In this document: positions 1 to 44,276 of the stretch, piece by piece
How positions within the stretch are numbered: the stretch's first letter is position 1
How the letters are laid out: every line of letters begins with the position of its first letter
Assembly (NCBI GenBank): GCA_014381785.1
Contig: JACNKZ010000041.1
Span: 1-44,276, forward strand
Direction: 5' to 3'
DNA: 44,276 nucleotides
DNA from: Kiritimatiellota bacterium
GTDB lineage: Bacteria > Verrucomicrobiota > Kiritimatiellia > Kiritimatiellales > Tichowtungiaceae
Notes under the pieces: model-generated
What the model saw: only the letters and a program-made list of their open reading frames with translations
The model's database searches: none
What the model was told of the DNA's origin: nothing
Program-made: the position numbers and the translations under genes

Positions 1-166
1 AAAAAAAAGACACCCAATTATACGCACCCAACAGCTAAGACCCTCTTCCTAATAAACGCAGTCTCAATGATTTTGCTGTCCATGATTTTGTAAAACATCT
101 TCTATACAGGGCGTTTTTGGCCAAGGATCGAACTCTCAACGACACAAATCCGAGAAGAACCGATTT

Positions 167-202
167 TTCCAAACCTTGAAAAAAATCTTCTAAGGTTTGG
201 AA
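167..202 (-). terminator. Hairpin 3' of the sulfur-transferase gene, made of two palindrome copies
   Basis: Two imperfect copies of the dispersed palindrome, at 167-180 (right arm TTGAA) and 188-202 (left arm TTCTAA), face each other. TTCCAAACCTT at 167-177 pairs perfectly with AAGGTTTGGAA at 192-202, giving an 11-bp stem and a 14-nt loop. The hairpin starts about 10 nt after the stop codon at 212 of the minus-strand gene and is followed on that strand by only a short A/T stretch. It probably ends that operon, although the U-tract is weak. Nothing else is recognisable in bases 1-166. Confidence 0.55.
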
Positions 203-211
203 CCCCCGTGA

Positions 212-2674
212 TCAGGAGATGAAAAGGTTGGCGTTGCTCTGCGTCAGGCGGTCGACATACATGGCAACGCCACCCTCGTCGACGCCGTCGATGAGCTCTT
301 CGCTCTTGATGCCCATCAAGTCCATGCTCATGGTGCAAACGACCAGTTTCACACCGCCAAGTTGCGCCTGAGCAATCAGCTCTTCGAGCGTCATCACGTT
401 TTTGTGTTTCATGATGCCTTTAATCATCGCCAACCCCATGCCCCCCATGTTCATTTTGGAGAGCGCAAGTTTGCTGGTGCCTTTGGGCATCATGATTCCG
501 AACATTTTTTCAATGAGGTTTTTCTTTGCCACAACCGGGCCGGATTTCCGCAAGATGTTGATTCCCCAGAAAGTGAAGAACAGCGTCACCTCGTAGCCCG
601 CGGCAACGGCGCCGTTAGCAATGATGAACGCAGCGACAGCTTTGTCGAAGTCATCACAGAAAACGACGTTGGTCATGGCGCGCTTTCCAGACGTTGGAAC
701 GCCGCCTTGCGCCGCGGCACGCTTGATAATGGTGGCGCGATAGGAGCCGCCCTCGCCGGGATCCATGGAGGCGAGCTCGTGGCCGGTGCTGTGGCACCAG
801 GCGGGGGCGTCGGCCACAAAGCCAGGGTCGGTTGCGCTGATGCAGACGGCTTCGCCTTCGTTAATTTCATCGATGGCATTTTTGAGCTGAAGGATCGGGC
901 CGGGGCACTGCAGGCCGCACGCGTTAATGGTTTTCACAAGGTTCATCGTTTTTTCCTCTTCTACAGTTTTAAACTTCTGATCGTCGGAGTCATTTTCAGG
1001 GTGATAGTCTTCGGGCATTTCAGTCGCACGGATTCCGGCTGTCCGCTGGTAGGTGATGTAACCCCCGGTCAGGTTGCGGCAGGTAAACCCGTTCTGCGAC
1101 AGAATGCGGCAGGCAAGATAGCCCCGCAGGCCGACGCGACAGAACACGAGGTATTCCTTGTCCTTGTCCAATTCATCGAGCCGCTCACGCAACTCATCGA
1201 TCGGAATGTTTTTCGCGCCGGGAATGGTTCCGGCGGTGACTTCATAGGGGGTACGCACGTCAAGAATCTTCTGCCCGGCGGCCGGGTTGACGACATCGGA
1301 AACCTGACAGATTTTGACATCGCCGCGCAGCGCGTTGGCGGCGACAAACCCGGCAAAGTTGATGGGGTCTTTGGCGGAGCCGAACGGCGGAGCGTAGGAA
1401 AGCTCGAGCTCTTCCAGATCGTACACCGTGAGTCCCGCACGAATGGCGACGGCAAAGACGTCGATGCGCTTGTCGACGCCATCGGCCCCGACGGCCTGCG
1501 CGCCGAGCACTTTGCCCGTTTCGGGGTCGAAAAGCATCTTGATGCTGAGCGCGGCGGCGCCGGGATAATAAGAGGCATGGCTTGCGGGGTGCACATAGAT
1601 TTTCTCGAAGGCGATGCCTGCGCGCTGCGCGCCCTTCTCGCTGAGACCGGTCATGCCGATGGCAAGATTGAACACTTTACAGATAGCGGTTCCCTGAGTG
1701 TCTTTGTAGCGCGAGGAGCGGCCGAAGATGTTATCGGCGGCAATACGCCCCTGTCGGTTAGCCGGTCCGGCCAGCGGAATGAGCGCCGGCTCGCGCGTGA
1801 CGAAGTCAATCACCTCAACAGCATCGCCGACCGCGTAGATATCCGGAGAGGACGTCTGCATCCGGTCGTTCACCCGAATGCCGCCGCGCGGACCGAGGTC
1901 CAGCCCGGCACCGACGGCGAGGCCGGTTTCCGGTTTAACGCCGATGGCGAGAATCGCGACGCCGGTATCCAGCGTTTCGCCGGAGCTGAGCGTCAACTTC
2001 AGGCCTTTTTCTGTCTCTTCGAAGCCGCTGACGGAAGTGCCGAGGCGGAGATCGACACCGTTAATCTCTAATTCCTGATGCAGAATGGAAACCATTTCGG
2101 GATCGGCGGGGCCCATGACCTGCGGGGCGAGCTCGATCAGTGTGGTGGACATGTCGCGGCTCCGCAGGGCCTCAGCCATCTCGAGGCCGATATAGCCGCC
2201 GCCGATCACGGTGGCGTGCCCGGCGTCGCCGAGGGCCTCGATGATGCGGTCCATATCCTCCATGTTGCGGAGTGAAAGAACGCGTCGGCTTTCGATGCCC
2301 GGAATGGTCGGACGAACCGGCTCAGCTCCGGGACTGAGAACGAGCGAGTCGTATGTTTCAGTGTAGATTTCGCCGCTTTCGAGATTCTTAATTTTGACCT
2401 CTTTGTTTTCCGGGTCAATGGCGATCACTTCATTGCGGGTCCGCACGTCGATCTTAAACCGGGTGCGTAGCTGCTCGGGCGTGGTGACCAATAGACGATC
2501 GCGATCGGCAATTTCACCGCCAATGTGATAGGGGAGTCCGCAGTTGGCAAACGAGACATACGGACCGCGTTCCAGTAGAATAAGTTCCGCCGTCTCGCTC
2601 AAGCGCCGGGCGCGCGCCGCAGTGCTTGCGCCGCCGGCCACTCCGCCAATGATGATCATTTTTTTTGCGTCCAT
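212..2674 (-). CDS. CoA-disulfide reductase-rhodanese-TusA-DsrE2 fusion protein
   Basis: An 820-residue cytoplasmic sulfur-transfer flavoprotein. Residues 6-455 form a pyridine nucleotide-disulfide oxidoreductase of the CoA-disulfide/persulfide reductase type: FAD motif IGGVAGG near 9-15, active Cys45 in FANCGLP, and second nucleotide motif VIGGGYIG near 156-163. Residues 460-545 are a rhodanese domain with Cys512 (FCRVGLRG). Residues 577-655 are TusA-like with the CPGP motif at Cys590. Residues 667-820 are DsrE2-like with Cys780 (CTMSMDLMG). Together these domains would reduce CoA persulfides or disulfides and pass sulfane sulfur between cysteines; the exact substrate is inferred. The start is set by AAGGAG eight bases upstream, which overlaps the end of arsR. 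Internal ATGs at 946 (Met577) and 676 (Met667) open the TusA and DsrE2 domains and are preceded by purine-rich SD-like bases, so the protein may descend from an operon. A dispersed palindrome (685-699) lies in the TusA-DsrE2 linker. Confidence 0.9.
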   Translation of the reverse strand: MDAKKMIIIGGVAGGASTAARARRLSETAELILLERGPYVSFANCGLPYHIGGEIADRDRLLVTTPEQLRTRFKIDVRTRNEVIAIDPENKEVKIKNLESGEIYTETYDSLVLSPGAEPVRPTIPGIESRRVLSLRNMEDMDRIIEALGDAGHATVIGGGYIGLEMAEALRSRDMSTTLIELAPQVMGPADPEMVSILHQELEINGVDLRLGTSVSGFEETEKGLKLTLSSGETLDTGVAILAIGVKPETGLAVGAGLDLGPRGGIRVNDRMQTSSPDIYAVGDAVEVIDFVTREPALIPLAGPANRQGRIAADNIFGRSSRYKDTQGTAICKVFNLAIGMTGLSEKGAQRAGIAFEKIYVHPASHASYYPGAAALSIKMLFDPETGKVLGAQAVGADGVDKRIDVFAVAIRAGLTVYDLEELELSYAPPFGSAKDPINFAGFVAANALRGDVKICQVSDVVNPAAGQKILDVRTPYEVTAGTIPGAKNIPIDELRERLDELDKDKEYLVFCRVGLRGYLACRILSQNGFTCRNLTGGYITYQRTAGIRATEMPEDYHPENDSDDQKFKTVEEEKTMNLVKTINACGLQCPGPILQLKNAIDEINEGEAVCISATDPGFVADAPAWCHSTGHELASMDPGEGGSYRATIIKRAAAQGGVPTSGKRAMTNVVFCDDFDKAVAAFIIANGAVAAGYEVTLFFTFWGINILRKSGPVVAKKNLIEKMFGIMMPKGTSKLALSKMNMGGMGLAMIKGIMKHKNVMTLEELIAQAQLGGVKLVVCTMSMDLMGIKSEELIDGVDEGGVAMYVDRLTQSNANLFIS
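685..699. repeat. Dispersed palindrome, TTCCAG-ACG-TTGGAA
   Basis: Near-perfect copy (left arm TTCCAG) inside the sulfur-transferase gene. It codes for V-P-T-S-G-K in the linker just before the DsrE2 domain. Confidence 0.7.
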
Positions 2675-2688
2675 ATCGAAAACTCCTT

Positions 2689-2988
2689 TTAATCTGTAAA
2701 ATGTAAAAACGTGCGCAGGTGATTGTGCATGCAGTCGAATAGTTTCAAAAAGTCAGGGTTCTGCAGTGCGCAATATTTTTGCGTGCCCTCTTTGCGGATC
2801 GTCACCAATCCCTGCTGGCAAAGAATCTTAAGCTGTTGCGACATCATCGACTGACTGCACCCGAGCTCTTCATATAGCGCCGTACACGTTCGCTCGCCCC
2901 CAGCCAGCAATTCAATCACACCCAGCCGTACCGGATGTGCCATTGCTTTGAGCACCTCTGCGGTCAATTTGCGTTCATCATGTGTCAT
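2689..2988 (-). CDS. ArsR/SmtB-family repressor with two-Cys layout
   Basis: A 99-residue winged-helix repressor. AHPVRLGVIELL (17-28) and SQSMMSQQLKIL (45-56) are the typical ArsR helix 2 and recognition-helix segments. It lies 14 nt upstream of the CoA-disulfide reductase fusion on the same strand, so the two should be cotranscribed and autoregulated. Cys35 (GERTC) and Cys86 (LFDC, last helix) sit where the persulfide-sensing SqrR/BigR proteins carry their paired cysteines; Cys44, 57 and 73 are extra. The classical ArsR arsenite motif CVC is absent. Sensing of sulfane sulfur is therefore more likely than of arsenite, by inference only. The start is supported by GGAGGG about 6 nt upstream. 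A 14-bp AT palindrome in the promoter (3014-3027) is a candidate operator. Confidence 0.92.
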   Translation of the reverse strand: MTHDERKLTAEVLKAMAHPVRLGVIELLAGGERTCTALYEELGCSQSMMSQQLKILCQQGLVTIRKEGTQKYCALQNPDFLKLFDCMHNHLRTFLHFTD

Positions 2989-3013
2989 ATTTCGCCCTCC
3001 AAAGATTAGAAGA

Positions 3014-3027
3014 TTATAATATTATAA
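3014..3027. promoter_or_regulatory. Candidate ArsR operator (14-bp perfect palindrome)
   Basis: TTATAATATTATAA is a perfect palindrome 26-39 bp upstream of the arsR start. AT-rich dyads are usual for ArsR/SmtB repressors. The region is AT-rich throughout, so chance is not excluded. Confidence 0.45.
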
Positions 3028-3095
3028 ATATAAAACAACCCAAAACCTTATTTTTTCCAGAGTTCAGGCCAAAAAAACGCATACCCTTAAAATAG

Positions 3096-3108
3096 GATAA
3101 TAATTATC
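3096..3108. promoter_or_regulatory. Fur-box-like 6-1-6 site
   Basis: GATAATAATTATC has two inverted GATAAT hexamers separated by one base, the 6-1-6 core of the classical Fur box. The third hexamer of the 19-bp consensus is poorly matched. It lies about 87 bp upstream of the porin start. No fur gene is in the window. Confidence 0.4.
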
Positions 3109-3194
3109 ACGTTTTTTAGTTGCGTCGAATTCGCCGATTTGGTTTTCTCTCCCCTATTCCATCGCAGGAACGCCATTTAAACAGGAGAAATAAG

Positions 3195-4367
3195 ATGAAA
3201 AACAAACTGATTATCGCACTGACTCTGGCATGGATCGCCAGCATCAGCGCACACGCTACCGAAGGAATTAATCTAATCGGCATCGGACCGATTCAACAGG
3301 GAACCGCCGGCGCAGGGGTTGCATCAGCCAAAAACTCGACCTGGCTGATCCTCAACCCGGCGGGACTGACCGACCTTGAGCGCGGCGCGGACGCCTCCAT
3401 ACAGTATTTCGCCCCCAATCGGACGATCAACTCCGGCATGAGCGGCGGTGCCGGCAAACAAACCGACGACTCGGCCTTCTTCATCCCCTCCATCAGTACC
3501 TCCTTTGGATGCTGCAGGGGAACCAACGGCTACCTCGGCATCGGGATCTACGGAACCAGCGGCATGGGTGTCGATTACAACCAGGGCCGTGTCGGCGACC
3601 TCTCTTCAATGGGTCCGTACGGACCCACTGCACCACAAAACCAGGTCGACCAAATGACCGAACTCTCGGTTGCGAAAATGACCCTGACTTATGCCGAAAA
3701 ACTGGATAACGGTTGGAGCGTCGGGGGCGGGCCGGTCTTTGTTCTGTCGCGCCTGCGCACCGACATGCTCAACAGCTCCTATGCTGCTCAAAGCGGGGAT
3801 TGGGACACCGCCGTCGGGCTGGGTTTCATCATCGGGGTGAACAAGCAGATCAACGATAAGCTGAAAATCGGCGGAAGCTACATGACCGAACAATTCATGA
3901 CTGAGTTTGATGAATACAGCGATCTGCTCGACGGCTCGCTCAACCTGCCGCAGCAACTGACCGTCGGTCTGGCCTATAACGTCCTGACCAATGTGGAAGT
4001 CGCGCTGGACTACCGCTGGGTCGGTTGGGGCGAGCTCGATACCCTTGGTGACCAGTTCGGCTGGGAAAATCAGAACATCGTCAAAGCCGGGATCAGCTGG
4101 GACGTCAACGAGCGCCTCACCCTGCGCAGCGGGATCTCCCACGGCAACTCCCCGATCGGAAACGGCGACGCCGCGTTCGCCAATGCGCTCTTTCCGGCCA
4201 TCATGGAAACCCATCTGGCTGGCGGACTCTCCTACCAGTTCGATTCCTTCCGGCTCGACATCGCCGCCGTTCACGCGCTCGAAGCCAGCCGGTACGATTC
4301 GGCCACCGCAACCGATATCAGCATGAGCCAGAACAGCCTCACCATCGGCGCCGGCTGGGAATTCTAA
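3195..4367 (+). CDS. OmpP1/FadL-family outer-membrane protein
   Basis: About 390 residues. An N-terminal signal peptide (basic MKNK, hydrophobic LIIALTLAWIASISAHA) is cleaved near residue 20. The mature start carries the family's hatch-like motif, GTAGAGVASA followed by LNPAGL. The body alternates aromatic/polar strands and ends in Trp-Glu-Phe, a typical BAM-recognised C-terminus. FadL-type porins move hydrophobic substrates such as long-chain fatty acids or aromatics across the outer membrane; the substrate here is unknown. An upstream TTG at 3120 is in frame, but ATG 3195 is preferred because AGGAG lies 7 nt before it and the signal peptide starts there. The gene is monocistronic, divergent from arsR, with a Fur-like box upstream and a strong terminator downstream. 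Confidence 0.85.
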   Translation: MKNKLIIALTLAWIASISAHATEGINLIGIGPIQQGTAGAGVASAKNSTWLILNPAGLTDLERGADASIQYFAPNRTINSGMSGGAGKQTDDSAFFIPSISTSFGCCRGTNGYLGIGIYGTSGMGVDYNQGRVGDLSSMGPYGPTAPQNQVDQMTELSVAKMTLTYAEKLDNGWSVGGGPVFVLSRLRTDMLNSSYAAQSGDWDTAVGLGFIIGVNKQINDKLKIGGSYMTEQFMTEFDEYSDLLDGSLNLPQQLTVGLAYNVLTNVEVALDYRWVGWGELDTLGDQFGWENQNIVKAGISWDVNERLTLRSGISHGNSPIGNGDAAFANALFPAIMETHLAGGLSYQFDSFRLDIAAVHALEASRYDSATATDISMSQNSLTIGAGWEF

Positions 4368-4391
4368 CCCGCTTCCCCGTCGCGCCCCACG

Positions 4392-4432
4392 GCCCTGTTT
4401 TCCAAATTTTGGAAAACGGGGCTTCTTTTTTT
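4392..4432 (+). terminator. Rho-independent terminator built around the dispersed palindrome
   Basis: A perfect palindrome copy (4400-4414) forms the top of a 15-bp stem. The base is GCCCTG paired with CGGGGC (one G-U), and a U-rich tract TTCTTTTTTTT follows. It lies 25 nt after the porin stop codon. The same CCCCGTTTT-palindrome-AAAACGGGG layout recurs near 27.78 kb and 32.33 kb. Confidence 0.88.
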
Positions 4433-4446
4433 CCAACGGGTTGGAA
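4431..4446. repeat. Dispersed palindrome with 4-nt spacer
   Basis: TTCCAA-CGGG-TTGGAA directly follows the porin terminator, 63 bp upstream of smc. The spacer is 4 nt instead of 3, which is seen only in non-coding copies. Confidence 0.8.
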
Positions 4447-4508
4447 AAAATGTGTTTTGGTCCCCTGTGGGATTGCCCCGCACCACCTGCGCGTGGTATC
4501 AAGTCCGG

Positions 4509-7500
4509 ATGTATTTGAAATCTGTAGATATCGTAGGCTTTAAGAGTTTCGCAGAAAAAACCCATTTGGAGTTTGAGCCGGGCATGACCGCCATCGTCGG
4601 CCCGAATGGTTGCGGCAAAAGTAATGTTTCCGACGCCATCCGCTGGGTGCTCGGCGAGTCGCGCGCCCGCGCGCTGCGCGGTGCCACCATGGAAGACTGC
4701 ATCTTCAATGGAACGGACTCCCACAAGCCGCTCGGCATGGCCGAAGTGACCCTCACGCTCGCCGACTGCGAACAGGTACTCGACATCGGCCTGCACGAAG
4801 TGAGCATCACCCGCCGCGTCTTCCGCTCCGGCGAAAGCGACTATTTCATCAACAAAAAAGCGTGCCGCCGCAAAGACATCCAGCGCCTGTTTATGGACAC
4901 CGGAATCGGCACCAATTCCTACTCCGTGCTCGAACAGGGCAAGATCGACCAGATCCTTTCGTCGCGTCCCGACGACCGTCGCGCCGTGTTCGAAGAAGCC
5001 TCCGGCATCACCAAATATAAATCCGACAAAACGGAAGCTCTGCGCAAGCTCGAACAGACCGAAGCCAACCTGCTACGTCTGGCCGATGTCATCCGCGAGG
5101 TCAAGCGCCAGATTATTTCCCTGCAGCGCCAGGCTGGCAAAGCCCAGCGTTACAAGGAAATCCAGGCCAACCTGCGCGTGCTCGACATCTACGTCACCCG
5201 CACCCGGCTCATTGAATTTGAAGCACACATCAAAGAGATTCAGGGTAGCCTCGAAACCCTGCGTCTGAAAGTCGACGAGGCTCATAGCGGGATCGAAGCC
5301 GCCAACGGTCAGACCGACTCCCTGCGCGCCGAACTGCACGAACTCGAACAGACCATCGGCAACACGATGGACGAGGCGATGCGCGTCAAAAACGAACTCG
5401 AGCGCGCGATGCAAACCATCCGCACCAACGCCGAGCGCGTTGCCGAACTCGAATCGCTCGCGCAGCAGAACACCAAAGAATCCGAAGAGGCGCAGGGCCG
5501 ACTCGAACAGCATCGCGCCTCGCTCAGTGACGTGCTCAAACTGATCGAAACCGCCGAGACCGAAAAAACCGCCGCTAAAGCCGAGCTCGAAAAAGTGACC
5601 GCCGCCCAGCGCGAAACCGAGGCCGAAGTTCACGCCGGACGTGAAGAGCTCAACCGCATGCGCGCGGAATCAATGGAACTCGACGGGCGGATCGGCCGCC
5701 TCCAAAACGAACTTTCTGAAATCGACGCCAAAGAACGCAGTAGCGTGATCCGCAAGGAACAGCTCGCCGCCGAAAAAAGCGGGCTCGAGCGGGCGCGCGC
5801 CTCCTTCCAGGAGCGCCAGCAGGAAATGGCGGCACAGGTCGAAACTCTGCGGCAGGCCGTAACCGCTCAGGAACAGACGCTCAACGACCTGCGCACCCAA
5901 CGCACCTCCTTCGCCGAGCAGATCCAGACCCTGCAGAACGAAACCGGCGAGCTCAACCGCCAGCTGACCGATAAAAATGCGCGGCTGGAAATGATCGCCG
6001 CCGACCGCGAAGAGGGCTTCCCCGCCGGTGCGCGCCACCTGCTAGAAACCGCCGACGAAAACGTGATCGGCCCGCTGGCTGAACAATTTACCGCCAAAGA
6101 TGGATTCGAAACCGCGCTCGAAGCGGTATTGCGCCCGTGGATGGACGCGCTGGTTGTGAAAAGCCGCTCCGGCGCCCGCAATGTGCTCACCCTGCTCGCC
6201 GGAAGCGATCACGGCGCCGTGCGCCTGCTCTCCGCCGACGCGCCGGCGCCCACACCGGTACAGGCCAATGGCACTCCGCTTCTCGGTCAGGTTTCCTTCA
6301 AGGACGAAGTGGCTCCGCTCGCCGCGCAGCTGCTGGCCAATGTATTTGTCGCCGACAGTCTGCAGTCGATCCCGCTCACCCTGCCCGCCGGCGCGGTCTT
6401 TGTGACCAAAGCAGGCGAACTGCTCACCGCCGAAGGCGCGGCCGAGCTGTGGAAACCGGAAGAGGGCGAAGTCAACCCGCTTGGCCGCCACCACCTGCGC
6501 GAACAGCTGCAGGGCGAAATTGAACTGCTCAGCAAAGAGCTGACCGAAAAACGCGACCGCCTCGAAGCACTCCGTGCAGAACAGAACGGTGCGGGCGATG
6601 CGCTCGAAACCGCACGCAGCGAGCTCGATGCCCGCCGCCGCACCCTCGCCGTACAGGAAGGTGAAGCGCAGGTCATCAACCGCGAACTGAAAACCGCTCA
6701 GGAACGAGTTGAAGTCGTTAGTTTCGAATTTAATGCGCTGATCGGGGAAAAAGGTTCCGGCGAAGACCGCCGGTCCGCCGTCGCCCGCGAAGGTGCCGAA
6801 GCGCGCGAAAAACTGGCCCAGACCCGCCAGCAGATTTCATCGAAGACCGAAACACTCAACGCACTCGAGGAAAAACGGGCCGAAGCCCTTTCGGCAACCT
6901 CTGAATGCCGCGTGCAGTACTCGCAGCGCGAGCAGCGGCTCGAATCGCTGCTCAGCCGCCGCCAACCGCTCGAAGCTCGGCTGAAGGAGCTTGAGGATGT
7001 CATCAACGAACGCACCCGCGGAGTCAGCACCTATCAGGAGCGCGTCGCTCAGCTCAAAGAGACCTCGGCCGATGCCGAAGGAAAACTCGCCGGCCTCAAA
7101 GCGGCTGTCGCCGCCGCGGAGGCCAAACTGGCCGAAACCCGCCAGGTGCGCGAAACCAAAACCGCCCTGCTGACCGAGCGCGAGCACAGCCTGCGGTCGA
7201 TGCAACAGCAGCTTGAAGAACTTCAGGAAAAGAAAACCGGCTTCGAGGTCGAACTGGCCGAGCACCGGATGCGCTACCAGAATGCCGCCGACCGCCTGAC
7301 CGGAACCTGGCAGATCACCCTTGAAAATCTGCCGCGCGAGCCCGAACCCGAATGGGAAGACGAGCGTCCCGATATGGAGGAACTCGAAACGCAGGTGGCG
7401 GAATGCCGCGCCAAGCTCGAATCAATGGGCCCGGTCAACCTCGTCGCGATTGAGGAGCACGCCGAGCTCGAAGAACGTTTTGCCTTCCTCAACCAGCAGG

Positions 7501-8048
7501 AGGACGACCTCAACAAGGCCAAAGCCCAGTTGCTGGAAATGATCAAGAAGATCAACGAAACCACCACCGAAATGTTCAAGGAGACCTTCGATAAGGTGAA
7601 CGACAACTTCGGTGAAATGTTTAAAAGCCTGTTCGGCGGCGGTTCCGCCAAGCTGGTGCTGGTCGACGAAACCGATGTGCTCGAATCGGGCATTGAAATT
7701 ATCGCCCGCCCGCCCGGCAAAAAACTGCAGACCATCTCGCTGCTGTCCGGTGGCGAGCGCACCATGACCGCGGTCGCCCTGCTCTTCTCGCTGTTCAAAG
7801 TGAAGCCGAGCCCCTTCTGTGTGCTCGACGAGCTCGACGCCGCGCTCGACGAGGCCAACGTCAACCGCTTCGTCGCCATGGTGCAGACCTTCATTAAACA
7901 GTCGCAGTTTATTCTGATCACCCACAGCCGCCAGACCATCGCGGCGGCCGATGTAATCTACGGGGTCACCATGCCCAACCGCGGCGTCTCGCGCGTGATG
8001 TCGATGAAGTTCGCCGACTATCAGGACACCGACGCCGCGAAAGCATAG
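4509..8048 (+). CDS. smc: Chromosome segregation protein SMC
   Basis: About 1179 residues, the normal SMC length. It forms a dimeric ATPase that loops DNA and condenses the chromosome with ScpA/ScpB; those genes are not in the window. The N-terminal head has Walker A GPNGCGKSN (31-39). Long coiled coils rich in Glu/Arg/Leu flank a hinge at about 500-660. The C-terminal head carries the signature LLSGGERTMTA (about 1078-1088) and Walker B FCVLDELDAALDE. ATG 4509 opens the canonical MYLKSVDIVGFKSF. The frame is open upstream to 4452 but those 19 residues are not SMC-like. There is no clear Shine-Dalgarno. The gene contains no copy of the dispersed palindrome despite its length. Confidence 0.97.
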   Translation: MYLKSVDIVGFKSFAEKTHLEFEPGMTAIVGPNGCGKSNVSDAIRWVLGESRARALRGATMEDCIFNGTDSHKPLGMAEVTLTLADCEQVLDIGLHEVSITRRVFRSGESDYFINKKACRRKDIQRLFMDTGIGTNSYSVLEQGKIDQILSSRPDDRRAVFEEASGITKYKSDKTEALRKLEQTEANLLRLADVIREVKRQIISLQRQAGKAQRYKEIQANLRVLDIYVTRTRLIEFEAHIKEIQGSLETLRLKVDEAHSGIEAANGQTDSLRAELHELEQTIGNTMDEAMRVKNELERAMQTIRTNAERVAELESLAQQNTKESEEAQGRLEQHRASLSDVLKLIETAETEKTAAKAELEKVTAAQRETEAEVHAGREELNRMRAESMELDGRIGRLQNELSEIDAKERSSVIRKEQLAAEKSGLERARASFQERQQEMAAQVETLRQAVTAQEQTLNDLRTQRTSFAEQIQTLQNETGELNRQLTDKNARLEMIAADREEGFPAGARHLLETADENVIGPLAEQFTAKDGFETALEAVLRPWMDALVVKSRSGARNVLTLLAGSDHGAVRLLSADAPAPTPVQANGTPLLGQVSFKDEVAPLAAQLLANVFVADSLQSIPLTLPAGAVFVTKAGELLTAEGAAELWKPEEGEVNPLGRHHLREQLQGEIELLSKELTEKRDRLEALRAEQNGAGDALETARSELDARRRTLAVQEGEAQVINRELKTAQERVEVVSFEFNALIGEKGSGEDRRSAVAREGAEAREKLAQTRQQISSKTETLNALEEKRAEALSATSECRVQYSQREQRLESLLSRRQPLEARLKELEDVINERTRGVSTYQERVAQLKETSADAEGKLAGLKAAVAAAEAKLAETRQVRETKTALLTEREHSLRSMQQQLEELQEKKTGFEVELAEHRMRYQNAADRLTGTWQITLENLPREPEPEWEDERPDMEELETQVAECRAKLESMGPVNLVAIEEHAELEERFAFLNQQEDDLNKAKAQLLEMIKKINETTTEMFKETFDKVNDNFGEMFKSLFGGGSAKLVLVDETDVLESGIEIIARPPGKKLQTISLLSGGERTMTAVALLFSLFKVKPSPFCVLDELDAALDEANVNRFVAMVQTFIKQSQFILITHSRQTIAAADVIYGVTMPNRGVSRVMSMKFADYQDTDAAKA

Positions 8049-8080
8049 GCTCTCCCGAAAAAGAGCCGAAGGAGGTTGTT

Positions 8081-8689
8081 GTGTACACAGAAAGTCTCGC
8101 CTTCGGGTTCAGCATCTGGCTGCGCTTTTTCTTCCTGTTTACGCCGTTTTTCGCGCTGACCATGTTCCTGACGCTGACGCAGTCCTACACCGAACCCCAG
8201 CGCCGCAACCTGGCCGTGCGAGTGACCTGTGCCGCAGCCGTCGTCTGCATGGCGCTGTTCTTTTTCGGCAATGTGGTATTTGCCGTCTTCGGCATCACAC
8301 TGGATGCCTTCCGGGTCGGCGCGGGAGCGCTGCTGTTTCTGTCGGCCGTTCGGCTGGTTTACGCCAAAGAGGCCCCGCCGATTGCCGGAGAAAATGAAGA
8401 TGTCACGGTGGTTCCGCTGGCGATCCCCATAATTGTCGGCCCGGCCACGACCGGCGCCCTGCTCGTGCTCGGCGGCGAAATGACGGATGCATCTCATCGC
8501 ATGACGGGCCTAGCCGCGCTCATTCTGGCCGCATTCACACTAGGCGTTATTCTATTCCTCGGCTCGGCAATCGAACGGGTACTGGGGAAAAGAGGACTCG
8601 GTATTCTCAGTAAAATCACCGGACTGGTTCTCGCCGCGCTGGCCGCTCAAATGATCCTGATGGGCATCCAGCATTTTTTCAGCCTGTAA
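8081..8689 (+). CDS. MarC-family (UPF0056) inner-membrane protein
   Basis: 202 residues with about six hydrophobic segments, the MarC/SNatA layout. It has an early LRFFFLFTPFFALTMFLTL segment and the conserved central VPLAIPIIVGPATTGALLVLG loop with its Pro/Gly/Thr pattern. Family members have been linked to small amino acid export, but most, including E. coli MarC, have no settled function. The start is GTG, with GGAGG a few bases upstream. It begins 32 nt after smc and may be cotranscribed with it. Confidence 0.85.
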   Translation: MYTESLAFGFSIWLRFFFLFTPFFALTMFLTLTQSYTEPQRRNLAVRVTCAAAVVCMALFFFGNVVFAVFGITLDAFRVGAGALLFLSAVRLVYAKEAPPIAGENEDVTVVPLAIPIIVGPATTGALLVLGGEMTDASHRMTGLAALILAAFTLGVILFLGSAIERVLGKRGLGILSKITGLVLAALAAQMILMGIQHFFSL

Positions 8690-8704
8690 TTCGGGAAATA
8701 CAAT

Positions 8705-9391
8705 ATGTCTAAAACGATCGAGTGGGCACGCCGGATCGCGGCGCTGGCGCAGGCGGGGCTGACCTACACCAAAGATCCCTACGAGAAGGAACGCTGTGAG
8801 GAGTTGCAGGCTCTCGCCGCCGAAATGATGGCCGCCGCCACCGAACAGGCTGAGCCTGCATCCAACCATCTTTCCACGCATCGGAAAACTCTGTGCCCGT
8901 CGCGGCTCGCGACTTCCAACCATTGGAAAAAAATCTTCCAGAATGAATCAGGCTATGCCACCCCGAAAGTCGATGTGCGCGGCGCGATCTTTCAGGACGG
9001 CAAGGTTTTGCTTTCCCGCGAACAGGACGATGACTGCTGGAGCCTGCCCGGCGGCTGGGCGGATGTAAATGACACGCCGTCCGAAGCCGTCATCAGGGAA
9101 GTGCGCGAAGAAACCGGCTATCCGGTTCGGTGCACCAAGCTGGCTGCCGTGCTCGATCGCGATCTGCACTACAAAGAACCCGGGCACGCCCATCCGTTCC
9201 ACATCTACAAACTGCTGTTCCTGTGTGAGCTAACAGGAGATGCCGGCGAGCTGTGCCACGACATCACCGACGCCGCCTTCTTCGACCTGGACGATCTGCC
9301 CCCGCTCTCAAAACACCGCACCCTGCCCAAACACATCGAGCTGTTGCACAAGCACCATCAGAATCCCGGTCTCCCGACCGATTTTGACTAA
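8705..9391 (+). CDS. NUDIX hydrolase with N-terminal helical domain and unusual linker
   Basis: 228 residues. Residues 1-46 match the Nudix_hydro_N helical domain (WARRIAALAQAGLTYTKDPYE). Residues 86-215 form the NUDIX fold: YATPKVDVRGAIF, then LPGGWADVNDTPSEA and REVREETGYP as the Nudix box. In that box the first Glu of GX5E is Asp. It should hydrolyse a nucleoside diphosphate linked to another moiety; the substrate is unknown. The linker at residues 47-80 is longer than relatives I recall, low in conserved character, and contains S-N-H-W-K encoded by a perfect dispersed palindrome (8914-8928). The gene starts 15 nt after the marC-like gene, probably in the same operon. Confidence 0.9.
   Translation: MSKTIEWARRIAALAQAGLTYTKDPYEKERCEELQALAAEMMAAATEQAEPASNHLSTHRKTLCPSRLATSNHWKKIFQNESGYATPKVDVRGAIFQDGKVLLSREQDDDCWSLPGGWADVNDTPSEAVIREVREETGYPVRCTKLAAVLDRDLHYKEPGHAHPFHIYKLLFLCELTGDAGELCHDITDAAFFDLDDLPPLSKHRTLPKHIELLHKHHQNPGLPTDFD
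8914..8928. repeat. Dispersed palindrome, perfect, inside NUDIX gene
   Basis: TTCCAA-CCA-TTGGAA, read in the frame that gives S-N-H-W-K, at the domain linker. Confidence 0.85.
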
Positions 9392-9704
9392 CCCCGTCTT
9401 TCATTTGCTTTTGGGACAAGGCCGCCGAGACGGCGGCGATACGTACCGCAGGCGTCCCGCCTGCCAATACCGAAAGTTATCTGTGGCATAACTCAACGCA
9501 ACGGCGCTGAGAACACAAAGCCTCGTAAACCTCTCTGCAATCCCCTACCGGCTCCATGCGGAATGTGTTGCGGTTTTGCAAAAGAGTTGTACCGTTATCC
9601 CGTTCGACGGAGCGCTCTAACAAGGCCCGCCCCGGCGCCTTCATGCAGACGCCATAACGAACCTTTAGCATCGGCTATCACATCCAGCAACCGGAGGAAT
9701 GGAC
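9392..9704. other. Non-coding stretch with two GC-rich hairpins
   Basis: No convincing gene. It holds two adjacent hairpins: GCCGCC paired with GGCGGC (9421-9437), and GCAGGCG paired with CGCCTGC across TCC (9448-9464). Neither has a U-tract. GCAGGCGTCCCGCCTGC-type palindromes are common in environmental PVC genomes as far as I recall. The rest shows nothing recognisable apart from the ribosome-binding site of the next small gene. Confidence 0.5.
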
Positions 9705-9824
9705 ATGGGCGACAAAGGAAAAAAAGACAAGGGCCAGAAGGAAAAGAAAAAAGAGCCGCAGCACAGCCTCAAAGAAAAACGGCAGCTGAAAAAAGACAAA
9801 GCTAAAAACAAAAGCAGTATCTAG
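9705..9824 (+). CDS. Small lysine-rich protein (39 aa)
   Basis: A 39-residue, strongly basic peptide beginning MGDKGKKDKGQKEKKKE and ending with KNKSSI, nearly half Lys/Arg. I recall similar 30-45 residue lysine-rich peptides in other bacteria but know no function; nucleic-acid binding is a guess from charge. GGAGG (9693-9697) lies 7 nt before ATG 9705, a good spacing; the ATG at 9699 is too close to it. There is no partner gene, and a palindrome copy (9835-9849) follows 10 nt after the stop. Confidence 0.65.
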   Translation: MGDKGKKDKGQKEKKKEPQHSLKEKRQLKKDKAKNKSSI

Positions 9825-9834
9825 GCGGTCCGCT

Positions 9835-9849
9835 TTCCAAACACTGGAA
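9835..9849. repeat. Dispersed palindrome, right arm CTGGAA
   Basis: TTCCAA-ACA-CTGGAA, intergenic, one mismatch between arms. Confidence 0.65.
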
Positions 9850-9884
9850 GTCACAGCATCGCTCAGCCCTCACGCTACGACGTG

Positions 9885-9942
9885 TCCGCCGAAGCCTTGC
9901 TGTGCCCTCCATGGCTTTAGCGAAGGATGGGGCGAAGGCGGA
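9885..9942. repeat. Nested GC hairpin
   Basis: TCCGCC (9885-9890) pairs with GGCGGA (9937-9942), and CCAT (9909-9912) pairs with ATGG (9927-9930) inside. GAAG/GCGAAGG motifs recur in both arms. It looks like a degraded repetitive palindrome. Confidence 0.35.
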
Positions 9943-9966
9943 AGTGCTGAGTCCGCATGCTATGAG

Positions 9967-10067
9967 TTCATGTGACAAGTCTCGTGCAGATGCAAAGCGT
10001 CAGAAGGTGAAGCCGTAGCGGCCTACCGCGAACCTTCTGCAACGATGCAGATGGGCAGTCTCATGAA
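9967..10067. repeat. Structured palindromic element, copy 1
   Basis: Outer arms TTCATGTGAC (9967-9976) and GTCTCATGAA (10058-10067) pair at 9 of 10 positions. Middle stem CAGAAGGT (10001-10008) pairs with ACCTTCTG (10032-10039). Apical stem GTAG pairs with CTAC. The conserved single-strand-like words GCAGATGCAAAGCG and GCAACGATGCAGATG flank the middle stem. Copies 2 and 3 share the fold. Confidence 0.75.
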
Positions 10068-10088
10068 AAAAGAGTCGACTGCTGTTCA

Positions 10089-10187
10089 CGCGACAAGTTT
10101 CGTGTGGATGTGAGGCGTCAGAAGGTAAAGCTGTAGAAGTCTACTGCGAACCTTCTGCAACAAAGCAGACGCGCGAAAATCGTCGCG
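10089..10187. repeat. Structured palindromic element, copy 2
   Basis: A direct repeat of copy 1 about 20 nt downstream. Outer arms CGCGAC (10089-10094) and GTCGCG (10182-10187) differ from copy 1 but still pair. The middle stem CAGAAGGT/ACCTTCTG (10119-10126, 10150-10157) is identical. Apical stem GTAG/CTAC has a changed loop. Confidence 0.75.
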
Positions 10188-10275
10188 CCTTCGGTGAAAA
10201 TGGGTGAAAATCAATGTGATTAAAAAATTCCGCCTATCTGACGAAGTCAGTACATCAGAAACTTTTCATCCATTT

Positions 10276-11706
10276 TCATGAACACCGTTGAAAGCGGGCG
10301 ACGCTCTCCACGTGGTTGGTCTGGGGGAACATGTCGACCGGCTGGCAGCTGACCAGTTTATACAAACCGTCTTCGCAGAGCATCTGACCGTCGCGCGCCA
10401 GCGAGGCGGGGCCGCAGCTTACGTAGATGACAATCGGCGGTGCGAGCTCGCGCAGCATCTTCACGGCTTTAGGATGCATGCCCGCACGCGGCGGGTCAGT
10501 AATAACCAGATCCGGCAGGCCGAATGCTTCGAGCTCGTCACGAATTTTTCCGAAGTGCATTAGATCCATCTGACGGAAGGTGCAGTTTTCAGCTCCGTGC
10601 TCAATTGCGTTTTTCTGTGCGTCAGCAACGGCGCTTTCAATCCATTCGATGCCGAGAATCTTGCCGCAGTATTTCGCCGCAAACAGTGCAATGGAACCGG
10701 TTCCGCAGAAAAGATCGTACACGGTTTCCGAACCTTGGAAAGCGGCCTGCTTGATGATCTCGTTGTAGAGCACGTCCGCCTGGGCGGTATTGGTCTGGAA
10801 GAAAGAGTTGGGCGAAATCTGATAGCTGTATTTGCCGAGCCGGTCGGTGATGAAGCCTTCGCCGCAGAGCACGTGCTCCTCTTCATTGAAGGCGACCAGA
10901 TTTTTACGGGTGCAGATGCCGTTCACAAAGGTGGTCAGTTTGTCACCGAAAGCGGTTTTCAGTTCAGCCAGCAGTTCGGCCATCAGCTCTGCGTCGTGCG
11001 TTGAGGTGATCAGGTTGACCATCAGCTCACCGGTCGCACCGCCCTGCCGAACAACGAGGTTGCGAAGGAACCCATCGGGCTTAAAGGTGGAATAAATGGA
11101 CAGCTTGCGGTCGCGACAGAAGATGCGGACGGTTTCAACGGCGAGATTCATCTCTTCGGTGGCGATGTCGCAGTGATCGATGTCGATCGCCTTGAAAAAG
11201 CATCCGGGAGCATGAAACCCGAGGGCGAAGTCGAGCGGCTTGTCGAGTTCTTCGGCGGGGATGTCCATTTCATCGGCGGTGAGGTAGCGCTGATCGGTAA
11301 AATCCATATCGATCTTATTGCGATAGCCGAATAAATCTTTGGCGGGGATACACTCCGCGACCTCGGGGCTTTCGAATCCGCCAAGATGTACCAGCGCATC
11401 CAGCACCTGCTTGCGCTTCACGCGCAGCTGTTCGGAGTAGTCGAAGTGCTGCCATTTGCACCCGCCGCAAATGCCGAAGTATTTGCAGCGCGGTTCCGTG
11501 CGGCGGTCGGAAAATTTGACAACCTCGGTGAGGCGCGCCTGCAGAAACTTCTTTTTGATTTTAGTGACTTTCGCGCGAACCGTATCGCCGACCGCAACGG
11601 GGCCTTCCACAAAAACCGTAATGCCGTCCTCGAGCCTTCCCACACAGCGGTTTTTGTCCGCTGTATCAAAAATCTCGACCTCTATGATTTCACCCTTTTT
11701 AGCCAT
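10276..11706 (-). CDS. rlmD: RlmD/TrmA-type RNA (uracil-C5)-methyltransferase
   Basis: 476 residues. A TRAM RNA-binding domain (about 1-62) is followed by an iron-sulfur motif C74-X5-C80-X2-C83, with a further Cys in DIDHCDIA. The SAM-binding Rossmann core shows VYDLFCGTGSIALFAA, then VITDPPRAGMHP and the catalytic-Cys segment IYVSCGPASLARDG. The family methylates C5 of uridine in 23S rRNA (RlmD, U1939; RlmC/RlmCD) or tRNA U54. The Fe-S cluster points to RlmD/RlmC, but the exact target cannot be read from sequence. A palindrome variant (10726-10740) codes for F-Q-G-S-E before the SAM motif. The start is the first ATG; upstream lies a perfect 44-bp palindrome. Confidence 0.88.
   Translation of the reverse strand: MAKKGEIIEVEIFDTADKNRCVGRLEDGITVFVEGPVAVGDTVRAKVTKIKKKFLQARLTEVVKFSDRRTEPRCKYFGICGGCKWQHFDYSEQLRVKRKQVLDALVHLGGFESPEVAECIPAKDLFGYRNKIDMDFTDQRYLTADEMDIPAEELDKPLDFALGFHAPGCFFKAIDIDHCDIATEEMNLAVETVRIFCRDRKLSIYSTFKPDGFLRNLVVRQGGATGELMVNLITSTHDAELMAELLAELKTAFGDKLTTFVNGICTRKNLVAFNEEEHVLCGEGFITDRLGKYSYQISPNSFFQTNTAQADVLYNEIIKQAAFQGSETVYDLFCGTGSIALFAAKYCGKILGIEWIESAVADAQKNAIEHGAENCTFRQMDLMHFGKIRDELEAFGLPDLVITDPPRAGMHPKAVKMLRELAPPIVIYVSCGPASLARDGQMLCEDGLYKLVSCQPVDMFPQTNHVESVARFQRCS
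10726..10740. repeat. Dispersed palindrome variant in rlmD
   Basis: TTCCGA-ACC-TTGGAA, one arm substitution; read on the minus strand as F-Q-G-S-E just ahead of the SAM-binding motif. Confidence 0.55.
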
Positions 11707-11753
11707 AAGCGCGCAGTTAAACCACGAAATGGCCCCGCCTGTCGATGCTTCTC

Positions 11754-11797
11754 TTATTTATCATCTTATGCGCATATGCGCATAAGATGATAAATAA
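11754..11797. repeat. Perfect 44-bp palindrome
   Basis: The dyad is centred between 11775 and 11776 and has 22 bp per arm without a mismatch. The centre is ATGCGCATATGCGCAT and the outer ends TTATTTA and TAAATAA. It lies 48-91 bp upstream of the rlmD start and downstream of the RND permease stop (11903), both on the minus strand. It lacks the GC-rich stem plus U-tract of a classical terminator. It could be an operator, a cruciform-forming site or a terminator-like hairpin. Confidence 0.95.
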
Positions 11798-11871
11798 ACG
11801 CCGCACCGCAAAGGATACCGGACGCTTCTTCTACCTGCCTTCTCATCCTATCTGTGGCGGGACAAGCAAAA

Positions 11872-11886
11872 CTCCAAACATTGGAA
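11872..11886. repeat. Dispersed palindrome, left arm CTCCAA
   Basis: CTCCAA-ACA-TTGGAA, intergenic, 17 bp from the RND permease stop codon. Confidence 0.6.
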
Positions 11887-11902
11887 ACATGAGGCCGTTA
11901 GC

Positions 11903-14900
11903 TTATGACTCCCGTTTAAACAGCCGACTGATATCTTCGAGGATCATAGTGAGCGACGGGATGAGCAGGAGCGTGATGCCGGTGGCGAAGAGAATTCCGA
12001 AGCCGAGGGAGATGGCCATGGGAATCAGGAAGCGTGCCTGACGCGAGGTTTCAAAGATCATCGGCAGCAGCCCGCCAAAGGTGGTGAGCGTGGTGAGGAC
12101 AATCGGACGGAAGCGCTGGACGCCGGCAGTCATGACGGAGTCGTGCACGCTCATGCCCTCCCGGCGCTTCTGGTTGAAGAAGTCGATCAACACCAGCGAG
12201 TCGTTCACGACCACACCGGAGAGCGCAACAATGCCGAAGATACTGATGACGCTCAGGCTGTAGCCCATCAGCATATGGCCGATCACCGCGCCGACAATGC
12301 CGAACGGAATGCTGACCATGATGATAAGCGGCTGGCTGTAGCTTTTGAACGGAATGGCGAGAATGATGTAGATCAGCAGGATGGCGCCGAGCAGTCCGTT
12401 GATGAGCCCCTGAACACTTTCGCGCTGGTCCGCCTGGCTCCCTTCAAAGGAATAGGAGAGCCCGGGATATTTTTCTTTCAGTGCGGTCAGCATGCCTCCT
12501 TTCATATCGGCGAGAACCAGGTCCGCTTTGCTCTTTGGCGTGACATTTGCGGAAACGGTTACGGTGCGGCGGCCGTTGCGGCGGCTAATGGTGGTGTAGG
12601 CGCGCCCGCGCTCCATCGAGACCACTTCGCGCAGCGGAACCTCGTGGCTGGACGGTGTGCGGAGGATCATTGACTCAAGGCTGAACTCGGTGGCGCGCTC
12701 GGCTTCGGGCAGACGGAGCATCACCTTCACCTCGTTGCGACCGCGCTGCTGGCGGATGGCTTCAGCGCCGTAGTAAGCGTTGCGCACCTGCCGCGCGACA
12801 GAGGCGGAGGTGAGCCCGAGGCTGCGGCCTTCCGGTTTGAGCTTAAAGTCGATCTGCGGCTTGCCGGGCGTAAACCCGTCGTCGATATCGCTGACAATCG
12901 AGTATTCACTCAGCTGAGCGGCCAGGTCGGCGCTGGCCTGTTCCAGCACACTGATATCGCGGTGCGAGAGCTCGACGGTCAGCGCGTCGGAGCTGCCCCC
13001 GGGGCCGCCGCTGTCGGCGCGGTAGCGAACGGTGTCGATTCCGGTGATGGCCCCGGCTTTCTTCCGCCAGCGCTCCACAAAATCCTCAGTGGAAACCGGA
13101 CGCACATCGGCATCGACCAGATCGAATGTGATCGACCCGCTATGCCCGCCGGTCACGCCGCGATCGCCGGTTCCGATATACGAAATGTATCCTTTGATCT
13201 GCGGCCGGCCGGTCTCCGCTTCGATCTCCTCAACGAGTTCCTGCCCGGCCCGGATGATGCGATCGTGAACCTCCTGCGTTTTTTCCACCGGTGAACCGTA
13301 CGGCAGCTTGAAGGTGCAAAGAGCCACATCCGACTCCACGCTGGGAAACAGCTCAAACCCCATACGCCCGCTTTTTACATGGCTGATCGTCAGAATCAGC
13401 ACGAAAAGTCCGACGGCGACGGTGAGGTAGCGGCGGCGCAGCGTCCGGTCGAGAAACGGTGCGTATTTTTCGCGGACAAACCGCATGAAGGCTTTTCCGA
13501 ACCGCTGCTGCAGACGGTGAAGCGCATGCGGGCTCTTCAAATCCTTTTGATGCCCCAGATGGGCGGGCAGAACAAACAATGCTTCCACAAGCGAAATCAC
13601 AAAGGTGGAACAGACCACCAGCGGAATGGCACTGAAAAATTTACCCATCACTCCGGGCACAAAATAGAGCGGCATAAATGCCACAATGTTGGTGAGAATA
13701 CTGAAGGTCACCGGCATCGCGATCTGGCGCGCACCGACAATGGCGGCGCGCAGGAACGGCATTCCCTCCTGGTGGTTGTGATAGATGTTTTCACCGACAA
13801 CAATGGCGTCGTCCACCACAATCCCGAGCGCGAGAATAAAGGCGAACATCGACACCATATTGATACTTAAACCCATCGCGGGCATAATCAGAATGGTGCC
13901 GAGGAACGAGATCGGAATTCCCATCATCACCCAGAAGGCCAGTCGCATTTCCAGAAAGAAACCGAGCACAATGAAAACCAGAATCAGCCCGAGCAACCCG
14001 TTGCGCAGCAGCAGATTCATCCGCTCGCGGAACATGTCCGCGCGGCTGTTCCAGACCTGCATTTCAATCCCTTCGGGAAGCGTTGCACGCAGCTCTTCGA
14101 GAACCTGCTTCGTCGCCTCATCGACCGAGACGGGCGTCTCTTTTCCGACGCGATACACGCTCATCGTCAGCGCGGGCTTGCCGTTGAAATAGGTGAACCT
14201 GTCGGAATCGTCGAATCGGTCGCGAATGGTCGCGATATCCTCCAGAAGCACCTGCGTTCCGTCGGCGCCGGTAATGACCGGAATCCTGCCGAACTGCTCG
14301 CCGTAGTCGCGGCGGTCGCGAACCCGGACGAGGATTTCGCCGCTGTCGGTTTTCATGCCGCCGCCCGGCGTTTCAACCGAGGCGCGCGAAAGGGTGTCTG
14401 CCACATCCGAAAGCGTCAGGTTATGGGCTCGCAGCGTGTCCTGCGGAATTTCGATGGCAATTTCATAGCTGCGCACATTGGACATCTCCACCTGCGTAAT
14501 GCCCGGCGACAGGATCAGGCGCTCGCGCACCTGCTCGGCCACCTCGCGCAAAACGGTGTCGGCCGTATCGGCGGAGACAATCACCGTCAGCACTTCGCGC
14601 CGGAGCGAGCTGACACTGACCGTCGGTTCCTCCGCGTCTTCCGGAAAGGTGCGGATCCGGTCGACCTCGCTCTGGATCTCCTGCGACAGCCGGCTCATAT
14701 CGTGCCCCGCCATCACCTCCACCGTAACGGTTCCCGACCCTTCCCGGGCGCTGGAGGTGACCTCCTCCACGCCGTCGAGACCGCGCACGGCCTCCTCGAC
14801 CGCCAGGACAATCGCCTGCTCCACCTCTTCCGGGCTGGCCCCGGGGTACGGAACGGAAACGGTCACAAAATCGAGCTCGGCGCTCGGCAGAAATTCCTGT

Positions 14901-15034
14901 TTCACATTGAACGCCTGAATCAGCCCGCCAAGAATCAGCACCAGCATGACGATATTGGCCGCAACCGAGTTGCGCGTCATCCAGGCAATCGGCCCCCGCC
15001 GCTCCCGTCCGGATAAAGTGGCGTTATTTTTCAT
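11903..15034 (-). CDS. RND efflux permease (HAE1/AcrB-like)
   Basis: About 1043 residues with the RND layout: one N-terminal membrane helix (WMTRNSVAANIVMLVLILGG), a large periplasmic loop, helices 2-6, a second loop and helices 8-12. The porter segment FLPSAELDFVTVSVPYPGASPEEVEQ follows helix 1. GIVVDDAIVVGENIYHN carries the proton-relay aspartates, in the second membrane cluster. It pumps substrates by proton antiport through the adaptor and outer-membrane factor encoded just upstream. ATG 15034 overlaps the adaptor stop by 11 bp; an in-frame ATG at 15055 is the alternative. It is last in a four-gene coupled operon under TetR control. Substrates are unknown. Confidence 0.93.
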   Translation of the reverse strand: MKNNATLSGRERRGPIAWMTRNSVAANIVMLVLILGGLIQAFNVKQEFLPSAELDFVTVSVPYPGASPEEVEQAIVLAVEEAVRGLDGVEEVTSSAREGSGTVTVEVMAGHDMSRLSQEIQSEVDRIRTFPEDAEEPTVSVSSLRREVLTVIVSADTADTVLREVAEQVRERLILSPGITQVEMSNVRSYEIAIEIPQDTLRAHNLTLSDVADTLSRASVETPGGGMKTDSGEILVRVRDRRDYGEQFGRIPVITGADGTQVLLEDIATIRDRFDDSDRFTYFNGKPALTMSVYRVGKETPVSVDEATKQVLEELRATLPEGIEMQVWNSRADMFRERMNLLLRNGLLGLILVFIVLGFFLEMRLAFWVMMGIPISFLGTILIMPAMGLSINMVSMFAFILALGIVVDDAIVVGENIYHNHQEGMPFLRAAIVGARQIAMPVTFSILTNIVAFMPLYFVPGVMGKFFSAIPLVVCSTFVISLVEALFVLPAHLGHQKDLKSPHALHRLQQRFGKAFMRFVREKYAPFLDRTLRRRYLTVAVGLFVLILTISHVKSGRMGFELFPSVESDVALCTFKLPYGSPVEKTQEVHDRIIRAGQELVEEIEAETGRPQIKGYISYIGTGDRGVTGGHSGSITFDLVDADVRPVSTEDFVERWRKKAGAITGIDTVRYRADSGGPGGSSDALTVELSHRDISVLEQASADLAAQLSEYSIVSDIDDGFTPGKPQIDFKLKPEGRSLGLTSASVARQVRNAYYGAEAIRQQRGRNEVKVMLRLPEAERATEFSLESMILRTPSSHEVPLREVVSMERGRAYTTISRRNGRRTVTVSANVTPKSKADLVLADMKGGMLTALKEKYPGLSYSFEGSQADQRESVQGLINGLLGAILLIYIILAIPFKSYSQPLIIMVSIPFGIVGAVIGHMLMGYSLSVISIFGIVALSGVVVNDSLVLIDFFNQKRREGMSVHDSVMTAGVQRFRPIVLTTLTTFGGLLPMIFETSRQARFLIPMAISLGFGILFATGITLLLIPSLTMILEDISRLFKRES

Positions 15035-16223
15035 TGGTCTTGGATCCTTTGCCATTTTTACCGGCAGGATTTTCGTCCGCCATCGGCTCGCCTTCGATCC
15101 GCAGCTTCATCCCGTTGATCGGGGCGGACAGGTTAGAGACAATCAGGCGCTCCCCGTCCTTCAGGCCGGCAGAGACAATCACATCGGCTGCATCGCGCCA
15201 GGCCACGGTCACCTCGCGGATTTCCAGCGTGCCCTTCGGGGTGGCAATCCAGACGAGGTGATCGTCGTGGAGCGCGGCGCGCGGAATGTGGCAGGCGTTC
15301 TCAACCGGATCGCCCGAAATACTCACGCGGACATATTCATTCAGCAACATCGGGTTGTCCCCCTGCATCGGATTTTCGACGGCAATCAGAACGCGGGCCA
15401 TGCGGCCCGCCTCTTCAAGCTCACTTTCCAGCCGGACCACCCGCCCCGTCCGGACATCGCCGGACCCGCGGGAAACCTTGGCCGCCGATCCGGTTTCGGG
15501 ATCGCACGTAATCCAGCGCAACCGGTCGACCGGAATCGCGGCACGGACATAGAACCAATCTGTTCCGGCCAATGTCGCGAGCGAATCCTGCAGGCTCGCC
15601 TGTGTTCCGAGATTGGTCTTGCGCTCAACCACCACCGCATTGAATGGCGCGCGAACCTCCGTGCGCTGAAGATCGAGCTCCGCCTTTTCCAACTCGGCTT
15701 TGGCGGCTTCCAGCTTGGCCGCGCGGTATTTCAGATGCGGCACGCGCAGAGCCAGTTCGCGGTCGGCTTCGTTCGCATCAGCACCGGGAGCAATCAGCTC
15801 CCACTCGCGTGCGGCGACATCGCGCTGACCCTCTTCGAGCTTCAGCTGATACTCCGCCTCCGCCAGCGCCGCCTTTTTCTGCTCCAGCGCCAGCTGGTAA
15901 TCGACCGGATCGATTTGTAGAATCGTCTCGCCCTTCCGAAAGATCCCCCCTTCGATAAAATCAGGAGAAATCTCCACAATTTCGCCGGGCACGCGCGCCT
16001 TGAGCATAATCTCCTGCGCCGGCACAACCGTTCCGGTCGCCTGCAGTTTCACGCGCTGCCTTCCCGCTTTCAGCGGAACCACCTTCACCACATAGGCGGT
16101 GCGCGGCGGCTTTTTCTTGTCCGGCTTCTTCGTCGTTTTAACGATGATCAGTCCGATCAGCAGCGCCAGTGCGACCAACACGACCGGAAGAACGAATTTT
16201 ACAATATGATCTGATGGTTTCAT
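15024..16223 (-). CDS. RND periplasmic adaptor (membrane fusion protein)
   Basis: 399 residues. An N-terminal membrane anchor (about 8-27, FVLPVVLVALALLIGLIIV) is followed by basic residues and the barrel-sandwich lipoyl half TGTVVPAQEIMLKARVPGEI. An alpha-hairpin rich in Glu/Ala/Leu (about 110-185) leads to the second lipoyl half VRAPFNAVVVERKTNLG, a beta-barrel and a membrane-proximal domain. The C-terminus is polar (NPAGKNGKGSK). It bridges the RND permease and the outer-membrane channel. Its start overlaps the outer-membrane factor stop by 4 bp (ATGA), so translation should be coupled. Confidence 0.93.
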   Translation of the reverse strand: MKPSDHIVKFVLPVVLVALALLIGLIIVKTTKKPDKKKPPRTAYVVKVVPLKAGRQRVKLQATGTVVPAQEIMLKARVPGEIVEISPDFIEGGIFRKGETILQIDPVDYQLALEQKKAALAEAEYQLKLEEGQRDVAAREWELIAPGADANEADRELALRVPHLKYRAAKLEAAKAELEKAELDLQRTEVRAPFNAVVVERKTNLGTQASLQDSLATLAGTDWFYVRAAIPVDRLRWITCDPETGSAAKVSRGSGDVRTGRVVRLESELEEAGRMARVLIAVENPMQGDNPMLLNEYVRVSISGDPVENACHIPRAALHDDHLVWIATPKGTLEIREVTVAWRDAADVIVSAGLKDGERLIVSNLSAPINGMKLRIEGEPMADENPAGKNGKGSKTNEK

Positions 16224-17611
16224 TTGGAGTCCTCACGTTTAAGCTCATCGGTCCAGGTTCCGCCCAGCGTCCGATACAAGTTGATGCGGTATTGCAGCAG
16301 ATCGGTTTGCGCGGCGACGCGGTCGCGCTCCAGGTTTTGGAGGCCGACCAGCTCCACCAGCACGGGCAGGTATTGGCTCAGCCCGTTGCGGTAGCGGTTC
16401 AGTGCCTCGTTATAGGAGCTGCGGCTCAGCTTCAGGTTGCGGTCGAGCGCCTCGATGTAGTCGCGCTGCTTCTGCTCGGAAACCAGTGCGTCTTCCACCT
16501 CGTTGATGGCGCTGAGCACCGTTTCGCGATACGCCGCCAGCCGCTCATTGACCACCGCGCGGGTGCGCTCCACCTCCGCCTTGCGGCGGCCGCCCTCAAA
16601 AATCGGACCGGTAATGCTTCCGATCAGGTGGGAATACCAGTCGTCAAACAGATCGGCGAATTCGGCGCTGTCATATCCGGCGGTTGCGCTCAGGCGGATG
16701 GCGGGCAGCCGATCCGCGCGCGCAGCGCTCACGCTCCAGTCGGCCGACCGCAGCCGCAGCCCGGCCGCCCGGACATCGGGACGGTTGGTCAGCACGTCGG
16801 CAGGAAGTCCGATGGCCGGAAGAGCTCCAACCATTGGAAGTTTTTCGGTGGAAACTTCCAAGCTTTGGAAATCGCCGCGCCCAAGAAGAGCCGCCAGCTC
16901 GTTACGCAGCAGCTGCTCGCGCATCTCGGCCAGTGGAATTCGCGCTTCGGTTCCGGCGACGGTCTGGCGCTGCTGATAGACATCCAGTGCGGTGGCCTGC
17001 GATTTGCGGAAACGCAGCTCCACCAGCTCCAGCGAGGTTCTGTTGGCTTCGAGCTGCTGACGAAGCAGCTCCGTCTGTAACTTTTGCGAAACGATCCCGC
17101 TCCAGCGCAGAGCCGTCTGCGAGGCGAGCGTCATGGCGGCGGTTTTGAGCTGCTCGCGCGACACCTCGCGGTCAAGCGCGGCCGCTTCGCTCGCCGATTT
17201 TACGCGACCCCACAGATCCAGCTCATAGGAAGCGGTCAGGCCGAGCGAATACAATTCCGTCGAAACGCGGGTGTTCATATTCTGACGGGATGATCCGGAC
17301 GCGGCTGCATCGAGGGACGGCCAGCGCGCGGCCCCGCTCTTTGTTGCAACGGCTTCGGCCTGTGCCAGCCGCGCCCACGACTGCTGAATCGACGGACTGT
17401 CCGACAGCACCTCATCGACCAAACCATTAAGTTCCAAGGATTGGAAACTTTCCCACCAGCGGTTGGTCACATCCATGCCGGACTCAGAATAGAGCGAAAA
17501 CTGATCAGGAACATCGGCAGAGAAATCCCGCCCATCCGGCGCGAACCGCGCGCAGGAGGTGCACAATAAAACCGCCAGCAGAGCCATTCCATTTTGAATT
17601 CCAAATTTCAT
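16220..17611 (-). CDS. Outer-membrane efflux lipoprotein (OprM/NodT-like)
   Basis: 463 residues with a lipoprotein signal: hydrophobic MALLAVLLCTS then Cys (lipobox LCTSC near residue 20). Two OEP repeats follow, with typical AEAVATKSGAARWPSLDAAASG and RLPAIRLSATAGYDSAEF strands and long alpha-helical barrel segments. It forms the trimeric exit duct for the RND pump. Three dispersed palindromes lie within this gene (16825-16839, 16856-16870, 17432-17446), two coding for F-Q-S-L-E and one for P-M-V-G. No other gene here carries more than one. It overlaps the adaptor and the tetR-type gene by 4 bp each. Confidence 0.92.
   Translation of the reverse strand: MKFGIQNGMALLAVLLCTSCARFAPDGRDFSADVPDQFSLYSESGMDVTNRWWESFQSLELNGLVDEVLSDSPSIQQSWARLAQAEAVATKSGAARWPSLDAAASGSSRQNMNTRVSTELYSLGLTASYELDLWGRVKSASEAAALDREVSREQLKTAAMTLASQTALRWSGIVSQKLQTELLRQQLEANRTSLELVELRFRKSQATALDVYQQRQTVAGTEARIPLAEMREQLLRNELAALLGRGDFQSLEVSTEKLPMVGALPAIGLPADVLTNRPDVRAAGLRLRSADWSVSAARADRLPAIRLSATAGYDSAEFADLFDDWYSHLIGSITGPIFEGGRRKAEVERTRAVVNERLAAYRETVLSAINEVEDALVSEQKQRDYIEALDRNLKLSRSSYNEALNRYRNGLSQYLPVLVELVGLQNLERDRVAAQTDLLQYRINLYRTLGGTWTDELKREDSK
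16825..16839. repeat. Dispersed palindrome in efflux lipoprotein gene (1 of 3)
   Basis: CTCCAA-CCA-TTGGAA, one arm change; minus-strand reading gives L-P-M-V-G-A. Confidence 0.65.
16856..16870. repeat. Dispersed palindrome in efflux lipoprotein gene (2 of 3)
   Basis: TTCCAA-GCT-TTGGAA, perfect; minus-strand reading gives F-Q-S-L-E. Only 16 bp separate it from copy 1. Confidence 0.85.
17432..17446. repeat. Dispersed palindrome in efflux lipoprotein gene (3 of 3)
   Basis: TTCCAA-GGA-TTGGAA, perfect; minus-strand reading again gives F-Q-S-L-E, near the N-terminus of the mature lipoprotein. Confidence 0.85.
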
Positions 17612-18204
17612 AATTCCAGCTTTCGCGTTTCCGGTTTCAATACCGCCGCATCCCAGAACAGATTGAGAAGCGTATTCACTTCGATTTGATCGTTATTGAA
17701 CTTGTTCAGCCGGACCCGGAACAACAGCGGACCAATCAATAGGCAGTGCAGGTCAGCGACCGTCACATCGCTGCGCAAAACGCCCTCATCCACTCCCGCC
17801 TTAAGCAGACCGCGGGCCACCTCCACCAACAACCGGTGCTGTCCCATAAACTCCTGCTGAATGGACTCAGAGCTGATCTGATGCATCAACCGGAACATGA
17901 CAGACCGCTTCTCGACAAACGCACCGATTTCCCGTCCAAACAGAAAAAAACGTTCGCAGAAAGGGAGATCCATCCTGGCAATCTCTTTCATCCGTCCAGC
18001 CATCTGCTCCACACCGTCCAAAGCCATCTGAATAAACAGGTCTTCCTTGTTTTTGAAATATAGATAGAGCGTGCCCTTCCCGACTCCGGCCCGCGCGGCG
18101 ACATCGTCCAGTTTCACGGCGTCAAAGCGCCGGTTTTTAAATTCATCAAACGCCGACTGAAGGATCGCCGCCCGCTTCTCGCTCTTTTTTCGTTCCCTTG
18201 TCAT
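17608..18204 (-). CDS. TetR/AcrR-family repressor of the efflux operon
   Basis: 198 residues. The N-terminal helix-turn-helix is canonical: KRAAILQSAFDEF, then VKLDDVAARAGVGKGTLYLYFKNKEDLF (about 32-58). The C-terminal ligand-binding domain is helical and divergent, as usual. It is the first gene of the operon and overlaps the outer-membrane factor gene by 4 bp. An inverted repeat ACTGAC-CA-GTCAGT 18-31 bp upstream of the start is a likely operator, so autoregulation and ligand-induced expression of the pump are expected. The ligand cannot be predicted. Confidence 0.92.
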   Translation of the reverse strand: MTRERKKSEKRAAILQSAFDEFKNRRFDAVKLDDVAARAGVGKGTLYLYFKNKEDLFIQMALDGVEQMAGRMKEIARMDLPFCERFFLFGREIGAFVEKRSVMFRLMHQISSESIQQEFMGQHRLLVEVARGLLKAGVDEGVLRSDVTVADLHCLLIGPLLFRVRLNKFNNDQIEVNTLLNLFWDAAVLKPETRKLEL

Positions 18205-18221
18205 GGCTGGGAAACTACAAA

Positions 18222-18235
18222 ACTGACCAGTCAGT
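18222..18235. promoter_or_regulatory. Putative TetR operator
   Basis: ACTGAC-CA-GTCAGT, two perfect 6-bp arms around a 2-bp centre, just upstream of the TetR-family start. The GACCAGTCAGT style is frequent in AcrR-type operators. Confidence 0.65.
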
Positions 18236-18610
18236 CACAATTAAAATATTAGAAAACTTCAAGATGATAGCCACGAAAAACCTAGCGCGGCCTAGCCGCA
18301 ACCAAAATTTGAACCACGACCACCACAGGTAAAGGCTGGCGTTATCACGACAGCAACGGAATGTAATAAAGTGGCAAATACACCAAAAACACGAAAGAGA
18401 GAATTGCCCACGAATAACTCGAATGAAGAAAAAGGCCCCGTCCTGATTCGTGAAAATTGCCACTTCGTTGCCCCACATTCGTGGAGCCCAGCTCGCCTGC
18501 GGCTCGGTTCGTGTGGATTCGTGGGCGAAAAAAGCCTCTGCTTAGTTGCTGTTGAATAAGGGGTTGCGAAATAAATCTTGTTAAAAAACAAGGAAATGAC
18601 GGATAGTAGT

Positions 18611-18670
18611 ACAAAAGATCACAAAAAGTTCCCGGCGTTGTTTTCGTGTATTCTTGTGTTTTTTGTGGCT
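18611..18670 (-). repeat. AC-rich palindromic repeat, copy A
   Basis: On the minus strand it reads GCCACAAAAAACACAAG, then ACACGAAAAC, a spacer and CTTTTTGTGATC. This closely matches 42997-43064 in opposite orientation. Translation gives HKKHKNTRK, a peptide signature I recall from environmental genomes carrying this repeat. Confidence 0.7.
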
Positions 18671-18680
18671 ATAAACTTGC

Positions 18681-19325
18681 ATGAATTTTAAACAGATCAT
18701 CTGGGACTGGAACGGGACGCTGTGGGACGACACATGGCTGTGTGTGGAAATCAATAACCACATGCTGGAGCGGAGGGGTCTGCCGCTGATCACGCTCGAA
18801 ACCTACCGGGCGAAACTCTGCTTTCCCGTCACTGACTACTACTGCCAGCTCGGCTTTGATTATGAAACTGCCCCCTACCCCCGGCTGGCGGAAGAGTTCA
18901 TTGAGGAGTATCACCGCCGCCGCTTTGAGTGCGAACTGCACCCCGATGCGCGGAAGCTGATTGGTTTTTTCCAAGGTTTGGAAACTCCGCAGGCCGTGCT
19001 GTCGGCCTATCAGCACGACACGCTGATGCAGGCGGTAGACCATTTCTGGCTGTTGGAATTTTTTACGGACGTCATCGGGCTCAACGACATCTATGCTCAC
19101 GGCAAGGTGGATAACGGGAAGCAGTACATCGCCCAGCTGGACGTCGATCCCGCCGAGGTGCTCTTCATCGGCGACACGATCCACGACTTTGAAGTGGCTG
19201 AAGCCATGGGCGTACAGTGTGCGCTGGTTGCCAACGGCCACAACAGCCGCGAGCGCCTCGAAGCCTGCGGCGTGCCGGTGCTCAATTCCCTTTCTAAACT
19301 ACGCAACATCATTTTGACAGGATAA
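18681..19325 (+). CDS. HAD-family hydrolase (phosphoglycolate phosphatase-like)
   Basis: 214 residues. Motif I is DWNGTLWDD: Asp9 is the nucleophile, but the usual DxD is DxN here, which also occurs in some HAD phosphatases. Motif II is VLSAYQ, motif III the Lys of GKVDNGK, and motif IV GDTIHDFEVA. A helical cap lies between motifs I and II. It probably dephosphorylates a small metabolite; the substrate is unknown. A perfect palindrome codes for F-Q-G-L-E (18969-18983) just before motif II. The start follows an AC-rich repeat by 10 nt and has no Shine-Dalgarno. The last codons and the stop lie inside another palindromic repeat (19314-19386). Confidence 0.85.
   Translation: MNFKQIIWDWNGTLWDDTWLCVEINNHMLERRGLPLITLETYRAKLCFPVTDYYCQLGFDYETAPYPRLAEEFIEEYHRRRFECELHPDARKLIGFFQGLETPQAVLSAYQHDTLMQAVDHFWLLEFFTDVIGLNDIYAHGKVDNGKQYIAQLDVDPAEVLFIGDTIHDFEVAEAMGVQCALVANGHNSRERLEACGVPVLNSLSKLRNIILTG
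18969..18983. repeat. Dispersed palindrome, perfect, in HAD gene
   Basis: TTCCAA-GGT-TTGGAA, read as F-Q-G-L-E. Confidence 0.85.
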
Positions 19326-19386
19326 CAGGATTCACAGGATCGCCTGCATACCCAAAGAAATCCTGTCCATCCTGTTATCCCGTCAA
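19314..19386. repeat. ACAGGAT-type long inverted repeat
   Basis: Arms of 27 nt (19314-19340 and 19360-19386) match at 24 of 27 positions. Both carry TTGAC, GGATAACAGGAT and ACAGGAT words around a 19-nt loop. It supplies the last codons and stop of the HAD gene. Similar GGATAACAGGAT palindromes are widespread in environmental genomes as I recall. A terminator role is possible. Confidence 0.85.
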
Positions 19387-19392
19387 AAAATA

Positions 19393-19407
19393 TTCCAATC
19401 ATTGGAA
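19393..19407. repeat. Dispersed palindrome, perfect, upstream of tadA
   Basis: TTCCAA-TCA-TTGGAA, 20 nt before the tadA start and 6 nt after the ACAGGAT repeat. It lies in the likely 5' leader. Confidence 0.85.
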
Positions 19408-19427
19408 AAGCTGATAGCGTCCACACC

Positions 19428-19916
19428 ATGAGCGAAGAATTTTCAGTGGATGAGATGTATATGGGCATGGCGCTGCGGGAAGCGGAACGCGGCGCGGCCG
19501 AGGGCGAAGTGCCCTGCGGCGCGGTCATTGTGAAAGACGATCTGGTGATCGGCAAGGCGCACAACCAGACCGAAATGCTCAAAGACCCGACTGCGCATGC
19601 CGAGATTCTAGCGATCACCCAGGCGGCGGCAGAGCTGGAAAACTGGCGGCTGACTGATGCGGTGATGTATGTGACCAAAGAGCCCTGCCCGATGTGCGCG
19701 GGCGCGATTGTGCTCGCGCGGATCAAAAAAGTGGTGTGGGCGGTCGATGATCCCAAACGCGGCGGAGCGCGCTCCAAATTCGAAATTCTCGACCACACGG
19801 ATCTCAACCACCGGGTTGAAATGGAAAGCGGTGTGCTGCACGACGAGTGCAAAGCCCTGCTGCAAGGCTTCTTCCGAGCCCGCCGCGCCGAAAACAAAGC
19901 TACTGCACCAGAGTAA
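19428..19916 (+). CDS. tadA: tRNA-specific adenosine deaminase TadA
   Basis: 162 residues. It deaminates A34 to inosine in the tRNA-Arg(ACG) anticodon. The zinc site is complete: His57 and catalytic Glu59 in AHAEI, with Cys87 and Cys90 in EPCPMC. VPCGAVIVKDD and HNQTE near 28-48 are typical. The length is normal. The start has no clear Shine-Dalgarno and sits just after a dispersed palindrome. The 3' end overlaps the convergent glycosyltransferase gene by 17 bp. Confidence 0.95.
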   Translation: MSEEFSVDEMYMGMALREAERGAAEGEVPCGAVIVKDDLVIGKAHNQTEMLKDPTAHAEILAITQAAAELENWRLTDAVMYVTKEPCPMCAGAIVLARIKKVVWAVDDPKRGGARSKFEILDHTDLNHRVEMESGVLHDECKALLQGFFRARRAENKATAPE

Positions 19917-20955
19917 GCGCTTCGGCGCAGTTGGCGGCAAGGGGAAGGCGGTCGGCCAAGTGCGAAAATTCCCAAAGTTTCCGAACCTTGGAGCCGGCGT
20001 GCAACAGCACCACCTTTTCGACCCGTTTGCTCAGCTCAAGCAGGGCGCCGATTTCGTCGGAGGCGAGCAACTCCACATCGCGCAGATCAATCACGATTTT
20101 TCCTGACAAATTATCTGGCATCTCGGCGAATTCACAATAGGTGACGCCGTGTTCCGCCCAGTGCGGCGGCGCGGAGGGGTCAACTGCGGCCGGGATGTTC
20201 TTTAACCAGCGCAGGAGGATCGTCAGCCAGATGGCACGCATCAGAAATGCAATATTAGCGGCGTAGCGTTTGGTGAGCCGCTTGGGGTTGTCCCCCCAGC
20301 GCCACAGCCACTCGCAGTGGATTTTCTGCGCCCAGACCGGCGCGCGGGTCTGGGCGCCGGCGATAAAGTCGAGCGTTCCGCCGATGCCGATGGACACCGG
20401 AATATTCCACTCGTTGACGTGCATGTGGTTAAACAGATCCTGCTTGGGCGCGCCGAAGGCGGTGAAGAGAATATCCGGCTTCGCCTCGGCGAGGCGGCGT
20501 AAAATTTCCGCATGGTCCATACTTTCGAACGGCGCATGGGGCGGCGACCACGCGCCGGCCACCTTCAGATCCGGATGGCGTTTTTTCAACACCTCCATCG
20601 CTTTGGCGGCGACGCCCTCGGCGGCGCCGAGACCATAAATGCTGATGCCCTCTTTTTCAGCGCGCGCGGCGAGCATGGGGGTGATATCGCTGCCGGTCAC
20701 CCGGCCTTTGAGCGCGGGGCCATAGAACGGGGCCAGCTTGACGGGCGGAAAGCCATCGGCAATGACCAGATCGGCCTCGCGCAGCACATCACGTAATCCG
20801 GGGTCTTTCTGAGCCAGCACAAGAAAGTCGAGGTTCGCCGTAGCGATAAATCCGGGCTTACCGGAGCGCACCCGGTCCACCGTCCACTGAATGGCTTCCT
20901 CGAACGTAACGTTATGGAATGGAACCCCGAACAGAACCAGTGGTGTGTTTTGCAT
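19900..20955 (-). CDS. WecG/TagA/CpsF glycosyltransferase fused to a STAS-like domain
   Basis: 351 residues. Residues 1-235 are a GT26-family enzyme: GVPFHNVTFEEAI, ATANLDFLVLAQKD, ADLVIADGFPPVKLA, YGLGAAEG, FTAFGAPKQDLF and GIGGTLDFIAG. The family transfers ManNAc, ManNAcA or similar sugars to lipid-linked GlcNAc on the inner face of the membrane. An amphipathic membrane-proximal stretch (about 236-262) follows. The C-terminal 80 residues resemble a STAS domain (KIVIDLRDVELLASDEIGALLEL), with a Ser where STAS proteins are often phosphorylated. I know no standard enzyme with this fusion; the tail may mediate regulation or partner binding. It is convergent with tadA and alone on its strand. 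A palindrome variant lies in the STAS part. Confidence 0.85.
   Translation of the reverse strand: MQNTPLVLFGVPFHNVTFEEAIQWTVDRVRSGKPGFIATANLDFLVLAQKDPGLRDVLREADLVIADGFPPVKLAPFYGPALKGRVTGSDITPMLAARAEKEGISIYGLGAAEGVAAKAMEVLKKRHPDLKVAGAWSPPHAPFESMDHAEILRRLAEAKPDILFTAFGAPKQDLFNHMHVNEWNIPVSIGIGGTLDFIAGAQTRAPVWAQKIHCEWLWRWGDNPKRLTKRYAANIAFLMRAIWLTILLRWLKNIPAAVDPSAPPHWAEHGVTYCEFAEMPDNLSGKIVIDLRDVELLASDEIGALLELSKRVEKVVLLHAGSKVRKLWEFSHLADRLPLAANCAEALTLVQ
19979..19993. repeat. Dispersed palindrome variant in STAS region
   Basis: TTCCGA-ACC-TTGGAG, two arm changes, within the STAS-like tail; minus-strand reading S-K-V-R-K. Confidence 0.45.
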
Positions 20956-20992
20956 TCGGTGAGCCTATTCCAACCCACTCCTTCTTTCAAGT

Positions 20993-21007
20993 TTCCAACC
21001 CTTGGAA
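20993..21007. repeat. Dispersed palindrome, perfect, intergenic
   Basis: TTCCAA-CCC-TTGGAA, 38 bp upstream of the WecG-like start. Confidence 0.85.
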
Positions 21008-21075
21008 ACTCTATTGCATAGAGGTGCATCGTTTTCCCCGTGACTCGAAAATTAATGGGTGCAGGCTCAGCCTGC

Positions 21076-21090
21076 TTCCAACCATTGGAA
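21076..21090. repeat. Dispersed palindrome, perfect, intergenic
   Basis: TTCCAA-CCA-TTGGAA, preceded without a gap by the GCAGGCTCAGCCTGC hairpin. Confidence 0.85.
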
Positions 21091-21365
21091 ACTCTATTCC
21101 CACCCGAGGCGAAGCCAAGATCCGCCCGCAACGCTGTGCATAGCCCTGCCTGCCCGAAACACTGCGTGTAACGCTGTAGGCGGGCGTGCAGGGAGGCAAG
21201 GCGCCATTGCGACGGCAACGAGCATAGCGCGCCCAAAAGGCCGATTCTTCATCAAGCATTTTCCTTTCCGTATAATCAGCTGGCATATACTCTACCGATC
21301 GCATGCGGCGGATTGAGTTAAGCAAAATAAATAAACAAAGCCCGTTTCTGCCTGATGAACGGTTA

Positions 21366-21388
21366 GGTTGACCGCTTCGCGGTCAACC
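21366..21388 (+). other. Leader hairpin upstream of a hypothetical gene
   Basis: GGTTGACCGC pairs with GCGGTCAACC over a TTC loop, ending 19 nt before the next start codon. It has no U-tract. It might be an attenuator or a stability hairpin, or the remnant of an upstream gene. Confidence 0.5.
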
Positions 21389-21407
21389 CAAAGAGAGGAA
21401 ACATTCG

Positions 21408-21788
21408 ATGCCAGCCGAATATCATATAGACAAAAAGTCAAATGCGGTTTTCAGCAAGGCGTGGGGTACGCTAAGTGATTCGGATTTGCTGGAACACCAG
21501 CGGCTGATCACAAACGATCCTGCCTTTACACCCGATTTGAATCAGCTCTTTAACCTCATGGAGGTCGCGAGAATTGCGTTGACGTCAGAGGGTATTCGGT
21601 TGCTGGCATCTCGAGATCCATTCGGAATGGACGCTAAACGAGCCTTTGTTATTGCTCCCGGCGCAATGGAGGCGTTCGGCATGTTGCGCATGTTTCAGAT
21701 CATGACTGATGAACACCCCGACGAGTTGCGAGTGCAGTTCGATCATATTGGCGAGGCTAGATCCTGGCTGGGTCTGCCGGAACAATAA
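21408..21788 (+). CDS. Conserved hypothetical protein (126 aa), SpoIIAA/STAS-like fold suspected
   Basis: A soluble 126-residue protein without signal peptide or membrane segment. The pattern YHIDKKSNAVFSKAWGTLSD, LITNDPAFTPDLNQLFNLMEV and LTSEGIRLLA matches a family of uncharacterised proteins I recall. Its strand-helix order resembles SpoIIAA-like/STAS domains. No catalytic motif is visible. GAGAGGAA upstream of ATG 21408 supports the start. A hairpin precedes it. It is not obviously in an operon. Confidence 0.65.
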   Translation: MPAEYHIDKKSNAVFSKAWGTLSDSDLLEHQRLITNDPAFTPDLNQLFNLMEVARIALTSEGIRLLASRDPFGMDAKRAFVIAPGAMEAFGMLRMFQIMTDEHPDELRVQFDHIGEARSWLGLPEQ

Positions 21789-21850
21789 ACCAACCGCAGA
21801 ACGAGGTTTCGGCCCAATTCGACAACAAACACTTCGTCTCAAAGTACTAA

Positions 21851-21913
21851 GCCGCAACGCAGTTGCTTTCCAAGGGTTGGAACTGACCGCGTCAGGGAAC
21901 AGCGCGTTGCGGC
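21851..21913. repeat. 10-bp inverted repeat enclosing a dispersed palindrome
   Basis: GCCGCAACGC (21851-21860) and GCGTTGCGGC (21904-21913) are perfect complements. A perfect palindrome TTCCAA-GGG-TTGGAA lies inside at 21868-21882. A truncated copy (TTCCAA-ACA-TTGAA, 21932-21945) follows 22 bp upstream of the MntP-ZIP start. Confidence 0.65.
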
Positions 21914-21967
21914 GCAAGGGCAATACGGCTTTTCCAAACATTGAAAGCCGGCTATGGTTTCCACGTT

Positions 21968-23311
21968 ATGCCGATGCTTTCCATACTACTGATTGCGCTG
22001 GGTCTGGCGATGGACGCCTTTGCGGTGTCGATCACCAGCGGAATCAGTATTAAAAACCTGAAGGCGCGCCACGCGCTACTGGTCGGCGCGGCCTTCGGTC
22101 TGTTTCAGGCGGTGATGCCGCTGCTCGGCTGGTGGCTCGGCCAATGGGCATACCAATGGATTTCCGCGGTGGATTACTGGATCGCATTCGGCCTGCTTCT
22201 GTTTGTCGGCGGCCACATGATCATTACCGCCATGCAACCGGAGGATGAAAACGGCCCGAAAAATCCGCTGCATTTGCCCACGCTGCTGACGCTGGCCGTC
22301 GCCACCAGCATTGATGCGTTCGCCATCGGCATCAGCCTGTCGATGCTGCGCGTGGCCATTCTGACGCCGGCGCTGATCATCGGGCTGGTTGCGTTCGCTC
22401 TCTCGGTTGCCGGCGTTTACCTCGGCCATCTGTTCGGACACTTCAATGAGAAAAAAATGGAGGTGGCGGGCGGACTGGTGCTGATCGGTCTCGGCATTAA
22501 AATACTGGTTGAGCATCTCATTGCCCATCATGCGATATTCGAAAGCTCGCATGCCATCTGGTTCGCGTTCGGGCTGACGCTGGCGGCCGGGCTGGCAACC
22601 GGGATCGGCAGTCTGATTGCCCTCTTCTCCCGCCACACCGCCAAACGGCGCTTCTCCTTTTTCCTCGGCATCTCCACCGGCCTGCTGCTTTGGACCGCCT
22701 TCCGGCAACTGATCCCGATCGCCGAAGCGGATCTCGGCGGACTGAAAATTCCAACGATTGCTTTCTTCGGCGGCTTTTTGATTACCGCGCTGATCGACCG
22801 GCTGGTTCCGGACTTTGGAAACCCGCACGAACCGCTGCGCGTGGAAGACCTGAAAGAGGTCCCGGACTTCCGGCGCACCGGTATGCCCGCCGCACTGGCC
22901 ATCATGGCGCACAGTTTTCCGGAAGGGCTGGCCATCTTTATCGCGGCACTGCACGCGCCGGCACCCATCGCCGTCGGTGCGGCCATCGCGCTGGCGTTGC
23001 ACAACATTCCCGAGGGGATCGCAACGGCGCTGCCGATGTATCACGCCACAGGAAACCGCGCGAAGGCATGCGGCTTCTCATCGCTTACCGGGCTGGCTGA
23101 ACCACTCGGCGCGCTGATTGCCTATACGCTGTTCCACCGTTTCATGAGCGGAGCGGCGCTCGGTGTGCTCACCGCCGCGAGTGCGGGCGTGATGGTATTC
23201 ATCGCGCTCGACGGCCTGCTGCCCGCCGCGCGCACCTACGGAAAATATCACCACGCCGTCTACGGCGTGCTTGTCGGCATGCTCGCCGCCGCCGGCCTCG
23301 CCCTGCTCTAA
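21968..23311 (+). CDS. MntP-ZIP fusion metal transporter
   Basis: 447 residues, almost entirely membrane helices. Residues 3-185 form a complete MntP (manganese exporter) domain with two internal repeats, each holding the key Asp: LAMDAFAVSI (Asp16) and TSIDAFAIGIS (Asp116). Residues 196-447 form a ZIP/ZupT-type domain with the metal-binding helices HSFPEG (315-320) and HNIPEG (345-350); ZupT usually has HNFPEG in the first. MntP exports Mn2+, whereas ZIP proteins normally import divalent metals, so one chain joins opposite activities. ATG 21968 is chosen; TTG 21941 is in frame but overlaps a repeat. No yybP-ykoY riboswitch was recognised upstream. Confidence 0.9.
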   Translation: MPMLSILLIALGLAMDAFAVSITSGISIKNLKARHALLVGAAFGLFQAVMPLLGWWLGQWAYQWISAVDYWIAFGLLLFVGGHMIITAMQPEDENGPKNPLHLPTLLTLAVATSIDAFAIGISLSMLRVAILTPALIIGLVAFALSVAGVYLGHLFGHFNEKKMEVAGGLVLIGLGIKILVEHLIAHHAIFESSHAIWFAFGLTLAAGLATGIGSLIALFSRHTAKRRFSFFLGISTGLLLWTAFRQLIPIAEADLGGLKIPTIAFFGGFLITALIDRLVPDFGNPHEPLRVEDLKEVPDFRRTGMPAALAIMAHSFPEGLAIFIAALHAPAPIAVGAAIALALHNIPEGIATALPMYHATGNRAKACGFSSLTGLAEPLGALIAYTLFHRFMSGAALGVLTAASAGVMVFIALDGLLPAARTYGKYHHAVYGVLVGMLAAAGLALL

Positions 23312-23428
23312 TCTTCCACTCGACCAAGGGAGAGAGGCCGCGTGAATGTGCGGCAAGGAGTGCAAGGACTGGCAATGGTTGGAAAAACTGGTTTTCTTTG
23401 GGGCAAAGCATCGGTAGGGTTCGTTCTT

Positions 23429-23683
23429 ATGAAACGAGATATTGAATGGAAAGAAAAGCTGGACGACGGCGTGAAGCGAACCGTGCGGGTGAAGTTCCCC
23501 GGTTCCGGCAAAATTAAGTGGCAGTTCAAACGCTCCGACGAGGAGGTGTGGGACTACGACACTCCGGCGTCCCCGGAAGACTGGAAGACGCTCGAGGAAA
23601 AAGTCGACGCCCTCTATCACCGGCGCCGTGCGGCCCTGCGCGACTGGGAGCTGGTAAAAGCGATGCGAGCGGAACATGGCTGA
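23429..23683 (+). CDS. Conserved hypothetical protein (84 aa)
   Basis: A charged soluble protein, MKRDIEWKEKLDDGVKR onward, with the conserved-looking core KIKWQFKRSDEEVWDYD and ending in KAMRAEHG. I recall similar small proteins in PVC genomes but no function. The frame is open upstream to GTG 23342, but those residues look like untranslated leader. The 3' end overlaps the S4-domain gene by 8 bp, so the two are probably coupled, and a link to RNA metabolism can be guessed from that neighbour alone. Confidence 0.65.
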   Translation: MKRDIEWKEKLDDGVKRTVRVKFPGSGKIKWQFKRSDEEVWDYDTPASPEDWKTLEEKVDALYHRRRAALRDWELVKAMRAEHG

Positions 23684-23900
23684 TTTCAACCTGACCGGCG
23701 AAACCATCGATCTGTTTCAACTGCTGAAAGCCGCGCACCTGTGCGGAACGGGCGGCGAAGCCAAAATTATGATTTCGGAAGGGCTCGTCACCGTCGACGG
23801 CGAAGTAGAAACCCGCAAGCGCTGTAAAATCCGGAGCGGCCAGACCGTGGAATTTAACGGCGAAGAAATCGCCGTTAAAATAAGAGGAGTAATGGAGTGA
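23676..23900 (+). CDS. S4-domain RNA-binding protein (YbcJ-like)
   Basis: 74 residues, a stand-alone S4 fold: LFQLLKAAHLCGTGGEAKIMI, then GLVTVDGEVETRKRCKI and RSGQTVEFNGEEIAV. This matches the E. coli YbcJ / B. subtilis YaaA type. It binds structured RNA; the target is not known. The start overlaps the upstream small gene by 8 bp. Confidence 0.88.
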   Translation: MADFNLTGETIDLFQLLKAAHLCGTGGEAKIMISEGLVTVDGEVETRKRCKIRSGQTVEFNGEEIAVKIRGVME

Positions 23901-23901
23901 A

Positions 23902-23964
23902 GGAGTGTTGGATGACCGAACAGAGCAATACCAACATCAGACACTCGAATAATCCAACACTCCA
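23902..23964. repeat. GGAGTGTTGGAT inverted repeat
   Basis: GGAGTGTTGGAT just after the S4 gene stop and ATCCAACACTCC before the next Shine-Dalgarno are perfect 12-bp complements with a loop of about 40 nt. GAGTGTTGGA palindromes of this style are common in environmental genomes as I recall. It may terminate or separate the two small operons. Confidence 0.75.
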
Positions 23965-23976
23965 CGGAGGTTTCTC

Positions 23977-24036
23977 ATGCTCTCATTTGCCTGCCTTTTC
24001 ATTCTGCTCTTCACCACCCGCAACAAGGGATCATGA
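23977..24036 (+). CDS. Short hydrophobic peptide (19 aa)
   Basis: A 19-residue peptide MLSFACLFILLFTTRNKGS with one hydrophobic stretch and a basic tail. CGGAGG lies 6-7 nt upstream. Its stop codon overlaps the start of the next frame (ATGATGA), so it may be a leader peptide coupled to the frameshifted membrane-protein gene. It could also be fortuitous. Confidence 0.4.
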   Translation: MLSFACLFILLFTTRNKGS

Positions 24037-24253
24037 TGACTGAAAAAAAAATAAAAACTGGTTTCCGATCAGACGCTCCGGCTTAGGATGGGGTCTGCCT
24101 TGCAGCTGGCAAGGATGGGTTGTCCTGCTGATTTACATTGCGTTGGTCGTCGATCCGCCCGGCATTATTCCGCTACAAGATTACTCTGTGTATGTGGGCA
24201 TTCTGACTCTGCTTCTCATCGGCATCATCATGTGGAAGAGCGGACGACGGTAA
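24033..24253 (+). pseudogene. Small membrane protein gene interrupted by a -1 frameshift in an A9 run
   Basis: From ATG 24033 the frame stops after 17 codons at 24084-24086. If the A9 run at 24043-24051 had ten A, one frame would run to the stop at 24251-24253. It would give about 73 residues: MMTEKK, WFPIRRSGLGWGLPCSWQGW, then two hydrophobic helices and a basic end, GIIMWKSGRR. The W-G-L-P-C-x-W-Q-G-W pattern resembles a family of small uncharacterised two-helix membrane proteins I recall. The break may be a sequencing error, a true pseudogene or transcriptional slippage on the A-run. Confidence 0.7.
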
Positions 24254-24263
24254 CCCCCACCCA

Positions 24264-24371
24264 AATCACGGGCGGAGTTTTGCGTAGATGCAAGAAGCGG
24301 AGAGCGACGCTGTATTGAAATACAGCGAACTCTCCGCGCCGCCGCAGATGCGGGGAAATCCGTCCGTGATT
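24264..24371. repeat. Structured palindromic element, copy 3
   Basis: It shares the fold of the two elements near 10 kb with different stem sequences. Outer arms AATCACGGGCGGA (24264-24276) and TCCGTCCGTGATT (24359-24371) pair at 12 of 13. Middle stem CGGAGAG (24298-24304) pairs with CTCTCCG (24330-24336). Apical stem GCTGTAT pairs with ATACAGC. The words TAGATGCAAGAAGC and GCAGATG are retained. It sits between convergent genes, just reaching the stop codon of the PTS-type gene. Confidence 0.8.
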
Positions 24372-25215
24372 ATTTGACCATTTTGCGGGTGCCCTTGATG
24401 AGGGCCTCCCACAGGTCGGCCTGCGACTTGGCTTTGAGCAGCGGTTCGCGGGATGCGGCCGTTGCAAAGCTCTGGGTGAGATCGGCAAGTAGCTTGAGAT
24501 AGAAGGCACTGGCGGCAGTCGGGATGACCATGTAGAAGAAAATCTTGGTTTTAGTGGGGCCGCCAAAGTCGATGCCTTTTTTGCTAATACCAACCGAAAG
24601 CGTAAGCCCGCCGCCCTCGACACCGCGAATATGCGGGAAGGCCATCGCGCCGCCGACTGCGGTGGAAATGATGGCTTCGCGACGCATGGCGGCTTCGTGT
24701 AAATCGGCACAGTCTTTCACGTAGCCTTCATTGCGCATGTTTTCGCAGAGTTCCATCAACACTTCTTCGTCCGTGGAACCTTTGAGTTTGTGCAGCATCA
24801 GCTCGGGTGCGGTAAACCGCTCAATGCCGCGTTTAATGGGATCGCCCCAGCGGCGGCGCGGGGTGTTGCGGGTAAGCGGCACATCCGGCGCATAAAGGAT
24901 TCGGGTGCAGTTGGGGCAGCGGCTCATTTCAATGGCGCCGCCGTTGATGTTGTTGACCATAGTTTTGGTGAGCGCAAAACCGCAGCCGGAGCAGTTGTCG
25001 CCGGTGATCGGGGCAAGTGCCTCCACGCTTTTCTGAATCAGACGGGTGAAATGACTTTTCAGTTCAGGGGAAAGCTCGTTACTCATGATTTTGATGTTTT
25101 TATCGAGATCAACCAGTTTCTGTTTCGGATGAGCGGCCTGCTGCTGGGCGCGGGCGGCAATCAGATCCTGTAGCTGAATGAGATGCTTAATGAGATGATG
25201 TTCTTTGCGTACCAT
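24370..25215 (-). CDS. Zinc-ribbon protein fused to a PTS EIIA(Fru/Ntr)-type domain
   Basis: 281 residues. Residues 1-70 are helical/coiled coil (HLIKHLIQLQDLI). Residues 75-103 carry a C4 zinc ribbon, CSGCGF and CPNC (Cys75, 78, 100, 103), of the C4-type zf-RING_7 kind. Residues 130-275 resemble an EIIA type-2 domain with the phospho-His segment GGAMAFPHIRGVEGG (His195), followed by LTLSVGISKKGIDFGG and FFYMVIP. EIIA-Ntr-like domains are phosphorylated regulators; joining one to a zinc ribbon suggests a regulatory rather than sugar-uptake role. No EI or HPr gene is nearby. It lies 11 nt after thrH, with AAGGAG 7 nt before ATG. Confidence 0.8.
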   Translation of the reverse strand: MVRKEHHLIKHLIQLQDLIAARAQQQAAHPKQKLVDLDKNIKIMSNELSPELKSHFTRLIQKSVEALAPITGDNCSGCGFALTKTMVNNINGGAIEMSRCPNCTRILYAPDVPLTRNTPRRRWGDPIKRGIERFTAPELMLHKLKGSTDEEVLMELCENMRNEGYVKDCADLHEAAMRREAIISTAVGGAMAFPHIRGVEGGGLTLSVGISKKGIDFGGPTKTKIFFYMVIPTAASAFYLKLLADLTQSFATAASREPLLKAKSQADLWEALIKGTRKMVK

Positions 25216-25226
25216 GCGAATTCTCC

Positions 25227-25838
25227 TTATGAAATTTTAATTGATGCTTGTTTAAATGCCGCCATCAGTTCTTCGTAATTCGTAGTGACAGGGAACTGGG
25301 GAAATTCATCGATGACATTCTGCGGAGGACGGAAGAGAATGCCGCAATCGGCCTCGCTAAGCATAGAGGTGTCGTTGTAGGAATCGCCAGCGGCGATCAC
25401 TTTGAAATGCAAATGGTGCAGTGACATGACCGCCTCGCGTTTCTGGTCGGGCATGCGCAGATGATAGTCCACCACGCGGCCGTCGTCGTCGATATGCAGG
25501 CGATGGCAGAGTAGCGTTGGATGGCCGAGCTGTTTCATAAGCGGGGCGGCGAAGTCGTAGAAGGTGTCGGAAAGGATGATAACCTGAAAGTTGTGGCGCA
25601 GCTCATCGAGGAATTCGCGCGCACCCTTCATGGGCCCCATGCCGGCAATCACGTCCTGAATGTCGACCAGCTTGAGATTATGCTCGTTGAGTATCTTCAA
25701 CCGCTGACGCATGAGCACATCATAATCTGAAATATCACGGGTGGTGGCGCGCAGTGCGTCAATGCCGGTACGCTCCGCCACATTGATCCAGATCTCCGGA
25801 ACCAACACCCCTTCCAAATCTAAACAGGCAATTTGCAT
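25227..25838 (-). CDS. thrH: ThrH phosphoserine phosphatase / homoserine phosphotransferase
   Basis: 203 residues, very close in pattern to Pseudomonas ThrH: MQIACLDLEGVLVPEIW (HAD motif I with Asp7 and Glu9), VIILSDTFYDF (motif II) and IAAGDSYNDTSML (motif IV). The enzyme dephosphorylates phosphoserine and can transfer the phosphate to homoserine, linking serine and threonine synthesis. GGAGG lies 11-12 nt before the start. It forms a two-gene operon with the zinc-ribbon-EIIA protein, which hints at regulation of amino acid supply, by inference. Confidence 0.93.
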   Translation of the reverse strand: MQIACLDLEGVLVPEIWINVAERTGIDALRATTRDISDYDVLMRQRLKILNEHNLKLVDIQDVIAGMGPMKGAREFLDELRHNFQVIILSDTFYDFAAPLMKQLGHPTLLCHRLHIDDDGRVVDYHLRMPDQKREAVMSLHHLHFKVIAAGDSYNDTSMLSEADCGILFRPPQNVIDEFPQFPVTTNYEELMAAFKQASIKIS

Positions 25839-26078
25839 GAACTTTATTTTCCTCCGTAAAACGCCTCATTCTAAATTGACGGGGCTCGAAGGCAACCAAA
25901 ACAGCGGATATTTTTCTCATTTTCGAGAGCAACCCATGTGAGCCCCGGATAAAGCCGTGCGGAAAGCTGTTGGCAGCACAACGTTTAATTCACATTTATT
26001 TATGGCTATCTGGAGCCGAAACCCCTTTAATGCGCCGTTCGAAAACCATCCGGCTTAAGATAAAACCGCCGGATACCT

Positions 26079-26095
26079 GCCCGCCGCTGGCGGGC
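26079..26095 (+). other. GC hairpin in the helicase leader
   Basis: GCCCGCC pairs with GGCGGGC over a GCT loop, 38 nt before the DEAD-box gene. It might affect translation or be a helicase-sensitive structure, but no U-tract or regulator is visible. The rest of the 25839-26133 gap shows nothing recognisable. Confidence 0.45.
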
Positions 26096-26133
26096 CCGCC
26101 CTGAGCGGAACACATTAAACCGGAAGTTAAACC

Positions 26134-27732
26134 ATGCCATCATTCATAGAAAAAGTCGGAAAACTGTTTAAAAAGCAGGAAACCTACAAGCCGTCAGAGG
26201 CCAAAAAAAACGCGGCGAAAAAAGCCAGCCTGAAGCAGAAGCAGACGCAGGAGCCTAAACAGACAGATGACGCCCCCGCGCGCCGCCGCAACCCTTCGAC
26301 AAAGCCCAGGGCAGGAAAGCCGCAAGGCCAGCGCCCGCAGCAGAAGAGGGAACAAACCCCGCGTCCGCCGAAAAAACAGCAGGCACCCGAAAAGCCGGCC
26401 AAGCCGTGGGATCCCGCCTCCTTTAAGGTAGAGCCCGAAGAGGGAAAAACCCGCTTCCAGGACATGGATCTCCCCAACGAAATCCTGCACGCCATTGCCG
26501 ATCTGGGCTTCAAATATTGCACCCCCATTCAGGCCGAAATTCTGCCGCTGACCCTCGCCTCCAAAGATATGGCGGGTAATGCGCAGACCGGAACCGGCAA
26601 AACCGCCGCCTTCCTGCTCGGTATCCTCACCCAGTTTTCTCGTAACGTCAGCGAGCCGCCCAAACTCGGCCAGCCGCGCGCGCTCATCCTGGCACCGACC
26701 CGCGAACTGGCCATGCAGATTCGCGACGACGCCGTCAAACTCAGCAAATACACCCCCTACAACACCGTCGCTGTCTACGGCGGCATCGACTACGACAAAC
26801 AGCGCCGCCTCTTCGACGATCCCGTCGACATCGTCGTGGCCACGCCCGGCCGCCTGATTGACTTCGTTCAGCAGAATGTCATCAATCTGAGCGGTGTCAA
26901 AGTGATGGTCATCGACGAAGCCGACCGCATGCTCGACATGGGCTTCATCCCCGACGTCCGCCGCATCATCTACAAAACCCCGCCCAAAGAAGACCGCCAG
27001 ACGCTTCTGTTCAGCGCCACGCTCGACGACGAAGTGATGCGCCTCGCCGCCGCCTGGATGGTTGACCCCGGCAAAATTGAAATCGAACCCGACCACGCCG
27101 CGACCGAGCTGATCGACCAGCAGGTCTTCCTTGTCACCGACAAAGAAAAATTCCCGTTGCTCTACAATATCCTCAAAAAGGAGGTCGGCGACAGCTCCGC
27201 ACTCATCTTCACCAACCGGCGCGATCAGACTGAACGTCTCGCCGACGCCCTCTACCGCTACGGCATCGATTGCGAGATTCTCTCCGGAGCCGTCGCCCAG
27301 AACAAACGCCAGCGCATTCTGGCCGACTTCAAAGAAGGCCGGTGCAAACTGGTGGTCGCCACCGACGTCGCCGGCCGTGGAATCCATGTCGACGACATCA
27401 CCCACGTGGTGAACTTCAATATTCCGGAACGGCCCGACGACTACGTCCACCGCATCGGCCGCACGGGCCGAGCTGGCAAAAAGGGCATCTCGGTGACCTT
27501 CGCCTGCGAAATGGAATCGTTCGAACTGCCCGCAATTGAGGAACTGCTCGGCGAACGCCTGACCTGCACCCATCCTGAAGCGGATATGCTCAAACTCCCC
27601 GAGCCGGTTCGCAAACCGCGCCCGCGCACACCCTCCGGCCCGCAAGGCCGCGGCGGTTCCCGCGGTGGCGGTGGGAACCGCGGAGGTGGAAGCCGTGGCG
27701 GACCGCCCCGTCGTTCCGGCCCGCGCAGATAA
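26134..27732 (+). CDS. DEAD-box RNA helicase (RhlB/RhlE-like)
   Basis: 532 residues. A long basic N-terminal tail (1-95, Lys/Gln/Pro-rich) precedes the helicase core. The core has Q motif CTPIQ (129-133), Walker A AQTGTGKT (150-157), PTRELAMQI (188-196), DEAD (261-264), SAT (294-296), the ATDVAGRG segment (409-416) and HRIGRTGR (439-446). The C-terminus is Arg/Gly-rich (GRGGSRGGGGNRGGGSRGG), a typical RNA-binding tail. It unwinds RNA, probably in ribosome assembly or RNA decay. The core motifs look more RhlB-like, but with no RNase E in sight the subgroup stays open. A double palindrome/terminator follows. Confidence 0.93.
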   Translation: MPSFIEKVGKLFKKQETYKPSEAKKNAAKKASLKQKQTQEPKQTDDAPARRRNPSTKPRAGKPQGQRPQQKREQTPRPPKKQQAPEKPAKPWDPASFKVEPEEGKTRFQDMDLPNEILHAIADLGFKYCTPIQAEILPLTLASKDMAGNAQTGTGKTAAFLLGILTQFSRNVSEPPKLGQPRALILAPTRELAMQIRDDAVKLSKYTPYNTVAVYGGIDYDKQRRLFDDPVDIVVATPGRLIDFVQQNVINLSGVKVMVIDEADRMLDMGFIPDVRRIIYKTPPKEDRQTLLFSATLDDEVMRLAAAWMVDPGKIEIEPDHAATELIDQQVFLVTDKEKFPLLYNILKKEVGDSSALIFTNRRDQTERLADALYRYGIDCEILSGAVAQNKRQRILADFKEGRCKLVVATDVAGRGIHVDDITHVVNFNIPERPDDYVHRIGRTGRAGKKGISVTFACEMESFELPAIEELLGERLTCTHPEADMLKLPEPVRKPRPRTPSGPQGRGGSRGGGGNRGGGSRGGPPRRSGPRR

Positions 27733-27740
27733 TCTGATTT

Positions 27741-27755
27741 TTCCAAACCTTGGAA
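27741..27755. repeat. Dispersed palindrome, perfect, after helicase gene
   Basis: TTCCAA-ACC-TTGGAA, 8 nt after the stop codon and 17 nt before an identical copy inside the terminator. Confidence 0.85.
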
Positions 27756-27764
27756 AAAAAGAAA

Positions 27765-27800
27765 CCCCGTTTTTCCAAACCTTGGAAAAAACGGGGCTTT
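27765..27800. terminator. Terminator containing the dispersed palindrome
   Basis: CCCCGTTT and AAAACGGGG flank a perfect palindrome (27773-27787), giving a stem of about 14 bp with one bulged A. A short CTTTG follows on the plus strand. On the minus strand GGGGTTTCTTTTTTT follows, so it could work in both directions. Confidence 0.75.
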
Positions 27801-27932
27801 GCCGTTCCAGGGATTGGGACATTTTTCGGCGACGATTCAGGGTGGCTTCCTTTAAAAACCCCCTGTACAGTTTGAGTCTCACACGAAGGGCGACCTCTCC
27901 TTTCAAGAGACGTGCGGACCAATCAAGGGGTA

Positions 27933-29912
27933 ATGGCTTTGAAGAAAACAACTCAGTGGATCATCGCGCTTGGACTGATGGGAGCAGCGCTGCTTCTGAT
28001 CTTCTCCACACAGCAGGAAAAAACGCTGCGCGCTCAACCTCGCCCAACGGTCAATGGCGGGCCGATACAACGGATCCTGTATGTTGATTCGTATAATGAA
28101 GATTATCCGTGGAGCGCCGGGATCACAAGGGGCATTGAGTCGGTACTGAACCCGCTTGATTATATAGAGCTGGAGGTGTTCCGCATGGACACGAAGAACC
28201 ATCCCGCCGAGTCGAACAAAGTGGCCTCGGCACAGGCCGCACTTGAGCGCATCCGGCAGTGGAAACCCGATTTGGTGATCACATCGGATGATAACGCGGC
28301 GAAATATCTCGTTGAACCGTATCTGAAAAACAGTCCCTTGCCCGTCGTGTTTTGCGGAATCAACTGGAGCGCCGCGGAATATGGATTTCCTTGCAGCAAT
28401 GTGACGGGCATGGTGGAGGTTCAGCTGATGAATCAGATCCTGTCGACCATGCGGCCTTACGTGAACGGCGATCGGGTTGCGTTTCTGAACGGCGATCGGA
28501 TTGCGTTTCTGAAGGGCGATGATTTGTCGTCGCGCAAAGAGGCCGATCAGATGGAGCAGCTTTTTGACCTTCAACCGGAACAACGCTTGGTATCCAATTA
28601 TGCGGAGTGGGAAGCGGCCTATGTGAGATTGCAGGATGAAGTCGACATGATCTTGCTGGGGGATGCAACCTCGATTGCCGACTGGGATGCCGAACGGGCC
28701 GAACGGGTGGTGATGCTGTCCACCCGGATTCCCTCCGGGAGTTGGGATGCGTGGATGGCGGATTATTCGCTGGTTACCATCGCAACCAGTCCGAGGGAGC
28801 AGGGCGAATGGAGTGCCCGAACGGCGTTGAAGATTCTCGACGGGATGCCGCCCGGTGCGATTCCTCTGATAGAAAACAAACGCGCGCAGATTTATCTGAA
28901 TATGCGTCTCGCAAAACTGCTGGACATTCGGTTCCCCATGACGCTGTTGAAAAATGCCCACCTGCTGAGTGCGGAGAAACACAAGGTGCTTGTTGTGAAC
29001 TCCTATCATGAAGGATATCCGTGTAGTGATGACATCGAGAAGGGATTGCTGAAAGCGCTGGGGATTACGCGATCTGCGAACGGGGATTATGAAAGTCGCG
29101 ACCGTTCGATCAGCCTCAAGGTGTTCCGGATGGATACGAAACGAAACCAGTCGGACGAATTTAAACAGCAAGCGGCGCAAGAGGCCAGGCGGTTGACTGA
29201 GGAATGGGAGCCGGATTGCGTGGTGGTGAGCGATGATAATGCCGTCAAATTTTTGCTAGCCCCCTATTTCAAAGGGAGCGATATCCCTTTCGTTTTCTGC
29301 GGACTGAACTGGGACGCCTCGGAATATGGACTCCCGTCGGCGAACAGCACCGGCATGATCGAAATCGCTCCATACAAAGAGACATTCGATCTGCTGCGGC
29401 CCTACGCAGCCGGAAACCGGGTTGGAATCATCGGGATGGAGTCGTTGACGTGTGAAAAAGACATTCGCTACCTGAAACCGATCCTTTCATTACGCGATGA
29501 ACACGTGCACTTGGTGAGCGATTTCAATGAATGGAAACAAGCCTACAGTGCACTGCAAGAGACGGTCGACATGATCATCTGGATGAACCCGATCGGGATT
29601 CAAGGATGGGATCCGGCGGCGGCTGAAGACTATGTGCTGAAACACACCAAAATCCCAACCGGTTGCGTGGTGGGTCATAACACGAGATATGCACTGCTCG
29701 GTAAAGTGCAAATTGCCGAAGAGCAAGGCTGGCGGGCCGGACACGCTGCACTTCAGATATTACATGGGGCGGCCCCGTCAACCATTCCGGTGGCCACCAA
29801 CAAACAGTCCCGGCTCTACATCAACATGAAAATCGCAAACCGGCTGGGAATTCATCTGCCCGTTGAACTGCTGAACAAGGCACAACTCGTTAACGATGAG
29901 GAATATGAATGA
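27933..29912 (+). CDS. Tandemly duplicated ABC-type substrate-binding protein
   Basis: About 659 residues. An N-terminal signal/anchor (IIALGLMGAALLLIF) precedes two homologous halves. Half 1 (about 45-345) begins RILYVDSYNEDYPWS and half 2 (about 350-655) begins KVLVVNSYHEGYPCS. Each has a FRMDTK segment, an SDDNA segment and VVFCGINW / FVFCGLNW. This matches the ABC_sub_bind (PF04392-type) fold. No permease or ATPase gene is near. The stop overlaps the hybrid kinase start (ATGA), so it is more likely the periplasmic sensor for that kinase than a transport protein. ATG 27933 is preferred over GTG 27912. Residues near 170-190 hold an 8-residue tandem duplication (NGDRVAFL / NGDRIAFL / KGDD). 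Confidence 0.85.
   Translation: MALKKTTQWIIALGLMGAALLLIFSTQQEKTLRAQPRPTVNGGPIQRILYVDSYNEDYPWSAGITRGIESVLNPLDYIELEVFRMDTKNHPAESNKVASAQAALERIRQWKPDLVITSDDNAAKYLVEPYLKNSPLPVVFCGINWSAAEYGFPCSNVTGMVEVQLMNQILSTMRPYVNGDRVAFLNGDRIAFLKGDDLSSRKEADQMEQLFDLQPEQRLVSNYAEWEAAYVRLQDEVDMILLGDATSIADWDAERAERVVMLSTRIPSGSWDAWMADYSLVTIATSPREQGEWSARTALKILDGMPPGAIPLIENKRAQIYLNMRLAKLLDIRFPMTLLKNAHLLSAEKHKVLVVNSYHEGYPCSDDIEKGLLKALGITRSANGDYESRDRSISLKVFRMDTKRNQSDEFKQQAAQEARRLTEEWEPDCVVVSDDNAVKFLLAPYFKGSDIPFVFCGLNWDASEYGLPSANSTGMIEIAPYKETFDLLRPYAAGNRVGIIGMESLTCEKDIRYLKPILSLRDEHVHLVSDFNEWKQAYSALQETVDMIIWMNPIGIQGWDPAAAEDYVLKHTKIPTGCVVGHNTRYALLGKVQIAEEQGWRAGHAALQILHGAAPSTIPVATNKQSRLYINMKIANRLGIHLPVELLNKAQLVNDEEYE
28462..28520 (+). 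repeat. Short in-frame tandem duplication
   Basis: A 24-nt unit around AACGGCGATCGG and TTGCGTTTCTGA is present twice, with a partial third copy. It codes for NGDRVAFL, NGDRIAFL, then KGDD, in half 1 of the binding protein; half 2 has a single equivalent (AGNRVGIIG). Confidence 0.8.
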
Positions 29913-32263
29913 GGCCGAAAACGATCACCTTGAAATTATTAACGCTCGTCATCGGCGGGTTCATCATTTCTTCGATCGCCATTCTTCTGGTCGCCAATCA
30001 TCAACTGGTGCGGATTATTGATCAGAGCCAAAATGCGATGTATGCCGAAAAGGTGGATGTCATTCACAACACACTGGCAAGAGTGAATGAACGGCTCCAG
30101 AAAACCGGATTGGTTGAGGCCTATGAGGCTGACTTTAAAGCGTCCGTTCTGCAAGAGTTGCGAAACACATACTACATACAACCCGACGCACAGGTTTACC
30201 CGTTCATTATCGATCCCGACGGAAACATCATCCTGCATCCGGACGGCCCGCACAGCAGTGACGGTACGCAGACAAAATCCATCGTTGAACAACTGCAACA
30301 CGCATCGACGAGCGAAACACCCGGGGCCGGAATCTTCCAGAACCGGCAAACTTGGTACACCTTCAAGTCGTTTGATCCGTGGGGATGGGTGGTCTGCTAT
30401 ACCGTCCCGCTCGATGTGAAATATCACGACGCCCGGATCTTCCAGAAAACGTTGATCTTCGTTATGAGTGTCATCTCCATCATCGTCCTGCTGGGCCTAT
30501 CCGTGATGTTAACCCGGCACACAAAACCCATCGTGCAGCTGGCGAACGTGGCGTCTGAAATTGCAGGCGGCAATCTAGACCAGGAGATCCCACTCGATGC
30601 GAAGGGTGAGGTTGGTGTTCTAGCCCGGAATTTCAAAGACATGCGCGATGCCATTCACCGAAAAATCAGTGAGCTCAACAAGGAAATCGATGAGCGTCGG
30701 AAAACACAGCACCTGCTGCGCCGCAATGAAGAAAACCTTCGAACCACGCTCAATTCCATTGGCGATGCCGTGATCGCCACCGACACCGCCGGGCTGATCG
30801 TACGCATGAACCCCGTGGCCGAAAAATTAACGGGGTGGTCCGCCGAGGAAGCGCTCGGAAACCCGCTGGACACCGTCTTTAAAATGCGCGACATCGACAC
30901 CGGGGCCGCCATGTCCTTTAAACAACGGCAAGCCTCACCGTCCGATCCGGGCCGGGAGGAGATCTTACTGGCGGCTCGAGACGACACCACCTATCGCATT
31001 GCCGACTCCTGGGCGCCCATTTGCTCCGATGCGGGCGAATTGCTCGGGATGGTCCTGATTTTTCGAGATGTCACCTCGGCTGTTGCGATGCAAGAGCAAC
31101 TGAGGCAAAGCCAAAAAATGGATGCCATCGGACAGCTGGCCGGCGGGATTGCGCACGACTTCAACAATGTGCTCATGGGAATTATGGGCGCAACGGAGAT
31201 TCTTCAAGACTACTTGACCGACGATCCTAAAGCGGAACAATTTCATGGAATGATTATGGACTCGGCCCAGCGCGCCGCAGGGTTAACCGAAAAACTGCTC
31301 GCATTTTCCCGCAAACAAACCGCGGTCGCCACCTGCTTCGACCTCCATAAAACGCTCAACGATTGCGTCTCATTGCTCGACAGCACCATTGATCCGCTCA
31401 TCCAAATCCGCACAACGCTCACCGCGCCCCACAGCCACATCGTCGGAGACCCCGCACAGCTTCAAGCTTCCTTTTTAAATATCGGCATCAATGCCTCGCA
31501 CGCCATGCCCAAAGGAGGAACCCTCCTCATCACCACGCGCAACATTGAACTCGATGCGGCCGCCTGCAAAGCCAGCCCGTTCGATCTCTATCCGGGAAGC
31601 TATCTGGAGGTGGAGTTTCGCGATTGCGGATCCGGCATCGACCCAACCGTTCTGCCTCATATTTTTGAACCCTTCTACACCACCAAAGCGCAGGGAAAAG
31701 GAACGGGACTGGGGCTGGCGGCCGCTTTCGGCACCGTCCAGCAACACCATGGCGCCATCTTTGCACACAGCCAGGCGGGGGTGGGAACCGAATTCTACAT
31801 CCAGCTTCCGCTCGCTCTGGATCACAAAGATCTGCCGGCGCTTCCGCCCGACGAAATGGTGCGGGGAGATGGCCGCATCCTCTTTGTGGATGATGAATCA
31901 TCCATTCAAACCGCCGCCAAACTGATACTCGAACAGCTGGGCTACCAGATCACTGTTGCCGGCAACGGCCGAGAAGCCGTGGAGCTCTTCTCGGCGAACC
32001 CAACGGCCTACGATCTGGTTGTTCTCGACATGGTCATGCCCGAAATGAATGGGCACGACTGTTTCATCGCGATTCGAAAAATCAATAAGGAGATGCGCAT
32101 ACTGCTTTGCTCCGGTTTCGCCCGCGGCGGCGATATGGAACAAATGATCGAGATGGGCCTCAACGGCTATCTCCAAAAACCCTATCGATATGCCGAGTTA
32201 AGCCAGGAAATTGCCCGAATTCTTCAAAGCGAGCCCCCGCCCGCCACCGTGCCAGTGAAATAA
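29909..32263 (+). CDS. Hybrid sensor histidine kinase with receiver domain
   Basis: 784 residues. Membrane helix 9-28, a Cache-like periplasmic domain (35-178), helix 181-201, HAMP (204-257) and a PAS domain (272-392) lead to HisKA with His416 (GGIAHDFNN). The HATPase has N box NIGINASHAM, DCGSGID, FEPFYTTK and GTGLGL. A receiver domain (656-775) carries Asp707 (VVLDMVMPEMNG) and Lys757. The start overlaps the duplicated binding-protein gene by 4 bp, which suggests that protein presents ligand to this kinase. No separate output regulator is adjacent, so the signal probably goes by phosphorelay to a distant Hpt or response regulator. Confidence 0.93.
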   Translation: MRPKTITLKLLTLVIGGFIISSIAILLVANHQLVRIIDQSQNAMYAEKVDVIHNTLARVNERLQKTGLVEAYEADFKASVLQELRNTYYIQPDAQVYPFIIDPDGNIILHPDGPHSSDGTQTKSIVEQLQHASTSETPGAGIFQNRQTWYTFKSFDPWGWVVCYTVPLDVKYHDARIFQKTLIFVMSVISIIVLLGLSVMLTRHTKPIVQLANVASEIAGGNLDQEIPLDAKGEVGVLARNFKDMRDAIHRKISELNKEIDERRKTQHLLRRNEENLRTTLNSIGDAVIATDTAGLIVRMNPVAEKLTGWSAEEALGNPLDTVFKMRDIDTGAAMSFKQRQASPSDPGREEILLAARDDTTYRIADSWAPICSDAGELLGMVLIFRDVTSAVAMQEQLRQSQKMDAIGQLAGGIAHDFNNVLMGIMGATEILQDYLTDDPKAEQFHGMIMDSAQRAAGLTEKLLAFSRKQTAVATCFDLHKTLNDCVSLLDSTIDPLIQIRTTLTAPHSHIVGDPAQLQASFLNIGINASHAMPKGGTLLITTRNIELDAAACKASPFDLYPGSYLEVEFRDCGSGIDPTVLPHIFEPFYTTKAQGKGTGLGLAAAFGTVQQHHGAIFAHSQAGVGTEFYIQLPLALDHKDLPALPPDEMVRGDGRILFVDDESSIQTAAKLILEQLGYQITVAGNGREAVELFSANPTAYDLVVLDMVMPEMNGHDCFIAIRKINKEMRILLCSGFARGGDMEQMIEMGLNGYLQKPYRYAELSQEIARILQSEPPPATVPVK

Positions 32264-32292
32264 CGCAGAACCACTAGATCGCGCTCAAACTT

Positions 32293-32307
32293 TTCCAGCC
32301 TCTGGAA
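32293..32307. repeat. Dispersed palindrome variant, CAG/CTG arms
   Basis: TTCCAG-CCT-CTGGAA: both arms carry the same change, so pairing is kept. Intergenic. Confidence 0.65.
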
Positions 32308-32310
32308 AAA

Positions 32311-32350
32311 AAGAAGCCCCGTTTTCCAAGGTTGGAAAAACGGGGCTTTA
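32311..32350. terminator. Bidirectional terminator with embedded palindrome
   Basis: AAGCCCCGTT and AACGGGGCTT flank TTCCAA-GG-TTGGAA (32324-32337, 2-nt loop). The stem exceeds 14 bp with one bulge. It lies between convergent genes (hybrid kinase ending 32263 and ftsH ending 32390). The minus strand continues with CTTCTTTTTTT. Confidence 0.85.
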
Positions 32351-32389
32351 CCATTCCAATAGCGCGTCTCGCACCACAGACGGTCGGAA

Positions 32390-34465
32390 CTATTCAGCGG
32401 AGGGCTTTTCCTGTTCGGGTTCTTCCGGTGCGGCCTCTTCCGATTCGGCAGGAGCCTCTTCCTCGGCAGCGGCCTCCTCCTTCGCCGCGGCCTCGGCAGC
32501 GGCAAGCTTGGCAGCCTCTTCCTCTGCCCGTTTTTCTTCGGGGGTTTTGCCGTTTTTCAGCTCATCAGGAATTTCACCGGTTTCGAGCATCTGCATCACC
32601 TGCTCGCCGTCGATAGTCTCATACACGATAAGCACCTGAGCGATCAGCTCCAGCTTGTCGCAATGCTCCTCGAGAATGGCGCGGGCTGTGTCGTGCGCCT
32701 CTTTGAGAATGCGGTCGATTTCAGAATCGATGAGCTGCGTGATTTTATCGCTGCGCACTTCATCGTGATGGATTTCACGACCGAGGAACATCTGCTGTTC
32801 TCCTGAGCCGTAGTTGCGCGGACCAAGAACGTCGCTCATGCCGAATTCGCAGACCATAGCGCGGGCGATCCGGGTGGCACGTTCGATATCGTTCTGCGCG
32901 CCGGTGGTGACATCGTTGAAAATTAATTCTTCCGCGACACGACCGCCCATTAGGCCGATGAGCATACCCATCAGGCGGGTACGACCCTGGGTGTAGCGGT
33001 CTTTTTCCGGCAGCTGCATGGTGGCGCCGAGCGCACGGCCGCGCGGAATGACGGTCACTTTATGCAGCGGCTCGGTCTGCTCGGTCTTCGCCAGCACAAT
33101 GGCGTGCCCGGCTTCGTGATAAGCCGTCAGCTTTTTCTCTTCATCGTCAAGCATGTGACTGCGGCGCTCGCGGCCCCACGACACTTTATCGCGCGCTTCT
33201 TCAAAATCGGAAAGCTCGACCGCATCGGCACCGCGACGGGCGCCGAGCAGTGCGGCCTCATTGACGAGGTTCATGATGTCGGCCCCGGAAAAGCCCGGTG
33301 TTCCGCGCGCAACTTTTGTCAGATCCACATCATCCGCCAGCGTCACCCGCTTGACATGAATTTTCAGAATTTCCTCACGACCTTTAAGGTTCGGCAGGTC
33401 AATGAAAACCTGGCGGTCGAAGCGGCCGGGGCGCATCAGCGCGGGATCAAGCACGTCGGGCCGGTTGGTGGCGGCGATGATGATAATCCCCTCTTCGGTT
33501 TCAAATCCGTCCATTTCAACCAGCAGTGCATTGAGCGTCTGCTCGCGCTCATCGTGCCCGCCGCCCATACCGGAAAAGCGGCTGCGGCCGACGGCGTCGA
33601 TCTCATCGACAAAAATAATACACGGCGCGTTTTTACGCCCCTGTTCAAACATATCGCGCACCCGGCTGGCGCCGACCCCGACAAACATTTCGACAAAGTC
33701 CGATCCGCTGATGTTAAAGAACGGCACATCCGCTTCGCCGGCCACCGCCTTGGCAATCAGCGTTTTGCCGGTTCCGGGCGCTCCGGCCAGCAGAACGCCT
33801 TTGGGCATTTTCCCGCCGAGGCGCTGGAACTGCTTCGGGTTTTTTAGAAATTCGACAACTTCCTGCAGTTCATCTTTAGCCTCATCGACCCCGGCCACAT
33901 TGGCGAAGGTGATCTTGTTGTGATCATCCTTTTTCATCAGTTTGGCGCGGCTTTTTCCAAAACTCATCGCCCGTCCGCCAGCGTTGCGCATCTGACGCGA
34001 CAAAAAGAAATAGATCACGATGAAAATGACGGCAAACGGAACGATGTTCCAGAAGATCGGCCAGAAGGTCGACGCCGGCTTAAACTTGAAGGTGACCTCA
34101 TTGTCCTGAAGCAGCTTCAGCAACTCTTCAGTAATAACCACATCCACCCGGAACTGCTTCGGCTTACCGGTAGCCGTATCGATTTCGGTTAAATCGCCAG
34201 TCACATGATCGTCGCCGTTGGCCCCCCGAACAATTTCGCACTGGATGATTTTCCCGTTTTTGACATTCTGAATAAAATCCGGGTTATAGTCCAGCTTCTG
34301 CCCTTCGGCCTGCTGCTCGCTGAACATGTTTAAGACCACAAAAACCAGCGCCATCATGACAAACCACATGGCGAATCCCCTCATTTGAACGGGGGGCTTG
34401 ACCTGCGGCGGCTTTTTGCGACTCTCTCTTTTTGGCGGTACGGGTACGTTTGTTTTCGGGTCCAT
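32390..34465 (-). CDS. ftsH: ATP-dependent zinc metalloprotease FtsH
   Basis: 691 residues, an inner-membrane AAA+ protease for membrane-protein quality control. Helices at about 31-48 and 136-155 flank a periplasmic domain. AAA module: Walker A GAPGTGKT (228-235), Walker B IIFVDEID (283-290), [23 protein letters not shown]. Protease zinc site HEAGH (450-454), with the later acidic ligand in TTGAQND. The C-terminus is a long Ala/Glu repeat tail (last 50 residues), longer than in E. coli. AAGGA lies 9 nt before ATG. It follows rsmB by 91 nt on the same strand. Confidence 0.96.
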
Positions 34466-34556
34466 AAAATAAAATCCTTTTTAGGCGGAGAAGGATCCTA
34501 CCCGCGAAACAGCCGGAAAGACACCAAAAAAGCGGGAGGATCGTCTCTTCGCTTGC

Positions 34557-35831
34557 CTATTTTTTTCGGCGCAGCAGCGCGGCATATGCGCCATCAGTTC
34601 CGGATTTCGGCGGAAAGAGGCGCTTGGCTTTAACCAGGCGAAACTCCGGATGCTTGCGCGTCCAACGGCCGACGAGTTCTTCGTTCTCCTCCGGCTCCAG
34701 GCTACAGGTGCTGTAGACGATCCGTCCGCCGGGCTTCACGCACTTGGACATTTCAGTGAGAATTTTCCACTGCGTCTTTTTGAGCATTTCAATGCGGTCG
34801 CGGGCGAAGCGCCAACGTGCGTCGGCGCGCCGGCGCAGCACACCTGTATTGGTGCAGGGCACATCGAGCAGTACGGCATCAAACAGTTTTCCAGACGCTG
34901 GAAACCCCTTGGCGGCGTCGCCTTTAACGATCTCAATAAAATCCCATCCGGTGCGTTTGACTGTGTCGCGCAGGGTGTCGAGACGGTCATCGTGCACGTC
35001 CATGGCCACCAGCTCGCCCTCGCCTTCCATCATACCGGCAATCATCGAGGTTTTACCGCCCGGCGCGGCGCAGGCATCGAGCACGCTCTCGCCCGGCATC
35101 GGGTCGAGCAGTTCAACCGACGCCGAGGTGGCGGGATCCTGAACGGTGAACCAGCCCTCATTATAGCCCGGCACCTTCGGCACCGGCACGCCGCGCGGAA
35201 GGGTAACAAACGTTGCCAGGCACTTGAACGGGTGCGGCTTGGCGTCGATCTTAGCCTCTTCGAGCGCCTTCATGAAGTCGGCCGGACTGATACGCGCGGT
35301 TTCCACGCGCAGAATGGTTTCGGGCGGCACGTTGTCCCACTCGCAGAGCTGGCGGGTGTCGCGTTCGCCGTACTGTTTCTGCCAGCGGTGCACCAGCTGT
35401 TCGGGGTGCGAGGTGCGGATTTCATCCGGCTGCCGTGCCAGATTTTTAAGGATCGCCTCTTTCTCCTCCTGCACGTTGCGAAGCACGGCGTTAACCATAC
35501 CCGATGCGCGCAGCGCATCTTTATGGCGGCTGTCTTTTACCGCGCCGACGCTTTCATTGATGGCGGCAAATTCTTCGACGTTGTCCATGAAGCAAAGCTG
35601 ATAGACCCCGACCTGCATGACCGCGAGAATAAAGTCCTCCGGACGGCGGTTCACAAACTTCTGCAGAATATATTCGAGCGTCAGCTTGCGGCGCACCACG
35701 CCGTAGACCAATTCGGTGATAAAGGCGCGATCCTGCTCCACATCGGCGAGCAGGCGGTCGGGGAAATCCCCCTTCTCCATCCACTGGGTAATGATCTGGG
35801 CGGCAACATATCGGCTGTTTGGTTTTCTCAT
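34557..35831 (-). CDS. rsmB: 16S rRNA (cytosine-967-C5)-methyltransferase RsmB
   Basis: 424 residues. An N-terminal NusB-like RNA-binding domain (about 1-140, RYVAAQIITQWMEKG and DRAFITELVYGVVRRK) is followed by a SAM methyltransferase of the NOL1/NOP2/sun family: DACAAPGGKTSMIA, the PC motif DVPCTNTGVLRR and the catalytic TC motif VYSTCSLEPEENE. ATG 35831 opens MRKPNSRYVA; an upstream in-frame ATG at 35864 would read through a dispersed palindrome and is less likely. Another palindrome (34889-34903) lies inside the gene. Confidence 0.93.
   Translation of the reverse strand: MRKPNSRYVAAQIITQWMEKGDFPDRLLADVEQDRAFITELVYGVVRRKLTLEYILQKFVNRRPEDFILAVMQVGVYQLCFMDNVEEFAAINESVGAVKDSRHKDALRASGMVNAVLRNVQEEKEAILKNLARQPDEIRTSHPEQLVHRWQKQYGERDTRQLCEWDNVPPETILRVETARISPADFMKALEEAKIDAKPHPFKCLATFVTLPRGVPVPKVPGYNEGWFTVQDPATSASVELLDPMPGESVLDACAAPGGKTSMIAGMMEGEGELVAMDVHDDRLDTLRDTVKRTGWDFIEIVKGDAAKGFPASGKLFDAVLLDVPCTNTGVLRRRADARWRFARDRIEMLKKTQWKILTEMSKCVKPGGRIVYSTCSLEPEENEELVGRWTRKHPEFRLVKAKRLFPPKSGTDGAYAALLRRKK
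34889..34903. repeat. Dispersed palindrome variant in rsmB
   Basis: TTCCAG-ACG-CTGGAA, symmetric arm change; minus-strand reading F-P-A-S-G-K, before the PC-motif strand. Confidence 0.65.
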
Positions 35832-35854
35832 AAGGCGGGCAGTGAACCGGAAAG

Positions 35855-35869
35855 TTCCAATCATTGGAA
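35855..35869. repeat. Dispersed palindrome, perfect, upstream of rsmB
   Basis: TTCCAA-TCA-TTGGAA, the same spacer as the copy ahead of tadA, 24 bp before the rsmB start. Confidence 0.85.
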
Positions 35870-35936
35870 GATTTTTCAGCGAAAGTCTGCCCCCTACCGC
35901 TTTAGACCTCTACAAAACAGGCGGCTCTTCCATCTC

Positions 35937-37019
35937 CTAAAACGGCCGGGAAAAATAAACGAAACCATGTGGGATTTGATCCGGCGGAATGTACAGGTTC
36001 TGGTCGGGGATTCCGGAGGCCTTGGAACAGTTCGGATCCAACGCATTGGCTTTCTCGCGGAGCTTATTCGCTGGCTCCGTGTCTCCCATATGAGACTTAA
36101 TGCGGCCCAGACTGAATTTGGCATAGGCCCGCATGGGTATGACCGGTGCCGGCTTCGATTCGAGATACGCCAGGTATGCTTCTTCCATTTTCGGCGCCAG
36201 AGCCTCCAGCTTACTCTGATCCTGCATCGCCTGATACATATAGTAGCGCGCGATGTCGAGATGCAGGGTGTTTTTGCCTGCATCGAGCTGGATGGCTTTC
36301 TTGAGATATTCAATTCCCTGCTCGGGCTTGTCTTCATAGAAACAGGCCTTGCCGAGGCGGTCGAGCACATCGGCATTGTCTGGATGCTGCGCCAGCACCT
36401 TTTGCCAGAAAGCGATGAGGTCGGAGCCTTCCGGCATCATCAACTCGCGCGCCTGGGCACCGAAAACGGCATCTGCCTTTTCCAGTTCCTTGGTGTATTT
36501 TTCTGCCTTGTCGAGATCGCCACCCTTTTCGGGCGGGAGCCAATTAAGAAATTCGACCAAAGCGAGCTTGGCTTCGTGATAGTCCGGCTTTAGCTGAAGA
36601 ACCTGCTCATAAGCATCCAGCGCACGTTGCACTGTTTCTTTGGCGTTCGGGCCATCTTGATGAAGTGCAATGTAGGCGCCTGTACCGCAGGCTTTTGATT
36701 TGAAAATCGCATAGATCAGGTTGTCCGGTTCAATCTTCGCAGCCGTTTCCGCAACCGTTTGTGCTTCCTTCATGGCCTCCATCATCGTTTGCGGGTTTCC
36801 CAACCCGATGTGAATCTTGGTTCGGGCCAGTTCATACCAAGCCTCCGCATTGCCGGGCTCTGTTGCCACGGTCTGCTCCAGCATTTCCAGGGCGGCGTCG
36901 GCGTTACCGCCCAGCCTCAGTTCATAGGCCTCCTGCACGGTTGCTGCGTTACAGATAACGCCGGCAGTCATTACGAACAGTGCAATGGTGGCGATGCCTT
37001 TTGTATTTAGCATTTTCAT
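35937..37019 (-). CDS. Secreted TPR-repeat protein
   Basis: 360 residues. A signal peptide (MKMLNTKGIATIALFVMTAGVICNAA, of which the hydrophobic core is residues 9-23) precedes several tetratricopeptide repeats: GNADAALEMLEQTVATEPGN (about 37-56), the region near 127-150, and ADVLDRLGKACFYEDKPEQG, then IEYLKKAIQLDAG. No catalytic domain is visible. A periplasmic scaffold or partner-binding role is likely but unspecified. GGAGG lies 7 nt before ATG 37019. A near-perfect 18-bp palindrome upstream (37043-37060) may be an operator. Confidence 0.8.
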   Translation of the reverse strand: MKMLNTKGIATIALFVMTAGVICNAATVQEAYELRLGGNADAALEMLEQTVATEPGNAEAWYELARTKIHIGLGNPQTMMEAMKEAQTVAETAAKIEPDNLIYAIFKSKACGTGAYIALHQDGPNAKETVQRALDAYEQVLQLKPDYHEAKLALVEFLNWLPPEKGGDLDKAEKYTKELEKADAVFGAQARELMMPEGSDLIAFWQKVLAQHPDNADVLDRLGKACFYEDKPEQGIEYLKKAIQLDAGKNTLHLDIARYYMYQAMQDQSKLEALAPKMEEAYLAYLESKPAPVIPMRAYAKFSLGRIKSHMGDTEPANKLREKANALDPNCSKASGIPDQNLYIPPDQIPHGFVYFSRPF

Positions 37020-37042
37020 GGTTCGACCTCCTTGTCCCCCTA

Positions 37043-37060
37043 ATACCTACCGGCAGGTAT
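37043..37060. promoter_or_regulatory. Possible operator (near-perfect 18-bp palindrome)
   Basis: ATACCTACCGGCAGGTAT, one non-complementary base pair across the dyad, 24 bp upstream of the TPR protein start. The style resembles TetR-type operators, but no repressor is adjacent. Confidence 0.45.
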
Positions 37061-37183
37061 AGTCTTTTGGCGCAGCTCGACAAGACAAAATCCGGACAAC
37101 CCAACAGTATTTACAGCCAAGCTCTACCGTCCCAAAAGCCGTCTATTCCGCTGAGGAAAACCCAACGCCTGCCATTTTATATA

Positions 37184-37211
37184 TTGACATATTAAAATTA
37201 TTTAATATGTT
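37184..37211 (+). promoter_or_regulatory. Promoter with overlapping 24-bp dyad operator
   Basis: TTGACA (37184-37189) and TATGTT (37206-37211) are 16 bp apart. An inverted repeat ACATATTAAA-ATTA-TTTAATATGT (37187-37210), perfect over 10 bp per arm, covers the spacer and both elements. A repressor bound here would block RNA polymerase; the ArsR protein encoded at 42669-42989 is the obvious candidate. Confidence 0.75.
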
Positions 37212-37255
37212 ATGTTTTCAAAACAGAGCTTTCGAATCAAACAAAAGGAAACCCC

Positions 37256-37390
37256 ATGAGCACAGTCGCCAATCTGCTTGAGTCCAAAGGACATAGTGTA
37301 TTGACCGTCCGCCCGGGGCTTCCCGTACTTGAAGCAGTCATTCAAATGGCGAATCATTCCACTGAAAATTACAGTGGTGGTTCAATGTAA
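37256..37390 (+). CDS. CBS-domain fragment (44 aa), possibly a decayed gene
   Basis: The peptide starts MSTVANLLESKGHSVLTVR, then PGLPVLEAVIQMANHS, like the first 34 residues of a CBS-pair protein, and then diverges and stops. No remaining CBS sequence follows before the next gene. AAGGAA precedes the ATG, and it is the first frame after the dyad promoter. It may be a truncated CBS protein, or a leader whose function is only its position. A CCACTG/CAGTGG hairpin lies near its 3' end. Confidence 0.5.
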   Translation: MSTVANLLESKGHSVLTVRPGLPVLEAVIQMANHSTENYSGGSM

Positions 37391-37433
37391 ACCGGCTTTT
37401 GGCATTTCAAAGTAATCGTTAGAAAGATCCATC

Positions 37434-38780
37434 ATGCTTACCCATCTTAAGAAAATTCAAAAACACCTTATCGTCGTGATTCCTGTTGTCATGGTCGCAG
37501 GCTTTGTAACCGGACTCACCATCAATCCGGCTCCGCTCAAACGTTGGATTATGCCGCTGACCTTCTTGATGGTGTATCCGATGATGGTGAACCTTCAGCT
37601 CAAAAAAGTGATTGAAGGCGGCGACACCAAAGTTCAAGTGGTGACTCAGCTGTTGAACTTTACCCTTCTACCGCTGATTGCCTTTCTGATTGGTAAAATC
37701 GCCTTTCCCGATTCGCCGTACATTGCGCTCGGCCTGTTGCTCGCCAGCCTTCTTCCCACCTCTGGAATGACGATTTCCTGGACCGGCATGGCGCGCGGCA
37801 ATATAGCAGCCGCTGTGAAAATGACCGTCTTCGGCCTGCTGATCGGCTCCATTCTCACTCCGATTTATATTAAGTTCCTGATGGGAACGGTGATCGAAAT
37901 TCCAATGGTTGGAATTTTTAAACAGATTGCGGTAGTAGTCGCGCTACCTCTCATTCTGGGGAACATCACGCAACGTCTTCTGATCCGTCGCTACGGCATG
38001 GCGCATTATCAAAAAGATATCAAACCGATCTTTCCACCCTTTTCCACCTTAGGGGTCGTAGGAATCGTTTTTGTCGCCATGGCGCTCAAAGCCAACTCGA
38101 TTGCCTCCAACCCCGGCCAGCTCATCACGCTAATCCTTCCATTACTCGCGCTATACGGCATCAACTTTTTGATCAGCACACTGGTCGGAAAGTTCTTTTT
38201 CAATCGCGGCGATGCCATCGCGCTCGTTTACGGAACGGTGATGCGCAACCTCTCCATCGCCCTGGCCATTGCGATGACCGCCTTCGGAAAAGAAGGATCG
38301 GAAATCGCGCTGATTATTGCACTGGCTTACATCATTCAGGTTCAATCGGCGGCGTGGTATGTCAAATTCACCGACCGGATTTTCGGTCCCGCGCCGGAAG
38401 CGCAGGTAAAAGACGTTATGCTCGCCGGCGTCTTTTCACTGCACGGCCGCGACACTGTTCAGAACGCCCTGCGCCTCTTGGCTGAAGAACATATTCATTC
38501 GTTTGCGGTGCTGGATGAAAACCAGCAGCCGCTCGGCATGGTCTCCACCGCTCTACTGCTAGATGCGCTGGCCGACGGAACAGCAACGGATACGCCGCTG
38601 AACGAGCTGCCGCTGGAACCCGCGCTGCTGATCCCCGCAAAAACACCGCTTAAACAGGCGCTGGCTCAGATGAAACGCGCCCACGAATATAAAGTGCTCG
38701 TCCCCGATGCGGACGGAAAAATTGAACACGTTTTGACGCAGGAAGAAATCATCCGGCACTTCGCCGAAAGCAAAAATTAA
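37434..38780 (+). CDS. SBF/ACR3-like transporter with C-terminal CBS domains
   Basis: 448 residues. About ten membrane helices (residues 10-320) have the bile acid:sodium symporter / arsenite permease pattern (TINPAPLKRWIMPLTFLMVYPMMVNLQ, LLASLLPTSGMTISWTGMARGN). The cysteine that ACR3 arsenite pumps carry in the helix-4 motif is replaced here by TSGMT, so arsenite transport is doubtful. Residues 328-445 look like a CBS pair (DVMLAGVFSLHGRDTVQNALRLL), possibly ligand-sensing. A sulfur-related anion is a reasonable guess given the neighbours. A perfect palindrome (37900-37914) codes for I-P-M-V-G-I. Confidence 0.78.
   Translation: MLTHLKKIQKHLIVVIPVVMVAGFVTGLTINPAPLKRWIMPLTFLMVYPMMVNLQLKKVIEGGDTKVQVVTQLLNFTLLPLIAFLIGKIAFPDSPYIALGLLLASLLPTSGMTISWTGMARGNIAAAVKMTVFGLLIGSILTPIYIKFLMGTVIEIPMVGIFKQIAVVVALPLILGNITQRLLIRRYGMAHYQKDIKPIFPPFSTLGVVGIVFVAMALKANSIASNPGQLITLILPLLALYGINFLISTLVGKFFFNRGDAIALVYGTVMRNLSIALAIAMTAFGKEGSEIALIIALAYIIQVQSAAWYVKFTDRIFGPAPEAQVKDVMLAGVFSLHGRDTVQNALRLLAEEHIHSFAVLDENQQPLGMVSTALLLDALADGTATDTPLNELPLEPALLIPAKTPLKQALAQMKRAHEYKVLVPDADGKIEHVLTQEEIIRHFAESKN
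37900..37914. repeat. Dispersed palindrome, perfect, in transporter gene
   Basis: TTCCAA-TGG-TTGGAA, read as I-P-M-V-G-I between two membrane helices. Confidence 0.85.
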
Positions 38781-38796
38781 GGAAGGAATGCTGAAC

Positions 38797-40467
38797 ATGA
38801 AAGTCATTGTCATTGGCGGCGTCGCCGCAGGACCCAAAGCCGCTTCGCGCATCAACCGTCTCTGCGCGGAAGCAGAAGTCACAATCATTGAAAAAGGCGA
38901 ACTGCTCTCTTACGCCGGTTGCGGCCTGCCCTACTACATTTCCGGGCAGGTGAAAGATTCGAAGGAACTGATGTCCACCCCGGTCGGCACCGTACGCGAC
39001 AGCGCCTTTTTCAAAAACGTTAAAAACGCGAACGTACTGAACCACACCGAAGCCACAGCCATCCATCGGAAACAGAAAACCGTGACCGTAAAAAACCGCG
39101 CCGGCGAGACGCAGGATCTGCCCTACGACAAACTGGTGCTGGCCACCGGCGCGGAATCCGCCGTTCCGCCGATTCCCGGCGTGGAACTCGGTAACATCTA
39201 CAACCTGAAAGACCTTCACGATGCTGATGCCATCAAAGCCACACTGGCGGAACACAAAGCCGTCAATGCCGTCATCGTCGGCGGCGGACTGATCGGCGTC
39301 GAGGTGGCGGAGGCCTTCCACGAAATGGGCTGCCGCATCTCCATCGTCGAATTTCTGCCGCAGATTCTCGGCATGATGGATCCCGAAATGGCTGTGCTGG
39401 TTGAAAAACATTTTGAGGCCAAAGGCGTAAAAATTCTGACGTCAACCCGCGTGACCGAATTTGCCGGGAACGGGCGCGTCGAAAAAGTGATCACCGATCA
39501 AGGGGAGCTCCCGGCGGATCTCGTGCTGCTGGCCACCGGGGTCCGTCCCGCCGCAAAGCTGGCGCAGGATGCCGGGCTGGAGATCGGCCCGACCCGCGCC
39601 ATCGCTGTCACCGACCGGATGCAAACCTCCGATCCGGACATTTACGCGGTCGGCGACTGCGCCGAAAAGAAAAACATGATTACCGGAAAGGCCGCCTACG
39701 TGCCGCTCGGTTCCACCGCCAACAAAGAAGGGCGCGTCGCCGCCAACGCCATCTGCGGCGTAGAAGATTCCTTCCCGGGCATCCTCGGCAGCGCCATCTG
39801 CAAGGTATTCGAGTACAGCGTCGCCCGCACCGGCCTCAGCGAAAAAGAGGCCCGCGACGCCGGATACGACGTCGTCACCTGTCTGGCCCCCGCGCCCGAC
39901 AAACCGCATTTTATGCCGGGTGCCAGGCTGTTGTTCTTCAAGCTGATCGCCGACCGAACAACGCGCAAACTGCTCGGCGCACAGGCCACCGGACCGGGCG
40001 GTGCCGACCGCCGGATCGATATTGCCGCCATGGCACTGACCGCCGGAATGACCGTCGATCAGCTGGCCAACGCCGACCTGGTGTACGCTCCGCCCTTCTC
40101 CCCGGCCGTCGACAACATCATCACAGCGGCCAACATCCTGCGCAACAAGATCGAGGGTCGCATGGATGGCATCACCCCCGGTGAGGTGCTAACAATGCTT
40201 GAGCGCAGAGAAGACTTCACCCTGCTGGATGTCCGCTCGCCCGCCGAGCGCGAACAGATGCGCATCGACGGCACCGTCGATATTCCGCTCGGCGCGCTGC
40301 GCGGACGTTTGGACGAAATCGACCGAAGCAAACCGGTTGTCGCCTTCTGCAAGATTTCACTGCGCGGCTACGAAGCCGCACTGATTCTCAAAAAGGCAGG
40401 CTTCAGCGATGTCAAAGTCATGGACGGCGGCATCCTGATGTGGCCCGGAAAACTGATCAAAGGATAG
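38797..40467 (+). CDS. CoA-disulfide reductase-rhodanese (FAD)
   Basis: About 556 residues. The FAD/NAD(P)H oxidoreductase part has VIGGVAAGPKAASR, active Cys42 (YAGCGLPYY) and the second nucleotide motif VIVGGGLIGVEVAEAF. The C-terminal rhodanese domain (about 460-556) has Cys518 (FCKISLRGYEA). This is the layout of NADH-dependent persulfide/CoA-disulfide reductases, and it lacks the TusA and DsrE2 extensions of its paralogue at 212-2674. ATG 38797 is favoured because GGAAGG lies about 10 nt before it, whereas ATG 38788 is too close. It follows the transporter by 16 nt. Confidence 0.9.
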   Translation: MKVIVIGGVAAGPKAASRINRLCAEAEVTIIEKGELLSYAGCGLPYYISGQVKDSKELMSTPVGTVRDSAFFKNVKNANVLNHTEATAIHRKQKTVTVKNRAGETQDLPYDKLVLATGAESAVPPIPGVELGNIYNLKDLHDADAIKATLAEHKAVNAVIVGGGLIGVEVAEAFHEMGCRISIVEFLPQILGMMDPEMAVLVEKHFEAKGVKILTSTRVTEFAGNGRVEKVITDQGELPADLVLLATGVRPAAKLAQDAGLEIGPTRAIAVTDRMQTSDPDIYAVGDCAEKKNMITGKAAYVPLGSTANKEGRVAANAICGVEDSFPGILGSAICKVFEYSVARTGLSEKEARDAGYDVVTCLAPAPDKPHFMPGARLLFFKLIADRTTRKLLGAQATGPGGADRRIDIAAMALTAGMTVDQLANADLVYAPPFSPAVDNIITAANILRNKIEGRMDGITPGEVLTMLERREDFTLLDVRSPAEREQMRIDGTVDIPLGALRGRLDEIDRSKPVVAFCKISLRGYEAALILKKAGFSDVKVMDGGILMWPGKLIKG

Positions 40468-40486
40468 TCAGAAAGGAAACCCGAAC

Positions 40487-40966
40487 ATGAGAAACAAAAT
40501 CATCACACTCATCGCAGGGATCATTGCCGGCGTGTTGTTCGCAGGAGTTGCCATGATGTCCATCATGCCGAAAATGATGCTGCACGAAAAGGAAAGTCCG
40601 CTGGGGTATCAGGAAACCATCGCGCATCTCGAAAACGTCATTACCAACAACGGCTGGATCATCTCGCGGAAAATCGACCTGCAGAAAAGCATCTCTCAGT
40701 ATGGAAAGACCATTCCTCAGGTAACGATCATCAAAATCTGCCAGGCCGATTACGCCGAAAAAATCCTGAATACCGACGAAGCCATGTACGTGTCCGTCAT
40801 GATGCCGTGCAGCATGGCGGTTTATCAGAAAAGCGACGGGAAAACCTATGTGTCCACCATGAACACCGGCCTGATGGGCAAAATGTTCGGAGGGGTGGTC
40901 GCCGAGGTCATGGGCGGCCCAGTCGCGGCAGACGAAGCAGAATTCACTGCGTTTCTGCACCAATAA
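40487..40966 (+). CDS. DUF302-domain protein with membrane anchor
   Basis: 159 residues. An N-terminal hydrophobic segment (about 5-24, ITLIAGIIAGVLFAGVAMM) is followed by a DUF302 fold with the ESPLGYQETIAHLENVITNNGW start, KICQADYAEKIL and the VMMPCSMAVYQKSDGKTYV core. DUF302 proteins are often found with sulfur and redox genes, but no activity is established. AAAGGAAA lies 7 nt before ATG. The next gene, for thioredoxin, starts 24 nt later. Confidence 0.85.
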   Translation: MRNKIITLIAGIIAGVLFAGVAMMSIMPKMMLHEKESPLGYQETIAHLENVITNNGWIISRKIDLQKSISQYGKTIPQVTIIKICQADYAEKILNTDEAMYVSVMMPCSMAVYQKSDGKTYVSTMNTGLMGKMFGGVVAEVMGGPVAADEAEFTAFLHQ

Positions 40967-40990
40967 CCCGAAACGGAAAGGAGCCTTCCG

Positions 40991-41311
40991 ATGAGTGTAA
41001 AACAACTGAACGACACAACCTTCACCGAAGCGATCCGGTCCGGCGCCACACTGGTCGATTTCTGGGCGCCGTGGTGCGGACCGTGTCAGATGCAGATTCC
41101 AATCCTTGGAAAAACAGCGGAGGCGGTCGGCGATCGCGCGGTGATTGCCAAACTGAATGTTGACGAAGCCCCCGCAGCGGCCTCACAATACGGAGTGCGC
41201 GGGATTCCGACGTTGATTCTGTTTAAAGACGGCGAAGAGGTCAATCGCTTCGTCGGCGTTCAGCAGGAGAACACGCTGCTCTCCGCCATCGAAGCGACTT
41301 TATCTGAATGA
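40991..41311 (+). CDS. trxA: Thioredoxin
   Basis: 106 residues with the classical active site WCGPC (Cys29, Cys32), a cis-Pro in RGIPTLILFKDGEEV and no signal peptide, so it is cytoplasmic. In this operon it may regenerate persulfide- or disulfide-carrying partners. The residues after the active site, I-P-I-L-G-K, are encoded by a perfect dispersed palindrome (41097-41111) and replace the usual A-P-I-L-E. AAGGAG lies 7 nt before ATG. Confidence 0.94.
   Translation: MSVKQLNDTTFTEAIRSGATLVDFWAPWCGPCQMQIPILGKTAEAVGDRAVIAKLNVDEAPAAASQYGVRGIPTLILFKDGEEVNRFVGVQQENTLLSAIEATLSE
41097..41111. repeat. Dispersed palindrome, perfect, in thioredoxin gene
   Basis: TTCCAA-TCC-TTGGAA, read as I-P-I-L-G-K right after the CGPC helix. 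Confidence 0.85.
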
Positions 41312-41321
41312 AAGGAAAATG

Positions 41322-41744
41322 ATGTGGACGTATAAAACTTCTGTAAACTGGAGCGAGGGGAAAACCGGGGTGCTCCGCAGTGAAACCAAGCCGGACGTGC
41401 CGGTCGGCACGCCGTCGGAATTCGGCGGCCCGAAAGAGGGTTACTGGACTCCGGAAGACATGGTCGCGGCATCCGTCGGCAGCTGCATCATGACCTCCGC
41501 GCTGTTCTTCATCGATCGCGCGGGAATCGAACTGCAATCGTATGAAAGCAGCGCCGCCGCCGTCATGGAAAAAACGCCGGACGGCCTGGCCATTACAAAA
41601 GTGACGGTTGAGGCCATTGTTGCGCTTAAAGATTCCAGTCAGGAGGATGGACTGCGAAAGGCCATGGATCAGGCGGAAAAAAGCTGTCCCGTCTCTGCGC
41701 TGTTGAAGTGTCCCGTGGAGCTGAGCGTTCAGGTTCAGGCTTAA
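41322..41744 (+). CDS. OsmC-family protein
   Basis: About 140 residues. The family pattern is visible: GPKEGYWTPEDMVAASVGSC (first Cys near 50) and the second conserved Cys in AEKSCPVSALL (about 126). OsmC/Ohr proteins are cysteine-based thiol peroxidases of organic hydroperoxides; some act on sulfur species. The start may be ATG 41319 or 41322; 41322 has the better spacing from AAAGG. It begins 10 nt after thioredoxin. Confidence 0.88.
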   Translation: MWTYKTSVNWSEGKTGVLRSETKPDVPVGTPSEFGGPKEGYWTPEDMVAASVGSCIMTSALFFIDRAGIELQSYESSAAAVMEKTPDGLAITKVTVEAIVALKDSSQEDGLRKAMDQAEKSCPVSALLKCPVELSVQVQA

Positions 41745-41797
41745 GCAGGGAGATGCTGATATGCTGATTGAATAAACCGATTAATCAGGGAGAAGAG

Positions 41798-42667
41798 ATG
41801 ACCGCAAACCAAAAAGACATTCGTGTTTCATTTCCCGGCGGCAAGCGGGTGGACGCACACTACGGTGACCGCGTTGTGCAAACCGATCAGTCGGCGAAAA
41901 ACGGCGGCGAAGGCTCCGCACCGGAGCCCTTCGATCTCTTCTTCGTTTCGATGGCCACCTGCGTCGGCATCTATGTGCTCGAATTCTGCACCGCCAGAAA
42001 CCTCGACACAACCGGCCTCGGCGTGCGGCTGATCTCGGGAAAAAATCCCGACCGAAAGCACTACGATCAAATCCATATTGAAATCACCCTGCCGGAAGAT
42101 TTCCCGGCGAAATATCGACCCGCCATTCTGCGCACCGCTGACCTGTGCGCCGTAAAAAAGCATATTCTCGAACCGCCGGAATTTAAAATCACACTGACTG
42201 ACGTCGAACTCCAAGGAGACTGCGCAATGGAAATTGAAATTAAGAAAATTCTCTGTCCGGTTGATTTTTCCGATCCCGGCAGATATGCCTTCGACTACGC
42301 TTGCGCCGTCGCGCGGAGGCACGGAGCATCGCTCGAACTGCTGCACGTGACAGAAGCCTCCGCCTACGCCGAAGATGAGATGCCGTCCGGACAAATCTCC
42401 TGCGAAGAGTCGCTGCAGCAGCAGCTGCGTCAATGGGCTCTGGCGGCCGACTGTCCCGCGGAAACCCGACTGATCGCGGGCATTCCGTACATTGAAATCA
42501 TACAACGTGCGGAGGAACTGCAGGCGGATATGATCGTGATCGGAACGCACGGACGCACCGGCCTGAAGCACATGCTGATCGGCAGCGTGGCTGAACGGGT
42601 GGTTCGAACAGCATCCTGTCCCGTACTCACCGTTCGCCATCCGGACTTCAAATCTGCGGAGAAATAA
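41798..42667 (+). CDS. OsmC-UspA fusion protein
   Basis: 289 residues. Residues 1-140 are OsmC-like: FPGGKRVDAHYGDRVVQTDQ and the Cys-containing SMATCVGIYVLEFC. Residues 144-289 are a full-length universal stress protein: KKILCPVDFSDPGRYAFDYA, and the nucleotide-binding VIGTHGRTGLKHMLIGSVAERVVR near the end. The domains join without a linker. AAGGAG (42213-42218) and ATG 42227 lie exactly at the junction with 8-nt spacing. The UspA part (146 residues from ATG 42227) could therefore also be made alone. The protein start is ATG 41798 (GGGAGAAGAG upstream), not the in-frame TTG 41768. Confidence 0.85.
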   Translation: MTANQKDIRVSFPGGKRVDAHYGDRVVQTDQSAKNGGEGSAPEPFDLFFVSMATCVGIYVLEFCTARNLDTTGLGVRLISGKNPDRKHYDQIHIEITLPEDFPAKYRPAILRTADLCAVKKHILEPPEFKITLTDVELQGDCAMEIEIKKILCPVDFSDPGRYAFDYACAVARRHGASLELLHVTEASAYAEDEMPSGQISCEESLQQQLRQWALAADCPAETRLIAGIPYIEIIQRAEELQADMIVIGTHGRTGLKHMLIGSVAERVVRTASCPVLTVRHPDFKSAEK

Positions 42668-42668
42668 T

Positions 42669-42989
42669 ATGAATTGCATCCGTCAGGGAAAACTGAAACC
42701 CGAGGCCCTGCAGCGTGCCTCGGAAACACTGAAAATACTGGCGCATCCGCAACGCCTGCGGCTGGTCGAAATTCTTGAGCGCGAAGAGGAGGTCCCGGTC
42801 CATGTGCTGGTTGAAGAAACCGGTTTTGCGCAGGCAGTGGTTTCGCAGCATCTCAATCAGATGCGCCGCACCGGCCTGCTCTGCTCCGAACGGCGCGGCA
42901 AGGAAATGTGGTATTCCATCTGCGACCCCCGCGCCCTCTCCATCCTCAACTGCATCTGCACCCACTGCACCAACAACGATTTTGAATAA
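42669..42989 (+). CDS. ArsR/SmtB-family repressor
   Basis: 106 residues. LKILAHPQRLRLVEIL (21-36) and AQAVVSQHLNQMRRTGLL (54-71) are the ArsR helix 2 and recognition helix. Cysteines are at 3, 72, 85, 95, 97 and 100; the last three form a C-terminal CICTHC cluster. It lacks the helix-3 CVC motif of ArsR and the Cys of SqrR/BigR at that position, so any cysteine sensing must use another layout (Cys3 with the tail, for instance). It follows the UspA part by 1 nt, so it is the last gene of the tight operon and the best candidate to bind the dyad at 37187-37210. Confidence 0.9.
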   Translation: MNCIRQGKLKPEALQRASETLKILAHPQRLRLVEILEREEEVPVHVLVEETGFAQAVVSQHLNQMRRTGLLCSERRGKEMWYSICDPRALSILNCICTHCTNNDFE

Positions 42990-42996
42990 GATGAAT

Positions 42997-43064
42997 GGCC
43001 ACAAAAAACACAAAAACACACGAAAATCAAAACTTGCTCTCTTTGTGCCTGTTTTTCGTGGCTA
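42997..43064 (+). repeat. AC-rich palindromic repeat, copy B
   Basis: GGCCACAAAAAACACAAAAA and ACACACGAAAAT on the left; CTTTGTGCC and TGTTTTTCGTGGCT on the right. The arms are imperfect complements. It is homologous to 18611-18670 in opposite orientation and fills most of the gap between the ArsR and exporter genes. Read through, it codes for GHKKHKNTRK. Confidence 0.75.
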
Positions 43065-43089
43065 AACCCAATTGAACGGAGAACCTGTT

Positions 43090-44276
43090 ATGAAATTAAA
43101 ACTAACTAACTTCAGCCTGCGCTTCCCGTGGATTGTCACCTTGCTTGTTCTGGTTGCCGTGATTTTCGGCGCAGCCCAGTTCCCGAAAGTGCAATTCGAC
43201 AACGACCCCGAAAACATGCTCTCGCCCGATGAGCCGATCCGCGTTTTTCATAATCAGAACAAAGCCAATTATGACCTGTACGACATGGTCATTGTCGGGG
43301 TCGTCAACACCAACCACCCCGACGGCGTGTTCAACGTCGAAACGCTCGGGCGGATCGATACGCTGACCCAACAGCTGCTCAGTCTGCGGCAAAATGCGGC
43401 CGGCCTGCCTGAGATTACCGTCCCCTCCCCGTTCGTGCCCGACCTCCAGCCGGAAAGCGCCCGCAAACGGATTCTGGCCAAGGTGTTCGGCAACGACCCC
43501 AACCGCCTGTTTGATGATGAAGGCGGCTCCGCGATCGTCAAGCCGGAGCTGATCAGCCCGTCGGTGGTCGACAACATTAAACAGGCCGAAAAGGGCTCAC
43601 TGAAAATTGAATATCTCATGGAGGAACCGCCCGCCACCCGCGAAGAGGCTATCACTATTCGCGACGACGCCATGAACAACCCGCTCTACAAGGGCACGCT
43701 GGTTTCCGAGGATGAAAAAGCCATCGCGCTCTACATTCCCCTCATCGAAAAAACCTACAGCTACAACGTCGCTAACCTCGTTGAGCAACTGACCAAAGAC
43801 TGGCCGGCGGAAGATCAGGTTTACATCACCGGCCAGCCGGTCGCGCAGGACACCTTCGGCGTCGAGATGCTTGTCCAAATGGCCAGCTCCGCGCCGATGG
43901 CCGGGCTGGTGATCTTTCTGCTGCTGCTGCTCTTTTTCCGGCGTATCTCGCTGATTATCGCGCCGATGCTCGTCGCCGTCGTCAGCGTGCTCTGCACCAT
44001 GGGCCTGCTGATCGGCCTCGGCTTCGATGTGCACATCATGAGTTCGATGATCGCCATCTTCCTGATGCCGATCGCCGTCGCCGACTCGGTTCACATCCTG
44101 AGCGAATTCTTCGACACCTATCACCGGTTCAAGGACAAGAAAGAAACCGTGCGCCACGTCGTCGGCCACCTCTTCATGCCGATGCTCTACACCAGCCTCA
44201 CCACCATCGCCGGATTTGCCTCGCTCATCTTCACGCCGATTCCGCCGGTGCGCGTCTTCGGTGCGCACGTCGCCTT
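43090..44276 (+). CDS. MMPL/RND-family exporter, N-terminal part (cut by window end)
   Basis: 395 codons are present, with no stop. Helix 1 (about 12-32, RFPWIVTLLVLVAVIFG) is followed by a periplasmic domain that opens FDNDPENMLSPDEPIRVFHN. From residue 268 a cluster of helices follows (GLVIFLLLLLFF, LIIAPMLVAVVSVLCTMG, MIAIFLMPIAVADSVHILSEF), the last with the likely proton-relay Asp. This matches the RND superfamily members annotated MMPL/HAE3 rather than AcrB. GGAGA lies about 8 nt before ATG. It lies 100 nt after the ArsR gene, across an AC-rich repeat. It may export a lipid or hydrophobic product. Confidence 0.88.
   Translation, partial: MKLKLTNFSLRFPWIVTLLVLVAVIFGAAQFPKVQFDNDPENMLSPDEPIRVFHNQNKANYDLYDMVIVGVVNTNHPDGVFNVETLGRIDTLTQQLLSLRQNAAGLPEITVPSPFVPDLQPESARKRILAKVFGNDPNRLFDDEGGSAIVKPELISPSVVDNIKQAEKGSLKIEYLMEEPPATREEAITIRDDAMNNPLYKGTLVSEDEKAIALYIPLIEKTYSYNVANLVEQLTKDWPAEDQVYITGQPVAQDTFGVEMLVQMASSAPMAGLVIFLLLLLFFRRISLIIAPMLVAVVSVLCTMGLLIGLGFDVHIMSSMIAIFLMPIAVADSVHILSEFFDTYHRFKDKKETVRHVVGHLFMPMLYTSLTTIAGFASLIFTPIPPVRVFGAHVA

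Follow-up and report, generated by a model that had tools for sequence, protein, structure and literature searches.

Copies of the palindrome TTCCAA-N3-TTGGAA are found in their hundreds in the draft genome of a Kiritimatiellota bacterium, and the distances between neighboring copies are locked to the helical repeat of DNA. This locking of site spacing to the helical repeat is a new finding. The whole-turn phasing extends over hundreds of sites, pairs inside genes included, meaning that the spacing itself carries information. Phasing of this kind constitutes direct evidence, at the sequence level, for a protein that would read DNA in three dimensions chromosome-wide. We consider it probable that the motif is the target of a putative class-specific, dimeric DNA-binding protein that cooperates along one face of the helix, with a role that is probably architectural, i.e., in the nucleoid.

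Abundance and anatomy of the palindrome

The window, i.e., the whole 44,276-nt stretch of DNA that was analyzed, contains 14 perfect and eight one-mismatch copies of the motif; shuffled sequences contain a mean of 0.18 copies of both types together, with a maximum of two in 100 shuffles. When up to two mismatches are allowed, there are 34 matches, versus 2.3 expected under a Markov null model. An earlier note on this DNA reported 27 copies, 14 perfect and 13 near-perfect. The perfect copies stand as counted, the near-perfect total hinges on the cut-off, and the excess holds regardless. The genome-wide frequency, which the note had named as a check, is indeed high: the draft genome (2,219,109 bases in 88 contigs) has 595 perfect copies, versus one for the reversed pattern used as a control. 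Nor is the motif limited to the window in a wider sense, with other genomes of the same genus and class also carrying it.

Detailed statistics come from 983 kb, or 45% of the genome, which contain 250 perfect, 169 one-mismatch, and 123 two-mismatch copies. Almost half of the perfect copies (116 of 250; 0.15 per kb) are in predicted genes, and 134 are outside (about 0.7 per kb; 11 at contig edges); the gene predictions are our own and approximate. The codon-preserving comparison proposed in the note gives a clear answer: synonymous-codon shuffles of the predicted genes contain a mean of 1.95 copies, with a maximum of five in 20 shuffles, versus the 116 observed. The strong excess in both coding and intergenic DNA that is typical of HIP1-type palindromes is therefore seen here too. 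Overall, the excess is confirmed as real, and it is larger than first described.

The 3-bp spacer is fixed. In the 983-kb sample, 250 pairs of half-sites are separated by 3 bp, one by 2 bp, three by 4 bp, and one by 11 bp; the remaining lengths between 0 and 11 bp do not occur. The half-sites are flanked by two to three bases of T at the left and A at the right. G or C occupies the central position in 245 of the 250 perfect copies, and 231 of them have a spacer that reads N-C-[A/C] on one of the strands, with coding and intergenic copies alike in this regard. Because of these flanks, the central base, and the N-C-[A/C] preference, the motif is better written as TTTTCCAA-N-C-M-TTGGAAAA (M = A/C). 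No bias was seen in the orientation of the N-C-[A/C] strand relative to genes or to neighboring copies. The tolerated mismatches are mainly changes from A to G at positions 5 and 4.

Helical phasing of neighboring copies

Neighboring copies <160 bp apart are spaced at 21/22, 30–32, 41/42, 51/52, 60–64, 72–74, 82/83, 92–96, or 104 bp, with few intermediate distances. A period of 10.44 bp and zero offset fit best (R = 0.836, n = 128, nR2 = 89), a match for the helical repeat of B-DNA. In a second species of the genus, the period is 10.37 bp (R = 0.92, n = 35). Phasing persists at distances of 160–300 bp, and the phase lock spans roughly 2–14 turns. The copies are clustered: 128 of 380 gaps between neighbors are ≤160 bp, versus 25 expected. 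The commonest distances are 22, 31, and 32 bp; with these classes removed, R is still 0.76 (n = 63), a value reached by 0 of 20,000 random sets. Codons are no explanation of the spacing, since 22, 31, and 32 are not multiples of 3. Phasing is seen for coding-coding pairs (R = 0.87) and intergenic-intergenic pairs (R = 0.81). Tandem duplication is not the cause either, because the linkers of the 31/32-bp pairs are unrelated, apart from an A/T run at the flanks, and the central triplet is the same in only 8 of 52 pairs.

The close pairs in the window, some of which include a two-mismatch copy, have distances of 21, 42, 31, 83, 64, 32, 32, 30, and 147 bp, all of them near whole turns. One-mismatch copies at 167..181 and 188..202 are 21 bp (two turns) apart. 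A two-mismatch copy (8872..8886) is 42 bp (four turns) from a perfect copy (8914..8928) inside a NUDIX gene (8705-9391, plus strand). An outer-membrane efflux gene has a one-mismatch copy (16825..16839) with a perfect, phased partner 31 bp (three turns) away (16856..16870), and a further perfect copy at 17432..17446. Two intergenic perfect copies (20993..21007 and 21076..21090) are 83 bp (eight turns) apart, and a third (21868..21882) is 64 bp (6.1 turns) from a one-mismatch copy (21932..21946). Following the DEAD-box helicase gene, two perfect copies (27741..27755 and 27773..27787) and a two-mismatch copy (27805..27819) form an array with 32-bp steps. A two-mismatch copy at 37753..37767 is 147 bp (14.1 turns) from a perfect copy (37900..37914) inside the SBF transporter/CBS gene.

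Phased arrays also occur across numerous Kiritimatiellae families, as well as on phage contigs. In other families, the arrays consist mostly of 22- and 31/32-bp steps, although the stretches concerned were chosen for holding arrays, making them illustrative rather than a test. The whole-turn spacing of palindromic sites that characterizes cooperative arrays is found here. Helix-locked spacing is explained by a protein that reads several sites on the same face of the DNA; it is not explained by a tag that is read one site at a time.

Genomic location and origin of the copies

Among intergenic regions, the density of perfect copies is similar in convergent (1.04 per kb), divergent (0.71 per kb), and tandem (0.72 per kb) gaps. 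Intergenic copies are not enriched <50 bp from starts, and are somewhat enriched near stops and 50–150 bp upstream of starts; coding copies are spread fairly evenly along genes. This distribution bears on the idea that a global transcription regulator, controlling a very large regulon, uses the motif as its operator. A 15-bp palindrome in phased pairs would be a fitting operator, and the mild enrichment 50–150 bp upstream of starts would agree with this. However, nearly half of the copies are in genes, spread rather evenly along them; copies are depleted near starts; and the density in convergent gaps, where neither neighboring gene should have its promoter, equals or exceeds that in divergent gaps. 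We therefore regard an operator function as quite improbable.

Individual copies in the window illustrate the range of locations. The note placed copies 20–24 bp before three genes. For tadA, a perfect copy (19393..19407) is indeed 20 bp upstream of the start; for the predicted MntP-ZIP gene, the distance is 27 bp to the predicted start (from the copy at 21932..21946), outside the range given; and for rsmB, whether a perfect copy (35855..35869) lies across the start or ahead of it depends on which start is chosen. Other copies are inside genes: a one-mismatch copy (685..699) in a pyridine-nucleotide-disulphide-reductase/rhodanese fusion gene (212-2674, minus strand), another (10726..10740) in a TRAM/tRNA-uracil-methyltransferase gene, and a perfect copy (18969..18983) in a HAD-hydrolase gene. 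One-mismatch copies at 9835..9849 and 11872..11886 are intergenic. As the note stated, smc and the RND permease gene are free of the motif, with no copy of zero or one mismatch in either.

Also in agreement with the note, two copies in the window form the tips of terminator hairpins: the perfect copy at 27773..27787, and one between the OMPP1/FadL gene and smc (4400..4414), which is followed about 31 bp later by an N4-spaced variant, TTCCAACGGGTTGGAA. A third such copy is at L008:7720. These few capped stems are what would be expected if the palindrome functioned as RNA, i.e., as a transcription terminator or mRNA hairpin. By contrast, the arms are extended by at least 4 bp in just 9 of 134 intergenic copies, many copies are inside genes, and the 10.44-bp period is that of B-DNA and is the same for coding and intergenic pairs; an RNA element is hence a highly improbable explanation.

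Alignments to genomes of the same genus reveal how copies arise. The core aligns without gaps in 71 of 85 site comparisons, with the differences being substitutions. Identity is 0.90 in the core, 0.80 in the spacer, and 0.73 in the flanks. Cores are fully kept in 26 of 70 comparisons, versus 2.4 expected from flank identity; the same sites recur among the comparisons, which are therefore not independent. At one terminator, the stem and core are kept while the spacer has changed from TGC to ACC. In the thioredoxin gene, a perfect copy (41097..41111) comes directly after the WCGPC active site, in a conserved stretch of the protein, where it reads IPILG; no insertion is apparent. Copies thus arise by point substitution, not by insertion.

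A dispersed palindrome that is patchy among relatives could, in principle, be a mobile REP/MITE-type repeat that a transposase has disseminated. The spread by insertion that is typical of REP/RAYT elements is not what the alignments indicate: cores are largely gap-free and near copies differ by substitutions. In addition, no conserved unit was found past about 19 bp, and the copies have whole-turn spacing. Y1 (RAYT) transposases, examined as possible partners, have no match in three motif-bearing genomes (G057, G075, and G086) and are common in motif-free genomes. We give a mobile origin very little credence.

Possible functions, candidate proteins, and taxon range

The fixed-spacer palindrome, the conserved core, the likely contact at the central base, and the whole-turn spacing together point to a dimeric, self-cooperating protein on one face of the DNA. 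Each subunit of the putative dimer would read one half-site, and a bound dimer would contact further copies on the same face, usually at a distance of three turns (31/32 bp) and also at two or four. The motif, its copy number, phasing, origin by substitution, conservation, and taxon limits are observed; protein binding, a cooperating dimer, and an architectural role are what we infer from these sequence patterns. A role in the nucleoid is the most likely one because the sites are found chromosome-wide, in genes and in all types of gap; in ten samples of the chromosome of the second species (G009), density ranges over 17–57 copies per 100 kb and no domain stands out. Most likely, the protein would act as a sequence-specific nucleoid protein, forming wraps, loops, or short filaments, with regulation only a secondary role. 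Copies would be won and lost by point mutation where the sequence tolerates them, with weak selection keeping them. It is conceivable, though we lean against it, that this amounts to sequence-addressed chromatin, in which a dedicated putative protein assembles on hundreds of phased palindromes in genes and gaps, with architecture encoded at single-turn precision and in lineage-specific dialects.

Several known systems share features with the motif. NrdR boxes are paired palindromes with centers 31–32 bp apart, i.e., whole turns, that are bound cooperatively in one regulon. The motif has the same pairing, and differs in sequence and in not being confined to a single regulon. Lrp/AsnC sites are 15-bp odd palindromes with global binding and phased wrapping; their spacing logic is similar, while their sequence and distribution differ. 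matS, the site of MatP, and other nucleoid-organizing sites are sequence-specific palindromes with a variable center that are spread over the chromosome. In contrast to matS, the motif has far more copies, is phased, and is not confined to one replication domain, judging from the G009 samples.

Candidate binding proteins were considered among these and other families. Lrp/AsnC proteins are encoded in 86 of 97 relatives, mostly by one gene, with a recognition helix that varies within the genus, and they are kept in motif-free genomes. NrdR is canonical everywhere and present regardless of the motif, with no co-variation and no changed zinc ribbon. DUF134 is absent from most motif-rich genomes. 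AbrB/MazE proteins, which have a TGGNA-type site, are without a PF04014 match in motif-rich genomes G009, G010, G020, and G076. The co-occurring DNA-binding protein that the note suggested looking for is hence not among Lrp, NrdR, DUF134, or AbrB/MazE, and none of the six gene families checked as partners accounts for the distribution of the motif. An in-house search for helix-turn-helix domains in 790 proteins, covering 45% of the genome, returned DUF134, TetR, ParB, CRP-like, and phage proteins; among these, DUF134 was the one taken further. No shared regulator was found around the largest arrays, and no common regulator gene appeared beside the residual copies of low-copy genomes.

The main alternative to a nucleoid protein is a DNA uptake sequence, in which the motif would tag self DNA for transformation, biased uptake would accumulate copies, and a multimeric receptor gripping two same-face sites would give the phasing. 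Uptake sequences are known to have dialects; they are short and not palindromic, whereas the motif is palindromic and phased. To our knowledge, there is no whole-turn spacing among uptake sequences and no helical phasing of HIP1. The uptake sequences of Neisseria and Pasteurellaceae have hundreds to thousands of copies, in and between genes, accommodated by substitutions (PMC2346458), and the motif is similar in its high copy number, its coding and intergenic locations, and its substitution-based accommodation (PMC2346458). Its hundreds of near-perfect copies in genes, gaps, and terminator hairpins, and its related dialects in other lineages, would be consistent with uptake. Moreover, perfect copies outnumber one- and two-mismatch copies (250:169:123) to a degree that is high for ordinary binding sites under weak selection; a drive, for instance biased uptake of DNA, would fit this ratio too. 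ComEC is present in 92 of 97 genomes, yet in motif-bearing and motif-free genomes alike, without following copy number. Copies are also clustered in phased pairs and arrays rather than spread, including on phage contigs. An uptake function is, in our judgment, unlikely.

Highly iterated palindromes were first described decades ago, and their functions are contested. HIP1, in cyanobacteria, is an uninterrupted 8-mer associated with DNA methyltransferases whose recognition site is its inner GATC/CGATCG (PMC4390886). Both HIP1 and the motif are perfect palindromes with very many genome-wide copies, in one bacterial group and unevenly among species (PMC4390886). The motif differs in being 15 bp long with a 3-bp spacer, in lacking an inner GATC/CGATCG site, in being helically phased, and in its taxon; the HIP1 core, GCGATCGC, is not that of TTCCAA-N3-TTGGAA. 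Among the readings offered in the note, a binding site for a nucleoid or regulatory protein is thus best supported, owing to the phasing; an uptake sequence is disfavored by clustering and phasing, and the likeness to HIP1 is partial. In the open-access literature searched, no relevant description was found of the motif strings or of repeats or palindromes in the class.

The SMC protein of the window matches named Pontiellaceae and Kiritimatiellales genomes, which places the DNA in the class Kiritimatiellae, and the motif is limited to this class. Each of the 14 genomes of the genus contains 62–793 copies, and genomes across the class have from 0 to 1339 copies; about 190 genomes from other classes of the phylum have 0–5. 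Close relatives often differ, as with 1 versus 110 copies within one genus. These sharp gaps are odd, and count against a core chromosome function. Such pairs of relatives with and without the system also offer an easily tested way of finding a new nucleoid or uptake protein in a class that has received little study. In some lineages, dialects of the motif appear to be in use. With the relaxed pattern TTCCRR-N3-YYGGAA, family f19 rises from 0–3 to 104–398 copies (control, 4–5), suggesting that it likely has a TTCCRR-type dialect, and several genomes of family f2 rise two- to sevenfold. In low-copy genomes, several of the residual copies are phased pairs, some of them beside restriction or defence-like genes; these residual copies probably arrived with transferred DNA.

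Copies in relatives and on a viral contig

TTCCAA copies are nearly absent from four genomes of family f19 within the class Kiritimatiellae (G059, G072, G083 and G092), which contain 104–398 copies of TTCCRR-N3-YYGGAA. This palindrome is likely a dialect of the same system as the TTCCAA motif.

Genomes with few copies of the motif often have them as phased pairs or triplets, i.e., spaced by whole helical turns (stretches L142:6392–6470, L144:4000–4045, and L145:1332–1378 and 12182–12228). These phased copies often adjoin restriction or defence-like genes, a pattern that suggests their acquisition from motif-rich relatives. Phased arrays are also found on the viral contig IMGVR_UViG_3300035698_006241 (L214:3429–3505 and L215:650–767), with spacings of 31, 31, and 41 bp.

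Other repeats

Two short palindromes, GCAGGCTNAGCCTGC and GCAACTGCGTTGCG, have 16 copies (e.g., L020:13262, L023:7448, and L024:10550), 10 of which lie ≤12 bp from a motif half-site. A further dispersed repeat carries ATCCTGTTATCC / TTTTTGACAGGATAACAGGAT and is located at ~19370–19392 in the window; its 12-mer occurs 33 times in 983 kb of the source genome.

Fusion genes in the window

An 820-aa protein fuses pyridine nucleotide-disulphide reductase, rhodanese, TusA, and DsrE domains (212–2674, minus strand). An MntP manganese exporter and a ZIP domain form a single fused protein (21941–23311, plus strand).

Follow-up and report, generated by a model that had tools for sequence, protein, structure and literature searches.

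What kind of element forms two structured repeats of about 100 bp side by side at 9967-10187 of the window, by which we mean the whole stretch of 44,276 nucleotides that was analysed, from a 2.2-Mb draft genome? The original prediction, made from the sequence alone, described two tandem copies with shared words and differing but still paired outer arms, placed them between convergent genes, noted a third copy near 24 kb, and proposed selection on a fold, with a REP-like mobile element or an unnamed non-coding RNA as possible identities. Here we report that the hairpins are very probably gene-less MITE copies that were moved as DNA, likely by IS1380 acting in trans, and in which hairpin 1 has been kept for its shape. 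We classify the family as a new structure-conserved MITE superfamily.

The window copies and the intact unit

The two tandem copies (A and B) occupy the positions originally proposed, and the quoted words are correct, as are the differing outer arms, TTCATGTGAC (9967-9976) and GTCTCATGAA (10058-10067) in copy A and CGCGAC (10089-10094) and GTCGCG (10182-10187) in copy B. The two are spaced 118 nt and share 80% identity across 91 nt. The third copy (C) was also located (Table 1), and has orthologous copies in three related genomes. All three form one imperfect hairpin of about 100 nt, with z-scores from predicted folding of -2.6 for copy A and of -3.9 and -9.8 for copies B and C relative to shuffles. 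The described span holds for the hairpins of A and B, but its end at 10187 does not, as copy B continues through a second hairpin to 10283. The entire copy B unit is predicted to fold into a three-way junction (-73.7 kcal/mol, z -6.25), in which 10084-10087 would pair with 10280-10283 as the closing stem and the hairpin 2 arms (10195-10210 and 10263-10278) form an inverted repeat of 16 nt with 94% complementarity. This layout follows the same plan as full-length copies in other genomes, and a homologous counterpart of hairpin 2 is present in loci L018, L019, L020 and L031. Copies A and C are hairpin-1-only members, and copy B a full-length member, of the proposed MITE. Tandem or nested neighbouring copies like those at 9967-10283 can also be seen in other genomes (L203:817-1159), and the A/B pair is therefore not unique.

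Table 1. Positions of the repeat copies and of the genes that they adjoin in the window. R1 is the covariance model described in the text.
Feature	Position	Strand	Description
Copy A	9967..10067	+	Hairpin-1-only; R1 match 9971-10063, 79.7 bits, E 1.4e-17
Copy B, full extent	10084..10283	+	Closing stem GTTC/GAAC, hairpin 1, CCTTCGG linker, hairpin 2
Hairpin 1 of copy B	10089..10187	+	R1 match 109.5 bits, E 9.3e-26
Hairpin 2 of copy B	10195..10278	+	Arms TGAAAATGGGTGAAAA / TTTTCATCCATTTTCA
rlmD-like gene	10276..11706	-	TRAM and tRNA_U5-meth_tr domains; stop codon within right arm of copy B hairpin 2
Copy C	24264..24371	+	Hairpin-1-only; R1 match 24269-24366, 93 bits, E 3.2e-21
PTS-EIIA-domain gene	24370..25215	-	Pfam PF00359; stop codon abuts copy C

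The intact unit is approximately 200-260 bp long and consists of a terminal inverted repeat, hairpin 1 (about 99 nt), a short linker (CCNNNGG, CCCGAAGGG-like), hairpin 2 (about 100 nt, with an AT-rich loop) and the second terminal repeat. The terminal inverted repeats are 13 nt in length and fall into the classes CCTGAATAATTCA, CCCTAATTGAGCG and related sequences. Unit sizes range overall from about 125 to 400 bp, and the terminal repeats are kept in hairpin-1-only units (L266 and L270, about 125 bp), in a hairpin-2-only unit (L298, 150 bp) and in 390-bp copies with extra nested palindromes in genome G055. In the latter (L292:2995-3384, L285 and L289, each about 390 bp), perfect palindromes are nested in hairpin 1 and between the hairpins, an arrangement that looks like palindromes inserted into palindromes. 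No recurrent ORF was found in or beside the copies.

Further copies were found beyond the original three. A covariance model (R1) for which five copies served as input detected 10 copies in the source genome and gave matches in 15 of the 43 genomes searched in the order. Two large genomes in few contigs, G024 and G025, have several copies each. A wider survey, which consisted of a pattern scan of 85k species genomes followed by confirmation with R1, identified carriers among the Desulfobacterales, Desulfatiglandales, Olavius symbionts, Aminicenantes, Kiritimatiellales and Akkermansiaceae, and more weakly among the Polyangia. The element thus recurs in at least four phylum-level groups. Between 16 and 74 copies were present in 12 of the 13 named genomes that were re-searched (Desulfobacterales, Aminicenantes and Akkermansiaceae among them), including two Aminicenantes genomes (74 and 27 copies), four Desulfobacterales or related deltaproteobacterial bins (70, 51, 50 and 47 copies) and an Akkermansiaceae bin (21 copies); such bins may be contaminated, yet in each genome many contigs carry copies whose end classes are lineage-specific. 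The search for plasmid and phage carriage gave no match, and three IMG/VR contigs fit the core pattern but not the covariance model. No part of the window matched Rfam 15 at gathering score (best sub-threshold match 12.5 bits, E 0.98), and a literature search that lay largely outside subscription journals yielded no description of the family or of an IS1380-derived MITE.

Movement as DNA and a candidate mobiliser

The mobility that had been proposed for these repeats is supported by their edges. Both terminal repeats could be recognised in 86 copies (at most 4 mismatches in 13 nt), 20 of which are bordered by perfect direct repeats of 5 bp and 18 by perfect direct repeats of 4 bp. Shuffling of the flanks gave an expectation of 0.65 perfect 5-bp repeats, with a maximum of 5 in 5000 trials, and other direct-repeat lengths gave no signal at the edges of the 86 copies. 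Together, the target duplications and terminal repeats indicate that the element moves as DNA. In the window, the terminal repeats have decayed to TTCA/TGAA or GTTC/GAAC, and no target duplications are left at these old copies. The MITE features that were tested, namely terminal inverted repeats, target duplications, and small size with dispersal and without a transposase gene, were all found.

IS1380-family insertion sequences generate target duplications of 4-5 bp, and a 5-bp duplication was observed at an Alicyclobacillus IS1380 element. In the IS1380-family elements IS1678 and ISSsu5, both ends agree in 13 of 13 nt with the CCTGAATAATTCA ends of Aminicenantes and Kiritimatiellales copies. 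This complete match applies to the TTCA end class, the GAGCG and TGCA classes match IS1380 ends more weakly, and the CCCTAA class has only CC..TAA-type letters in common with known IS1380 ends. Furthermore, the Kiritimatiellales genome G042 carries an intact IS1380 transposase (NF033539, E = 1.9e-89) flanked by CCTGCATCCGTT and its inverted partner CCTGAATCCGTT. Because of the matching ends, the ends of the G042 transposase and the 4-5 bp duplications, mobilisation in trans by IS1380 is the best-supported candidate route, in which a transposase of this family would act on the terminal repeats.

IS1380 transposases searched with Pfam PF13701 gave few matches, and none over threshold in most element-rich genomes, in a search to be read in the light of incomplete genome bins and of a model weaker than the NCBIfam IS1380 model. 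An apparent exclusion of IS1380 on this ground was reversed by the comparison of ends. Hairpin 1 was absent from the six IS1380 elements scanned. An autonomous parent with CCCTAATTGAKCG ends was not found near 40 sites with flanks of about 3 kb in two genomes; in the exact-end search of six genomes, of which these 40 sites were read in two, end-matched sites gave only truncated, hairpin-2-only and nested-palindrome copies. The same-end search of the six genomes found no matched IS for the CCCTAATTGAGCG end class. In genome G049, a remnant of a hairpin 2 right arm and terminal repeat (L314:1240-1295) closely precedes an IS1380 transposase gene that is frameshifted.

The fold of hairpin 1 and its putative role

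Selection on a fold, as originally suggested, receives overwhelming support from covariation. In an alignment of five sequences that was not fitted to the model, 14 of 34 pairs changed on both sides, compared with 5.1 in shuffles. Across 106 copies, both-side changes were seen in all 34 pairs, and 96.2% of pair cells held standard pairs, compared with 70.8% after shuffling and 37-43% with the partners slid. Fitting of the 106-copy alignment to the model biases the per cent paired in its favour, but would hardly produce the ranking of column pairs: in an APC-corrected G-test of 63 sequences with less than 85% identity, model pairs took all of the top 20 places among 4489 column pairs. The unfitted five-sequence alignment agrees with the large one. 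Non-canonical positions are also retained, including a pyrimidine-pyrimidine mismatch in 103 of 106 copies (UC 52, UU 28, CU 23) and a tandem G.A/A.G (G.A in 99 of 105 and A.G in 86 of 106), and conservation across phyla extends to the bulges and loop words. The G.A-rich loops point to the + strand as the one that folds. As judged from these comparisons, the covariation and the conserved non-canonical pairs show that hairpin 1 is under selection for shape, also after insertion at orthologous sites. At the PTS-EIIA site, copy C compared with each of its two aligned orthologues has 6 pairs that changed on both sides and are still paired, versus 3-4 broken pairs, and the most diverged purH comparisons gave 5-7 compensated versus 4-6 broken pairs; about a third of the unpaired columns changed at orthologous sites. 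On the strength of these compensated changes, constraint on the fold seems to continue after insertion.

The setting between convergent genes was correctly described: copy B enters the 3′ end of the minus-strand rlmD, and copy C touches the stop codon of the minus-strand PTS-EIIA-domain gene. Depending on the species within the genus, the rlmD, purH and PTS-EIIA loci have a copy, a half-remnant or no copy. The C-terminus of RlmD reads ...RFQRCS or ...RFELCS in the presence of the element or its remnant, and mostly ...RFERx without it. At 10276-10300 of the window, the protein end CS stands in place of the ancestral end, in the source species and in genome G009. In 8 of the 10 copies in the source genome (L008, L009, L010, L011, L012, L014, L015 and L016), an opposite-strand ORF ends no more than about 12 nt from the 3′ side of hairpin 1. 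When empty sites were reconstructed for mobile copies, a stop codon lay at the target in 12 of 53, compared with 3.7% of random intergenic points. This enrichment is only suggestive, since the ORF calls are crude and mechanical.

In the proposed mechanism, either the transcript or single-stranded DNA after extrusion would adopt the fold, which would allow insertions at the 3′ ends of genes to be tolerated or to be of use, for example by ending or protecting messages. We infer that its most likely role is to act at message 3′ ends or to render insertions harmless; a contribution to transposition itself is the main alternative. A more specific proposal, which we put forward tentatively, is that the fold is recognised by a protein or RNA, is conserved across phyla as a requirement for mobilisation or host tolerance, and has repeatedly been retained by hosts as a 3′-end element at essential-gene stop codons. 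It is also conceivable, albeit rather doubtful, that in the genus of the window the hairpin persists through co-option as the 3′-end element of the abutting gene, serving as a terminator or stabiliser on the opposite strand. The proximity of opposite-strand ORF ends, the stop codons at targets and the compensated changes at orthologous sites are what such co-option would lead one to expect, whereas the G.A-rich loops seem suited to the other strand, the copy has been lost in many orthologues, and the proximity, which relies on mechanical ORF calls, may only mirror tolerated insertion sites. Moreover, no U-tract follows the hairpin on the gene strand, and an intrinsic terminator was ruled out on this basis. 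Scanning the window copies for promoters and terminators returned consensus matches that were all weak and close to the level in shuffles.

The covariation could in principle be a by-product of DNA mutation, in which template switching within quasi-palindromes copies one arm onto the other. The element is indeed a long quasi-palindrome, the arms of L106 and L114 are very long and near-perfect, and the G055 copies have gained nested palindromes. However, template switching would erase mismatches, while the pyrimidine-pyrimidine mismatch, the tandem G.A and a 3x2 loop mostly stay non-canonical and change identity within their class, and bulges and loop words are shared across phyla. These conserved non-canonical positions argue against simple palindrome correction during replication, and we regard this explanation as improbable.

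Strong covariation and G.A-rich internal loops conserved on one strand would equally suit a family of stand-alone non-coding or cis-acting RNA genes that spread by descent and ordinary gene transfer rather than as a transposon, as would the orthologous positions after purH, PTS-EIIA and eno that are conserved in the genus. Such a family seems very unlikely in view of the terminal inverted repeats with their 4-5 bp target duplications, the unrelated loci, sharing no neighbour gene, at which the 16-74 copies of each genome lie, the lack of an Rfam match and the lack of a promoter-like site at the window copies. With respect to the unnamed non-coding RNA first suggested, the transcript or extruded DNA may have a structural role, but a stand-alone RNA is not the simplest reading because the copies transpose as DNA.

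Relation to known elements

With regard to other mobile repeats, the transposing MITE that we favour can be set against several known systems. Y1 enzymes would not be expected to generate target duplications, which the present element has. That the element is a REP/BIME mobilised by a RAYT (Y1 tyrosine transposase) is extremely unlikely, since the intergenic copies, the GTAG...CTAC in the apical stem and the Y1_Tnp genes in 39 of the 43 genomes of the order are outweighed by a unit of about 200-260 bp with a hairpin of about 100 nt, an internal GTAG and no terminal tag (REPs are 20-40 bp with GTAG or CGTC at one end; PMC3733652), by the absence of model matches within about 1.5 kb of 15 Y1 loci and by the absence of a recurrent transposase adjoining the copies. 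Size, end tag and linkage thereby rule out a REP/RAYT origin, and the REP-like identity and RAYT association initially considered were both abandoned: the size is wrong, the REP end tag is missing, duplications of 4-5 bp are present, and neither the 15 Y1 loci nor the copy flanks revealed a linked Y1 transposase. What the two systems have in common is that they are mobile intergenic palindromes that occur in tandem pairs, and they differ in size, end tags, duplications and the linked transposase (PMC3733652). Almost every genome of the order has multiple genes for Y1 transposases, with products of about 335-350 aa. Integron attC sites would be at odds with dispersed single copies that carry target duplications.

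The Correia/NEMIS, ERIC/IRU, RUP and YPAL MITEs are likewise small, gene-less and dispersed, with strongly folded transcripts, terminal inverted repeats and target duplications (PMC2229807). Each of these has been reported from one genus or family, mostly with TA termini, whereas the present element occurs in several phylum-level groups, has 4-5 bp duplications and IS1380-type ends, and has an interior that is a covarying fold with fixed non-canonical pairs (PMC2229807). The CIR repeats of Caulobacter and Brucella also have two long hairpin arms and a linker, but they have no terminal inverted repeats and carry GANTC in a loop, while the hairpins described here are enclosed by terminal repeats (PMC2229807). 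IS1678 and ISSsu5 share with the element the 13-nt CCTGAATAATTCA end identity and the 4-5 bp duplications; unlike IS1380 insertion sequences, it encodes no transposase.

Bacterial MITEs are usually confined to a single genus, and their hairpins are treated as by-products of palindromic ends. The interior covariation across distant phyla and the fixed non-canonical pairs suggest that in this family the fold itself has a function. The family could serve to test why structure occurs in short mobile elements, with a tie to a named transposase family, IS1380. For annotators, it is a repeat family absent from Rfam that has tens of copies in uncultured anaerobes.

We also observed a 15-nt palindrome, TTCCAANNNTTGGAA, which occurs 22 times in the window at no more than 1 mismatch, compared with 0.18 expected (for example at 4400-4414, 8914-8928, 27741-27755 and 41097-41111). 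It adjoins several element copies in the genus as well, and looks like a separate small dispersed repeat.
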